Below, piece by piece: positions 1 to 64,000 of a DNA stretch of 64,000 bases. The notes under the pieces were generated by a model. That model did not search any database and was not told the DNA's origin. It saw nothing but the letters and a program-made list of their open reading frames with translations. How positions within the stretch are numbered: position 1 is the stretch's first letter; every line of letters starts with the position of its first letter. The DNA comes from Amphiura filiformis (lineage: Eukaryota; Echinodermata; Ophiuroidea; Amphilepidida; Amphiuridae). A program made the position numbers and the translations under genes. The stretch covers positions 589,501-653,500 of the forward strand of contig NW_027305497.1 of NCBI RefSeq assembly GCF_039555335.1, given 5' to 3'.

Positions 1-431
1 ATTGTTCGATGTTATTTTTCGCTGGGTACCAAATGTATCTAAAACCATGCTAAATGTTATTTACAGTCCCAGGTGTAATATCTTGACAACTCATTAATTC
101 AAAAAGGGCCACCAATCCTACAGTCAATCATTGTTCGTAATAAACAAATATTTTTGCTTCCATTTCACGCGGTATTTCATAGCGAAAATTAGTGGCAAAT
201 CATAGTGATCCAGAATTTTTGGACACTGCTACAGGTCTACCTGGTTATCACCTTCACACTACTTTTTCAGATACACTTCCAAATATACCCTAGCAGTTTC
301 TGAGATACCCTACATACAAATTCTGAGCCCCATTCGCCAAAAATTCAAGTTTTTCACAATTCTTTTGTTCTTATCGGACGACGCATCCATTTATATAATA
401 AATGCTGTATTTCGACAGAGTAATTTACAGC
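1..431. other. AT-rich non-coding stretch
   Basis: No convincing coding segment, tandem repeat or inverted repeat was seen here. The sequence is AT-rich with short runs of A and T. It ends at a tRNA-like sequence. Confidence 0.5.
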
Positions 432-503
432 AGAGGCCCGTGGCCTAATGATTAAAGCGCGTGACTCCAGATACGCTATCCCGAGTTCGAAACCCGGTGA
501 CCA
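432..503 (+). tRNA. tRNA-like sequence, probably a tRNA pseudogene or SINE head
   Basis: The segment has a Pol III A-box-like motif TGGCCTAATGATT (about 441-453), a potential anticodon stem GCGTG/TACGC and a B-box-like motif GAGTTCGAAACCC (about 483-495). The 5' half resembles metazoan tRNA-Arg (GTGGCCTAATG..TAAGGCG is typical). The T-stem has a mismatch, the acceptor strands do not pair well and the anticodon loop seems one base too long. A functional tRNA is therefore unlikely. A tRNA-derived SINE head or old pseudogene fits better. No clear SINE body was identified downstream. Confidence 0.4.
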
Positions 504-649
504 ACTGATTTATTTTTTCAATGTTTTATTAAACAATTTATTGTCATTAATCAAGGATAACATAATTTTAAACATCCAGTGCTATTGTGATATTATTTTT
601 TTTTTTATTAAAGCAAGTTGTTTCATTCTCAGGGAAATTGTTTATTGTA

Positions 650-1315
650 TTAAGGGATCTAAAATGAGCGTTTATTGGGTTTCGACAGTATTTTTTGTGG
701 GACATGAGAGCACCTCAGACCTATCGAATTGCATTCTGAATACGAAGCATGTCTTTCTGATACCAAATAATTTTCATTTTTTGAAAATCACAATATAATA
801 CAAATTTTATGACAAATTATAAAAATTTGATATTTTTCAAATTTTTGATATATAACAGTCCTCGAAGTAAATTATATAAATCTAATGATATACTCTTAAA
901 GTGTATGTAGCAGGGAGAAAAAAGCCGACGGTCAATTGAAAATTTTGACCTTTCATATTGAAGATATGGATTTTTCCCAAAAGACCTAATTTTTGTTGGT
1001 GTTTTGGGAAAAAATCCATATCTTCAATACGAAAGGTCAAAATTTTCAATTTATCGTCGGCTTTTCATCCCACCTACATACACTTTAAGTATAAATCATC
1101 AGCTTTATAAAGTTTACTTCAAGTACTAGTAAATATCAAAAATATAAATTTTAATGATTTGCCATAAAATGTGTATTAAATTGCAAATTTCAAAAAATCA
1201 AAATTATTTGATATCAGAATGACATTCTTCGTATTCAGAATGCAATTCGATATGTCTGATGTGCTCTAATGTCCAAAAATAAATACTGTCCAAACGTTCA
1301 TACCCCAGCCCTTAA
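650..1315. mobile_element. Long palindromic element bounded by TTAA (piggyBac-like MITE candidate)
   Basis: Two arms of roughly 330 bases are inverted copies of each other. The ends read TTAAGGG at 650-656 and CCCTTAA at 1309-1315. Inside, AAAGCCGACGGTCAAT (about 926) and its counterpart near 1050-1070 flank a central fold made of 'ttttgggaaaaa' halves. A TTAA at both ends with GGG/CCC termini is the signature expected of piggyBac-type insertion, but no transposase is present, so this would be a non-autonomous element. The short open frame at 448-798 runs into its left arm and is not credible as a gene. Confidence 0.6.
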
Positions 1316-1734
1316 GGGCCTATTTGAAAACACAGTATATTGTGATACAACACTATCTCAACAAGGATCAAAAGAAATCTGAATAACACAAGAAACTAGA
1401 TCAGGTATTATAGAGTATGCATACTATGCAATACGACGTTACTCATTGTAGTATTCTCATTTAAATATATTTTGTCCTACCACGGGCAAATTCGCATGAT
1501 AATAGCACAATAAAACATGATTGTGATATGTATGAATGGTTGTTAAATCGATATAGAGACCTGACTCTCTGTCATCTTCAGCTATCGTAGAACATGACAA
1601 TTGTCATACCGTCCCGGTAGGTTGATTACAAACACTCTGTAGGTGTGGAAAATTGTTCCGCTAGTATGGAAGGCCAGCAGGAAAAAAATATCCAAATAAC
1701 ATATATCAAGCATATATAGTACGGAAGCGTCTAT
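1316..1734. other. Unassigned AT-rich sequence
   Basis: No coding, repeat or RNA signal was recognised in this stretch. Confidence 0.4.
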
Positions 1735-2040
1735 GTGACACAACTTGTCAAGATAATTATCTTGCCATGTCGACTTATTATCAGCATGATGTCAACATGA
1801 CGATATAAAATATCTCGCCAAGACAACTGAACAAACAGGTCAACATGGCAAGATAAATTATCATGCTAAGTCGACATACCAAAAATGAATGTCGTCTTCG
1901 CGAAATAAATTATTATGCCAAGTGAATTTAGCAACAAATTAATGTCTACATAGCAGGGTATTTTGTCACGTCAAGTTGACAAACAATATAAATCAACATG
2001 GTAAGATAAATTATCATACCAAGGAATAGTATAATTTAAA
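1735..2040. repeat. Degenerate minisatellite of AAGATAAATTATC / CAAGTCGACAT motifs
   Basis: Short motifs alternate: a palindrome-like AAGATAAATTATC core and a GCCAAGTCGACAT-like linker recur about every 35-60 bases, in varied forms (aagataattatctt, gatataaaatatc, aagataaattatca). The same motif reappears near 2400, where the neighbouring higher-order repeat starts again. It is non-coding. Confidence 0.6.
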
Positions 2041-3170
2041 TTATTGAAAAGCATCCTCGGGATGTAGAGGAGGGGCGACCCGAAATTAAAGGAAAACAAC
2101 CGCCGCTCAATAGGGATATCCAACTAGATTGCCCCGCAGGGCTACAAAGAACCACAAACCGCGAAATTTGGATATCCAGCTAGATTGCCCCGCAGGACTC
2201 AGGAACCACAGATCTTGAAATATGGATATCCTACAAATTAAAACCACAAACCACGAAAAACCACACACCGCGAAATATGGATGTCCAACAAGTTTTAACT
2301 ATAAATTAGCCCTCGATAGAGGGCAAGGCTTGAAGGATAAGGGAAATTATAACCACGAACCGCGAAAGTTGCCTTAACAAACAATATAAGTCAACATAGT
2401 AAGATAAATTATCATACCAAGTAACAGTAATTTTTTACACCGTATAATTTAAATTATTGAAAAGCATCCTCGGGATGTAGAGGAGGGGGCAGCCCGAAAT
2501 TAAAGGGAAAATTAAAACCACAAATCTCAACAGACCGCCGACAACCGCCGCTCAATAGGGATATCCAACTAGATTGCCCCGCAGGGCTACAAAGAACCAC
2601 AAACCGCGAAATTTGGATATCCAGCTACAATAGAAATATCCAACTAGATTGCCCCGCAAATACAAAGAACCACAAACCGCGAAATTTGGATATCCAACTA
2701 GATTGCCCGCAGGGCTAAAAGAACCACACACCACGAAATATGGATGTCCAACAAGTTTTAACTATAAATTAGCCCTCGATAGAGGCAAGGCTTGAAGGAT
2801 AAGGAAAATTATAACAACGACCGCGAAAGACCTCCATCAACCGCCGCTCAATAGAGATATCCAACTAGATTGCCTGCAGGGCTACAAAGAACCACAAACG
2901 GCGAAATTTAGATATCCAACTAGATTGCCCCAGGGCTACAAAGAACCACACACCGCGAAATATGGATATCCAACAAGCTTAAACAATAAATTAGCCCCGA
3001 TAGAGGACAGGGCTTGAAGAATAAAGGAATACCACGAACCGCGAAAGACCGCCAGCAACCGCCGCTCAATAGAGATATCCAACTAGATTGCCTGCAGGGC
3101 TACAAAGAACCACAAACGGCGAAATTTGGATACCAACTAGATTGTCCCAGGGCTACATTATAGAACCACG
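2040..3170. repeat. Satellite-like tandem array with a higher-order unit of about 400 bases
   Basis: A basic unit, GGATATCCAACTAGATTGCC + CCGCAGGGCTACAAAGAACCACAAACCGCGAAATTT in two parts, recurs at about 2120, 2178, 2567, 2637, 2695, 2858, 2917 and 3076. It is embedded in a larger unit that begins GCATCCTCGGGATGTAGAGG (2049 and 2464) and ends in a block with AGCCCTCGATAGAGG (2310, 2771). Copies differ by small indels, so the array is not fresh. Open frames such as that at 2552-2734 on the minus strand are only the repeat read as protein. Confidence 0.75.
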
Positions 3171-3269
3171 TATATTTTAGTTATAGGTCTAGCTACATAT
3201 ACTCGTATTTTTATTGTCATAAATCAAGAATAATATTATTCAAACTTCGTAACTGGATGACTTTTCAAG

Positions 3270-3835
3270 CTTGGAGCTACTCGGCTTCATTCATAAAAAG
3301 AAAGGAAATCTACCAAAAAAACGTTGACAACGTAAAGAAAGCAGCAAGTTTAAAAAGCCCCACCTCGGCTCACTTTTTGAAACTTGGTCCCATTTTGAAC
3401 ATCAACAGCAAAATCGGCGTTTTTATTTTATTTTATTTTTTAAACAGAATACAGCGTTTCCAACAAGTTATGACGTTTTAATAATAGCATGACTGGCATT
3501 ATATGCCTACTTGTTATTCATTTAATTCAATCATTAATCATGAAATTAATATTATTAAAAAAAACATATAATAGGATGTTGGCTTACCATACAAGAGCAA
3601 GATTATAACCTTTCTGGTCTTACAAATTAATATCGCATCGGCACATTAAAGATACATAACACATCTGGAAATGTTTGAAGTTGATAATATTATGATAAAG
3701 TTTAAATCAGTCCCAGGAAATCAGTACGTTTTACAAATGGGACCAAGTTTCAAAAAGTGAGCCGAGGTGGGGCTTTTTAAACTTGCTGCTTTCTTTACGT
3801 TGTCAACGTTTTTTTTGGTAGATACCAGCTACAGC
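3270..3835. mobile_element. Element with inverted arms of about 86 bases
   Basis: The stretch 3311-3397 is an almost exact inverted copy of 3736-3823 (for example GGACCAAGTTTCAAAAAGTG against its complement). About 340 bases of AT-rich sequence separate the arms. No transposase is encoded, so this is a foldback or MITE-like element. The open frame at 3257-3481 overlaps the left arm and has no recognisable domain. Confidence 0.6.
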
Positions 3836-5065
3836 CAACCTGTACAAAGAAGTATATTATTAGGCGTTGACGCAATCATGAATGCGGGAAGTATAAAACC
3901 ATAGTCGCCACTCGTGCACTTGTTTGAGTCCACAGGAATTCCGAAAACAGCCTTCAACCCCGAATTCAGAGGTCGAGTTTGGGTTGTTACATGCAAATAC
4001 AAACTAATTATATCATGAAAAAACCCACCAAGAGGACTACGATACTTATTCAGAGCCAATCTACGTTCTGTTATTTACAAAAGCCGACGATCAATGTAAA
4101 ATTATAAAAGGAGCAAGACCAGATATCAACGTTAAATCACGGTAAACCTAAAATCGCATCGAAAACGCCAAAATGCAGTCACAAAATTTATAATATTACT
4201 ACATCACCACAACGAATTGTAACGTAGGTATGCAGAAAAGAGTTGTATTAGCAATAACAAAGTATGTGCAAAAAGATTTGTCTTTGGCATGTCGCTTTTT
4301 TGAAATATCGCCAAAAATATGAAATTTTGGAAAAACGCCCCAAAGTTTAAAACAAACACGAACCTTCCAAAATAAATATATATAAGCACTCGGCGGCCCA
4401 GTCACTACCTGTCGCTGTGATTTGGGGTAACTCGTTGTTGCTTCCCTTCTCCTTCTCCAGATACCTGTACTTCAAGGTCGCTCATACCCCATGCCTTAAG
4501 AAAGCAAAAAAATATACTTTTCTGAAATGAATGGTGATTAAATATATAGTTGCAATTAATTGTGGGTTAATCCCGGAATTTCCTTAATTTGATTGGCCTA
4601 TTATTTTGATCATCATAACTCAATAACTATATATTAAAAAAGCACCTTTGAATTCTTTTGCAAACCGCTGTGTGAAGGAAAACCGATTACCGTTCATGAT
4701 CGTTATAGGGGTGGCAACCAAAATTCGCGAGAAATTACACGGCTTATGTGTACTCTTGCCTGGACGGGCGTTACTAGTGAAAATAGTCTAGCATGAAATA
4801 ACCTAACCAGTGTTGCCAAGAATTAGTAGACGTAGTGTTACGTGCAATTACGCAAAAATCGGTCAAATAATAATTATTTGCCCGATTTTATTATATACAC
4901 CATAGATTCTACGGAGACAAAATGGGGAATTGATGTCGCCCAAACACAAATTATAAATTGTCGCAAATATTCAAATTCACCTGCGACGATCACTTACTAG
5001 GCTACCCTGCTTTATGTAGAAAAAAAACCCTTGCAATTTTAAAATGTCGGAGATGTGTAAAATAT
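3836..5065. other. Unassigned sequence with one transposon end
   Basis: Mostly unassigned AT-rich DNA. At 4480-4499 the sequence CTCATACCCCATGCCTTAA matches the right end of the 650-1315 palindromic element (TTCATACCCCAGCCCTTAA), and an AAAAGCCGACGATCAAT near 4078 resembles its interior. A second, degraded member of that family probably lies here. Confidence 0.4.
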
Positions 5066-5069
5066 ACTC

Positions 5070-7345
5070 TCGGAGATATAAAGCAATATCGCAGAGAGTT
5101 TGTCATCATCTTCAGGAATAAGGTATGACAATGGATAACAATATCTTACAAGTTGCTATGTCAACATGACCAATCCGATAATTATTACATTCCAAAATTG
5201 TTAATAAAATCTTAAATTTAACAATAAGCATGACAATAATTGCGGGATTTTAGAAAGGATTATTATATTAAACAATTTTATTCCTAAGAAAATCAATATT
5301 GCTCTCACAGCCACTCAATGCTATTGAACTCTCATGGTTATTTTATATTAAGATAGCTAAAATTTGATAACAAAATTCCATCATGTCCATAGTATTCATG
5401 GAGCGAAATTTATTTATTTAATATTATTTTTAAATCATATTTATACAGGGCTATCCTTCAAGTTAAATCTGCTATTACAGGGGCCCTATTTCCTAAAATA
5501 CAATGTGCACAATCAGTGGCGGATTTTAATGAAAAGGGCCCTTAAAGTATCCCAGGCCCCATGTTAAGGATTTCAATTCAGTGGCGTGCATGACCTTTTG
5601 TCGTGGGCTTCGAGGTGATAGAGAAAATAATGCACAGTGAGCCAAGGGCTACATATCAATTTGTAAGCGCTCTTTAGCAAACTCATAGTCAGGGACAAAC
5701 GATATGCGCAGACAAAAATAGCAAATGCACGGAAAGAATAGCAAATTGCGCGGAGATTGTGCGGAACTTTTAAACATAAAACACTCATATGAAACACAGG
5801 AAGAAGGAAAAAACATGTCAAAATATGAAATTATACACCGTGTCATATAGGATTATTGTGGCATTTTTTGACCATTTTTAGGCATTTTGGTGGCCCTCTA
5901 TCTGGAGTTTACCACCGCTTGACAAGTTGCATACGTTTTGCATTCTTCAAAGTACAAAAAAAATACACTTTCAAATCATATTGCGCGTGACTTGGTCACG
6001 GAATCACTATTTTCACCCCTACTATACATCCCCAACTATTCAATGTGCGAACAAAATGACCATTTTCGTTCACATTTCATAGTACATTGCGCAGAAAAAC
6101 TTAAATTTCGCAGGAACAAATGAAATTGCGCGGAGAAAGGAAAATTTCGCGGTGCGTCGCGGGATTTCGCCGCAAAAATCGTTGGACCCTGCTCATTGTT
6201 CATTGAATTTATAACTGTATGACAAAAAAGGCGAAAATTGTAACTTTTTGTACAAGATTTGCAAGAGAATTGACCATTGCTCATTGAAATGAAGCTAGTG
6301 CCGTAAAAACTCGATAGTTAGCATATGTGCTTACTATCAAGCGCTTTTAAAACATCTACATCTATTTTATACTCAAAACGTTGTCAAAGCAATATCTAAT
6401 TGAGAAACAGTGCGGTGGCATTGAATGAAAAAACACATAAACATAGACACTATAAATAATCTTACAAAACAAATTAGTTGTTACTTAAAGCTGTTTTGAG
6501 AGTTGAAATATTGGTAATGTTGAGTGTTTGGTGAGAGATTATTCCATTGTACTATTGTACGGGGTCAAAAACTGAACTGGTGTCTCAACCCCATTAGATC
6601 AGTTGGTAAAGCGCTCGATAGTAAGCACATATTATCGAGTTTTTACAGTATATGGACAATTTAGTGTGCTCTTTCATTTAATCACATACAAGGAACACTT
6701 GAGGTTTTGACTTTTAAAACTTTTGTGCTTGGATAGGTCGTTTTCAACAGATGCGTTATATGTTGACGTAATGAAAAAAAAACCAATTTTTAGGGAAAGT
6801 ATTAGCTTTCGTTCGATATTTAAAAAATTCTGATGGAATGAATGGAACACTTAAGGTTTTGGCAAAAACCAATCACAGTTTTCAATCACAATTTTCCACT
6901 AGATCTCACAAAGCTCTTACGATGCTATGCACTCAACCGTTTGGAATAAGTGTAGAGGCTAGACTCATAGTGCTTGGAAATATATGTGTACTCGGGATTT
7001 ATCGAGGTGGAAACTGTGCGTAGATGCATTTCTAACAGCGTGTTTATAGTGAATATACCGCATTTTGAGTATACCGTATACGATAATCCTTGTATATGTA
7101 CCGATACTCTTGCTGTTTATAGTGAGATACAGTTACCGCACAAATTATATACCAACTAACATTATCGTACATTTGCAATGACCCCGAGGTCACACGGGGA
7201 ATGTGTAAATATTGTGGCGCGAGCTATAAACAGCCAATTCAACAGCATGATCATGGCGGCGAACATGTAGCTTCTGTTTTGATAACTCTTTGGGGTGAGA
7301 ATCGTTCCGAATGGCCTGCACGCATTCTTCGCATCATGAAGAAGC
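5070..7345. repeat. Duplicated block A (left copy)
   Basis: This block recurs as A' at 9551-11222, in the same order and with few differences. A partial third copy of its start is at 27145-27545. It is non-coding: small open frames in it exist in both copies only because the DNA is duplicated. It contains runs rich in GCGCGGA and TTTCGCGG (about 6080-6180) and a motif GCGTGTTTATAGTG near 7029. Relative to A' it carries about 560 extra bases (about 6377-6930) between two ACTCAA hexamers. Confidence 0.75.
6303..6650. repeat. Inverted repeat pair with a tRNA-like half
   Basis: GTAAAAACTCGATAGTTAGC at about 6304 and the complement of the sequence at about 6605-6647 form inverted arms of about 43 bases, 250 bases apart. 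The right arm includes AGATCAGTTGGTAAAGCGC, which resembles a tRNA D-arm and Pol III A box. No B box or full cloverleaf is visible. Only the left arm exists in the A' copy. Confidence 0.45.
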
Positions 7346-9016
7346 TTTATGAGCTATTATGATCAACTCTCAAAATGCATGATATTCCATCAAGCAATTA
7401 GTATTGGTGCATTTTAGCCATTGAATATCTTGACGCATAAATGATTTGTGCATACTTTGTATAAAATGTTTTAAAATGCTACATATAATTTTTGAGATCG
7501 GCGTTTCTTAAAATGTGGCGTGAGTACGCCGCGTGACCAGTCTCATAATTTGCTCATGGTGGGCGAGATTATGCAAATTTTCTCTAAGTAGGTATTAGAG
7601 CCAAAGAACCACTAGTGGCATGTTGCTCAAGAGTCAAAGAACCACTGTGGCATGTTGCTCACTCTTGTACTAGAGTCAAATGACCACTGTGGCATGTTGC
7701 GTACTCTTGTAACAGAGTTAAAGAATCGCCGTGGCATGTTGCTAACTCTTAAAGAACCACTGTGGCATGTTGCTCACTAATTTGTTTAACCTATATTTTT
7801 CCGCATTTTCCGACAGACTTCGTCAGGGACTTGTGAACTTTATCGCAATCAACGTCGTCTTTTGGCGTGGACCAACATTTTAATAGGACGAGAGGTCACT
7901 GTGATCTACGACATCCGTATCTGTCAGTATAAAGTTGTAAAAAATTAAATGACCTGTGTTTCATATAAAAACAACACATTCAACCAAATGAGGTAAAATT
8001 TTGATCGATTGTGTTTAATGGAAATTACTGAACACTTTCATTTTAGAGGAGACCATTTTGCCTCAAATCAATGACTTCATTTTCTTATCAAATAGAGATT
8101 TGCACCAGTAGTGAACGAAAACAGTGTAAGTGATCAGTCGTAAGCAGATGCGCTGTCAGAAGAATTAAAGTACGAAGCCAGGGTGTATGGACAAATAAGC
8201 GTTACCATGATCGTAACTGACAGCGAGATAATTGTCATCTACCGCACGTGCTCCGCAATGCAAACACGGTAATATAATATCATTGTTAAATTATTTTGCC
8301 TCCACCTGTAATCAACCGTGGACCTCTTGTACCATAGTCAAAGAACCACTGTTGCAGACTGCTTACTAATTACTTTTCCGGTAGACTTCACCATGAGCTT
8401 CTGTTCGTGAACATACAGTTGTATCACAATCCAATCCAACCATTTCATTTCACGAGAAATTACTAGACTCTACAACATTCTCACCTGTCAGTGAATTTTG
8501 TATGTGTGAGATACAAGAATCGATTGTCTACCACATGAGGTCAAACTTTGACCTATTATGTTGGATGGAACTTTAACTCTGTCATTAGTACCTTGAGGCC
8601 ATTTTGGCTCGATGTTGGTAATTTCTATAACAACGTCAACTTGAATTGTAAACAAACAAACAAATACAGACATTCTAGTACGCAACTCTAACTCTAAATC
8701 GAACTCTGAAATATAACTCTAACTCCAACTCGAAATCGAACTCATGAAATACATTTTACGGTATTCAACAGCATTACGTGATAAAGTGTGACTGTTATTA
8801 TGCAGGCACATTTTTGTGTACACCAAACATAAACTCGAATACCTAAATCATACATGTTTGTCTTTTTGTTAACATTAGGTACAGATAATGTACCCAAGGT
8901 GGCTAAATACTAGAAACACTTCTAAAAGTGGTTCTAAATTCATGTAAGTATAGTAACAGATCAACTGTCGCTGTAAAATGTAATTGTTTTTGTCATGTCA
9001 TGACAGCAGAATAATT
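7346..9016 (+). promoter_or_regulatory. Upstream region of receptor copy 1 (block B)
   Basis: The whole interval matches the upstream region of receptor copy 2 (13111-15270) in order and orientation, and its distal part also matches 30763-31630 before copy 3. The stretch nearest the start codon (about 8820-9016: CTCGAATACCTAAATCATACA, GGTACAGATAATG, CTAGAAACACTTCTAA) is shared by all three copies. This makes it the best candidate for promoter and 5' UTR. A CAG just before AATAATTATGG could be a splice acceptor, so a non-coding first exon upstream is possible. No TATA box can be assigned with confidence. Confidence 0.45.
7592..7790. repeat. Minisatellite, about five units of 40-50 bases
   Basis: The unit AGTCAAAGAACCACTGTGGC + ATGTTGCTCACTCTTGTA recurs about five times with small changes. 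The equivalent position before receptor copy 2 has one recognisable unit (about 13700), and single related units sit at about 8335, 14322 and 30895. The array therefore expanded in copy 1's upstream region after duplication. Confidence 0.65.
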
Positions 9017-9580
9017 ATGGAACCCAATCATATTTTCCCTGAATTTACCGCCGTTGTTTTGGTATATTCACTAATCTTCTGCAATGTGGTATGGTATGCA
9101 ATCGCGGAGATAGAAATTCGCCCTTTTTGGAACGTGACTAGCACTCAAAATGGCACATACTCATGTATTCTCACGAATGACAGTAATGATGAGTATTATC
9201 ACGATTATTATAGCTTATCCTCTCTTAGCAGTGATACAGGTGGTGAAACTTGCAGTGTCCAATTATCCACATCTATTGGATCAGGAGCTTTGATACAAGT
9301 ACCCAAACCAATGTCCACTAACACCTTATTGTACGTAGAGAAACAAGGTGATCTTCTGAATTGCCAAAATAGGTATGTGGTTATTGCAGCAGACAATCCT
9401 TGTTTCATTCCATTTGCCCATTCAAAGCTCCAACTATTTCTGCAGGGTAATACCAGTATCCTCATCAGTGATACATCAAAAAACCAGTCTCTGTCTTTGT
9501 GCCAAGATTCTGATGATGAACAAACGCAATCGGTTTACGAAATAAATAAAAGTTGCTATGGTAGCATGCCAATCAGATAA
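9017..9580 (+). pseudogene. Truncated LRR-GPCR (receptor copy 1, N-terminal fragment)
   Basis: The first 178 codons match receptor copy 2 almost residue for residue: the hydrophobic leader (FTAVVLVYSLIFCNVVWYAIA), then the Cys- and Asn-glycosylation-rich domain with ETCSVQL, LLNCQNRY and NPCFIPFAHSKLQLFLQGNT. At about 9549 homology stops and block A' begins. The frame then runs 10 foreign codons to a stop at 9578-9580. All LRRs and the seven-helix domain are missing, and no remainder of the gene is seen between 11.2 and 13.1 kb. The ATG at 9017 is chosen because the equivalent Met is the only start available in copy 3. An in-frame ATG at 8984 also exists. A secreted short product cannot be excluded. 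Confidence 0.8.
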
Positions 9581-11222
9581 TTATTAATTTCCAAATTTGT
9601 TAATAAAATCTTAAATTTAACAATAAGCATGACAATAATTGCGGGGTTTTAGAAAGGATTATTATATTAAACAATTTTATTCCTAAGAAAGTCAATATTG
9701 CTCTCACAGCCACTCAATGCTATTGAACTCACAGCCACTCAATGCTATTGAACTCTCATGGTCGTTTTATATGAAAATAGCTAAAATTGTGTTGGCATTT
9801 TTCAAAGTTCGGTTCATCTTACCCATCATGTCCATAGTATTCATGGAGCAAGATTTATTTATTTAATATTATTTTTAAATCATATTTATACAGGGTTATC
9901 CTTCAAGCTAAAATCTGCTATTACAGGGGCCCTATTTCCTAAAATACAATGTGCACAATCAGTGGCGGATTTTAATGAAAAGGGCCCTTAAAGTATCCCA
10001 GGCCCCATGTTAAGTATTTCAATTCAGTGGCGTGCCTGACCTTTTGTCGTGGGGGTCGAGGTGATAGAGAAAATAATGCACAGTGAGCCACGGGCTACAT
10101 ATCAATTTGTAAGCGCTCTTTAGCAAACTCATAGTCAGGGACAAACGATTTGCGCAGACAAAAATACCAAATTGCACGAAAAAAATAGCAAATTGCGCGG
10201 AGATTGTGCGGAACTTTTATACATAAAACACTCATATGAAACACAGGAAAAGGAAAAAACATATCAAAATATGAAATTATACACCGTGTCATATAGGATT
10301 ATTGTGGCATTTTTTGACCATTTTTTAGGCATTTTGGCGGTCATTTTGAAAAGCGCCCTCTATCTGGAGTTTACAACCGCTTGACAAGTTGCATACGTTT
10401 TGCATTCTTCAAAGTACAAAACAAATACACTTTCAGATCATATTGCCCGTGACTTGGTCACGGAATCACTATTTTTTTCACCACTACTATACATCCCCAA
10501 CTATTCAATGTGCGAACAAAATGACCATTTTCGTTCACGTTTCATAGTACATTGCGCAGAAAAACTTAAATTTCGCAGGAGCAAATGAAATTGCGCGGAG
10601 AAAGGAAAATTTCGCGGTGCGTCGCGGGATTTCGCGCCGCAAAAATCGTTGGACCCTGCTCATTAACAGGCGAAATTTGTTTGCACAAGATTTGCAATTT
10701 AAAGAGAATTGGCCATTGCTCATTGAAATGAAGCTAGTGTCGTAAAAACTCGATAGTTAGCATAATTATGTGCTCACTATCAAGCGCTTTTAAAACACCT
10801 ACATCTATTTTATACTCAACCGTTTGGAATAAGTGTAGAGGCTAGACTTATAGTGCTTGGAAATATCTGTGTACTCGGGATTTATCGAGGTGGAAACTGT
10901 GCGTAGATGCATTTCTAACAGCGTGTTTATAGTGAATATACCGCATTTTGAGTATACCGTATACGATAATCCTTGTATATGTACCGATACTCTTGCTGTT
11001 TATAGTGAGATACAGTTACCGCACAAATTATATACCAACTAACATTATCGTACATTTGCAATGACCCCGAGGTCACACGGGTAATGTGTAAATATTGTGG
11101 CGCGAGCTATAAACAGCCAATTCAACAGCATGATCATGGCGGCGAACATGTAGCTTCTGTTTTGATAACTCTTGGGGTGAGAATCGTTCCGAATGTCCTG
11201 CACGCATTCTTCGCATCATGAA
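9551..11222. repeat. Duplicated block A' (right copy)
   Basis: Begins AGTTGCTATGGTAGCATGCC and follows block A (from about 5151) through the GCGCGGA-rich part and the GTGTTTATAGTG part to CATCATGAAGAAGCTT. It interrupts receptor copy 1. The start also matches 27215 onward, so block A behaves as a dispersed repeat as well as part of the local duplication. It lacks the roughly 560-base internal segment of block A. Confidence 0.75.
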
Positions 11223-11400
11223 GAAGCTTCTACTTCCGGTAATACCGCACACAATTTATACTGGTGTGTTTATAGTGCAAATATCTCGCGACAATATCCT
11301 TCGATTGTTTATAGTGGGCAAGTATCCGGATAATTTCTGACCGGATAGAAATTATACCGCAATATACCGCACATCTGCTCCCACTATAAACACGCTCTAA
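10912..11400. mobile_element. MITE-like element with AGCGTGTTTATAGTG ends
   Basis: AACAGCGTGTTTATAGTG near 10917 and CACTATAAACACGCTCT near 11379 are inverted copies. The motif GTTTATAGTG also recurs internally (about 10998, 11268, 11309). No coding capacity. In block A the left end is present (about 7029) but the right end is cut at 7345, where block B begins. Confidence 0.5.
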
Positions 11401-12340
11401 GAGAATCGTTTTGTAGCCAAACCTTTTCATATGTTTTAACGTTCGAGCAGTGAGATTAAACATCCGTGCAGTGACAATATATCCGTGCTTAAAATATGCA
11501 GTACAGATGTGTCCATTTTCCGTTTTCTTGAAAACCACATTTGATACGGCCAGATGCATATAAATAACTTTGGGAACGGCGACATTAGATCAGGCGCGGA
11601 CATCACGGGCCCCAACCTTTAAAAAAAGAGAGAGAGAGAAAAAAAGGAAATGGAGGTTCCATGTTTTTGGAAAGGGGAAGCAGCGTGGTAAATAAAAAGG
11701 TAAACTAGGTGGGTCAATGCCCACATAGTATATTTTTTTGCCCACCCAGTCAATTTAGCCTACCCATTGCCCCCAAAATGCCCATCCAGTAAATATTTTT
11801 GCCAAACAAACAATGGGCACCATACAATAATCGTTAAGTTAGCGGACCTGTGCTTGATATATTATCTAAAATATTCAACCTACGCATTTGAAGTAATAAT
11901 TTCTAGATGGAGAAGCAGAAAAATCCTTTTAATGTCATGACAGTATCTCAGCTGGAGGAAGGGTTCCCAGGACCAAAGCCTAAACCCGTCCCAAGTCGGG
12001 AGCATTTGCAGCAGACTGAGTGAACTGACAACAGGATGAAGTATAACCTGGGCTTGATAATACTAACATATTCAAGACTGTGAATGTCCTTAAAACCGTT
12101 GATGCAAATCAAGTCAGGTAGTGGCCACATCCAACAATGGTTGTATCTTTTCATAAAATTCGTCATATTTATTTCATTGAAGTTCAATTACAACTTCGGA
12201 GGCGCAGGGATAATAACATAGTACACAATGATATAGGAAGCTAATACTATTAAAATTATTTTGAGCCATTTCCATACAAAACCTAAAATAATTCAGGGAA
12301 CCCATAAATGAGCCCATAAATTTTGTATTATATTATCTGA
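11401..12340. other. Unassigned sequence between A' and B'
   Basis: Contains an AG-rich run (about 11618-11650) and an unassigned stretch with 'cccacccagt' and 'cccatccagt' motifs (about 11700-11800). No homology to the missing 3' part of receptor copy 1 was seen. Nothing else can be supported. Confidence 0.4.
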
Positions 12341-12920
12341 AATTAAGTCCAGTTCAGTGCACATCTCACGGCACAAGTAACTACAAAACCAAATATAAAT
12401 TTTACTATTGTTACACTACGTATCATCATTTTGTAGAGTTTTAACCCCTTCTTTAATGAAAAGCAAGAACAAGAAACTTATGTTTTGCCTTATATTTACG
12501 ATTAAGTCCAGTTCAGAGAACATCTTATGATGCAGGTAGCTACAAATTTAAATATAAATTTTTACCACTGTTACACTATAGATAATAGCTTTTAGATCTT
12601 GATTCATTGCTAAACATTGTAATGTGAGAATGACAATTAAACACGCATCCGCATACATTATATCTGGTATAATGGTAAACTGTTTGATGAAAAGCATGTT
12701 CAAAAACAGTTTTGCTGTATCTGAAATTAAGTTTAGTTCAGAGCACATCTTACGGCTCATCTTATGTAGCATGATATTAATATAATTTTGCTATTGTTAA
12801 CCTACAGATAAAGCTTTTAGAGGGCTTTTAGAGCTTGGTTCCTTCTTTGGTGAAAAACGTGCTAAACATCGTAATGTGAGAATGACAATTAAACACGCAT
12901 CCGCATAAAATGAAGTTATC
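12341..12920. repeat. Three diverged tandem units of about 150-230 bases
   Basis: Units start at about 12339, 12501 and 12722 with (GAAA)TTAAGTCCAGTTCAG followed by CACATCT..CGG, TATAAATTT..CTATTGTTACACTA and CTTCTTTAATGAAAA-like segments. The later two share GTGAGAATGACAATTAAACA followed by CGCATCCGCATA. Non-coding. Confidence 0.55.
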
Positions 12921-13110
12921 AACTATCCCAGATATCATTATGATTTATAACTTAAATTTTCATTTTAAAATGACTATAAGCTTAAATGAAGAACCTTGAT
13001 CAACATTGTGGATAAAAATTACGTGTACAAAATTGAAGCTAAATAATATAAATATTGTTATTTCATATCACAACAAACGTTATATTCCTGAATCATTTGG
13101 TATACTCATA

Positions 13111-15270
13111 TTATGAGCTATTATGATCAACTCTCAAAATGCGTGATATTCCATCAAGCAATCAGTATTGATGCATTTTAGCCATAGAATATCTTGACGC
13201 ATAAATGATTTGTGCATACTTTGTATAAAATGTTTTAAAATGCTGCATATAATTTTTGAGATCGGCGTGTCTTACAATGTGGCGTGACCAGTCTCATAAT
13301 TTGCTCATGGTGGGCGAGATTATGTAAATTTCCTCTAAGTAGGTTTTTCTTCCTCCACCTCTCTTTCTACATTTTTTCTCTTTGCCTCTTTTCTTCCTCT
13401 TCTTCTATTTCCCTTTTTCTCCTTCTTTATCTTCTCTTTAATCTATTTTTAAATACTAAATTTATCAACCAATTCTTCAACCGACTATGAACTCCATACG
13501 ATCCGCCCTTGCCTATAAAAGATTCATTTAAACCGGGTTTATCGTAATACATGTACAATGTACATTGTACATGTAGATCTATAATGAGCATGATGATTAT
13601 TTTAGAACCAAGTCGGCTATATTGCCTTTTTGTGTTATGGATATAAAAAGAAAGTGGCCGTTTTGACTTCTACTTTGGACATCTTGTTTAGAGCAATAAT
13701 GAACCACTGTGGCATGTTGTTCACTCTTATTATCTTATTTGTTTAACATATATTTTTCCGCATTTTCCGACAGACTTCGTCAGGAACTTGTAAACTTTAT
13801 TGCAATCAACGTCGTCTTTTGGCGTGGACCAGCCTTTTAATAGGACGAGAAGTCACTGTGATCTACGACATCCTCATCTGTCAGTGTCAAGGTGTAAAAA
13901 TATGTATGCGTGTACATTCATTACATGACCTTTGTATGTGTTTCATTAAAAAAAAAACACATTCAACCAAATGAGGTAAAATTTTGATCGATTGTGTTTA
14001 ACGGAAGTTACTGAACACTTTCATTTTAGAGGAGACCATTTTGCCTCAAATCAATGACTTCATTTTCTTATCAAATAGAGATTTGCACCAGTAGTGAACG
14101 AAAACAGTGTAAGTGATCAGTCGTAAGCAGATGCATTATCAGAAGAATTAAAGTACGAAGCCAGGGTGTATATATGAACAAATAAGCGTTACCCTGATTG
14201 TAACTGACAGCGAGATCATTGTCATCTACCGCATGTGCCTCGCAATGCAAACACGGTAATATAATATCATTGTTCAATTATTTTGCCTCCACCTGTAATC
14301 AACCCTGGACCTCTTGTACCAGAGTCAAAGAACCACTGTGGCAGACTGCCCACTAATTATATAATTTTCCGGCAGATTTGTGAACATACAGCTTTACACA
14401 ATGAACCTCACCTTTCATCATGGATCCAATCCAACCGTTTAATTTTACGAAAATTCAATACACTCTAAAACATTATCACCTGTCAGCAGGGATCTACACG
14501 AAGGGATAAGCATCCTAGACTGCTGCCCTCATTCGGAATATGTATCCTAGGTCTAGACAATAGGCGGATTAGCGGCCATTTTGTCTTCGACATGATTTTA
14601 TTCACGTGTCCTTATACTTTAGTACGCAAATATATAAGTTAACAGGTTTACAATATTAAAATTATATTTTGAATATACAATATATTCTGTAGTAAATCGA
14701 TCAAATGACGGTGATTGTTCAGGTATTAGGCCTATATGCTTGATAAAATTAAACTGTCTGACCAGCTAGTATTAGTGATTCCAGACACTCCACGTACCGT
14801 GTTGCGAAGGTGGAGGAGACTAAAGCTGTATTGACGAACACGCATGCGTTAAAAAATATGTAGCTTAGGTCGAACAATAGCGTGACGTAGTTTCCGGCAT
14901 TGTTCCTATGCACTTTCACCCTCCTGCTGTCAGTAGAAAGTTCTATAATTTTGTTATAATTGCACACGCATACAGTTACTTTTGTATGTGTAAGAAACAA
15001 AAACTGATTGTTAACGGTATTCAACATCATTACCAAGCAAGCAACTTACGTGGATAAGTATGACTATTAGTATGCAGGTTAACATTTTGTGTACACCAAA
15101 TATAAACTCGAATGCCTAAATCATACAGGTTTGTCTTTTGTTATTAGTTACAGATAATGTCAAAAAGGTAGCTAAGTACAAGAAACACTTTTAAATTTAT
15201 TATTCATGTTATAAATACATGTAAGAATATGTAATTGGGGTTTTTTTTATGTCAGGGCAGCAGAATAATT
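13111..15270 (+). promoter_or_regulatory. Upstream region of receptor copy 2 (block B')
   Basis: Matches block B before copy 1 from GAGCTATTATGATCAACTCT onward. It contains a long pyrimidine tract (about 13345-13450) and an AATGTACATTGTACAT palindrome (about 13556-13571) not seen in B. The last 150 bases are conserved in all three receptor copies. The run of T followed by ATGTCAG just before the start codon looks like a splice acceptor, which would put a non-coding exon upstream. This is inference only. Confidence 0.45.
13120..13690 (+). repeat. Left inverted repeat flanking receptor copy 2
   Basis: The parts 13120-13345 and about 13580-13690 reappear inverted at 18998-19232 and about 18885-18965. 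Landmarks shared in complement are GATCAACTCTCAAAATGC, ATGCTCATGGTGGGCGGGATTATG-like text (here TTGCTCATGGTGGGCGAGAT) and CCTTTTTGTGTTATGGATA. The copies are diverged (my estimate by eye is around three quarters identical). Confidence 0.6.
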
Positions 15271-18069
15271 ATGGAACCCAATCGTATTTCCTCTAAATTT
15301 ACCGCCGTTGTTTTGGTATATTCACTAATCTGTCGCAATGTGGTATGGTATGCAATCGCGGAGATAGAAATTCGTCCTTTTTGGAACGTGACTAGCGCTC
15401 AAAACGGCACACACTCATGCCTTCTCACGATTGCCGGTAACGATGAGTATTATCACGATAATTATAACTTATCCTCTCTTAGCAGTGATACAGGTGGTGA
15501 AACTTGCAGTGTCCAATTATCCCCATCTATTGGATCAGGAGCTTTGATACAAATACCCAAACCAATGTCCCCTAACACCTTATTGTACGTAGAGAACCAA
15601 GGTGATCTTCTGAATTGCCAAAATAGGTATGTGGTTATTGCAGCAGACCATCCTTGTTTCATTCCATTTGCACATTCAAAGCTCCAACTATTTCTGCAGG
15701 GTAATACCAGTATCCTCATCAGCGATACATCAAAAAACCAGTCTCTGTCTCTATGTCAAGATTCTGATGATCAGACGCAATTTGTTTACGAAATAAGTGA
15801 AATAAGTCATTGTCCTACTACTGAATTCAACCATACTATTTCATGTTACCAATCCTCTGGTCACATTTGTTCATTTGAGAAGTCTCCATCCAATTGCAAT
15901 GCTGTACTTGGGAAAGAATATGTTGATTTCAAGTGTCATGATGAACCTTTACAATCAAGCTACAAATCTCTGTTAATCTATCTCAATAACATTATTATAT
16001 TGGATATCTCAGGGCAGAATATTGTAGAGCTAACTGAAAATGCGTTTATCAATATGAAACGGTTCGATAAGCTTTATATTAATAATAACAGATTATCGAG
16101 GATACATTCTCAAGCTTTCAAAGGTATAAAAAATCTCAAAGGCCTGTACATACATTTTAATCAGGTGAACACGCTTGATGCCCACGTGTTTAATGAGTTA
16201 GCTAGTCTACATATTCTAGTTCTTGGGTTCAACAACTTGGCAATCTTGCAAGCTGGCTTGTTCAGTAGCTTGATAAACCTTCAATGGCTGGATCTTTATG
16301 GAAACCAGCTTACTTCGTTAGATGCGAATTTGTTGAAGGAAACCAGTAAGTTGACTACCCTGTATCTGGGTATCAACCAGCTTACTTCATTACATGCGAA
16401 TTTGTTGAAGGAAACCAGTAAGCTGACTCATCTACTTCTTGATGATAATATGTTGCAGCATCTACCATTGCAATTGTTTCGGGGCCTGCGTAATTTACAG
16501 GTTCTCATTGTGAGCGAAAATAAGTTAGCAAATGTAAGTTATGATTTATTTTGGCAGATGAGAAACTTGACAGCTCTCAGTTTGCGTAAAAACGAGCTGA
16601 CACAGTTGAATCACAGAATATTCGAGGGCTTACGTAACTTACAGTTGTTGTATTTGGACGATAATCAAATTCATGTCTTAGATCTTCACATCTTCAAAGA
16701 CACGGTAAGCCTCCGTTTACTAGAATTGTCTGGGAACCATTTAACAAACATTCCAATTATTAACAACTTGAATCATCTCGCTCTTATTGGCTTACGAGAA
16801 AACAAATTGACTATGATAGATAATCGTACATTTATTGGCCTCCCAAATCAGACTGAAATAGTTGTAAGCCAAACAGAAATTTGTGAATGTTATGTACCAA
16901 GTGATATTATTTGTAGTGCTCTAGACGTGCGATCACCATATCTGACATGTGATAGAATATTGTCAGATAGAGTACTGATGGTTATGATGTGGCTTATTGG
17001 TTTGAATGCATTGGGTGGAAACTTATTTGTATTAAGCCGTAAGAATTCAAAATCTGAAAAGAACAAAGTCCAAACCTTCCTGCTAAATAATCTGGCTATA
17101 TCTGATTTACTCATGGGCATCTATATGCTAATTATGGCATCTGCTGACATTTACTTTGGTGACTATTTTCCGATGCAAGCTGAGACTTGGAGATCTGGTA
17201 TTACCTGCAAAATTGCTGGTGCGATGTCTATTCTATCCAGTGAAGCTTCTGTGTTCTTTGTCACATTGATAAGTATTGACAGATTCATTAACATTCGATT
17301 CCCGTTTTCTCGTCGCAAGATGGGAACAAAAGCATCAGCTGTGATAGTTGTATTACTTTGGCTTATCTCTCTTGCATTAGCGACTATTCCCTCTGTTTTA
17401 GCTGGGGTCAGTTATAAATTTTATGATATCTCTCACGTGTGCATTGGACTTCCTTTGTCTCAGCTTGAATTGTTCTCAAAGCAAAGTTCAAGTGAATGGA
17501 TTAGTGGATACGGTTTTAACTATGAGAAGCTCGTTGTCAAATCTAAATCCCTCGGTCATGTTCCCGGTTTGTATTATGCAACAGCAATGTTTCTAGGTCT
17601 TAACGGGATTTGCTATCTTGTCATAGCATTTTGTTATGGGGAAATTGTAAGATTTGTTTTCAAGTCATCAAAACGCGCCGGGCTTAACAAAGATGTCAAA
17701 GAGCAAATCAGAATGACTACCAAAGTTGCAGCAATTGTTCTGACAGACTTCTTATGTTGGGCGCCGGTTATCGTGCTCGGTATCCTGGTGCAAGTTGGTG
17801 TACTGACCTTACCTCCCTCTGTATTTGCGTGGTCTGTGACGGTTATATTACCCATAAATTCTGCAATCAACCCATACCTGTACACTATCGCAGCTCTTAT
17901 TAGTAAGCGTCGTAAACAGGCACAAGTATCACCGACTGAAAATCAGCTAGAAAATACATCTAATACTCAAAGTACACAACTACAAACTATCTCTAGGATG
18001 CAGCACCGTAATATCCAGAGGGACACAGGCATTCCTGGTACGTCAAATGACGCTGAATCTAACGTATAA
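15271..18069 (+). CDS. Leucine-rich-repeat G-protein-coupled receptor (LGR / GRL101-like), intact copy 2
   Basis: A 932-codon receptor in one exon. Residues about 10-30 form a hydrophobic leader. Residues 31-230 are a Cys-rich, heavily N-glycosylatable domain that I do not recognise; no LDLa module is evident. Residues about 240-525 hold around 11-12 leucine-rich repeats with LxxLxLxxNxL spacing, including two near-identical 24-residue modules at 345-392. A Cys hinge (CECYVPSDIICSALDVRSPYLTC, in two parts) precedes seven helices from about 567. GPCR landmarks are GLNALGGN in TM1, NNLAISDLL in TM2, C646 and C724 as the likely TM3-ECL2 disulfide, DRF (670-672) replacing DRY, DFLCWAPV in TM6 and NPYLY (867-871) in TM7. 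The tail is short and ends DAESNV. It probably signals at the plasma membrane through G proteins. Type C LGRs bind relaxin-like peptides, but the ligand here is unknown. An alternative in-frame ATG is at 15235. Confidence 0.9.
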   Translation: MEPNRISSKFTAVVLVYSLICRNVVWYAIAEIEIRPFWNVTSAQNGTHSCLLTIAGNDEYYHDNYNLSSLSSDTGGETCSVQLSPSIGSGALIQIPKPMSPNTLLYVENQGDLLNCQNRYVVIAADHPCFIPFAHSKLQLFLQGNTSILISDTSKNQSLSLCQDSDDQTQFVYEISEISHCPTTEFNHTISCYQSSGHICSFEKSPSNCNAVLGKEYVDFKCHDEPLQSSYKSLLIYLNNIIILDISGQNIVELTENAFINMKRFDKLYINNNRLSRIHSQAFKGIKNLKGLYIHFNQVNTLDAHVFNELASLHILVLGFNNLAILQAGLFSSLINLQWLDLYGNQLTSLDANLLKETSKLTTLYLGINQLTSLHANLLKETSKLTHLLLDDNMLQHLPLQLFRGLRNLQVLIVSENKLANVSYDLFWQMRNLTALSLRKNELTQLNHRIFEGLRNLQLLYLDDNQIHVLDLHIFKDTVSLRLLELSGNHLTNIPIINNLNHLALIGLRENKLTMIDNRTFIGLPNQTEIVVSQTEICECYVPSDIICSALDVRSPYLTCDRILSDRVLMVMMWLIGLNALGGNLFVLSRKNSKSEKNKVQTFLLNNLAISDLLMGIYMLIMASADIYFGDYFPMQAETWRSGITCKIAGAMSILSSEASVFFVTLISIDRFINIRFPFSRRKMGTKASAVIVVLLWLISLALATIPSVLAGVSYKFYDISHVCIGLPLSQLELFSKQSSSEWISGYGFNYEKLVVKSKSLGHVPGLYYATAMFLGLNGICYLVIAFCYGEIVRFVFKSSKRAGLNKDVKEQIRMTTKVAAIVLTDFLCWAPVIVLGILVQVGVLTLPPSVFAWSVTVILPINSAINPYLYTIAALISKRRKQAQVSPTENQLENTSNTQSTQLQTISRMQHRNIQRDTGIPGTSNDAESNV

Positions 18070-18248
18070 GTAGGTGTATCGAAGAGTGCCATGAATCAAT
18101 AGCTAGCTTTTAATTCACTGAAAGCCTTTCGATTTATATAAGATGTACACTCATATATCAAAAGTGTATAGGCCCTACTTACCTGATCTGAGATGTCTTT
18201 TAAATTGTGTCCTTGACCTTCCGAGGTTTAGCAAGTTATTGAAGACTA

Positions 18249-18518
18249 CAATCCCCGAAATATGTCCTTGAAACGCTTTAGGCACCTTGAATGAAATCAA
18301 AAGTGTATTTTTTATGTGGATAAAAATATTCAATATTTGGAATTAGAAGAATGCTGGGCCATCAATTAACACTTTTCCTTCCCCCCCATCATTCAATGTT
18401 GCGACACTTTGGAGACACGCTGAACACATTTGCACATTTCAACATTGCACGGGGGAGTGGGGGATTTATTTTCCCCTATAAAGACGCTTTAATGTTTCAA
18501 GACATATTTCGGGGATTG
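18249..18518. mobile_element. MITE with TA target duplication in the 3' flank of receptor copy 2
   Basis: The inverted ends CAATCCCCGAAATATGTC (18249) and GACATATTTCGGGGATTG (ending 18518) are flanked by TA on both sides (18247-18248 and 18519-18520), as in Tc1/mariner-type insertion. The corresponding flank of copy 3 (about 35335-35365, GACTACATTTAGCTACAGCTAG) lacks the element and so acts as an approximate empty site. No coding capacity. Confidence 0.65.
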
Positions 18519-18884
18519 TAGGTAGCTAGTTATATATATCCCAATTAGAGTACAGATATTATACGGAAGTCCCGGGACGGAAGTCATAAATGGGATAGGT
18601 TTATACGCCAATCAAACATTTTTAGGGTTAAATGGCGGGAGTCACTCTCTGACACGAGCTATTTTAAGAGGGGAAAGTTATTGCACGCCGCGGCGCTCCG
18701 GCAAATGGAAAATTTCCGGGCAGACTGTCAGTGTGTCGTCATTAGCAAAGCGTGGAGTGGGTGGCTGTTTTAGACCAGTTAGAGGTGGGGGAGGGGGACT
18801 TTCAAAAGGATCACCAAATTTGTAAGTATAGTCAAGAATTGAACTTAGTGCACAATTTTACACTATGATTGCTTTAAACAAAAA

Positions 18885-19232
18885 GGGTGTCCAAGTCAGA
18901 AGTCAAAACGGGCAAAACGGCCACTTTTTATTATCCATAACACAAAAAGGCAATAATAGCCTACTTTAAGAGGTGGCGGAAGACGTGGAGTGGAAATTTA
19001 CATAATCCCGCCCACCATGAGCAGATTATGATCTGGCTACGATACTTTTTGGTAACTATAAGAAATGCGCGTCGCAAAATTATATGCATTTTTAAGCATT
19101 TTATACAAGGTATGCACAAAATTTTCATGTGTCAAGATATTGTACGGCTAAAACACATCAATATTGATCTTTTGATGGAAATATCTGTGTAATATCATGC
19201 ATTTTGAGCAGGGATTTTGAGAGTTGATCTTG
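18885..19232 (-). repeat. Right inverted repeat flanking receptor copy 2
   Basis: Inverted counterpart of 13120-13690. Together they place the intact receptor gene and its upstream region inside long, old inverted repeats about 6 kb apart. Confidence 0.6.
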
Positions 19233-19666
19233 TACCAGTAAAGTATATACAATGATGAATATTATGATGATATATTGTTGGTCATGATATGATTTCATTA
19301 ATTAACCTTCATTAATTTGGTTGTGTTTATTCACACGAAAATAAAACGGTCAAATATGGTTGTAAAGTATATGTAGTAATTTATCGTACACATTTTACTC
19401 TATCAGAAGTTACGTGCAGCAACAGGTCAAAGGTCAATTTCCAAGTTGTAAATATATAATTATAGCACAAACTACATGTACATTGAAACTTATGATGTTA
19501 TTGTAAGCTATCATGTAAAATAAGTAGTGATTATAATTTATTTATCGTAACGTACATTATTTATTATATACTATCATAAGGTAAATTGTTATTTCATAAG
19601 CTTCTGATTTACTGTAAAATCAACTGGGAAGCCAGTTTCCCGGGAAAGTGGATCAGATGCTCACAT

Positions 19667-19697
19667 CTGATGAAGTCCTCCGACGAGATGGACGAAA
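19667..19697 (+). ncRNA. Hammerhead-ribozyme-like core at the edge of a Penelope-like element
   Basis: The sequence has CTGATGA (19667-19673), a stem II candidate GTCC (19675-19678) with GGAC (19690-19693), and GAAA (19694-19697), in the order and spacing of a hammerhead core. Just upstream AGATG/CATCT can pair, and just downstream AGTAAGT/ACTTACT (about 19701-19718) form a hairpin. Penelope-like elements are known to carry hammerhead ribozymes in their pLTRs. I could not place the UH cleavage site and stems I and III convincingly, so activity is uncertain. Confidence 0.45.
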
Positions 19698-20185
19698 TAT
19701 TAGTAAGTAAAAACTTACTGGTTTTGCCAAACAAAAATTACTACTTGTAAAATCAACGTTAAATAAAATCATATTCAAACACTATAATTGACGAAGAATC
19801 CCTAAATCGCAAGTAGTCTTGAACAAAGACTAGTCTGGTTAGCAAGTTACACAGCAAACAGTTAAAAGGTAGGTCTAAACAATTAAGATTTAATTTAAAT
19901 TTGGTCAACCAGACATACATATTTTTGACGGACGAACCGACGTTACGACTGAAATTATCAGTCTTCAGCTGGGTTGTGATGCAAATGACGTTGAGTACCA
20001 GACACTTCTGGTATTGATGACAATCGGCGAGGAATGTCCTTAATGATTCTGTCCCAGCCGTGAAAAAGTTTGCCCCGGACGCCTTATCCACTGCTGAGGG
20101 ATAGTTACCCAGATAGCCTCTTTCACGCCACGCTCAAACAAAATGGTATCCACTGGCTTTCAGATGTAAGAAAACCGTTTTCAAT

Positions 20186-20885
20186 TTAGCTGGCTCTGCG
20201 ATTTTGTAGCATGCGATTGTGAAAAGATTGGGAGGTGTATCCTATGTAAGAGTCTTGACAGGTTTGCTCTCCAGAACAGCGGACCCCGTACACCACTCCA
20301 CTGATCCTTCCCTTGGGCTGTTTGTCCTTGGGATGTACTAAGGTCTGGCGGATCGTGTTCGTGGGTTTAAAGTACGTGGTGATCCCGTGGTTACGATAAC
20401 TTCTTTTGAGTTTTTCAGATAAGTCCCTGTGATATGGTATGATAATGCTTGTTGTTCTCCCCGTCTGACTCGTGCTCGTGGTAGTGGGTTTAGTGTTATC
20501 TCTGTTCAAGGCCTTGTTTATGGCCCAGCCCTGGTAACTACAGTTCCCCACAGATTTGCGAAGATCTTGTTGTTCCGCGATCTTGTCGGAGTCCTTGGTG
20601 ATGGTCGACACAGCTCTATGGAACTGGGTATTGACCACGCCGAGTTTCTGAATGAGCGGGTGATTGGAATCGAATTGTAAGTACTGGTCCGTGTATTCAA
20701 TAAACAGACACAGTAAGGGAGCAATCTTCTTCCACGGACACTAAACAGTCAAGAAAAGCGATTTTTTTTGTTTTGTTTTGTCTGACAATCCTTCCTGCGT
20801 AAACTTGATATGGGGATCAATTTGATTGATGTGGCTGAAAAAGTTCATTGGATTTTATTATAGTTCAAGTATCATCCACATAACG
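20186..20885 (-). pseudogene. Penelope-like reverse transcriptase C-terminus plus GIY-YIG endonuclease, degenerate
   Basis: Reading the minus strand, RYVDDT (complement of 20868-20885) is the catalytic box of a Penelope-type RT. A stop follows at once, then in another frame HINQIDPHIKFTQEG, and next QFDSNHPLIQKLGVV. The longest open piece (20186-20638, 150 codons) runs QFHRAVSTITKDSDKIAEQQ through ITTYFKPTNTIRQTLVHPKD to CQDSYIGYTSQSFHNRM, the last being the GIY-YIG module (SYIGYTSQ..F..R). The catalytic RT domain upstream of YVDDT is absent. The enzyme would have made retroelement cDNA by target-primed synthesis. Several frameshifts make it non-functional. Confidence 0.8.
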
Positions 20886-21190
20886 ATACTATCTGGATGG
20901 TGCTATACCGAGAATCATTAAGGTCATTCTTCACCAATGGTCATCAATACCCGAAGTGTCCGGTGCTCACGGTTATTTGCATCACAACCCAGCTGCAGAC
21001 TGAAGGTTTCAGTCGCAACGTCGGTTCGTCCGTCAAAAATAGGTATGTCTGGTTGACCAGATTTAAATTAAATCTTAATTGTTTAGACTTACCTTTTAAC
21101 TATTTGCTGTGTAATTTGCTAACCAGACCGACAAAGTGATAGCCATCAGCGGTCAGAGTGACCAGATTTAAATTGAATCTTAATTTCAAC

Positions 21191-22097
21191 ACGCCCAAAT
21201 GAATGAGAGTCTACACAGTTTAGGTCTAAACAAAATTTTAAATTATCGTGCTCTTTATTTATATTTATATTTATATTTACTTCTGAAATTTCTATCGCAT
21301 ATACTGCGATTCCTGAAAGTTCTTTTCCTGTATCTCGTAAGCTAGAGGAAAAATTTGCCTCAAATTTGGAAGAAATCGGAGCGAATTTTATTTGGGACCC
21401 TGGTACAGTTATTATGCAGATTGACTCTAGATATTTCGAGCACCATAAATTCGTACCTGCATGTCCTGCTTACACGAATATTATGTTTTTGCAATCCTTT
21501 AATAGGACCATACAAAAAGTACAAAAATGTTGATATGTTTGCGTGAACTTGAAGTATGAAATTCTCAGGGTCCATTTTGAGGTTATGGGGTTCAAAATAT
21601 CCAACTTGGCAGACAACAGTTTTGAATTCTGCATAGACCTACCCAAATAAAACAACATGGTTCCTATCTTTTACGCAGCCTATAAATGCATACATTTCCA
21701 AAAATAGAACCACTCTGTCGTTTAAATTTGCGCTATAATTCTGAAGTTACTGCTGCCCTCTACATTTTACTTGACTGTAAATATTATTCCACTTGTCTGT
21801 AGGTGCGATCTATTATAAATTAATATTCACTTCTGGATTGGACATGGGTAAATTTGGTACATGGTATTGATAGAAAGATAAGTAATTCTAGTGTGTAATA
21901 TAAAAAATATAAATTTGCTCTATTTTTTTTTAATTGATGTTTTTATGCATAGATGTTAATCGCTAATTGAATTGATCATGAGTACTACGGCGAAAATGTA
22001 AAAAAATGTGTTCAAAATGTTATTCTAAACTATTTTTGCAAACATATTTTGCCAAATATTTTGTCAACACTTAATAACATTATGTAAAAATATTTGC
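21191..22097. other. Unassigned AT-rich stretch
   Basis: Contains a short TTTATA-type simple repeat near 21260. The small open frames on both strands around 21355-21658 have no recognisable domain and overlap one another, so they were not accepted as genes. Confidence 0.4.
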
Positions 22098-22532
22098 ACC
22101 CAGCAAACACAGAAATGTGCTTGACATGTTTTTTTGTTTTGTTTTTTTTTTTTTGTTTTTTTTGTTAAACGTTTTAATAATATTTAAATGTCGGGTTATA
22201 TAAAGGTCATGAAAACTTTTTAAATCGTTATTGCAAATATTTTGGGCAAACATTTTGGACAAAATATTTTTTCAACCCCAAAATAACATTCTGTTTAGAA
22301 TGTTTTGTATCAAGTTTTCAAAAATGTTTTTGGAATGTTATTAAAACGTTTTCATACCCGACATTTAAACGTTTTCTGTAAAACTTTTTTTTTGGCTGAG
22401 CAGTAGATTATCAAAAAATGTTTTTAATATTATGAAATATATACCCTTTATATAACACGACATTTAAACGTTTTCTGACACCTTTTATAACCTTTTGCGA
22501 ATTATGTCGAAAACGTTTTGTATTTGCTGGGT
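22098..22532. mobile_element. MITE with ACCCAGCAAAYACA ends
   Basis: Inverted ends ACCCAGCAAACACAGAAA and the complement of TTTTGTATTTGCTGGGT bound the element. Internally CGACATTTAAACGTTTTCTG recurs three times (about 22358-22380, 22459, 22555 just outside the right end) and its complement near 22165-22195. This family type, rich in AACGTTTT, is widespread in marine animals. No coding capacity. Confidence 0.65.
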
Positions 22533-22646
22533 AGCTAAAGCCACCTTCCATCACCGACATTTAAACGTTTTCTGACAACCTTGAGATCCATCACCAATAA
22601 ATTAATATGTATAATGACTACGTCAGCATACCACACGTTCTTCAAT

Positions 22647-22833
22647 TGGGATATTCCATTTGAAATCCATACACCCACTAAGAACGACATGACCTTAATC
22701 TCCCACATTGGGGGTGTAAATATAAAATAGAGTCACCCATTCAGGTAATCCCATTTGAATTTCACACTCCCTCTGCCTCCCACAAGGCCATGTCTTCGGC
22801 AGGGAGTATGTAGATTTCAACTGGAATAGCCCA
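22647..22833. mobile_element. Short MITE with TGGGATATTCCATTTGAAAT ends
   Basis: TGGGATATTCCATTTGAAAT at the left pairs with ATTTCAACTGGAATAGCCCA at the right. The interior holds a second symmetric pair around CCCACATTGGGGGTG and TCACACTCCCTCTGCC. 187 bases, non-coding. Confidence 0.6.
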
Positions 22834-23459
22834 TTTTTAACAACAAACGACATCTCTCGTTTTCAATCATCTTCTCTGGTTTAACAATGTACCTTGTGTA
22901 TTTCATCCAAAATTACGCGATTTCTTTAACTCAGTTTTCCTTTATGATCATATTACCAAGCAAACTGCGACAGCGTGTGTTTCACATTTCACATTTGCAT
23001 CTGTGTGGATAGGATGTCTGTCTCTCGATTCATGAAGTAATATTCCGAAATGCCAAGTATTTTTGTTTATACTTATTTGCTGAACTTAACACTTTAAGTG
23101 CATTCCAATCAACTATCAGAACATAAGATGAACAAATCAGAGACGTTGCAAATTGCTCCAATAGTAATAGCCTCCTAAGAAGGAAGTGTAAACGATTACA
23201 GAAGCGAGCACAGAAAGACAAATTCTTTGTTGAGAATAATATTGCCACGTTTGTGGTACCAAAATCTCTGTGTGTGAAGCCTTGAACAAATCTGAAGACG
23301 AGCAGGAAGAAAAGATAGTTGGTAAGTTTACTTTTTAATCTTTATTAGCTTTTATAATATGTGACGTGGTATATCAAAAAAGACACTTTGGCCATCCTTT
23401 AAAATGTGACCGTACACTACGACTGAGCCGTAAATGTCCTAAATTGTATTCTGAGTTAC
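22834..23459. other. Unassigned sequence
   Basis: No coding or repeat signal was recognised. Small open frames near 23030-23248 look random. Confidence 0.4.
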
Positions 23460-24141
23460 AGTGTAAAATATGCATGAACAGTGGACTTCGGGTATATATA
23501 TAAATGCGCTTTTATAAATGCGCACGTGACATCTACAAGTCGCCATACCGTGTTCAACGATGTAAGGTACCCGGATGTGCACAAATTCCACACGCAAAAG
23601 TATAGGCGAAAATGACAGGTTACAAGGAAAATTGGTTTTGCAAAATAGTGGCATTGATTGCAAAGGGCAAAATAATTTGACCCGAAACATAAACTCTTTA
23701 TTTGGATTTTCCATTACGGAAAAAAAATATTATGACGGAAAAGCTAGATATAGCTGATTTAAAAAGTTATATTTCATTATTTCCGTGCTAAATGGGCGTG
23801 GCAATTGACCATATTGATGACGAAATGTGATTCTTACTGGCATTAAGGTCAGAACTGGGTAGCTGCCGATGATGTTATTTGATAATGTTTGCACGTAAGG
23901 AACTTAATGGGCTGTCAATTTCTTCGGAAGGAAGGGGTCATGGATTGATTTATTTGGGAGTCAAGATAATTTTAACTCTAATTATAACTTACATTCAGGA
24001 AACTATAACTTTAGCCCTTTTCGGTACAATGACCCTCTCAAACTTATAGGCTAGATGTCCCCGCCCGACCTCCTCAACTTAAACTTACTCATTCGCTCGC
24101 AAATGGACAAAAAAACAAATTCAAATGTGTTTTTAACCACC

Positions 24142-24467
24142 TTTTTGTGTCCCCCATGCTAAATCGGTAATCTGTACACCCTTTGTCACCCTTTGACGTA
24201 CAATTTAGAGTATAAACACGTAGATGACTGTACATGATCTAATCATCCCGGCTGGAAGATGTTGAGGAAGAGTCGTATATTATACATCACGCTCATACGT
24301 TACGTTTTTGTGTCCCCCATGCTAAATCGGTAATCTGTACACCCTTTGTCACCCTTTGACGTACAATTTAGAGTATAAACACGTAGATGACTGTACATGA
24401 TCTAATCATCCCGGCTGGAAGATGTTGAGGAAGAGTCGTATATTATACATCACGCTCATACCTTATA
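24142..24467. repeat. Tandem duplication, two units of 163 bases
   Basis: Units 24142-24304 and 24305-24467 look identical over almost their whole length (TTTTTGTGTCCCCCATGCTA through CACGCTCATAC). A recent duplication or an assembly artefact could explain it. Non-coding. Confidence 0.85.
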
Positions 24468-24991
24468 TGACAATTTGACGTACAATCACGTATGTGATGC
24501 ATGGTTTGAGGTTTATTCAGCTAGTAAGTTAGATCTCGTCATACACATTATTGTCATGGTATTATATTGTAATTGTATACGTCAATTTTGTTCAATTTGA
24601 TTCAACCGGCTTATAAAGTTTTACTTTACACGGAAAGGGAAAGTTAGCAAAAAACAATTAATTTATGAGTGTAAAAGGGGGCAGGGGTGGTTTGCGGGAA
24701 GGGGGGACAAATAATATTTATAAAATTATAAGTAAGGCGAGAAAGAGAGAAACCCTGTTCTACGGGCGAACGGACCTTTCAAGTAGGGTCGGTCGGTCGG
24801 TTGGTATTTAAAATTTTTTTTTTTAAATAACCCAAAAAATCACACAAATCTGTAAATAAATTTCAATTTGGGAAAATACAACAAACAAATTGTCCTGAAA
24901 TTTCCGAAATTTGGGGTCGGCATTCATTTGTACAGGAAAAATTTGTTTTCCAATTTGTTCAAAATAGAACAGGGTTTTCGTTTTTCGTCGC

Positions 24992-24992
24992 A

Positions 24993-25083
<91 letters not shown>

Positions 25084-25099
25084 AAATAAATAAATAAAC
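24992..25099. repeat. (TAAA)n microsatellite
   Basis: About 25 perfect TAAA units followed by a slightly imperfect end. The apparent protein repeats (YLFI) on the minus strand are the microsatellite translated. Confidence 0.95.
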
Positions 25100-25573
25100 A
25101 TTAGTTGTACATGGGGGGTGCTGTGCAATATTCATGATCCTTTGATATCCTTGCAAATTTATAGCATCGAACCTCCAGCCAATGGTCCTTGCCAGTGCTA
25201 GCCACGAAACAAGGTCACAACTGTAGCCACTCCTTCAATGGTCGCCATTTCAGTGATTGACAGTGATGTAATGCAAATATGGCGCTGGCCATCTGGTCAC
25301 GTGCGCATTTATAAAAGCGCATTTATATATTACAACCGAAGTCTACTGATGAAGGTCGTATTCTTAGGTACCTCAATTTGGTGCGACATGTATCTCATTT
25401 TGAGCACTAGTCAAACATCTTTTAAGCCAATCAATAATCCTATTGTTGAAGAGGATAATTAGCTTCTACCTATGTCTATAGAATTCTTAAATATCTCTAG
25501 TTTTTTTTTTTCTTTGGCTAAATCCTATTCAAGAGGTGGGTTACAAAGCATTGTATTTTTTTCTAGGTTTGTA

Positions 25574-26673
25574 CAGCGTGTCCCAAAAGTAACTTAACAT
25601 TGTGAATTTGCCATATCTCAAATATTTCCTACTTCATACCAAAATGGAGAACATATTCACATAGATTGATCTTTTACAATTATTCTGATACCAAAAACAG
25701 CATTATTGATGACCCCTTGACCTTTCTGTGCGACTGTACATAATGTGTGTATTAAACCCACAAAAGCAAGCTCATTATAAATTATGTTCTTTTGTTCAAG
25801 CACATGAATGATGTGCTTCCCTGAACAATAGAGTTGGTTCACTCCCTGCACACGCTACATTTAGGTAAGAACATTCATGGATTACATGTCCTAGCGTAAG
25901 CGTGAATGCTGTGTTTTAGATTATAATTAGGATATATTGACAATATTAAACTTTACTTTAAAACAATTTAAGTGAAGATGAATTTCCTATAGATCAATGG
26001 ATTCAGATGGTATGGTTCTTTGCCGAGACAACATCGGACAAACTCACTGAAGCAAAGTTTAAGGAACATTTTAATGTAAATTATGCACCCAGCCGAAATA
26101 CAATCAAGCAACTAGTGCAGAAATTCCTATCAACTGGATCTGTTCAAGATCTATCTTGAGCAGGACGTGGAAGAACAGGAAGATCGGTTACAAACATCGA
26201 TGTCATACGAAGAGCGGTGGTGAAAAGCCCAAGACGATCAGTACGTCGACTTTTAATGGAGAACACCGTACCGCATACAACTGTTCATCGAATCCTCAGA
26301 AAAGATCTTAAGCAGTTTCTATATAAAATCCAGATAAAAAGTAAATGAAGATTACGCATTGAAAACAAACAAACAAACAAACAAACAAAATTAAAGCAAA
26401 ATTAAACAAAACAGATTTTAAAACGATAACACGTTATATCGTGTTATCAAGTCTCAAATGACGAGACTTATTTTGCGTTTATAAAAGTGGGTTTTACGGT
26501 ACAGTAGATATCCGTTAATTTCATGCCAAAGGGTCATGACCACATTGGCATGTTTGGTATCATAACATTTCTAAAAGAATTATCTACATACTGTGCAATT
26601 TTTGTAACAACACTATTAACCCAACGCCAGTTATGGCAAATTCACAATGTTAAGTTACTTTTGGGACACCCGG
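25574..26673 (+). mobile_element. Degenerate Tc1/mariner-type DNA transposon
   Basis: Terminal inverted repeats of about 40 bases start CAGCGTGTCCCAAAAGTAAC and end in the complement of CCGGGTGTCCCAAAAGTAAC, flanked by TA at 25572-25573 and 26674-26675. The interior keeps only the DNA-binding part of a transposase and an (AAAC)n stretch near 26367-26390. The catalytic DDE/D half is absent, so the element is non-autonomous. Confidence 0.8.
25976..26348 (+). pseudogene. Transposase DNA-binding fragment (DUF4817-like helix-turn-helix)
   Basis: In one frame the text QWIQMVWFFAETTSDKLTEA is followed by KFKEHFNVNYAPSRNTIKQL, VQKFLSTGSVQDL, then a TGA stop at 26157-26159, then AGRGRTGRSVTNIDVIRRAV and RLLMENTVPHTTVHRILRKD with a stop at 26346-26348. 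The order FxxxFxxxPSxxTIxxLVxKFxxTGSVxD, GRxRT, TTVHRILRKDL is that of the DUF4817 DNA-binding module joined to mariner-type transposases in animals. The internal stop and missing DDE domain show it is dead. Confidence 0.75.
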
Positions 26674-26689
26674 TATAACCAACAATTAA

Positions 26690-27144
26690 AAATGAGAGGA
26701 CATTTCTGAGCCTCGTTGACTAGGGGATGATTTGAAATGACCGCCAATTATGATTGTTTGATATTTATTACCAGCAATGTGGGAAAAGAGGCACATGTAA
26801 AACCGAAAAAGTATACCATTTTGTTGAAGGAGCAGCAAAGGTCAACAAACCATAACCCCGGCGCTTCTGGATATCGTTTGAAGTCAAATGATATACCATT
26901 TTAAAGCTTATGATATATATTTTCTTAACACGAAATAAAATAATATTGACCGGGCGGAATTTACGGCTCATTTATGGTGTACGGTCACAAATTGTAGCAC
27001 TTTGCCGACGAATTGATTCACTCAACCGATCCAGTCAGTCCGAATCACATCTCTATTATCTGGCACGTAAGATAATAGAGATGTGATGATGGAGGTAGAA
27101 CATTTTGAATGACCCTCGTATTTAAGAAAACAGCTTGCATACTT
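26690..27144. other. Unassigned sequence with one long hairpin
   Basis: TCACATCTCTATTATCT at 27045-27061 pairs perfectly with 27070-27086 across an 8-base loop. The remainder of the stretch shows nothing recognisable. Confidence 0.5.
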
Positions 27145-27545
27145 TTTTGGAGATATAAAACAATGTCGCAGAGAGTTTGTAAGGAATCAGGCATAACAAT
27201 GGATAACAACATCTTACAAGTTGCTATGGTAGCATGCCAATCCGATATGACATTCCTAAATTTGTTAATAAAATCTTAAATTTAACAATAAGCATCGCAA
27301 TGATTATGGGATTTTGGAAAAGGTTGTTTTATTTAACAATTTGTTTACTCAAAAAGTCAATATTGCACTCAAGGCTACTCAATACTTGAACACAATAGCT
27401 CTATGGAACTCTCGTGATTTTATATGAAAACAGCCAATATTTTAGTGAACAAATGTCCATAGTATTCACGGAGCAAAATATATTTATCTAATATTGTTTT
27501 TATATATAATGTTATTTTTTAATCATATTTATACGAGCTTTCCTT
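27145..27545. repeat. Partial third copy of block A
   Basis: Follows blocks A and A' from GGAGATATAAAACAATGTCG through TTGCTATGGTAGCATGCCAA to ATTTATACGAGCTTTCCTTG, then diverges. This shows block A is a dispersed repeat. Confidence 0.65.
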
Positions 27546-28321
27546 GACGTAAGGAATTACCTGGACTGATGACAATATCAAGCTTTTCAAATTTACGATT
27601 AAAATACAAAATTTCAAACGATAATATTATTATGAAGTGGATTTAAAATACATTATTGTAAAAATTGGTGCGTGAGTTTCCAGTTATAGTTTTTTCTATT
27701 GAGAATGGGACAATCATGCATGTTGATCATAACAATTGAGTACCGTGATATTAAGTTATGTTAGGTTTTAAATTTAACATAGAAATCACAAAACGATAGG
27801 AAAAAGTTATGTAATTCCAAAATCAAGCATTAAATTTGTTATTCCTCCTAGTTTGTATTTCTTTTCCTGCATTTAAATTATGCAAAATATACATTGATGC
27901 GTGTTGCTTATGTTTCCTGTTGTTTTAGAAACTCTTTAATTGCTCATATCTTTGGAACTAGTTGTTTAATTTCAATGGGGTTTTCTTCAAAATGCAGCTT
28001 TGTAAATGCCTTTTATTATCCTATAAGAAACTGAAAATTGAATATTTTCGAGTTCCAATTGATTTTGCTTAATCTTATCACAAATTGCTAACTAGCTGAA
28101 GTGTAAAAGAGATCAGAAAGGATGAGATACAAAAATTAAGTAATTCCATTTGGCCTCCAAACACCACAATGAAATGTAAATAAATATGTTTATAAAAGGA
28201 AACGTATTTAATGGTTTCTTTGTTACTATTGATCCTGCTTGCATCGGCCACGGTCAGTGAAGCCGATAATTATGTCTCTGCTAAATAGGCTACCAAAAAC
28301 ACGTTTTATAGAATAAATACA
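27546..28321. other. Unassigned AT-rich sequence
   Basis: Nothing recognised on either strand. Confidence 0.4.
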
Positions 28322-28775
28322 TCGCAAAATTACCCCTCCCCCTTAAATATTGGCCATTATTAAAAAACGGGCCATTGTATTACAAATCTGTAACATGCAT
28401 TGCAAGCAGAATTTAATTCAAGCATTTTGATACCTCATTTGATACAATAGCTCAGAAAACAATAAAACACCGGTCAATTCAATGTAGTGAGGTCCAGATT
28501 TGACAGTTGCACTTACAACAATACCAAAAACGCTCAGATAATCTAGACTTCCTTTCATTATACTGAATACAAATCAATAGAATTTACAGCGACTTTCAAA
28601 AATCTAACTTTCAAATCTTGGGTTACATTGATTTAAATGTACGCTGCGACGTCAAAATTTAGGCAATTGCTACAGAAGTATATTCTGCTTCCAACGCATT
28701 TTACAGATTTCTAATACAATAGCTCGTTTTTGAATAATGGCCATTATTTAAGGGGTAATTACTTTTTTTGAGATG
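28322..28775. mobile_element. Palindromic MITE-like element
   Basis: Left arm AAAATTACCCCTCCCCCTTA... ATTGGCCATTATTAAAAAAC (28326-28390) is an inverted copy of the right arm around GAATAATGGCCATTATTTAA and GGGGTAATTACTTTTTT (28700-28770). Arms are about 70 bases, moderately diverged. Non-coding. Confidence 0.6.
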
Positions 28776-29168
28776 TTTATACAGAGTCTGGTATTCTGTA
28801 GCTTACATCGACCAAGAGATATCGACCTCCTTTGGTCGATATGTGGGCGACATTTTTGCTGATTTCCCTACCTTGGTCTTGAGCTAAATCAATATCTTGA
28901 TGGTTAGCAAATTGTTTTTAATATACTCATTAACCAAAGTTCTTGATATCTGATCCAGAAATTGCACTTACTTTGTGTACGTTTCAGCAACACTGTTGCC
29001 TTTGTCAACACTTGATGATGAGTGATTCCTACTGGCAACCGACGCTAGATGTATCTCCAGCGTAGGTCTTGGTGTTGCCAGTTGATTTTCCATCTGGGGA
29101 TTTTCTTGAACCCAGTTCTAGAAACTCATCAAAAATGTGTGAGAGTTGATACTGCCCCTCGTCTCTAT

Positions 29169-29422
29169 TCATGGTGGTGCCCTCCTCTTTCTAATTTCTA
29201 TAGCCTCCTTTATCCAGCGTGTAAATCGTTCTTGTTCCGTGCCAATGATCTCAGCGTCCCCCCATCCAATAACATGATTTTTGTCCACTACGTGATCTGT
29301 TATTGCCGACTTGTTAACTGTTGTAAGAGATTCTTTTCTACCTGCCCTGGTGACTACTGTGCTGTTGACCTTCTCCACTTCCTTTCTGTGTTCTTCGAGC
29401 CGCGTTCCAAATTTTCTCCCAG
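29169..29422 (-). pseudogene. Inverted second copy of the GIY-YIG domain
   Basis: The minus strand repeats the endonuclease C-terminal text (GRKFGTRLEEHRKEVEKVNS, then IGTEQERFTRWIKEAIEIRK) with one residue change (S for P after RKE) and a frameshift at the end (RAPP in place of RGTT). It lacks the SYIGET core. Confidence 0.8.
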
Positions 29423-29964
29423 ACATTAATGTCTCAACCGCAATGAAGCCACACAACACGCTCCGCAGAGAACTGGTTCACCCAAAAGACAAGCGTGATC
29501 CCAACAACTTGACCCAGGCTGTTTACAAGATCCCCTGTTTGAACTGTGATCTGTCGTACATCGGGGAGACTGGGAGAAAATTTGGAACGCGGCTCGAAGA
29601 ACACAGAAAGGAAGTGGAGAAGGTCAACAGCACAGTAGTCACCAGGGCAGGTAGAAAAGAACCTCTTACAACAGTTAACAAGTCGGCAATAACAGATCAC
29701 GTAGTGGACAAAAATCATGTTATTGGATGGGGGGACGCTGAGATCATTGGCACGGAACAAGAACGATTTACACGCTGGATAAAGGAGGCTATAGAAATTA
29801 GAAAGAGGAGGGGCACCACCATGAATAGAGACGAGGGACAGTATCAATTCTCACACATTTTTGATGAGTTTCTAGAACTGGGTTCAAGAAAATCCCCAGA
29901 TGGAAAATCAACTGGCAACACCAAGACCTACGCTGGAGATACATCTAGCGTCGGTTGCCAGTAG
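29422..29964 (+). pseudogene. GIY-YIG endonuclease domain of a Penelope-like element
   Basis: The + strand frame reads VSTAMKPHNTLRRELVHPKD, then IPCLNCDLSYIGETGRKFGT with RLEEHRKE, and further IGTEQERFTRWIKEAIEIRK, MNRDEGQYQFSHIFDEFLEL and a stop at 29962-29964. SYIGETGR..xxRLxEH is the GIY-YIG catalytic signature, preceded by the LVHPKD linker and Cys motif (CLNC) typical of Penelope-like elements. The reverse transcriptase is missing. The frame opens further upstream (29311) only by reading through the inverted left arm. The domain nicked DNA for target-primed reverse transcription. As a 5'-truncated copy it is unlikely to be functional by itself. Confidence 0.8.
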
Positions 29965-30068
29965 GAATCACTCATCATCAAGTGTTGACAAAGGCAACAG
30001 TGTTGCTGAAACGTACACAAAGTAAGTGCAATTTCTGGATCAGATATCAAGAACTTTGGTTAATGAGT

Positions 30069-30762
30069 TTACTCTACCGATCCTGATGAATTTGTTCAAC
30101 CATGTTTTTAATATAATTTATAATTACGCAAGTCGATTCTCTGCTTAAGTTCCTTACTACACAAGAATTATTTTAGTCATAGTGTCAACAACAAATCCTT
30201 TAAAAAGGAATAGTGCGAGGAAATGAGGAACTGTCAAGATAAAGGCGTAGTTGTTACTTCTATTTTCATTTGTTATCATTAGGAGAGGAGTGAAATGTTG
30301 ATTGAAATAACTGAACTAGCAAGGTTGCTGTTAGAAGTTTATTGTTAATAAAAATTGTTGGCCGAGTGATGAATGTCCTTGATATCGTGAAGATTATCTA
30401 ATGTATTTGTGGTATTATTTATGACAATCGTCAATCGGGGGGGATTTTAAGTCACCAGCCCTTACTAATTCTATAACCCCACCTATTTTGGGTGGTAAAA
30501 ATATACCCCTCCCCCCTATTTTGGTCTAAAATTTATATGATCCCCCCCCCCTCCCGTATATTTGAAAAAATGATAGCCCCTTATGATGCTAGATCCAATG
30601 AGAAGATCGAGGATATATAATAAGTATAATTTTAAAATGATTTAAATATTACTGGCATCAAGATAGATTATTTTTCTGAAGGGAAATATATTACTTCCGA
30701 GTTTAATTAATTTTTAATTTCTTATTCATTCAAACTCAGATACTGTTCTCATTTGATAACTT
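30069..30762. other. Unassigned sequence with C-rich runs
   Basis: Contains C-rich tracts and related CCCCTCCCCCCTATTTTGGT text near 30480-30560. No gene recognised. Confidence 0.4.
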
Positions 30763-31630
30763 TTGACGCCAACTGCAAGGTCTTTGTCATCCACTGCATC
30801 GCCTCCACAATTCAAATTCTCCGGTGACGAAGTAAGCGGATCATTGTTAAGTTATTTTGACTCCACCGGTAACGGCCATGGATCTCTTGTACCAGAGCCA
30901 AAGAACCACTGCGCCATGGTGCTCACTAATTACTTTTTCGAGAGATTTTACCAGGAGCTTCCGCTTCATCATCACTAGGATCCACAACATGTTCATCTAT
31001 CAGGCATCAGGGCACCCAATACATTTGTACATTCATTGAATGACCTTAGAAAATTTGGGTACAACTTGAGGTCAAATGTTGCACTACCAGTGTTTAATTG
31101 AGGTTATTGAACTATGCCATTGGGATGAGGCCATTGTGGTCCATAGTGCACGTAACAAATCCAAATGGAGTTTTTACTCTGTCGTTGGAAAGGAGTTCAT
31201 TTCGGCCCAGTCAATGCTGGTCATTTCCATAACAAATGGAACTGTAAGCAAATATTTTAAGCATAAATATTATGGTGATACGACAAAACCAATCAAACAA
31301 GTTCAGATACACGGATACAGAGTGTATTAAAGAGAACAACATAATGTAATATTGTTAACAGTATTTAGCAGCATTTGTTTACGTCAGTAAAGTGTAATTA
31401 GTATTATGCAGGGTGACATTTTATGTGCACCAAACATGAACTCGAATACCAAAATAATGCATGTTTATCTTTTGCATGTTATTAGGTACAGATAATATCC
31501 AAAAGGTAGCTAAGTACTAGAAACACTTCTAATTGGTTATTTACTGATTCGTATTACAAATTCATATAAGTACACACAGATTAACTCTGTCGTGTAACTG
31601 TTTGTTTCATGTCATGATAGCAGAATAATT
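30763..31630 (+). promoter_or_regulatory. Upstream region of receptor copy 3
   Basis: Matches the proximal upstream region of copies 1 and 2: GGATCTCTTGTACCAGAGCC, GAGGTCAAATGTTGCACTA and, close to the gene, CGAATACCAAAATAATGCAT, GGTACAGATAATATCC and CTAGAAACACTTCTAA. The distal part of blocks B and B' (before about 8320 and 14290) is not found here. The open frame at 31076-31330 is not conserved in the other copies and was rejected. Confidence 0.45.
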
Positions 31631-34600
31631 ATGGAAGCCAATCATATTTTCTCTAAATTTGCCGCCATTGTTTTGGCGTATTTACTAATCGTTCGTAATG
31701 TGCAATGGTATGCAATCGCGGATATAGAAATTCGCCCTCTTTGGAACGTGACTAGTACTCAAAACAGCACATGTCTTCTCACAAATGATGAGTATTATCA
31801 CGATAATTATAACTTATTCTCTCTTGGCAGTGATCCGGGTGGTGAAACTTGCACAGTCCAATTATCTACATCTCTTGGATCAGAAACTATGATACAAATA
31901 CCAAAACCAATGTGTCCTGACACATTGTTGTACGTAGAGAAACAAGGTGGTCTTCTAAATTGCCAAAATAGGTATGTGGTTATTACAGCAGACAATCCTT
32001 GTTTCATTCCAATTGGACATTCAATGCTTCGGCTATTTCTGCAAGGTAATACCAGTATCCTCATCAGTGATACATCAATAAACCAGTCTCTGTCTTTGTG
32101 CCAAGAAGATTATGATGATGAGCAAACGCAGTCGGTTTACGAAACAAATGGAATAAGTCATTGTCCTACGACTGAATTCAACCATACTATTTCATGTTAT
32201 TTATTCCCTGGTCACATTTGTTCATTTGATAAATTTCCAACCAGTTGCAATGCCATCCTTGGAAAAGGATATGTAGAGTTCAAGTGTCATGATGACACTT
32301 TGCAACCAAGCCACATATCTCTGATAATCTATCCCGATGGTGTCATTACGTTGGATCTCTCATGGCAGAACATAGAAGAGATAACTGAGAATGCTTTTAT
32401 CACTCTGAAACGATTAGATAAGCTTGATGTAGCATTTAACAGATTATCTAGAATACATTCTAAAGCGTTTACAGGTTTACAATCCCTCGAAGTTCTGGAC
32501 CTAAAGTATAATCAGATAATCACACTTGACGCTCTCGTGTTTGAAGATTTAACCAGCCTACGTGCTTTAGTTCTTTGGGCCAACAACTTGGCAATTTTGC
32601 CAAATGGCTTGTTCAGCAGTTTGGTAAACCTTCAACTACTGGATCTTGATGAAAACCAGATAACTTCACTAGATGGGTATTTGCTGAAGAAAACCAGTCA
32701 GGTGACTACCCTGTATCTGAGTCACAACCAGCTTACTTCATTACATGCGAATTTATTGAGGGAAACCAGTAAGCTGACTCACCTGTATCTGGGATATAAC
32801 CAGCTTATTTCAATAGATGCGAATTGCTTGAATGAAACCAGTCAACTGACGGTCCTGTATCTGAGTAACAATCAGCTTACTTCAATAGATGCGAATTTGT
32901 TGAAGGAAACCAGCCACCTGACTCACCTCTTGCTGAGTTTCAACCAGTTAACCTCATTAGATGCGTATTTGTTGAAGGAAACCAGGCATCTGACCCACCT
33001 GGATCTGTACAACAACCAACTTAACTCATTAGAAGTGAATTTCTGGAATGAAACCAGTGAGCTGAAATTCCTAGGTCTGACTAAAAACCAGCTTACTTCG
33101 TTGGATGCGAATTTATTGAAGGAAACCACTCAGCTAACCATTCTATTTCTGAATGATAATTTGTTGCAGAATCTGCCAAGGCAATTGTTTAGTGCTCTGT
33201 CTGATTTACAGATACTTCGGATTGACAAAAATAAGATTGCAAATATAAACTACGATCTTTTTTGGAAATTGAAACACATGACAGTACTTGGTTTGAGTTA
33301 CAACTATCTTACCACATTAAGTCACAGACTATTTGAAGGAGTGAAGAACTTACAAGCATTGTTTTTGGACTTTAATCAGATTCATGTCTTAGACCATCTC
33401 ATATTCAAGGATACGATAAACCTCAGAGTACTGAATTGTCTGGAAACCAGTTAACTAGTTTCCCAAATATCAACAAACTAAATCAGCTTGCCCACATCGG
33501 CTTACGAGAAAACAGTTTGACTATGATAAATAAGCAAACGTTTGTTGGCCTCTCAAATCAGACTGAAATAGTTGTAAGCCAAACAGAAGTCTGTGAATGT
33601 TATGTACCAAATGATATTCATTGTAGTGCTCTAGATGTGCGATCCCCATATTTAACATGCGATAGATTAATGTCAGATAAGGTGTTACTGGTCATGATGT
33701 GGCTTATTGGTTTGAATGCTTTGGGTGGTAACTTGTTTGTACTGAGCCGTAGGAAATCAAAAAACGACAAAAATAAAGTTCAAACCTTCCTGCTAAACAA
33801 TCTGGCTATGTCTGATTTACTCATGGGCATATATATGCTAATGATTGCATCTGCTGACATTTACTTTGGTGATTATTTCCCGATGCAAGCCGAGACCTGG
33901 AGATCTGGTATTACCTGCAGAATTGCTGGTACCTTGTCAATATTATCAAGTGAAGCTTCTGTATTCTTTGTTACATTGATAAGCATTGACAGATTCATTA
34001 ATATTCGATTTCCTTATTCTCGTCGCAAGTTGAGAAAGAAAGCATCAATTGTAATAGCTGCATTACTATGGCTTGTTTCTCTCGCATTAGCAACTATTCC
34101 GTCTTTTTTAGCTGGAACAGCTAGTTATAAGTTTTATGATATCTCTCACGTGTGTATTGGTCTTCCTCTGGCTCGAGTGGAAACGTTCTATAAGAACGTC
34201 TCAGAGGAAAGGATTCATCCGAATAGCCTTTCCGAGTATAGGAAGCACGTTGTCAACTCTAAATCTCTCGGTCATGTTCCCGGTTTGTATTATTCATCAG
34301 CAGTGTTTCTTGGTCTTAACGGCATCTGCTACTTTGTCATACTACTCTGTTATGGAGAAATTGTACGATTTGTTTACATGTCATCGAAACGCGCCGGACT
34401 TAACAAAGATGTCAAAGAGCAGATCAGAATGACCATAAAAGTTGCAGCAATTGTTCTGACAGACTTCTTTTGTTGGGCGCCTGTTATAGTGCTCGGGATA
34501 TGTGTGCAAGTAGGTGTACTGACCTTACCCACATCTGTATTCTCTTGGACTGTGACGGTTATTCTACCCATAAATTCTGCAATCAACCCATACCTTTACA

Positions 34601-34785
34601 CGATCGCTGCTCTTATTAGTAAGCGTCGTAAAGAGGCACAAGTATCACCGACTGAAAATAAGCAAGAAAATACTCAAAGTACACGACTACAAACCATATC
34701 TAGTATGCAGCAAAGTAAACATGGTGAATCCCAAAAGGACACAGGCATTCCAGGTACGTCATATGATGCTGAATCTAATGTATAA
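31631..34785 (+). pseudogene. Leucine-rich-repeat G-protein-coupled receptor copy 3, frameshifted
   Basis: Same layout as copy 2: leader (FAAIVLAYLLIVRNVQWYAI), Cys-rich glycosylated domain, LRRs, Cys hinge (CECYVPNDIHCSALDV), seven helices with DRF, DFFCWAPV and NPYLY, and tail ending GTSYDAESNV. Between codons 342 and 509 (32654-33157) it has seven 24-residue LRR modules of the form NQLTSLDANLLKETSxLTxL, against two in copy 2. At about 33433 one base is missing relative to copy 2 (CTG-AATTGTCTGG against CTAGAATTGTCTGG), so the first frame stops at 33452-33454 after 607 codons. The second frame continues from LSGNQLTSF to the normal stop at 34783-34785. If the base were present the product would be about 1051 residues. 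Apart from this lesion both halves are open, so a recent mutation or a sequencing error is possible. Confidence 0.85.
32654..33157 (+). repeat. Seven in-frame 72-bp leucine-rich-repeat modules
   Basis: Seven units of exactly 24 codons begin with the Asn of NQ (NQITSL, NQLTSL, NQLISI, NQLTSI, NQLTSL, NQLNSL, NQLTSL) and share LLKETS in the middle. The equivalent place in copy 2 (16303-16446) has two units. The phase is kept exactly, as expected for unequal exchange within an exon. Confidence 0.9.
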
Positions 34786-34800
34786 ATAGGTATAAGCCTT

Positions 34801-35160
34801 AAATAAAGAGATTTCATATTTCTAGTCCAATAAATCAGTACTCACGGTGGACGTTTCGAAGTCTAGCATAATTCTTTCTCAACACTGATGTTGTTGTGAC
34901 GATGTTAAATGAGGCAATTCAGATCAGGAAACAAGACAACATCATGAACAGGGACGAGGGGCAATACAATCTTAGTCACGCATTTGACGATCTTCTTGGA
35001 AAAGCAACTGGCAACCGCGTTGCTAAGCAACCAGTATCATCAGCGGTAAACAGAAGATCGTCACAACAACATCAGTGTTGAGAAAAAAAGTCTGCTAGAC
35101 TTCGAAACGTCCACAATGAGTACTGATTTATTGGGCTAGAAATATGAAATCTCTTTATTT
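34801..35160 (+). mobile_element. Penelope-like element remnant 3
   Basis: Inverted arms 34801-34903 and 35057-35160 (AAATAAAGAGATTTCATATT against its complement) enclose a short + strand frame, LNEAIQIRKQDNIMNRDEGQ then YNLSHAFDDLLG. This matches the post-GIY-YIG tail of remnant 2 (IKEAIEIRK..MNRDEGQYQFSHIFDEFLEL). It is inserted about 15 bases after the stop codon of receptor copy 3. The arm tail CTTCGAAACGTCCAC resembles the GCTGAAACGTACAC of remnant 2. Confidence 0.75.
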
Positions 35161-36828
35161 ATTCATCAACAACTTACAGTCCTGATGGAAATTTTCAGTA
35201 AGTCAATATCAAGCTTAATTAATAGGAAACCTTTCAAATTAAAGATGTAGGCTATATAAAATCGCTACTAATCTAACCTGAGATGCCATCAGAATTTTAG
35301 ATTTTTCTCGACCTTTCGAGGTTTAGCGAGTGATTATAGACTACATTTAGCTACAGCTAGTCAAATGTCCCCGGGCAAATGTCTCAATTGAAGTACAAGT
35401 ATATGGAACTCATCGATGGGATGGGTTACGCAGTATTTTGCTGCAGAAGTTTGACGATCAATGACCTACATGCAAAAGTGGGGGCCTCGGGTCTCGATTC
35501 CACCGACTACTGCTCAAAAGTTTTCCGCTCGCTTCGCTCGCCGTACAATGGTAAACCATTAATTTCCCCTGACTAGTAACATTTCTCCTTCGTACGACTG
35601 ACAGATGGGGACCACCCCATCCCTTTGTGTACGTCATTGCCTACATGGCTGTCATGGCCGGTTTATTGCCCGGTTAATCCGGTTTTTCTCTTGCGTTCTA
35701 AACTCGAATCTCTTTGTAATAACTGTCTCGTCTTATAGGATTCACCACGTTGTGTTATAGTAGGCATATCACCTCAAAATTATAAGCGCAGCAGAAACAC
35801 GTTATTTAATGTTTCTACGTGAATGAGCTTTAACAAAGCATCAAAAATCATAAAACGGAATTGAAATCGGTCAATGCATTGTGATGTAGTGTCAATTTTA
35901 AGACGCTCATAAATGGAATGCAAATCTGCCACAAATGGCTATAATGACAAAATTGGCACATTTCGATATTTTACAGATTTATTTGGACGCTTGCTTGAAA
36001 AGGCAGCGCTAATTTAAGTATCACAGGTTAAATGCCTATCTTTTCTGACTTCGTCAAGGAAAACAAAATTAAAAAATCTATCATTGAATAATTATAATAA
36101 ATTAACCAAATATACCATTTTAGCAATTTCGGCCAATCTGCAGACAAATTAAAGCTGAAAAAATGACTAAGTACAGCTAATTAATATGCAAAACTGATGC
36201 CAATAGAAAACCGTACATGATATCAGGGTGCGAGTTAATTTAAGCACGTTTTATGACACTTGTATTATTGAGATAATACTTAATTTAGATTCTATAATTA
36301 TTATGCTCACCATCAGCACAGCTTTGGCATTTTAAAGGAGTGTTCCATATTACTAGTTCATAGATTATTATAGTATAGTAATATAATTATTAAAAGGAAA
36401 AAAAAAGAAGAAAAAATTGTGTCTTAATCAGTCTCTGTAGTGTTCAAGTAGCTATGCTCTCTCAGCAAAAACTATATATATATTATTATAAAACGTATTA
36501 CTGTATGTAAAATGTGATTTGAAGTGAATGTTGTGATTATAAAATTAAAATATCTGCATTATACTCTATCTATCGTAAGCTAAATGTTATTTCATTTCTG
36601 AGTCACTCATGTAAGGTTCAGAAGTTATGTGCCGCAACAGGTCAATTTCCAAGTTGTAGGCCTACAGGGGCAACAAGTTTAACTGCTCTGAAGTTCCACG
36701 AAAGTTGCAGCAAACTGTGAATCCACCAAGCAATAATTCAGAAAAAAAAAGAATTTTATAGTTGACACTACATTTTAGCTCCGATGTCTGGTGATGTGAA
36801 CGGATGATTAATCTAGTATACGTTCATC
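35161..36828. other. 3' flank of receptor copy 3 and unassigned sequence
   Basis: Parts match the 3' flank of copy 2 (35270-35345 and about 36480-36660). The rest is AT-rich with no recognised gene. The open frame at 35379-35576 has no known domain and includes GCTCGCTTCGCTCGCC-type text common in repeats. Confidence 0.4.
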
Positions 36829-37193
36829 AGTGGCGTAGCGAGAGGGGCAAGGGGGCACGTGCCCTGGGCGCCACCCTAAAGGGTGCGCCGTATTGACCAA
36901 TTCAGCATCGATTTTGTGCCCCTTCTAAGCGATGAAAGTCAAAATTGTCGAGCATTGACCAATTCAGCATCGATTTTGTGCCCATGAAGTCAACATTTTC
37001 GAGGGCTTCGCGCGCATTTTAGCACAAAATCATTTGAAAGATCAAATTAAAACCGATATTCAACTTCAAAATTAATTAGAGGTAGGCCCTATTTGTGTAA
37101 ATTTTCGCGCGACGCGCTCAATTGTTTCAAGAATTGGGGAGGGCCATTATGTATCCTTAGCCCTGAGCGCCACAACCCCTAGCTACGCCACTT
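36829..37193. mobile_element. Element with AGTGGCGTAGC ends
   Basis: CAGTGGCGTAGCGAGAGG at the left and CCTAGCTACGCCACT at the right are inverted. The interior has TATTGACCAATTCAGCATCG twice (36891 and 36954). Another CTACGCCACTG lies at 37407-37417. Non-coding. Confidence 0.6.
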
Positions 37194-37605
37194 CCTTCAT
37201 AAAGCAACTTTTCTAAGCATTTTTAACATGATGCTTTCAGGAAAGAAAATTTTCTATTTCTATAAAAAACAACTTAGCTTTTGAGACGGGTTGTATGTTT
37301 AAAGGTGAAAAGCTAACCATAAACACATCTTTAAAGGGTTGACTAAGTATTGTTGGCCAAGGCAATACCCTCCCCCCCCCCCGCAAAAATGATGACCATG
37401 CACACTACGCCACTGGGATAATCAAATGATGGAAGGTGTTCACTGCCGCAACAGCATGTGCGTATTCCAATGATTACGATGGCAAAATGACAGAAATCCA
37501 TTTGAACTCAGAGAAGACGAAACTTTAGTCAAGAAAATGTCCAGGTGCAACGTAGCAGGAAAATGGTGGCGGCAGAATGATTCACGGATGAGTTAGGTCA
37601 CACGT
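37194..37605. other. Unassigned sequence
   Basis: No gene or repeat structure recognised except a C run near 37371-37382. Confidence 0.35.
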
Positions 37606-37960
37606 GTACGGTATAAGCCCAAGCACAAGACCGCGGGTCTAGGCTAGTCTTTGCGCCGGGAACATTGCAATAATGAGACGGCAACCTTGTTAGTACGGTA
37701 AACCGTGAGGACCACAGCTTATGCACATCTACCTCCAACAGCCTATACAATTAAGTCGCTGGTAGAAAGGGACGAGGTTGTCAAGCGTTAAGCCTGCAAG
37801 GCTACTAAGACTAGGTTGAATTTGCGTTGAAGAAATCCGGCTAGAGTTAAGACCTGGGCTTCGAGAGCGGGGTAGGCTTAGTAACCTCAAGGCCAACTTA
37901 AGACTAAGGCTTACTAAGCTTCCTGTCGGGAAATTCGCCCATAGGGGCCTAACCAACTTC
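37606..37960. repeat. Interspersed repeat, AGGCTTAGTAGCC family copy 1
   Basis: Matches 43293-43615 closely (AAGCCCAAGCACAAGACCGC, CAATTAAGTCGCTGGTA, AAATCCGGCTAGAGTTAAGA). It consists of short, partly palindromic words built on TTAGCCT/AGGCTTA and ends in GGGAAATTCGCCCATAGG. The open frame on the minus strand at 37729-37956 is a translation of this repeat. Confidence 0.7.
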
Positions 37961-37984
37961 TTTCAAGTCCTGTGAACCACATAA

Positions 37985-38655
37985 AACCTATTAGATAGAT
38001 AACAATCTTTATTCAGGGTATTTCATTCAATTTAAAAAAACTGATCTCCCATAATTATAAATACATTGTAATTGAATAATATAAGATTTTAACATATTTT
38101 ACATATCAAGATTAATTACATAATACAAAAGAAAATCAAAAGTGTAAAACATACCGTACCGTAAAACATGTATCTTAATATGGACAGGTAGTGCAATTTA
38201 GTACCGCACTATTACAGAGGTGGAAAGGTGTGAATTGAATGCTTTAATCACATTCATTGATGTAAGAATACTGCGAACATCGGAAGACAGTCTGTTCCAC
38301 ACTGAGGCACCTCTTTAAGAAAAAGTTCGTTTGCCTGAATTATTATTCCAAGGTGGCAAGACAAGTGTATTAAAAAAATTGACTTCTGGTATATTTTGAA
38401 TGAATTGACGAAGTAAAAATAAATTGCCATGAGAGGTAAGATGGAGCATCATGATGAAGACATTTAAAAACAGTTATGAGAAGCTGTTTCTCCCATCTTT
38501 CGTTTAATCTGTCCGGGAATCTGTCCCAAGAAAGAGTGTTCATCATAGGGCATATCATATCAGAAATGGGTGTTCTAATGTCTGCAGACAAAAGAACACG
38601 AGCACGCTTGTTTTGAAGAATTTGCAGAGAAATTTCAGAGAATAAAATCTTGAGA
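37985..38655 (-). pseudogene. LINE retrotransposon 3' end (CR1/L2-like reverse transcriptase C-terminus)
   Basis: On the minus strand the text LQILQNKRARVLLSADIRTP leads through WEKQLLITVFKCLHHDAPSY to a stop, then in the next frame LPPWNNNSGKRTFS, a stop, RGASVWNRLSSDVRS and AFNSHLSTSVIV to TAA at 38198-38200. The order LQxxQNRAAR, LLxxxFKCLHxxAPxYL, G(A)xxWNxLPxxxR, F is the usual end of CR1/L2-type LINE ORF2. A 3' UTR follows to about 37998, where AATAAAGATTGTTATC ends it. It is 5' truncated and frameshifted, hence inactive. Confidence 0.75.
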
Positions 38656-39837
38656 TTTGGTTGAGTGATGAGTTAAAAAATGACGGTTGTGAATTCGGTT
38701 AATAACTTCCTCGACCTCGAAATGTTCCAAAGGCAAAATGTTGAATTTTTGATGCCCTCCAAATAACTGATGCGCAGTTATTAACCTATAAACGGTGCGT
38801 AAAGTAATTCATATTGTTATGAATGATCTTTCATTCCTAGAGAGTGATTCGACCACTTGATTCAACCGCTCGCCTAGCACTGATGCTAGCGAGCGATTGA
38901 CCACTCGCCTTTAAAATCTAGACGGCAAGGCCTGATCCTACCTATCTCTCAATATGCAAGAGCTGCCACGCCCCTCCAGTGAACATGAACATAGTTCTAA
39001 ATCCTCAGGGTAGGTGCTAACAATATCAAGTTATTGTGTTTTTTGTTTTTTTTTAAAGGAGGATTTCGAGATCCTAGCCTCCTTTTCAATGACATTTCCA
39101 TAGATATTTACGAAAAAAAGCTTATCTAAGAAAAAAGCTTATTCCCAAAATTTCAGTTGATTCTGATTTTGTTTTGCGTTTTGTAAGTTATGCATGATTA
39201 TGCCTATGTGTGTTATACGGCTCCATATAGACCACTGTTGTAATTTCGTTCTGGTATAGGCCTACCAGAACAAAATTCAAATTGACAATATTTTGGCTAA
39301 ACGAATTAATCTGCAAGAAATATCCAGTGATATAAAAATCTCAACTTTTGTTGTGAAAAGTGGGGGGGGGGATGCGGCTGTGGATCACGAAGTGCTTTTT
39401 TAAGTGTTGGTGGAGAACGTTTTTTGTTTGTTCTTTAAAAATTAAATGCGGAAAGTTTTTTTTTGGGGGGGTCGATTTTTTTCCCAAACATTTTGATTCC
39501 TATCAAATATTATTCCCGTGTTGTAAGACTTTTTTTTGTAAGACTTAGATATAAAAACACATTTGTCAACATATTTACCATGCACTTATGACATGGTCTC
39601 AGATTTGAGTGTGTAAAAATTCACCCCAGATTGAAAATAGCTACCGGTATGTTTAATTTCTAAAGTGTCTTTTCTAGGGTAATATTTTTTTGTAGAACAT
39701 GATTTTTTTTTGTCAAAACGCATGCATCGTACATCGTTTTGCTACAAAATGTTGATTTGTGGCCGATTTTGCCCGAAAAACACACTTTTTGGGTGACAAA
39801 ATTTTTCACATGCCAACTTTGTATACTCATAGGCCCT
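38656..39837. other. Unassigned sequence with a hairpin and G-rich run
   Basis: A fold around GCTCGCCTAGC..GCTAGCGAGC (about 38866-38893) is visible, and GGGGGGGG runs occur at 39361-39370 and 39463-39470. The open frame at 39360-39548 begins in the G run and is not credible. Confidence 0.4.
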
Positions 39838-40135
39838 ATGGGCGAATTTCTCGACGGGTGGCTTAGCAGTTGGCTAGTCTAGCCTGAAGGCTTAAGAGGT
39901 CGTAAGACCAGGCTTAACTGAAAACACGTTCCCCGAAACACGGCTACCATAGCCTCGAGGCTTCGTTAGCCTGTGGGCCAGGCTTGTAGGATTAGCCCCA
40001 GGCTTCGGTAAAATTTGCATTTCTCGAAATCAGTCTTCTGTAGCCGTAGTCTACGCAAGCCTGTTAGGCCAGGCTTACAGCGGCTTTTCTTGGCCCTGCC
40101 TCAGAGCAGGTCTTAGGTCGTAAGCCTTGGTCTAT
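39838..40135. repeat. Interspersed repeat related to the AGGCTTAGTAGCC family, opposite orientation
   Basis: Begins GGGCGAATTTCTCGACGGG, the complement of the end of the copies at 37606-37960 and 43293-43615 (CGAGAAATTCGCCC). It contains many AGCCT..AGGCTT words. Probably a rearranged member of the same family. Confidence 0.55.
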
Positions 40136-40293
40136 TTCAATTGACAAATTGCTTAAATTGTAATGCAAAGTTTTCATGGTTTTTCTTTCATATTTTTGAA
40201 CCAAAACAGATGCATGCTGTCTTTCAATCAACATAGAGTAGGCCCCTACCCCTAAGTAATAATCATTGTTCGATTTAGTTGAACATTTCACCA

Positions 40294-40295
40294 TT

Positions 40296-40386
<91 letters not shown>

Positions 40387-40412
40387 TATATTTATTTATT
40401 TATTTATTTATT
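40294..40412. repeat. (TTTA)n microsatellite
   Basis: About 29 TTTA units with one TATA interruption near 40386. It is the complement type of the tract at 24992-25099. Confidence 0.95.
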
Positions 40413-40859
40413 CAAACTTCTTTTGCCTGGGTAACAAAACTCAGTGTAAACACTGTTTTTCAGTTTGGCCCAGGGGTCAAACTTAAAACATCAAAAAATA
40501 ACCAATACATATTAAAATACATATCACCTTTTATTTATTTTATTTATTAAAAAACTTTTTGTGGCGCCCTCTACGGAGGGGCCACAATATAGGCATTACT
40601 TTGTGAAAAGCTTCTAATTTCACTCTTGCTAGATTGACTTCGCAATTGTTTTGCTAAAATTATGCCCAGCTCAGAAATAAAACCACAATTTGCTTGGATT
40701 TTATTTTATTATTGTTTTCTGATATGCACAGGATAAAATGGTGAGCGTATATACTTTGTTTAAAATACAAAATTAGGATTTATAAAAACACCAAATAAAT
40801 CCTGACCTTTGTATGCGTTCAACCAGTTTACCGTGTGCCTTAGAACCCGATAGACGGTG

Positions 40860-41460
40860 ACATTTGACCATACACTAGGATCCACAACATGCTCATCTAT
40901 CATGGGAACAGTTCTTAAACCCTAATACATTTGTACATTCATCCTTTGTACACAAACTCATACTCTGCAACTTGAGGTCAAATTTTGCACTATGATTATG
41001 TAATTGAGGTTATTGGACTATGCCATTGGGATGAGACTCTTGTGGTCCATAGTGATAAGATCTTAAACTGATGGCTTTTGTTTGCTAATTACCATAGAAT
41101 CTAGCTACTACCTCCATGATTGGATTAAGTAAATAACTAAATCCTGTTATCTACCCAGCAATGTTTGCTCCAACATGCTCATCTATCATGGGAACAGTTC
41201 TTAAACCCTAATACATTTGTACATTCATCCTTTGTACACAAACTCATACTCTGCAACTTGAGGTCAAATTTTGCACTATGATTATGTAATTGAGGTTATT
41301 GGACTATGCCATTGGGATGAGACTCTTGTGGTCCATAGTGATAAGATCTTAAACTGATGGCTTTTGTTTGCTAATTACCATAGAATCTAGCTACTACCTC
41401 CATGATTGGATTAAGTAAATAACTAAATCCTGTTATCTACCCAGCAATGTTTGCTTAACA
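40860..41460 (+). repeat. Orphan receptor upstream sequence in two tandem 286-bp units
   Basis: Two units (about 40885-41170 and 41171-41455) look identical. Their first part (CATGCTCATCTATCATGGGA, TAATACATTTGTACATTCAT, TTGAGGTCAAATTTTGCACT, GGACTATGCCATTGGGATGA, GTGGTCCATAGTG) matches 30985-31145, the upstream region of receptor copy 3. No receptor coding sequence follows. This is a relic of a fourth receptor locus, or a duplicated upstream piece. Confidence 0.75.
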
Positions 41461-41973
41461 AACTGTAGTGTAGGCCTACTAAATATGACAGAAAAGGCAA
41501 ACAGACAGAAATTTAGAGTTTTAAATTAGAGAGTTGACAGGAAGTTGTAAGAGTTTTGTTATGGATATGATTGGTGTAAGCGCGAAAATGTTGAATGCCA
41601 GATCAAAGTCATCCGAGGTGAATTAAGTAATGTCAATCACAAATTGTTACAGGTCATTTGAGGTGGACTAACTTTATATTTGGATTGTCAGAACACCTTC
41701 CCCAATCAAACACATTTCTCTTGCATTTGATCATCTTCTACTCTTCCCTAGAAAAATCATTATAATACCAAATCTACACACCATGGAATTCACCATATCA
41801 CGTCGAAGTTCACATTGGGCGCCACATTCCTTTTTTAAAGGAATTTTTATTATTTATTAAAACATTTTATTTTAGTGTTCATTCGAGTCAGTTAAACCTG
41901 CTGTTAGTTGAACATTTCACCATTTTATTTTAGTGTTAAACCGGCTGTGATATATAAAGGCCTACTCATTTTG
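41461..41973. other. Unassigned sequence
   Basis: No gene recognised. TTGAACATTTCACCATTTTA occurs here at about 41909 and also at 40279, just before the (TTTA)n tract. Confidence 0.35.
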
Positions 41974-42156
41974 AATATGGACTTTCTTTTGGAGCAACGG
42001 TGCCAAAGGGGTGCAATTAAAGCAAGACGCAATCTTCGACGTCAACTTGCTATCGTGAGCGTCTTCAAGTATTCGTATACCAAATTTAAATCGCGCTGCC
42101 GATTCAGTAAAGGCAATGTTTTAAGGCTTACTGATCTGCTTGAACCTAACTTGTAA
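41974..42156 (+). pseudogene. Harbinger-type (HARBI1-like) transposase N-terminal fragment
   Basis: The frame contains MDFLLEQRCQRGAIKARRNL, then VFKYSYTKFKSRCRFSKGNV and LRLTDLLEPNL before a TAA. The pattern FxxRxRFSKxxVLxLxDLLxPxL, after an Arg-rich start, is that of the N-terminal region of PIF/Harbinger transposases. The DDE domain is missing downstream. A GTAACG after the last codons could be read as a donor site, so an exon of a domesticated or intron-bearing transposase gene cannot be excluded. The assignment rests on a short match. Confidence 0.5.
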
Positions 42157-42430
42157 CGGTCAACAAATAGAAGTGCCCCCCCCCCATGTTTGACATGTCC
42201 TAAAACCTTGACCTTCCACATGAACTTGCTCCCATGCTTTCCTCTTTTTTGCCTGCGATTTATTATTCTGTAAACATGTACATTTGTTGCCTGAGTTCGA
42301 CTTCACTTCGGAGGCATGCTGAAAGTAATCATGGTAATAATGATTATATTTGTGAACGGAGTCGTTTCGTTAACATACCCGAAGGAACAGTTCTTGAAAC
42401 GTTTGAATGATCAAGAAACAACACTTTTTT

Positions 42431-42465
<35 letters not shown>

Positions 42466-43292
42466 AAACTATGCACTCATGCTAAATTCGCAAATAGAAC
42501 ATGAAAATATCAGCAGTAGATAGCACACGCGATGGTGGTCAAATGCTTGGTTATGTTTTTGTTTTGCACCAAAATTATCCTTAAATAATGATTTACTTTT
42601 GACAAACATGCGTATGATTTGTTTGAAGTGTGAAACAAATTTTGCTTTAGGCCTACTTTTAGGGGAATCGAAATTTCCTTTTCTGTAGGCTTGCAGTTTG
42701 ACCCTTTTGAAATGCAAATAAAAAAAAAAATAATGAGTCGAGTAAAAAGTATAGAAGTATCATTCATGCAAGCAGGACTCATAATAAAGAAAAGTGGAAA
42801 TAAAATAATACATGACACAAAAACAGAAAAAATACTAGTCTTGCATATCAAGTTGTGTACAGTGGTGTAAGGCCAATTACAATTGATCCTTAGTTTCCTG
42901 TTTCCCTCGCGCGTCCAAAATCAAGAATGGAAAAATATTTAATTATTTTATTTTTATTTAGGTATTTTCATCTTTTAATTGACTTTGTAATTATTTTTAT
43001 TTGCTAATATCTGTTTTTGATCATCTCAACTTGATCATGAATATAAAACAAGAACATTGTAGGGTCCCCTACTAATATTAATGTTAAAAATCAATTATAA
43101 AGGTAAAATAATTAAATCCGTAGTCTTAGTCAAAATGACCAAATGGACTGTTGATAATAGTCACGACCACATTTTCAAAATAAAGAAAGTAATAGATAAT
43201 TAATAATTAATAGATAATTAATAATTAATAATTAAAAGTCGCCTCATCCTTTATTTTCAAACTTGAAACAGGAAACTAAGAATTAATTGTGA
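42157..43292. other. Unassigned sequence with a (CAT)n microsatellite
   Basis: An (ATC)n tract of about 35 bases lies at 42431-42465 and gives a poly-His run in the open frame 42316-42504, which otherwise shows only a hydrophobic start and no family match. A TAATTAATAAT-rich stretch is at 43196-43235. No gene is supported. Confidence 0.45.
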
Positions 43293-43615
43293 AGGGCCTA
43301 AGCCCAAGCACAAGACCGCCGGTCTAGGCTAGTCTTTGCGCTGCTAAACATGTTAGTATGGTAAACCGTAAAGGATAACAGCTTATGCACATCTACCTCC
43401 AACTGCCTATACAATTAAGTCGCTGGTAAAAAGGGACGAGGTTGTCAAGCGTTAAGCCGACAAGGCCACTAAAACCAGGTTGAATTTGCGTTCAAGAAAT
43501 CCGGCTAGAGTTAAGACTCGGGCTTCGAGAGCGGCTAGGCTTAGTAGCCTCAAGGCCACCTTAAGCCAAAGGCTTACTAAGACTCCTATCATCGAGAAAT
43601 TCGCCCTATAGGCCT
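43293..43615. repeat. Interspersed repeat, AGGCTTAGTAGCC family copy 2
   Basis: Close match to 37606-37960 in the same orientation, ending ATCGAGAAATTCGCCCTATA. Built of short AGCCT/AGGCT words. Confidence 0.7.
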
Positions 43616-44690
43616 AGATATGGCCCTTTAAAATGTTAACATATCAGCTGAGGGTACTATTTGATGGATTCAGGTATTTGTTTTGTGATTGACTTAATCA
43701 TTTGCACGCCAGAATCATTCAAATATGACATGCCTCGTGACAATTGACATGCCAAAATAAGCCGTTTTCGGCAAAAAAAATTATAACTCTTGATAGGAAG
43801 GTACGTGCTACAGTGATGGTTGACCTACCAGTCTGTGCAGTATTGAATGGGCTTTCATTTGATACCTAACTTTGTTCATTTTAACTGAGGGAAAACTTGC
43901 AAAATGTAAAAATGTTTCCCCTACCCCTTAAAATTTTGATGTGTGTAAAAATTCCCGCCATTTATAAAAATCGGATTACAAGAAAACTACAAGACCTATA
44001 GGCTTGAAAAACTAGTTATGCACAGGTTCCTACTTGGGTATAACATTAATATCTTTCCATTCCTTCTCAATTTTCTTTTCTAATTTTTTTTATCAATTTG
44101 TGACATCTGTAGGCCTAAATTACGCAAAAAAAAAAAATATGAGGGCGACATGTTTAAAAAACTAATCAGTTATTCCCATGATACAGTACTACAGGGATAT
44201 AGTACCAAACTTGTGCTAAAATGCATATTTTTTTAGTTCTAATTTTTTTATCAAATTGACTCGCCACCCCATTTTTGAGCAAAATCGGGAACAATTAGTA
44301 CCTGTAATATTGCGCAATCGTGTGACCTATATTCAATGTGTGTGCACCAATCAGATGTCAGACTTGCACTACAAAATGATGTGAGCCTTGCAGAGCCTTT
44401 TGTGTGCCAATAGAGTTCAAATATGTTGTGATGATGTTGTCACTTATGGATCTCATATTTTATTTCCGTCAAAAGCATATGCCTCTACTGTAATGCTCAT
44501 ATCAGGAAAACAATGACAGATTGTGCACAAAATTTCAGTCTAGAAAACATATTTAAAACAATATTTTTTGAAACTTTATATTTTGCCATTTTTGGCAGTC
44601 AAACCTGCTTCAAATCTGAAACCGTGTCTTATACCATTATAAGTATTAGATTATGCAATATGCTATAATTCTTTCCTATACATAATATTA
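43616..44690. other. Unassigned AT-rich sequence
   Basis: No gene or clear repeat was recognised on either strand. Confidence 0.4.
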
Positions 44691-45240
44691 TGAGCCCTGG
44701 TGAGGGTAAAATTGGGGAGGGGGATTTTTGGCGAGCCGAAAGGTGGGGGGGGGGGGCAAGCAATTTTTGGCCAGCCGAGAGGGGGGGGGGGGGCAAGCGA
44801 TTTTTGGCACACATTCATGGGGCGCCTTTTAAATAAAACACTCTAATAAGGCTTAGGAAAACACTGTAGACCTGTGGAAACGCTTTAAATGCAAATTTTC
44901 TGCTCGCTGCACTCGCAACATAAGCTAAACATATAGGCCTAGTCTAGACCATTTGGATCCCAAAAATTGTGCATGTGAAAAGGGGGGGGGGCAAAAAATT
45001 TTTGGCGGGCCGAGAGGGGGGGCAAGCGATTTTGACAGGCCGAGAGGGAGGGGCAAGCGATTTTTGGCGGAAATTTACCCTTCCCGTGCTCATAATTATT
45101 GCACAGCCCCCAAGACTTGAATATACAAACACATTTATCAACACATTTACCACTTACCATTATGAGTAATATGCAATAGGCCTATTTGCTATAATTCTTT
45201 CAGCCCCGCCACCACCGAACCCCCCCCCCCACCCCCCATC
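44690..45240. repeat. G-rich repeat with GGGGCAAGCGATTTTTGGC units
   Basis: The word GGGGCAAGCGATTTTTGGC with neighbouring GCCGAGAGGGGG recurs at about 44728, 44790, 44990, 45010 and 45050. The same family appears at 48605-48650 and 49655-49710. Proline-rich open frames on the minus strand are artefacts of the C/G runs. A long C-rich run ends it near 45220-45240. Confidence 0.65.
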
Positions 45241-46340
45241 TCCCACTAAGCCTATATTGGTGTAGTGCTTACGACGCGACGCGAAATTTTTGTATTTATT
45301 ATTGGCCTCACACATGACTGACACTGCAAGTCATGAGGCGTCAAAAACTTATCCAAGCCAATAGACTCATTTTCAGAGTCTTTGACCATGCCATTGAAGT
45401 GTAAGGAAATTAACAAAGTCCTTCTGAAATGAAATTTTAGATTCCACGGTGTCAATTAAAAAACTGAAATGAAAAACGGTGGGGCTGAAAGGTCTATTAA
45501 AATTAAAACCGATACTGTAAAACGGTTCCTATGCGCTTGGAGAGATTATCACCCTCCCACTTAATCAGTGGCACTGATATTCCAAAGTTTGGTTATTCAG
45601 TGACAATATCAAACTGTCGAGTTTCAATGAATGTTTTTTACTATAAAAATAATACCATAAATGGCTTTGAGGAATTAACCAAGCACATGTACCAGTGCTA
45701 CACCTGCACACACACATATACGCATGATGCAATACATAGACTAAAATTATTAATGGTGAGCTCTTCCATTATTCTGTGATGAAGAAGCTTTTTCATTTCG
45801 TTAAATATAAGACGTTTTAACTTCTTCCAGTGACAACACATATTATTATATATCCACATCAAAATGTGTATGCAAGATGTTAATTTGTATTTTGTCATTC
45901 AAATTTTACGAAACACGTTTACTTTCGGTTTGAAAAAATATTTGCGCACACTACGATAGATCATTATTAATATTTCCCCTGTTTTGAAAATGCATGAACC
46001 CTATCAAAGTGTTTTTAAAATACGAATTTGAAAAATAATCAAGGGACAAAATTTAAGGTATGTTTCATAACTGTTCAGAGCTTAAAATTTACTTACATCA
46101 CAAACATTCATATTGGGTGAAATATTAAAAATGTTATTGTTATTATATGTTGAAGGAAACAATTAATTCAGTAAACATTATATTTTAGGGAAATATTAAT
46201 ATAAGCATAGGGCTGACATCAAAGTAATCAAGTGACCGACGCGTCGCGACGTCTCTATCATTATTTTTTCCCCGGCATTTTTCATGTGTGTCAGGAGATC
46301 TATGCATGGGGGTGAGACCGGTGCTGCGTGCAAAACCACA
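45241..46340. other. Unassigned sequence
   Basis: No gene recognised. Short open frames around 45531-45779 lack known domains. Confidence 0.4.
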
Positions 46341-46344
46341 TACC

Positions 46345-46490
46345 ATTGCAAATTATGATATTTTGCATATGCAAAATTACATGTATTTTAGGTATATCAA
46401 CAAGTATGTAGTTTTGCATATGCAAAACTACATACTTCGGCAAAATATGTAGTTTTGCATATGCAAAATATCATACTTTACCATGTTTAC
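46345..46490. repeat. Cluster of TTTTGCATATGCAAAA palindromes
   Basis: The word TTTTGCATATGCAAAA occurs three times (about 46361, 46412 and 46453). The middle one is the centre of a perfect 36-base palindrome at 46402-46437. Each half contains ATGCAAA, close to the octamer motif of POU-domain factors. Whether this is regulatory or part of a MITE is open. Confidence 0.7.
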
Positions 46491-47164
46491 GGTCACTATG
46501 AAAAAAATACATGTTTTGCTGTGAAACCCCGTGCAGTTCGTGTTTGTGAATAAGGGCGCATGTCACAATGATTGTTAACTTTAAATTTTAAAAGGCAAAA
46601 TATAGCGGATAGTGTATGTAACAAATGAATTAGCAATATCTGTATCTGTCTCCACAATCCTAAAGTATTAGCCCGGGAGTATTAGGCTACATACAATATA
46701 AATTATTCTTTGAAAGTAGAGAATATTCATAAAAGTGACCGTATCCATTCTGCCCCTAAAGCCGATACCGAACAACACATAAACAGCCTTGACCTGCGGT
46801 TGTCTAAAGATAAATATACCTTCAGCTTCTCCGTGTTTGCTACCATATAGGCGTAGGCTGCATGGGGTGTATCCTGCATAAATTAGTGTTCTTGTTCAAA
46901 CCTGAGACTACTATTATACCTCAGGCTCAAACACATGTTTCACACTTAAGTGAACGCTGCATGACTGTATGTTCCTGTTTTCAGGGATGATTATCCTAAT
47001 GTCTAATAAATTATGAGGGACAGTAATTTGGTAGTATGCACCCTTACAACACACATCGCGCGGTGTTTCTTTATGCAAAATCAAAGTTATGCAAAACATG
47101 ATACTTTGTAAGTATGTAGAACTGAATGCTATACCGGGGGACAGGCCCGAACGCATTAGGCCTA
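46491..47164. other. Unassigned sequence
   Basis: No coding or repeat signal recognised. Confidence 0.35.
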
Positions 47165-47890
47165 TTTAATTTTTTTTTTTTTTGAGGGGGTGCTGATTTT
47201 GAAAAAGTGGACTTTTTTCCCAAGGGGGGGGGGCGATTTTGGGGAAAGTGGACTGTCTTCTCAAAAGTTTTGATCTTTTTTGTCCAAAAAAGCGTAAAAA
47301 TCCTGCCGGGGGGCACTCGAATATGAAAGTGACGTAGCACGTAGGCCTAGGCTGTGCCCACCAGCGTATGAAACTAGGGATCTATCGGTGTAGAAATTTT
47401 CAGAAAAAACTCGGGGATCATTCGGCCGTAACGTCAAAAATGGGGTGATTTTCATTGTGAGCGCATATTTCACATCCATTGACAATCAAAAATAGCTGTT
47501 TACGGTCCAAAACTCTTTCATTTTGCTAAAAATGCGCGCGTAGTGCGTTGTTTCAATTTTTAAGGACTTATTGTTCAAAAAAGGGGTCATTCAGTGTAGG
47601 CTGCTGAAAAAACGGGGTCCCAGGGTGTAGGATTTGCCAAAAATACCGGGTTCTTTTCATGCGCACTTGACGTATAATTATGTCAATATAAGTAGGAGTG
47701 CCCCCGCCCTGGGTGAGACCCCGGGCGGGGTGAGACGTGGCCGTGCATTGACAAACAGGCATGAAATTGATATGTGTGGCGATGAGGCTCTCTGGCCGGT
47801 AGGTCCGAAGACTTTATCCGAAGACTCTGTTCTGGCTCCCGGATCAAAGTTGGCATGATTGGGCCGTATATTTAATATTTAGGCCTATGC
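47165..47890. repeat. Repeat-derived region with GGGGGGCACTCG-type words
   Basis: CCGGGGGGCACTCGAATATG (47305) resembles the complement of GAGTGCCCCCCGGGCTC at 52450. Text of the type 'aaaggggtcattcagtgt' and 'cggggatcattcgg' occurs through the block and parallels ACCCAATGACCCC words at 49980-50080 and 52280-52370. This is a dispersed family, probably a MITE-like repeat. Non-coding. Confidence 0.5.
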
Positions 47891-48265
47891 CTGTGACGGG
47901 AAAGGGAATTTCTAATATAGGCCTACTCCAATTTTTATTGCCCAATTTTTATCATTAGATCCAACAAACTTATATTGAACTTGGGGTCACCTGGGGTAAT
48001 ATGGCCCCTGGGGTAATATAGCCCCCTACACGTAGGCCTAAATCTGCTTGTAGAGAAAGGTTAGCGGTCACCTCTGATCCGGGCCTCTGATTGGGATGCT
48101 AAGGTCTCAGTTATGTGACCTATCGAATGTCCTTTTAGCTCTAAACATTACAGAGATCGAGAAGCAGACACTCTCCACAAAAATTTAGAATTTGGGATAT
48201 GACAACTATAGGCTACTGAGACCTACGGTAGGCCTACAGGCGGCTGAAACCCGTATAGGCCCATA
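47891..48265. other. Unassigned sequence rich in TAGGCCTA words
   Basis: Several AGGCCTA hexamer contexts (48035, 48235) and GGGGTAATATGGCCCCTGGG-like text near 47990-48030. No gene. Confidence 0.35.
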
Positions 48266-48680
48266 GGCGTAGATCCGGGGGAGGGGGATGGGGGATAAAT
48301 CCCCCAATATTTTGCCAGGGGGATGGTCCATATACAATCACCCCCCCCCCATGTTGACGCCTGTGTGTGGGTTTCAGACCAAAGTAACCTCATATTTGAC
48401 CATTTTAGCCCCCAAAGAGCCATTTTTTTCGCGCTTCACGCAAATATATTCCACTTTTGCACCATATTTCACCATGGCAAAGTTTTTCCCGCGCTTCGCG
48501 CGCATTTGTACCATAAATTTATTCTGTCGCCAAAAGGTGCTGGATTCACTATACTTGAGTCATTGAGTATAAGATTTCAAAAAGCGTCATCGGGTAGAAC
48601 ATTTTGAAAGCAATTTTTGGCCAGCCGAGGAGGGGGAGCGATTTTTTTGCACCTTATTCATGGGGCGCATTTAAAAAATA
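48266..48680. repeat. Dispersed repeat shared with 52580-52870
   Basis: GGATAAATCCCCCAATATTT, GGGGGATGGTCCATA and CATGTTGACGCCTGT at 48290-48365 match GGATAAATCCCCCCAATATA, GGGGGATGGTCCATA and AATGTTGACGCCTGT at 52611-52680. The unit continues into a GCGCTTCACGC/GCGCTTCGCGC-containing part. Non-coding. Confidence 0.65.
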
Positions 48681-49640
48681 AAACGCTCTAACAAGGCTTC
48701 GGAAAACAGTACGGAAATGCTTTTAAGGGCATATCTATTGCAAAAACAAGTTTAACTCCATTCGAAGAGAAAAATTATTACGTTACAAGTTTACACTAGT
48801 TGCAATTTTTTATGCGTATTTCTCCTGAAAAAAGAGAAATTGTGTTGGTAAAGTTCAGGATCTGACGGGTCCTTTCCTGTTCGAAGCGAAATTAATTTTC
48901 AAGGAAGCGGGCTGAATGACGTAAGTAAATGAAGAGGAAGCTATAGGGGAGAGTGGGGTAGTCCCGAACACCTTTTTTATTTAAGCCTATTACTACACAT
49001 TAAAACAACTGAGATAAATTATTAAACCATAATTAAAGAGTGGGATTTGCACCGTTCCCCTATGTTCACGATAACTCATGAGGCTAGAGCTCTTTTCATG
49101 CATGTTCATTCATGTATAAAGGCGCGGCCTTCAATGGTCTAGACTGCTCTGCATTCCCTTTTGATAAACAATTCATATACCATTCCATGCATAACACACA
49201 ACACAGTAAATATCCCTACTGCCCTGCCCATGGATAGCTAGCTGTTGGATCAAAACAGGTCATTGATGGATTTTCCATGATTAGAGGATGATAAATTAAA
49301 ATGGTCTACTACAGTAGACTATATCAATGGTCAACGAAAGGTTAGCTACCGGTACCAGCCCATTGAAATTGTTAATTTGCATAATAAATACAATATTGAT
49401 CACGCTCGAGCTCAAATTTACTAATAATAAAGAAGCGGCTGATTTTATCCACATGTTTAAAAACCATTAAATTTGTAATACTTGTCTTATTTTCTCAAAA
49501 AAGGAGTCATTTTCATTGTCCTCATAATATTAGCTTGCCAATGGTACGATGTTACCCTTTGATATTCAAATGTTCCTTTTCGCTGCACTCGCAACATAAT
49601 ATTTAGACCATTCAAAGTTTGCAAATTGGGATCTAAAAAT
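48681..49640. other. Unassigned sequence
   Basis: No gene recognised. A short GGGGAGAGTGGGGTAGTCCC word occurs near 48949. Confidence 0.4.
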
Positions 49641-50077
49641 TTGGCATGTGTAAGGGGGGGCAAAGATTTTTGGCGGGCCGAGATGGTGGGGAGCGATTTT
49701 TTGCGGGCCGTTTGAAATAATTTACCCTGGGGCTGGGCTGGGGATCAGTTGCCAAGCCCCTAGTGTTCATAAATACTTTGGCGGGTGGGGGGGGGGGGGA
49801 GAAAATATTGGGGGGCTCAAAAGTTTGGGTCCTAAAATTCCGGGTAAAATGTACGAGAAGGCACGTTCCAAAAATTTTGTGCGCTCCGCTCGATGAATGT
49901 TAAGTAGGCCCTATTCAATTTTGTAATCTCAAGCTCTAAAAGCATGAAAAGTCATACCCAATGACCCCCTTTTTTAGTTGCGGCTACCCAATGACCCCCT
50001 TTTTTTTTTTTTCTCTTTCCACTGAGCACATACTTCGGTGCCAGTGCTTTTATTTTTGGTTGCGGCTACCCAATGAC
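49641..50077. repeat. G-rich repeat and ACCCAATGACCCC repeat, left part
   Basis: Contains GGGGGGCAAAGATTTTTGGC (49656) and three ACCCAATGAC words (49957, 49984, 50069). Related ACCCAATGACCCC words resume at 52280, so the LINE and the palindromic element lie within or beside one larger repeat. Confidence 0.5.
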
Positions 50078-51175
50078 AATACAATACAATACAATATACG
50101 GAATTTATATAGTGCCTTAGCATAAGTATGAACAAAGCGCTTTACAATGATCTTAAAAGTACCACTTACACTACATCTTAGGCTACACTTAATGTACAAC
50201 TTAATTAAAAATAAAAAACTTAGTTTGGAAACAAATAGGTTTTCAGGTTAGATTTAAAAGTGGCCAGACTATGTGAAGTACGAAGTTTTAAAGGTAATTT
50301 GTTCCAGAGAGCTGGCACAGAATTGCAGAAGGCATTATTCCCATATGTTGTGTGAGTTCTTTTACATTCAAGCAGACTGCCATCAGCATGTGATCGTAGG
50401 AACATACCATCAGAAAATGTGTGAGATTTTAGGAGATTTTGTATGTACAGTGGTGTTGTTTCATGTCTACTTTTATAAGCGAATGTGAGTAGTTTGTAGG
50501 TAATACGCTCATTTACTGGAAGCCATGCAGTGAAGCTCTTTCAGCAGAGGAGTGGTGTGTTCCATACGGTTTGCCTTGAAAACAAGTCTGGCAGCTCTGT
50601 TTTGTATCTTTTGTAGTTTTTGTGGGTTTTTTTTTACAGTTGTTCCATATAATAAAGAGTTACAATAATCAATTCGAGAAATAACAAGTGAGCGGACAGC
50701 ATGGTTGCAAGTATCGTTATCAATATAACAGCGAATGCGTCCTATATTACGAAGATGATAATTTAAAGAGCGAGAGACAGCAGATATTTGAGATGACATA
50801 GACATGGTTGAATCAAAAAGAACTCCAAGGTTGCGTACAGAATCAGATGGTTTGATAATTGTTCCACATACATTAAGAGTTGGTTCATATAATATATTTC
50901 AAATTATATGCAGAGCTAGCAACAAAGAATTCGGTTTTATCTTCATTCAGTTTAAGCTTATTTACATTCATCCAATTCTTGATTTCAGCAATACATGATT
51001 CCAATTTGAAAAGAGCAGTTACACTATCTCCAGGTATGCGGGGATTAAATTCTGTATATATTTGCGTATCATCTGCGTATATGTGATAGTTCAATCTGTG
51101 TTTCTGGATAATTTTTCCAAGTGGGTATGTGTAGTAGCTAAACATCCCAGGACCTACCACTGATCCCTGCACTCT
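50078..51175 (-). pseudogene. CR1/L2-like LINE reverse transcriptase fragment
   Basis: Minus strand: QGSVVGPGMFSYYTYPLGKI leads to YHIYADDTQIY, the RT active-site box, then WMNVNKLKLNEDKTEF. After a frameshift come SLVISRIDYCNSLLYGTTVK and LQKIQNRAARLVFKANRMEH. After another come LPVNERITYKLLTFAYKSRH and NSVPALWNKLPLKLRTSHSL, ending FKSNLKTYLFPN-stop at 50220. The 3' UTR then reads AAAGCGCTTTGTTCATACTT, TATATAAATTCCG and a (TATTG)n tail ending near 50078, as in CR1/L2-type LINEs. It is 5' truncated before the QGSVxGP motif exactly at the 51.2-kb palindromic element, and carries at least two frameshifts. Confidence 0.85.
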
Positions 51176-52076
51176 CAGAACATTGGATAAAAAATGAATG
51201 GGCAGAAAACAGTTGGTTAAAAAATGCCCAACAATGGTTAAGATTCTTGAAGTTGGGCAAAATACAGTTTAATACATGGTTGGTCAAACCTGTCAATATG
51301 GTATTTACACCTTGGTAAAAACATCCTTTTCCCGCCAATAAAGTTGGGCAAAGTATGGTTTTGCCCAACCATGGTCACATGGTGTTCCTTTGCGAACTGT
51401 GATTGGTCATTGTGTTGGGCAAAAATGCATTTCAGAAAACAAGATGGCCGATATGAGTAGCTTGCTGCAAAGCTGAGGATCGGGGTCTTCAAGATCTGTT
51501 GGAGACATTTGAAGGTAGGAAATTATATTAAAAAGTATATCATTTCATCGGGTATAACACTTAGTTTAAGTGTGTGCGAGGCCGAGACTGTGAGCAAGAC
51601 TTACGATGCTTTATCGACGACAGCTACCCCACAACCGGTAAGCTTAAGCTTAAGCTTACCGGTTGTGGTGGTAGCTGTCGTCGATAAAGCATCGTAAGTC
51701 TTGCTCACAGTCTGGCCTCGCACACACTTAAACTAAGTGTTATACCCGCTAAAATGTTTATAATATAAGTTTCCTACCTTCAAATGTCTCCAATTGGTTA
51801 AAATATGAACAATGAAATGAACTTCCCATTCATAGTGTTTAACCAACTATTGGTTATATTTTGCCCATTTTGCCCAACATGCTTTGCCCAACTGGTTGGT
51901 TACCGTAATGTTAACCAGTAGTTGGTCAATGTTTTTAACCAACCTGTGGTTATATTGTTAATCAACCCAGGTTGGTTAACAATATAACCAACTGTTGGGC
52001 TGTTCACCTGTAAATACATGGTTGGTTAAAATTTTAACCAAGTTGGTTAAAATTTTTAACCAATGTTCTGAGAGTG
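51172..52076. mobile_element. Palindromic DNA element with CTCTCAGAACATTGG ends
   Basis: Ends CTCTCAGAACATTGG (from about 51173) and CCAATGTTCTGAGAG (to about 52076) are exact inverted copies. Sub-terminal parts repeat TTGGTTAAAA and CCAACC words in both orientations. The centre is a near-perfect palindrome, 51499-51792. No transposase is encoded. The element abuts the 5' end of the LINE fragment. Confidence 0.75.
51499..51792. repeat. Near-perfect palindrome with arms of about 147 bases
   Basis: The centre at 51648/51649 is AAGCTTAAGCTTAAGCTT flanked by CACAACCGGT/ACCGGTTGTG. Arms share GACGATGCTTTATCGACGAC-like text (CGATGCTTTATCGACGACAG and complement) and extend out to TTGGAGACATTTGAAGGTAG and its complement with only a few mismatches and small indels. 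Confidence 0.9.
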
Positions 52077-52560
52077 TGGGGTAGGCCAAATTCCATTGTT
52101 TGAGTTTTAGAAAAATCACCACCTATACCAACTTGACCCCCCTTTTTTCTAGATTTTCTAGAATAGCATCATCAAAATGGAACAAAATAATGCCGAAACT
52201 TTCAAATTTTGCTCCATTTTTTCAAAATTATGAAACTTTCAAAATTTTGCTCAATTTTTTCAAAATTTTCTACCCGATGACCCTTTTTTGAAATCTTATA
52301 CTCAATGACCCCTTTAAAAATATTATACCCAATGACCCCTTTTTTTTATTTTGTTTGTACCCAATGACCCCTTTTTTTTAAATAACGCTTTGTACCCGAT
52401 GCCCCTACTTCGCGACGCCGGTAGGCACATATCCATCACTTCTAAAGTTGAGTGCCCCCCGGGCTCAAGCTACAAATCAACTGGCAAATTAATGTGCGCA
52501 CTTAACAATTAACACTGTGACTCCAATGAGTAATAACTCCAACGGTATAATTTTTCAGTT
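52077..52560. repeat. ACCCAATGACCCC repeat, right part
   Basis: CTCAATGACCCC, ACCCAATGACCCC (twice) and ACCCGATGCCCC words follow each other at 52281-52405 and lead to GAGTGCCCCCCGGGCTC. Non-coding. Confidence 0.55.
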
Positions 52561-52579
52561 TAGCTAATTAGTTAGTGAC

Positions 52580-53060
52580 CATAGGGATAGATCCCGGGGG
52601 CCCCTGGGGGGGGATAAATCCCCCCAATATATTATTAGGGGGATGGTCCATACAATCATACCCTCAATGTTGACGCCTGTATGGGTTTCTAACCAAAATT
52701 AACTCCATATTTGGTCATTTTAAAATAAATTCGCTCAAATTAATTCCAGTTTTGTACTACCGTATATTTCACCAGTTTAGCTTCAATATGGCATTTGTAC
52801 CATAAATTTATTTTGTCTGCAAAAGGTGGACTTCAAGAAATTTTCACCAACCCTGTCAAAAAGAAATCTATGCCACTATTAATAGGCCTATATTTTTGCT
52901 TTCTGTTTTAGGACATGAAGGGGGGGGGATAAAAAAAATTTAGACCATAAAGAGGGGGGGATCAAAAAATTCATACTTTTTTGGGGGGATCAAAAAATTT
53001 TTTGACGTCCGAGGTTCCAACTTTTCCAACACCCCCCCACACACACACAAAAAGTATTTA
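52580..53060. repeat. Dispersed repeat shared with 48266-48680, with G-rich tail
   Basis: Same unit as at 48.3 kb. It continues into GGGGGGGGATAAAAAAAATT and GGGGGATCAAAAAATT words (52920-52995), then a CCCCCCAC and CACACACA run. Non-coding. Confidence 0.6.
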
Positions 53061-53856
53061 TGAACACTCCATAAACGGGGTTTTGTAGTGTGACATGTTG
53101 CTCCACACTATATTATCATTTGATATAATACTACATCCTCCAAAATAATAAAAAAAAGAGTTGTTACAGGAATTTGCAAAGGACTGTCTCGGGGTCCGAG
53201 GCCAATGGGGCTTTTTGTTTTGCTCAGATGGCGAGCATTTTTTTCCAGGTTTTTTTTCGTAAAATGTACCTAGCCCCCTCAGTCGACTCGAGGTTTGGAC
53301 AGTCATGTAGTTCAACTTCAGGATGTCAGCCTTTTAACTCCAATTTACGCACGACTAGCGTTTCTAGATATTTTCTACAACACAATACAAGTTCACGTGT
53401 ACACAATACACATACGGAAAGCTCCCACGTTTTTCGCAGTCAAAACATAAACATACGGTACATTACCTGAATTTGTACCTCATCGCTACACATTTGCAAG
53501 TCTAAACGTAGTGGAAGCAAGGAAGTACTTATCAACTTTGGTGACAATGAGTGACAAGACTTCGTCGACTTATTCCTGACATATTTTTGACGTTGTTTTC
53601 CAGTGCATGAGTGAGCATTGAGTTGAGATAGGCTGAGACTCAGTATATGGGCTGGCTGGTCACACTAAATGCACTAGTGAAGCTGTACTTTCAATCAGGT
53701 CAAAACTATTTTAAAAAAATAGTAATAGAGGTATCCGGTTTGGATCACGCTTGATCTTCAACTTGATTTAACCGAGCTTGGTGAGTCCACTTTACGTCCT
53801 CTGACCAAGAAGTTTTATAGATTGATGGAACATTTTGAAATCAACAATATTTCAAT
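53061..53856 (+). promoter_or_regulatory. Upstream region and probable 5' UTR of the SLC7 transporter gene
   Basis: This is the least repetitive stretch in the right half, directly before the start codon at 53857. No TATA box or transcription start can be fixed from sequence alone. Assigned by position only. Confidence 0.35.
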
Positions 53857-54412
53857 ATGGGTGATGATCGGACCGCAGCGGACGCAGTACCAGAGGTTAT
53901 AACTGCACCATCTGGAAATGAAGATCCCAAACCAGCAGAAGCTGCATCAGCTTTGGGTTCCACAGAGAAGCCTGCAAATGGCCAGGTGGCAGACTCTGAT
54001 CTTGTTAGACTTGAACCGACCATGAACCTTTTCAATGGTGTGACCATCATTTGCGGAATTATCATAGGGTCGGGTATTTTCATTTCGCCTACAATTGTGT
54101 TAAACTTAACTGGATCTGTAGGGTTATCATTGGTCATTTGGGCAGCATGTGGTGTTTTCTCCATGATAGGAGCGCTTTGTTATGGAGAGTTGGGCACGAT
54201 GATCACAATGTCTGGTGGAGATTATCCGCACATCTTGAAAGCTTTCGGTGGTCTGCCAGCCTTCCTCCTTCTGTGGGTTACATTGTTAATTATTAGACCA
54301 ACAGCGCAGGCTGTGGTGGCACTGACTTTTGGCAACTACATTCTTCAGCCGTTCTTTGAAGATTGCGATGTACCGAAGAACGCACCGATTCTTCTCGCAG
54401 CTGTGTGCATCA
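53857..54412 (+). CDS. First coding exon of an SLC7 amino-acid transporter (heteromeric transporter light chain), partial
   Basis: 185 codons plus one base of an APC-superfamily transporter. Residues 1-55 are a soluble, Ala/Pro/Glu-rich N-tail. TM1 (about 57-80) holds [11 protein letters not shown], the substrate-binding unwound segment. TM2 (about 88-110) ends in CYGELGT, TM3 follows [20 protein letters not shown] with [14 protein letters not shown], and TM4 starts after [12 protein letters not shown]. Cys170 sits between TM3 and TM4, where LAT and y+LAT light chains form the disulfide with the 4F2hc/SLC3A2 heavy chain. Sequence words fit LAT1/LAT2 (SGGDY, LLIIRP) and y+LAT ([11 protein letters not shown]) alike, so I do not choose a subtype. 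The exon ends at ATCA with donor GTAAGTAT at 54413. Without splicing the frame would stop at 54435. Likely role is exchange of neutral or cationic amino acids across the plasma membrane. Confidence 0.88.
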
Positions 54413-54769
54413 GTAAGTATGAGCTCAATTTTTAAATGTTTTTTCTGATTGTCCGATTTTAATTTAATATTGTTAATGTTTGTATAATTTGTTTGATTCT
54501 TTGTCTGCTTGTTTTAGGTTTTTGACAGATGACATCGTCATTGTGAATAAAAAAATATTTAGTGATCTTAAGTTTGTGATTGTTACAAGCTGGCTGTTGG
54601 ATTTTAAATTAAGTACCGTTAGCCGGTACCTACCGTACTGTAGGCCTACTCATGGAGGCAAACTGAAATCTTTTGTGATACATGACTGAGACCCATATAA
54701 GGTCATGTGTCTTATGGTGGGGCACATTTGCGTTACAAGCACTGATTTTGATCATTTGTCTTCCTTTTC

Positions 54770-55240
54770 ACTAAAATTGATGCATATCTAAAACTATGCA
54801 TCTCACACCAGCAAAACTATACATTTTTGGAAAGCTTATGTTCCAAGGAATCCAACTATGCAAATTTGAAGTTGGTATACAGGGTGCGTAAGAAAATATA
54901 TAGGTTGATATCATGAAAAAATTTAATTTTACTAGTAAATTGATTATTTACTGCATTTGCTACTGGTATGGAATACCTCAAATGAAATCTAATTTTGTGA
55001 CAGGCGACACTGTGAGCTTTAATAAAATGTATACTTTTGCTATGTTATGATTGACCAAAGTGGTGATACAGGGTGCGAAAATATACGTAACTTCATGTAC
55101 AAAATGTTGATAACATTTTTGACAATATTTTCTTTAGAGTGTATCCTACATATATTTTAACTGCATATTTAGATTCCTGGGGTAAAAAGCTTTCCAAAAA
55201 TGTATAATTTTCCTATCTTAGGGTGTATAATTCTCAAGAT
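54770..55240. mobile_element. Palindromic MITE-like element with internal TACAGGGTGCG words
   Basis: ACTATACATTTTTGGAAAGC (about 54818) and its complement (about 55190-55210) belong to inverted arms of some 60 bases. Inside, TACAGGGTGCG occurs at about 54883 and 55067. The second may be the end of a nested element. Non-coding. Confidence 0.5.
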
Positions 55241-55509
55241 ACAACAATTGAAAGCCAAAACGCATGTTGTGACTGAAAATTTTGGCATTTGTGTGTAAGT
55301 GAATAGTAAAAATTGTGGTTCTTGTGACTTGCAGTTCTCAGTGAATACTTGTAAACTCGATTAGATGAAATTAATAGCTGAATATGAATAATGAATAAAC
55401 AAGCTTTCATTTCAGGTGTGATTTGCATACAGCACACAATTTGACAATGATATACCGTAATTAAAATTTAAAAAAAATTCATGTCTTCAAAGCATTTGCC
55501 ATAGAGATT

Positions 55510-56310
55510 GTACATACCGTAAAATGGGGTGACTTAGGACACTGGGGTGACTTTGGACACACATGGGAAAAACTATTATTTCATGTAGGCTGTTTTACCT
55601 TTAAATAACATTTCTAAGAATATTTTTGTATGTTCTTATGTGGTAATGTATGGACATTACAAATGACTAAAGTTTTCCAATATATTGTGTTATCTTATAT
55701 GTTTTTCAGAACTTTTTAGCGGGGTCCATAAAATACAGGATTTTTGTGGTGGTCAAACTTTTGGTACTCCACCGGAACATAAGAGTGGAAACTCAAGCCT
55801 GTTGGTTGGATAGTAAACACAGATAAATCAAGAACCTACCTGGATAGTCATGATATCTAGCCACTCTTAAGAATTTAAAAGCAGGCTGCGTCCAATGTCA
55901 CCCCAGGGTTTGGCTTCCTTTCCGGGGTGACTTTGGACATAACAAATGAATACAAAAAATTTGACACTTTGTTAAAAATACACCACAGTGACCATGCCCT
56001 ACCACAACAGTGTCCTCTGTGCTCCTACCCACCTCACAACTACTTCCACCCTCTCCATTGCTCTACTCTTCAGGTCGGGGTGACTTTGGACATGCACTTG
56101 ATTGCATGGTGTCCAAAGTCACCCCAAACGCAGGGGTGACTTTGGACAAACTTGCCCCCCAAAAAATTATTGTAAAATAAAATAAACTCGAGTTGACCTT
56201 ATGGGCATGAACTGTCCTCTATCCAAACCCAACATGAAACTCAGAATTCTACTGATCATTATAAAAATATTAACAACAATACATCAAAATTGTCCAAAGC
56301 CACCCCATGT
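55510..56310. repeat. Region with recurring GGGGTGACTTTGGACA words
   Basis: GGGGTGACTTAGGACAC or GGGGTGACTTTGGACA occurs at about 55527, 55545, 55926, 56078 and 56134, and the complement TGTCCAAAGTCACCCC at about 56109. Weaker forms such as GTCCAAAGCCACCCC occur at 56294. Both orientations are present. No coding sequence accompanies them. Confidence 0.65.
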
Positions 56311-57159
56311 TACGGGTACTCCTCTACCACTTATCCTCTACCACTTATCCACCAGGTTTACCTTCGTTAACATTTTAATATTTTTCACTAATTAAACGAA
56401 TTGGAATTCCAAATTGTGAAACATATTTGAAAATCAGAATAATCAAGCTGTATAATGAGCCCAAACTTGATGCAATTGGACCAAGAATAACTTTGTGACA
56501 ACAAGTTAAATCAGAAAGGGGAGAGAAAAATGTAACGCCACCAGGTATTTTGTGGTCCCACCATAAGACACATGACCATAAACTATCAGGACTGGGCAAT
56601 ATCTGATCCTATAGTATAAGGTCATTTTCACGGTAAAGGGTGTAACTTTGGATTTTTAACATTTTGATCTGTAGTGTTCTAATAAAGCCACAGAATTCCA
56701 TGATTTTTGGCCACATAAGTCATCTAGTTAGCAGCTGCCTTGGGTAGCATAATCATCTTCAGGAGTTACTGCGTTCAGTTTTAGCAGGCTTAAATGTACG
56801 GTACTTAATATTGCCATTTTGAAAAACTATAAAAAACAGTAACATTTTTGTAAAACCCTGTGTTTTCTTCAGTTAGTTCATGGATAATTTTTCTTATCCT
56901 GAAAGTATGGTCATATGCAGGGGTAGCGTTTTAAGGGGTCTCGGGGTCCAGGACTCCTTGATTTGGCAGGTCCCCGTGATTTGGACCCCTAATTTTGTAC
57001 GTCTGTGTAGAAATAGATGCCTGGACCCCTTTATTTGCCAATTTGGACCCCTGGACTCAGCAGGTCACCGCTAACTCTGGTCATATGTTCAGTAAACACT
57101 GCCACATTAGATTTAATTGTGAACAGCCCTGTATTTTTGAGAACCGGACTTGATATTTG

Positions 57160-57790
57160 TCGCTTCGAGGCTTCATTTTCCGTTAACAATTGTTAACAAA
57201 CTTTGTGGGTATAGCTTTGGTTCATAATTCTTGGTTATTTCTTCACTTCTTCTTGATTCATAACAGTTGATATCTTAACTTGAAATGGGTAACAAAAATT
57301 AGTCGATTTGCAAGCTTTTAAATTTTAAATTCAAAGAGCCGATTTTCCGTTAACTTTTTTGAAGCCTCCGAAACAAACTGTTCAGCAAGCTTGGGCAAAT
57401 ATAAATAAAAGAGCTCATCCAATCTATTTATCAAAATGTAGCAAAGTAGATCCTCAAGTCACTTGTTTTTAAATCGTGGAGATATATATCACCGTTTGAA
57501 AATGGGACCCAATACAAACTTTCCATTAACAATTGAAGCCTCCGAAACAAATGAAGCCTCCGAAACAACAATAAGGTTAATTATCATCTATCAGTGCATG
57601 TCTAAATTGGTGTGTTCCTTATTGATATCTGCATTGTAACACAGATATTGTAATTGTTACTTGATATGTGCAGAATGTCATAAATTTATAAAAAAATTGA
57701 TATTAGGCCTATGGTTAATGTTTGAAAAATATACTGATACCCCAAAAAGCCTGTTTCGGAGGCTTCACATGCAAGTTAACACCATACTTA
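57160..57790. repeat. Region with recurring GAAGCCTCCGAAACAA words
   Basis: GAAGCCTCCGAAACAA appears at 57361, 57534 and 57551, its complement TTTCGGAGGCTTCA at 57754, and a variant CGAGGCTTCATTTTCCGTTA at 57166. CCGTTAACAATTGTTAAC (57180) is a local palindrome. Probably a degraded inverted-repeat element. Confidence 0.45.
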
Positions 57791-58278
57791 ACAAATATAC
57801 GTACACATGTAGTGAAAATTCTAAACACATTCATCACATTTTTATAAAGTACGGTAGGCCTACCGTAATTACCCCCCCTCCATTGCAACTTGCAAGTTAG
57901 TACCGTAACTCAAAATCTATGCATCAAATTTTAAAACTGAAATTGCAATTTAAACAAATCCAGTAAAACAGGGTTTATTGTCATTTTGCAGGGGAGACAA
58001 AAACTGTTCAAAATCAGAGATGTTGTAATTTAGTTCGAGGTTCCCTGCTAAATAAAATAGAAATATCCATGTGATATTTTATTGATATGCCAAATGAGTT
58101 GCAGAGAAATTTTGATACGGTTTCACATACACTCAATGCAGATTCAAAAGATGCCCCTAAATCCAGCGGCTGCTTTTCTCACTGGTCACCACAGGTCTGT
58201 CATCCTTGAGCAGTGTACTTACTGTATACATTGAACATGTATGAAGAGCTTATTTCCAAACCATGTTATGTCCACAAC

Positions 58279-58456
58279 CAGGGTTCGAATTTGGCTGTAT
58301 CGCATAGCAGTTTGCTCCATATTTTGAAGTACATGTAACTGCTACCCAATTTTGCATTTGTATAGCACTTTTCATAGTGCTTTATAGAAGTATCCTGATT
58401 ATGATGAATTAGCCAAAAAACTGCTACCCAAAATTTGTAAACGAATTCGAACCCTG
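58279..58456. mobile_element. hAT-type MITE with intact 8-bp target duplication
   Basis: The 178-base element starts CAGGGTTCGAATT and ends GAATTCGAACCCTG. TCCACAAC is present directly on both sides (58271-58278 and 58457-58464). CAGGG-type ends with an 8-bp duplication are characteristic of hAT transposons. No coding capacity. Confidence 0.8.
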
Positions 58457-59473
58457 TCCACAACAATCACAATTACTTTGACAAGTTTGACATTAGCAAC
58501 AATGAGTTGTACCATCAACAAGCTATAACATTGCTGCATAACAATATGCAGACTATTGTTGTCATTTGGGAAACAAAGGCCTCACACAGTATTGTTACTG
58601 GTCGTCCATCCACTGTTTGCTTTGTAATGGTGCATCCAACTGAAATTATATACCTAGCATCACAACACATTGCAATATCGCACAGGGAAATCAGAAACAT
58701 GGGATAGTCACTTAACACGGTTTGGAAATTAGCTCTTCATGTAAGTGACACAATCTGGTCCATGGGGCCAAAAGGCGGCAAATTTGAAACTGAAATAAAA
58801 GGTGAAAATATGGAGTTTAAAAACAATAAAATATGTTCAGTATTGGCATCAAAAAACTTCGTAACTTTGGAACCCAGTATGCTAGGCCTTTGGTGTTTTC
58901 AGTAAATTATAGCCAATTGTAGGCCTATGTTAAAATGTAATACTGTAACTATCTCTAACTAAATTTTCAAAAATGCCTCCTTTGGCCCCCATGGACCAGA
59001 TCTTGTCACATATATAGTGAATGTGATGGTACTATTGGCTGTCTACAACAATGTAAGTGAAATAATAATCGGATTAACTACGGTACCGGTACCATACATG
59101 ATGTAGCAATAGATGAATACAATTTTTGACTATATTGCCCTGCACTACAATGTTCACGCGGTACCTATGCATTGAACCATATCATTCTGATTGCTCGCAC
59201 CTGTAAGATAAGTACCGGTATCTTTGAAAAGAGCAGTATTGTATTCAATCTATTATTGCAGATGATGCACATGATACACTGGTGATGAGTGCAACCTGCT
59301 TGTAGTGCACTGGGGCGATGTAGTCAAAATTGTATTCATCTAAATTGCTATGGTAGTTTATCCGATTTATTATGTCACTTTGCCAGCGAATTCCATCCAC
59401 CAGGTACATTGACTTAACTTGAGCCTTGGTGCGTTTTAGTGCAACTTTTAAATCTATCTTTTTTCATTCAAGG

Positions 59474-59807
59474 CCCGGGGGGGTCACTCCCATTGTGGCC
59501 AGTACACCATCCGCGATAATCAACTTTTGAAAAGCACCCTAAACAAGGATTTAACCCTTGGCTAAAACGACACCCTAAACAAGGATTTCATTCCTAACAT
59601 CAAATTTCATACCCTAAATTTCATTTCCGCGTATTTAGAAATTGCAATTTTGCTACCCTTTTTCCCAATTTTTCATGTTTTTGACACCCTAAACGCGACA
59701 CGCGGATTACGCTAGCAGATCGTGCCTACCCACCTAAAAAAACGACCCTTTTATATGCGTTTTCATTATCGCGGATGGTGTACAGGCCACAATGGGAGTG
59801 ACCCCCG
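59474..59807. mobile_element. hAT-like MITE with GGGGGTCACTCCCATTGTGG ends
   Basis: Inverted ends extend about 45 bases (GGGGGTCACTCCCATTGTGG, then GTACACCATCCGCGATAAT). ATTCAAGG flanks it directly on both sides (59466-59473 and 59808-59815). The interior contains ACACCCTAAACAAGGATTT twice. Non-coding. Confidence 0.8.
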
Positions 59808-60224
59808 ATTCAAGGAGTCATTCACCATGGCTAAATTTTGATCTCTCCAGTCACCCAGAGGGTATCCAGCATAAATATTAGCTTTGAAGTATTGAACTTA
59901 ATTTTTTTTACAAAACCACATAATACTCACTGGCTGAAATAGCATGTTATTCTCAGTGCCTGGCCTGAGGAGTCACAAACTGATTTTGCCTCTTCCAGCT
60001 GGTTTGTGAATTGATAGAGTCATAGGTCACTTTTAATACATAGTCTATGTTGCAGGCTTGGAAAGTAAATTGAGGATTCCAAATGTTTGTGTGCAATCAG
60101 TGTGTCCAGATGATGAAGACTGTGACGAAGACAAATAATAACAACACAGCATGTTGTCCACATGGAGGCACTCGTCCTTTTTCCAAGTGCTGCAAGTGCA
60201 GTTTGCCATGTTTTGCAATCTTTA

Positions 60225-60614
60225 AGGCCAAATAAAAAAATAAACATGTTTCACATCCCCTCCCACTTCCTTTTTTGAGGTTTCTTAAATATTATTTTTA
60301 TTTTTTGAAATTCAGTTATAACTTTTCATAAAATATGTCTAGGAAGTAGAGATGCTTTCTTTTGCCTTGCTAAATATATATAGGAAACACTTTTGGAAGG
60401 TTTTGAGATAATTAGAGGGGGCCTACCTCTCAGAACAACAAATAAAAAGAGGCCTCCTCCTTTTTCCAGGCATTATTGTGTACATGCTAAAACAGCTCTA
60501 ATTATGGGTATTTACACCGATTTTGAGATAAAAAAATAATAAATAAAAAGCCCCCTCCTCCTCCTTTTTTTCAAAAATCCGGACGTGAAACATGTTTTTT
60601 ATTTTACTTGGCCT
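60225..60614. mobile_element. MITE with AGGCCAAATAAAAAA..CATGTTTCAC ends
   Basis: AGGCCAAATAAAAAAATAAA + CATGTTTCACATCC at the left is inverted at the right (GGACGTGAAACATGTTTTTT + ATTTTACTTGGCCT). The interior has AAAGCCCCCTCCTCCTCC-type text. Non-coding. Confidence 0.7.
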
Positions 60615-60808
60615 AATAGCCATTTTTAGGGGAGGGGGTGCAGGGGGCTAAAAAGTGGATATTTTGTGAATTGTGAATTGTGAATTTTTCCTTTGACACA
60701 AAGTTTTTACAATAAAAACCCCTTTAAAAGGGAGTGCTCAGGCATGATTGGAACACATGGTTGTGCAATGTAGGTCGTTGGTGTTGAATAAGGACGCACC
60801 ATTAGATT

Positions 60809-60963
60809 CTCAGGGTGGGGTAGGAAGTTTTCAAAAAAAAAACTTCACCCACTACATGAGCAAAAAAAAACAACTTTCACCACCAAAACTAAAAAAAAAA
60901 AAAACTTTCCCCAAAGGCGTGAAAAAATTTTTCTTCCCCGACCCCAACTTCCTACCCCCTGAG
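60809..60963. mobile_element. Short MITE with CTCAGGGTGGGGTAGGAAGTT-type ends
   Basis: CTCAGGGTGGGGTAGGAAG at the left and CTTCCTACCCCCTGAG at the right are inverted copies 155 bases apart, with poly-A runs inside. The open frame at 60748-61029 simply spans the element. Confidence 0.6.
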
Positions 60964-62556
60964 TATCAAATGAAAAGCGTCCCTAAGGTCACATTTCTTA
61001 TAATTAGGGCTAATGATACTGTTTTATAATGTAGGCCTACATAAGATTAAGATATATAAGATTGTGAAGATCCTAAAGCATTTTGATTAAAAGGGTAAAT
61101 ATAAGATCTCATGTGAATTTTCTCTTTTAAAAAGTGGATTTTCATTACTATTTTACAGAAAAAAGAGCAGCGCAATTTACATACATGTATATGTAGAATA
61201 TAAAATTCTGATCATAAAATATGTAGGCCTACTCCAAAAATGTAATTTTTATGCTGAGAATGCATTTGTTTGAGCAACATCATTAATATTCTTTTGTGTT
61301 ACTCACTCTAAGCAAACATTTAGACCTAACATAAAAAAATGAATGCATTGCAATAAATTCATTTGCTACAATCACTGTACATATTCCAATGTACTGCATA
61401 CATGTAATGTTTACAAAATGTGAGCTTTCTATATAGAAAAATTTAATAAGCCTTCATTTCAGAATGCAATTTGACATGCTTGTTTGAATAAAGTGGAATT
61501 GAATATTAGGCCTATAAATTGTGATATGAAAGCTTGAAATACAAAATGTATTGCACTATGTTGCTTCCATGAGGAATATAAATACATAGATCATATTTTT
61601 ATTAGGCGGTATAAAATAATTGTGTTTGCTCACATCCCGCCTGCATCGTTTATTGCATTTGGTTCATATTTTTGTTCTTTTTCATAAGATGTAACTCCAG
61701 GCATTAACAAAGTTTGATTTACAATGGTGCTTTCTGAAGGAGGATAGCAATTCATTATGATTCCAAAGTAATAATAAACTTTGCAGCTCGACAATTTTGC
61801 ATTGAAAGGGGAAAACACAACTCCCATCCTCATTATGAAAATCTTTCAGACAAGAATTAAAAATAAATTTTATATGGCCTGCTTGCAAATGAAACATTTT
61901 TATATAATGCATGCCCTCCCAGCTTTAACTCGGGATCCCGCAACAGTGTACCGATCAGTAGTACATGTACATATACATGTACTACATACAATGTATAGAT
62001 TGTAAATTGTAGCTGGACAAAGCTGGTGGTTTTAGGTGAATACATTCTAAAAAGTTAATAATTTGTAAATGAATTCCATATCATCAGTACCGGTATCACA
62101 ATTTACCATACCAATGCATTTATAATAAAATTTACATTTCAATGAAATGAATTTTCTAACCATATGTTAGTTTATAAACAATATGGAAACACAGAACTAC
62201 AATGCGGTATACAACTTACATTACAAGAGAGTATATAGCGTGGGCTCTTTCACATGTGTGGTTGCTTTTCATAATTCACATCCATTCATAAAAAAATTGC
62301 AATTCTTATGAATGAGTTGCTACCCACATTTTACAATGCAGGTGACGTGTGAGCTCATTGATCACAGGGTTTCCCCTTTTTTGCATCCATTCATAAAATA
62401 TTTTACTAGCAGGTGTACAGTAGTGTGATGGGCAATTGGGCATGTTTGTAAATAAATTGTGTAGTGCCACTGTAAAAGTGGAAATTTATGCGCTGCATTT
62501 ATTTTCACGCTTTTCGCATTCCAAGCAACTACCACAAAAATAACAATGCACGAATA

Positions 62557-62874
62557 CCGTATTTCGTCAAATAGTCGCCCCCCTCAAATAAACGCCCCCC
62601 ACCACTTTTTTCAACCAAGATGTTTCCAAAATGCCGATATTTCCATGCTATCTTGTGTAGTACGCTTACCAAGTTGCCCACATGGTCGATAATAGCGTCA
62701 CTTTTTTGCGAAGTCAGTGTTTCTAGTTCATAGTTGTCATTTTAGCGTGAGTTTTTAAGTTGACCTAATGATTTTAATGGGCATTATCGTTCTCAAATTA
62801 ACCTTGAATAAATGCCCCCCCCCCCCTTTGGGAAAATGTAACGCCCTCGGGGGCGTTTATTTGACGAAATAAGG
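62557..62874. mobile_element. MITE with CCGTATTTCGTCAAATA ends and TA flanks
   Basis: CCGTATTTCGTCAAATAGTC at the left and TTTATTTGACGAAATAAGG at the right are inverted copies. TA lies directly outside each end (62555-62556 and 62875-62876). Sub-terminal ACGCCCCCC / GGGGGCGT runs are also inverted. Non-coding. Confidence 0.7.
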
Positions 62875-64000
62875 TATATTGCTTTTGTGTAATTCACATT
62901 GTGCTAAGAAGCTTTAGAATCGCATCTAAAAACAAGTGGAAACAGCTCAAAATTGGCAAAGCACAAAAAATTAATCTGCACATATTTTACAGGGCCTAGA
63001 TACCATTCATGACTTGTGTTGTTTACATGTACTACCCATATCGTTATTCGTTTGTGATACAAAAAAATGTATAACCAGCTAGTATGTAATTAAAGTGGGT
63101 TATCCAGATGGGTATTAAATTGGAATAGTAAATGAGGGTGATGAAATAGGTGGATGCGGAGCGTGATATCTTCATGTTATGGTTGGGGTTGTTTTGAATT
63201 CGGGGTTGGTTCCACTTAGTTGACATTGCTTAGTGGAAATTGTTTTGTTATTTATCTATAAATTACAGTATTTAATTGTTTGTTTGTTTATTTATTTATA
63301 TAAATTTATTTTATTTGCAATTTATAATTCATAAGTTTATATTTTAATTTGTCTATAAAATTAAATGTTTTTTTTTTATATTATTTTGTTTTATTTTATA
63401 CTCAGTTTAGTTGTTTATTAAAAAGTACCATAATATTTTAATTTAAATTGATTCATTATAAAAATTCATTAAAAATGGTTTACTGAGACTTCATTTTCAT
63501 TCTGTTCAGGGATCTTAATGACCTCTTTCTGTACTTTCTGTAGAGTAGAGTGATAATGTACTTTTCTTTGTACTTACATGTACAAATTTATGTATTAGGC
63601 CAATAGAACAGAAATTGCATCATGACGCGTGCAAAGCTAAGTACCGGCACATTTTAAAGTTTTCAACATTTAATGCAAATTAGCGATCCAATATTGGGAT
63701 TTTGCTGATTGAAAAAAATAAGGCAAATTGCATCCTATCTCTTTGGTGTATGTGTATGGTACAATATAGCCTGATGAAATCCAAAAGTTGAATATGATTT
63801 TCAGATCCTGTTTACTCATTTTCCTGGAAAAAAAACTGGGTTATGTTTGGACTTGTGCCAAACGCAACATGAATGATCATGCAATTCTGTCTACACCATT
63901 CGTGAATGATGCAATCCTGTGTACACCATTCGTGATCATCAATTTCGAACCTGTAGCCTACAATGTACATAGGCACGCAATGTATTTTATACCTGGTAAC

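Follow-up and report, generated by a model that had tools for sequence, protein, structure and literature searches.

A small tandem cluster of LRR-GPCR genes in Amphiura filiformis, probably formed by an older and a younger duplication

Introduction

In a stretch of 64,000 nucleotides from Amphiura filiformis (the window), receptor gene copies in very different states lie one after another, and the question is how such a group arose and what became of its members. The original prediction explained it by a retroposed founder followed by local duplication, and regarded it as a lineage-specific receptor expansion in progress.

Results

Organization of the cluster

The cluster consists of three copies, all on the + strand, at 9017-9580, 15271-18069, and 31631-34785.

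9017..9580, + strand: copy 1; hydrophobic leader, approximately 176 codons of the N-terminal domain, 11 foreign codons, stop
15271..18069, + strand: copy 2; hydrophobic leader, N-terminal domain of approximately 235 aa, LRR solenoid, short Cys-containing hinge, class A 7TM, C-tail
31631..33454, + strand: first open frame of copy 3; leader, N-terminal domain, LRRs; stops just past the frameshift
33436..34785, + strand: second open frame of copy 3; 7TM and tail, preceded by the final LRRs and the hinge; the first ATG is at 33523

The corresponding + strand ORFs encode 187 aa (9017-9580), 932 aa (15271-18069), 607 aa (31631-33454), and 420 aa (33523-34785). Identity between copies was 81-88% in four alignments of 0.8-1.8 kb (E = 0.0), far above chance, and the proteins of copies 2 and 3 were 75% identical over 922 aligned residues. 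Approximately 220-290 bp adjoining the ATG were common to all three copies. By eye, an acceptor-like CAG or TAG stands approximately 10 nt 5' of every ATG.

The ORFs, Pfam matches, and alignments thus confirmed what had been predicted of the cluster: three same-strand copies of a class A GPCR gene with an LRR ectodomain and common upstream sequence, of which one is intact (copy 2), one truncated (copy 1), and one frameshifted (copy 3). Single-exon coding regions had also been proposed, and this held at the level of the coding frame, to which the evidence applies, each copy being one open exon with uninterrupted frames. A 5' untranslated exon upstream of the coding frames is possible.

Copy 2 and the receptor class

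Copy 2 combined the two parts of an LGR, an LRR ectodomain (Pfam LRR_8, 2.5e-40) and a class A 7TM (7tm_1, 7.4e-28).

15991..16869, + strand: residues 241-533 of copy 2, forming its LRR solenoid; most strands 24 residues apart

In the predicted fold of the full-length protein, the solenoid block was the sole well-modelled part (pLDDT approximately 60-88), and residues 1-240 and 534-932 scored below 50. The N-terminal domain gave no Pfam match at E up to 10 in the N-terminal parts of the three copies, and its profile matched nothing in the PDB at E up to 10; the fold predicted from the three sequences had a mean pLDDT of 28.8 and was unusable. The domain is cysteine-rich by eye. A CUB-like character is a guess, likewise by eye.

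LGRs were the top PDB matches of both 7TM regions. That of copy 2 matched RXFP1 with 128 bits and FSHR with 89 bits among the best 60 of 118 matches, which included no LGR4-6 chain, and that of copy 3 matched RXFP1 with 129 bits and TSHR with 102 bits among all 10 matches. The cluster appears to be LGR-like, with a 7TM nearest to the relaxin receptor RXFP1 when PDB matches are the sole measure. Type C LGRs are described in the cited part of PMC4561518 as having approximately 10 LRRs and a short hinge. An LDLa module was likewise missing from the Pfam search of the N-terminal parts (all three copies, E up to 10), and two self-made LDLa-like patterns, which had no positive control, gave zero matches in the six frames of the window. 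The sub-cut-off Pfam matches to Rubella_E1 (0.0082 and 0.0032), GPI2 (0.012), CTU2 (0.0021), and FakA-like_C (0.066) were rejected as chance. Pattern scans of viral and prokaryote collections gave 14 and 24 pattern matches, none confirmed, as expected for an animal gene.

Copy 3 and its frameshift

Pfam matches in copy 3 were divided between LRR_8 in the first part (1.1e-57) and 7tm_1 in the second (1.4e-25).

33432..33433, + strand: single-base gap of copy 3 relative to copy 2; sole frame-breaking difference in the 1049 codons examined
32774..33133, + strand: five 72-nt LRR units (residues 382-501) that copy 3 has in addition and copy 2 lacks

LRR repeat matches numbered 11 in copy 2. The first part of copy 3 had 13, and copy 3 reached 16 with unit 550 and two past the frameshift, added by eye. 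The five extra units differed from one another at 14-23 of 72 bases and the nine orthologous units at 6-26 of 72; on these figures, copy 3 may equally have gained the units or copy 2 lost them.

Eight of the nine gaps between copies 2 and 3 were multiples of three. The dN/dS, which from a single pair is an average over both branches, was 0.333 overall and 0.22 in the 7TM. The in-frame gaps and low dN/dS suggest that copy 3 was constrained until recently, or that its missing base represents an allele or error. Furthermore, neither frame part contained a further stop. When neutral evolution was simulated in 400 runs at each of six rates, zero stops occurred with P = 0.29 at 0.01 and P = 0.007 at 0.05 substitutions per site, and at 0.2, approximately half the copy 2-copy 3 dS, the mean was 18 stops. 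The stop-free frames thus leave copy 3 at most a brief period without constraint.

A lone frame-breaking change in otherwise constrained sequence would also be seen if the frameshift had arisen in sequencing or assembly, or belonged to one allele. Copy 3 would then be intact apart from it, a receptor whose LRR region is longer. The missing base after 33432, however, lies outside any homopolymer, and we consider this explanation possible but rather doubtful. That copy 3 is an old pseudogene, as its one frameshift might suggest, is extremely improbable, because both frame parts are stop-free against the 18 stops simulated on average at 0.2 substitutions per site.

Flanking sequences and the mode of duplication

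Sequence homologous to the surroundings of the other copies was found on both sides of copy 3.

27149..27505, + strand: block upstream of copy 3 with homology to 5072-5435; its offset, 22077, is close to the offset of the genes
30840..30961, + strand: repeat-like block upstream of copy 3 with homology to 8279-8401 at an offset of 22561; other partial matches besides
31344..31630, + strand: proximal upstream sequence of copy 3, homologous to 8744-9016
35265..35345, + strand: 3' flank of copy 3; weak match (73% over 83 columns) to 18175-18250 in the flank of copy 2
36618..36658, + strand: 3' flank of copy 3; weak match (81% over 48 columns) to 19403-19450 in the flank of copy 2

The older copies thus have in common three colinear upstream blocks over approximately 4-4.5 kb and two short downstream matches. 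Colinear flanks indicate DNA-level tandem duplication, and local duplication is well supported by these blocks for the old copies and by a precise tandem junction, described below, for the younger ones.

The retroposed founder, in contrast, found no support. The founder, or each copy, might have derived from a retroposed spliced mRNA, and the intron-free frame fits this, as TM2 and TM5 are interrupted by phase 1 introns in some RXFP/LGR3-type genes according to the cited part of PMC11863921; these introns are absent here, the frame running uninterrupted through the 7TM of copies 2 and 3. Flanks are not carried along when each copy is retroposed, so the common colinear 5' and weak 3' flanks make per-copy retroposition unlikely, and no A or T run of at least 10 was present near either stop. 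Had the founder been an ancient retrocopy, its marks would be gone, and hence the evidence counters per-copy retroposition only. Taken as a whole, retroposition is an unlikely account, slightly more so than the error or allele considered for copy 3. Intron loss in a founder gene is possible.

Truncation of copy 1

Copy 1 gave no Pfam match and is without LRR and 7TM. Its truncation coincides with the boundary of a second, younger duplication.

5147..9546, + strand: first unit of the younger tandem duplication
9547..15797, + strand: second unit; ends within copy 2; longer than the first (unmatched stretches)
9546..9547: junction of the two units; left side corresponds to copy 2 up to approximately 15797, right side to 5147 onward

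As the junction falls inside the gene, the duplication boundary accounts for the truncation. The same geometry (5147-9546, then 9547-15797) with an abrupt stop within a gene would result from a false duplication, in which the end of a contig from one haplotype was fused to the second haplotype of that locus; a difference of a few percent with insertions also resembles alleles in a polymorphic species. Against such an artefact, the whole window contains zero N, the synonymous distance between copies 1 and 2 was 0.107, divergence by block ranged from 1% to 22%, and the proximal upstream block was far more divergent, as described in the next section. A gapless misjoin is conceivable. We regard the artefact as improbable; assembly duplication is disfavoured for the cluster, less securely for copy 1.

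Mosaic upstream region

8347..9016, + strand: proximal upstream block of copy 1, approximately 24% different from its copy 2 partner in the alignable parts
14334..15270, + strand: the corresponding proximal block upstream of copy 2, paired with 8347-9016

Copies 1 and 2 differed at 94 of 2269 distal sites and 87 of 366 proximal sites, that is, approximately 24% in the proximal block against approximately 4% over the rest of the duplicated unit, and 8492-8773 was almost without an alignable partner. Among sites matching in two of the three copies, the upstream counts were 18 (copies 1 and 2), 24 (2 and 3), and 19 (1 and 3), and the coding counts were 46, 11, and 18, respectively, a significant difference in pattern (Fisher p = 0.00027). 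Judged from these comparisons, the copies are perhaps mosaic, their upstream blocks exchanged or replaced, maybe by conversion from an unseen paralogue. Fast evolution could be the cause instead, as the upstream region is indel-rich and the distal/proximal split was picked after inspecting the divergence bins.

Discussion

Taken together, these findings make it probable that this is a small tandem LRR-GPCR cluster with an older and a younger duplication, a difference in LRR units, a recent frameshift, and the functions predicted below. An older DNA-level tandem duplication would have separated copy 3 from the gene that was ancestral to both other copies. A younger one, with an upstream and an intragenic breakpoint, would then have placed the stub copy 1 ahead of the intact copy 2. 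The five LRR units separating copies 2 and 3 would have been gained or lost, copy 3 would have acquired its one recent frameshift, and, less certainly, exchange or replacement of blocks may have made the upstream region mosaic.

Copy 2 is predicted to be a working cell-surface receptor, whose LRR solenoid would bind a peptide or protein ligand and whose 7TM would couple to G proteins; LRR-unit number and N-terminal divergence may tune ligand choice. Copy 1 is presumably a non-functional by-product, and copy 3 a freshly silenced gene or allele, unless its lesion is an error. Transcripts without coding introns probably escape exon-junction-dependent decay, and, as the copies lack such introns, the broken transcripts of copies 1 and 3 probably do so. 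It is conceivable, though very improbable, that the 607-aa N-terminal domain and LRR product of copy 3 and the N-terminal domain of copy 1 are secreted as soluble decoys for the copy 2 ligand, in a family diversifying via repeat-unit and promoter shuffling.

Like RXFP1/RXFP2 and the other type C1 LGRs (LGR3, insect LGR4), the cluster combines an LRR solenoid with a class A 7TM, and it resembles them also in its 24-residue LRRs, short hinge (by eye), and best PDB match, RXFP1. It differs from them in that no LDLa module was found in the copies of the window and in the extra N-terminal domain with no Pfam or PDB match here, and from some of their genes in the missing TM2/TM5 introns (PMC11863921, in the part cited). 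Compared by description, GRL101/type C2 LGRs are likewise invertebrate LRR-GPCRs with an enlarged N-terminal part (PMC8286064, cited part), whereas GRL101 carries many LDLa repeats, to which the Pfam search and the two patterns gave no match here. Sea cucumber OR-like GPCRs, some of which cluster with sea-urchin surreal-GPCRs, are mostly single-exon class A receptors with some tandem arrays, and the cluster is similar to them in this respect; again by description, PMC7042368 nowhere uses the word leucine, and so describes no LRR ectodomain for them.

Lineage-specific growth of RXFP1/2-like genes is already published, with expansion in early deuterostomes among the examples. Cited excerpts report that sea urchin has 27 rxfp1/2-like sequences (PMC3310001) and that one LGR group has expanded in cnidarians (PMC4079206), whereas three type C receptors showed no expansion among the ambulacrarians studied (PMC8286064). 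Of the expanded Ciona cluster, only two members are called LRR-bearing LGR-like receptors in the description available for comparison. A lineage-specific expansion in progress, as originally predicted, is a reasonable reading of three copies in one window. The cluster itself is an ordinary one for an animal, of a type already described in the literature, and reflects ordinary local gene-family growth. It offers a snapshot of how a receptor family grows: an intragenic duplication boundary produces both a stub and an intact gene at once, the ligand-binding domain gains or loses repeat units, the copies may swap upstream blocks, and one of them is newly frame-broken or polymorphic. If the genome has many LDLa-less copies, this would bear on the role of the LDLa module in relaxin-type receptors.

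Receptor copies and their domains

The original prediction of one intact, one truncated and one frameshifted receptor gene in the same orientation agreed with both the open reading frames in the window and the Pfam matches.

9017-9580 (+), copy 1, N-terminal part only
15271-18069 (+), copy 2, intact receptor, 932-aa open frame
31631-34785 (+), copy 3, frameshifted, in frames 31631-33454 (607 aa) and 33523-34785 (420 aa)

Copy 2 matched LRR_8 (2.5e-40) and 7tm_1 (7.4e-28). The LRRs and the seven-transmembrane region (7TM) of copy 3 were found in its 607-aa and 420-aa pieces, respectively, and no Pfam match was obtained for copy 1. At the nucleotide level the copies were 81-88% identical across four stretches of 0.8-1.8 kb; at the protein level, 75% of 922 aligned residues were identical between copies 2 and 3. 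A tblastn search of the window with the proteins of copies 2 and 3 (E<=1) gave no additional remnant beyond the three copies, and a pattern scan of viral and prokaryote collections gave no relatives.

Type of receptor

Against PDB, the 7TM of copy 2 reached 128 bits for RXFP1 as opposed to 89 for FSHR (best 60 of 118 matches), that of copy 3 scored 129 with RXFP1 and 102 with TSHR, and the whole copy 2 protein scored 195 with RXFP1 and 152 with LGR4 (best 60 of 830 matches). No GRL101 chain was present among the matches listed; hence, types C1 and C2 are not separable here. Two reports describe the LDLa module as the defining feature of type C LGRs, LRR-containing class A GPCRs (PMC4561518, PMC11863921), whereas no LDLa was found by Pfam in the three N-terminal parts (E<=10) or by two ad hoc patterns, which had no positive control, in six frames of the window. 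Accordingly, we did not file the receptor as a type C member. It is an LGR-like protein whose 7TM resembles that of the relaxin receptors. The LRR solenoid (residues 241-533) was the sole well-modelled part in the structure prediction of copy 2. The leader would direct the receptor to the cell surface, the solenoid would bind a peptide or protein hormone, and the 7TM would signal via G proteins.

Older duplication

The following flanking matches linked copies 1/2 to copy 3; those downstream were short and in order, between copies 2 and 3.

5072-5435 and 27149-27505, upstream block, offset 22077
8279-8401 and 30840-30961, upstream block, offset 22561, in repeat-like sequence with further partial matches
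8744-9016 and 31344-31630, upstream block, offset 22600
18175-18250 and 35265-35345, downstream match
19403-19450 and 36618-36658, downstream match

The long similarity between copies 2 and 3 ended six bases past the stop codon. Local duplication, as had been predicted, was borne out by these colinear flanks and by the tandem junction between copies 1 and 2, and the flanks speak for a duplication of genomic DNA. Production of each copy by its own retroposition is therefore unlikely, as the copies have colinear genomic flanks in common and no A or T run of >=10 was found near the stops. An ancient intronless founder is possible, though not supported by these results.

Copy 3

The lesion of copy 3 was a single base absent after 33432, outside any homopolymer. 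No further stops were found in either frame part, and eight of the nine gaps between copies 2 and 3 were multiples of three. Their dN/dS was 0.333 overall, 0.443 before the lesion, 0.231 after it, and 0.22 in the 7TM. In neutral simulations of stop gain (400 runs at each of six rates), the probability of no stop was 0.290, 0.077, 0.037, 0.007, 0.000, and 0.000 at 0.01, 0.02, 0.03, 0.05, 0.1, and 0.2 substitutions per site, respectively. These values indicate that copy 3 is a gene constrained until recently, or even now. Relative to copy 2, copy 3 carried five additional LRR units (an alignment gap of 360 nt; copy 3 residues 382-501), which may have been either gained in copy 3 or lost from copy 2.

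Probable younger duplication

The match of copy 1 to copy 2 ended at approximately 9546, and from 9547 it switched to 5147 onward. This layout indicates that the unit 5147-9546 was duplicated in tandem and that one of the breakpoints fell within the gene. The upstream unit would end as the copy 1 stub, and the downstream unit would run on into the remaining gene as copy 2. Because the breakpoint is intragenic, the truncation would be the duplication boundary itself and later decay is not required. Less probably, the junction is a gapless misjoin of two haplotypes; the window contained 0 N bases, and thus 9546/9547 is not a scaffold gap.

In alignable parts, copies 1 and 2 differed at 94/2269 sites in the distal part of the unit and at 87/366 in the proximal upstream part, a split chosen post hoc after binned divergence was inspected; the distal bins spanned 0 to 16%. 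The dS of the coding part was 0.107. Sites shared by two of the three copies numbered 18 (copies 1 and 2), 24 (2 and 3) and 19 (1 and 3) upstream next to the gene, whereas the corresponding coding-part counts were 46, 11 and 18 (Fisher p=0.00027, leaving out nine upstream sites that differed in all three). Copies 1 and 2 are therefore no closer kin than the others in the proximal upstream block. The simplest reading is conversion by a further copy that lies beyond the window, and fast, indel-rich evolution is an alternative. Between copies 2 and 3, synonymous changes were fewer in the N-terminal part (33/148) than in the LRR plus 7TM (152/422; p=0.002, short C-tail left out); the C-tail dS (0.25) was equally low, and hence low dS is not peculiar to the N-terminal part.

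Other elements and repeats

Between copies 2 and 3, 28925-30068 consists of a 499-bp inverted repeat (99%) flanking 147 bp and carries an ORF of 173 aa, for which Pfam gave a weak GIY-YIG match that fell short of the cut-off (E=0.014); the repeat is probably a fold-back mobile-element remnant. Another inverted repeat follows soon after the copy 3 stop (arms 34800-34877/35084-35161, 78 bp, 92%), and its translation resembled, by eye, the tail of the 29443-29964 ORF; 34800-35161 probably reflects insertion of a related element into the 3' flank. The remaining features were as follows.

2096-3169, degenerate direct-repeat array, several spacings
24139-24465, tandem pair, 163-bp units, 99% identical
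24992-25105 and 40290-40412, apparent four-base microsatellites, opposite strands
40885-41455, tandem pair, units of 285-286 bp, 100% identical, with an 87-bp relative (89%) at 31062-31148
50888-51268 (-), reverse-transcriptase fragment (RVT_1 E=5.4e-13), LINE-like remnant
53857-54435, amino-acid permease gene start (AA_permease_2 E=9.4e-15, covering positions 3-125 of the 427-position profile), probably extending into more exons

Relation to known receptor clusters

One report describes three type C receptors with one orthologue each in the ambulacrarian species studied (PMC8286064), and another describes class A receptors of sea cucumbers, mostly single-exon, in tandem arrays (PMC7042368). 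The present cluster belongs to a known sort, and its informative details are the intragenic duplication boundary, the variation in LRR units, and the upstream mosaic.
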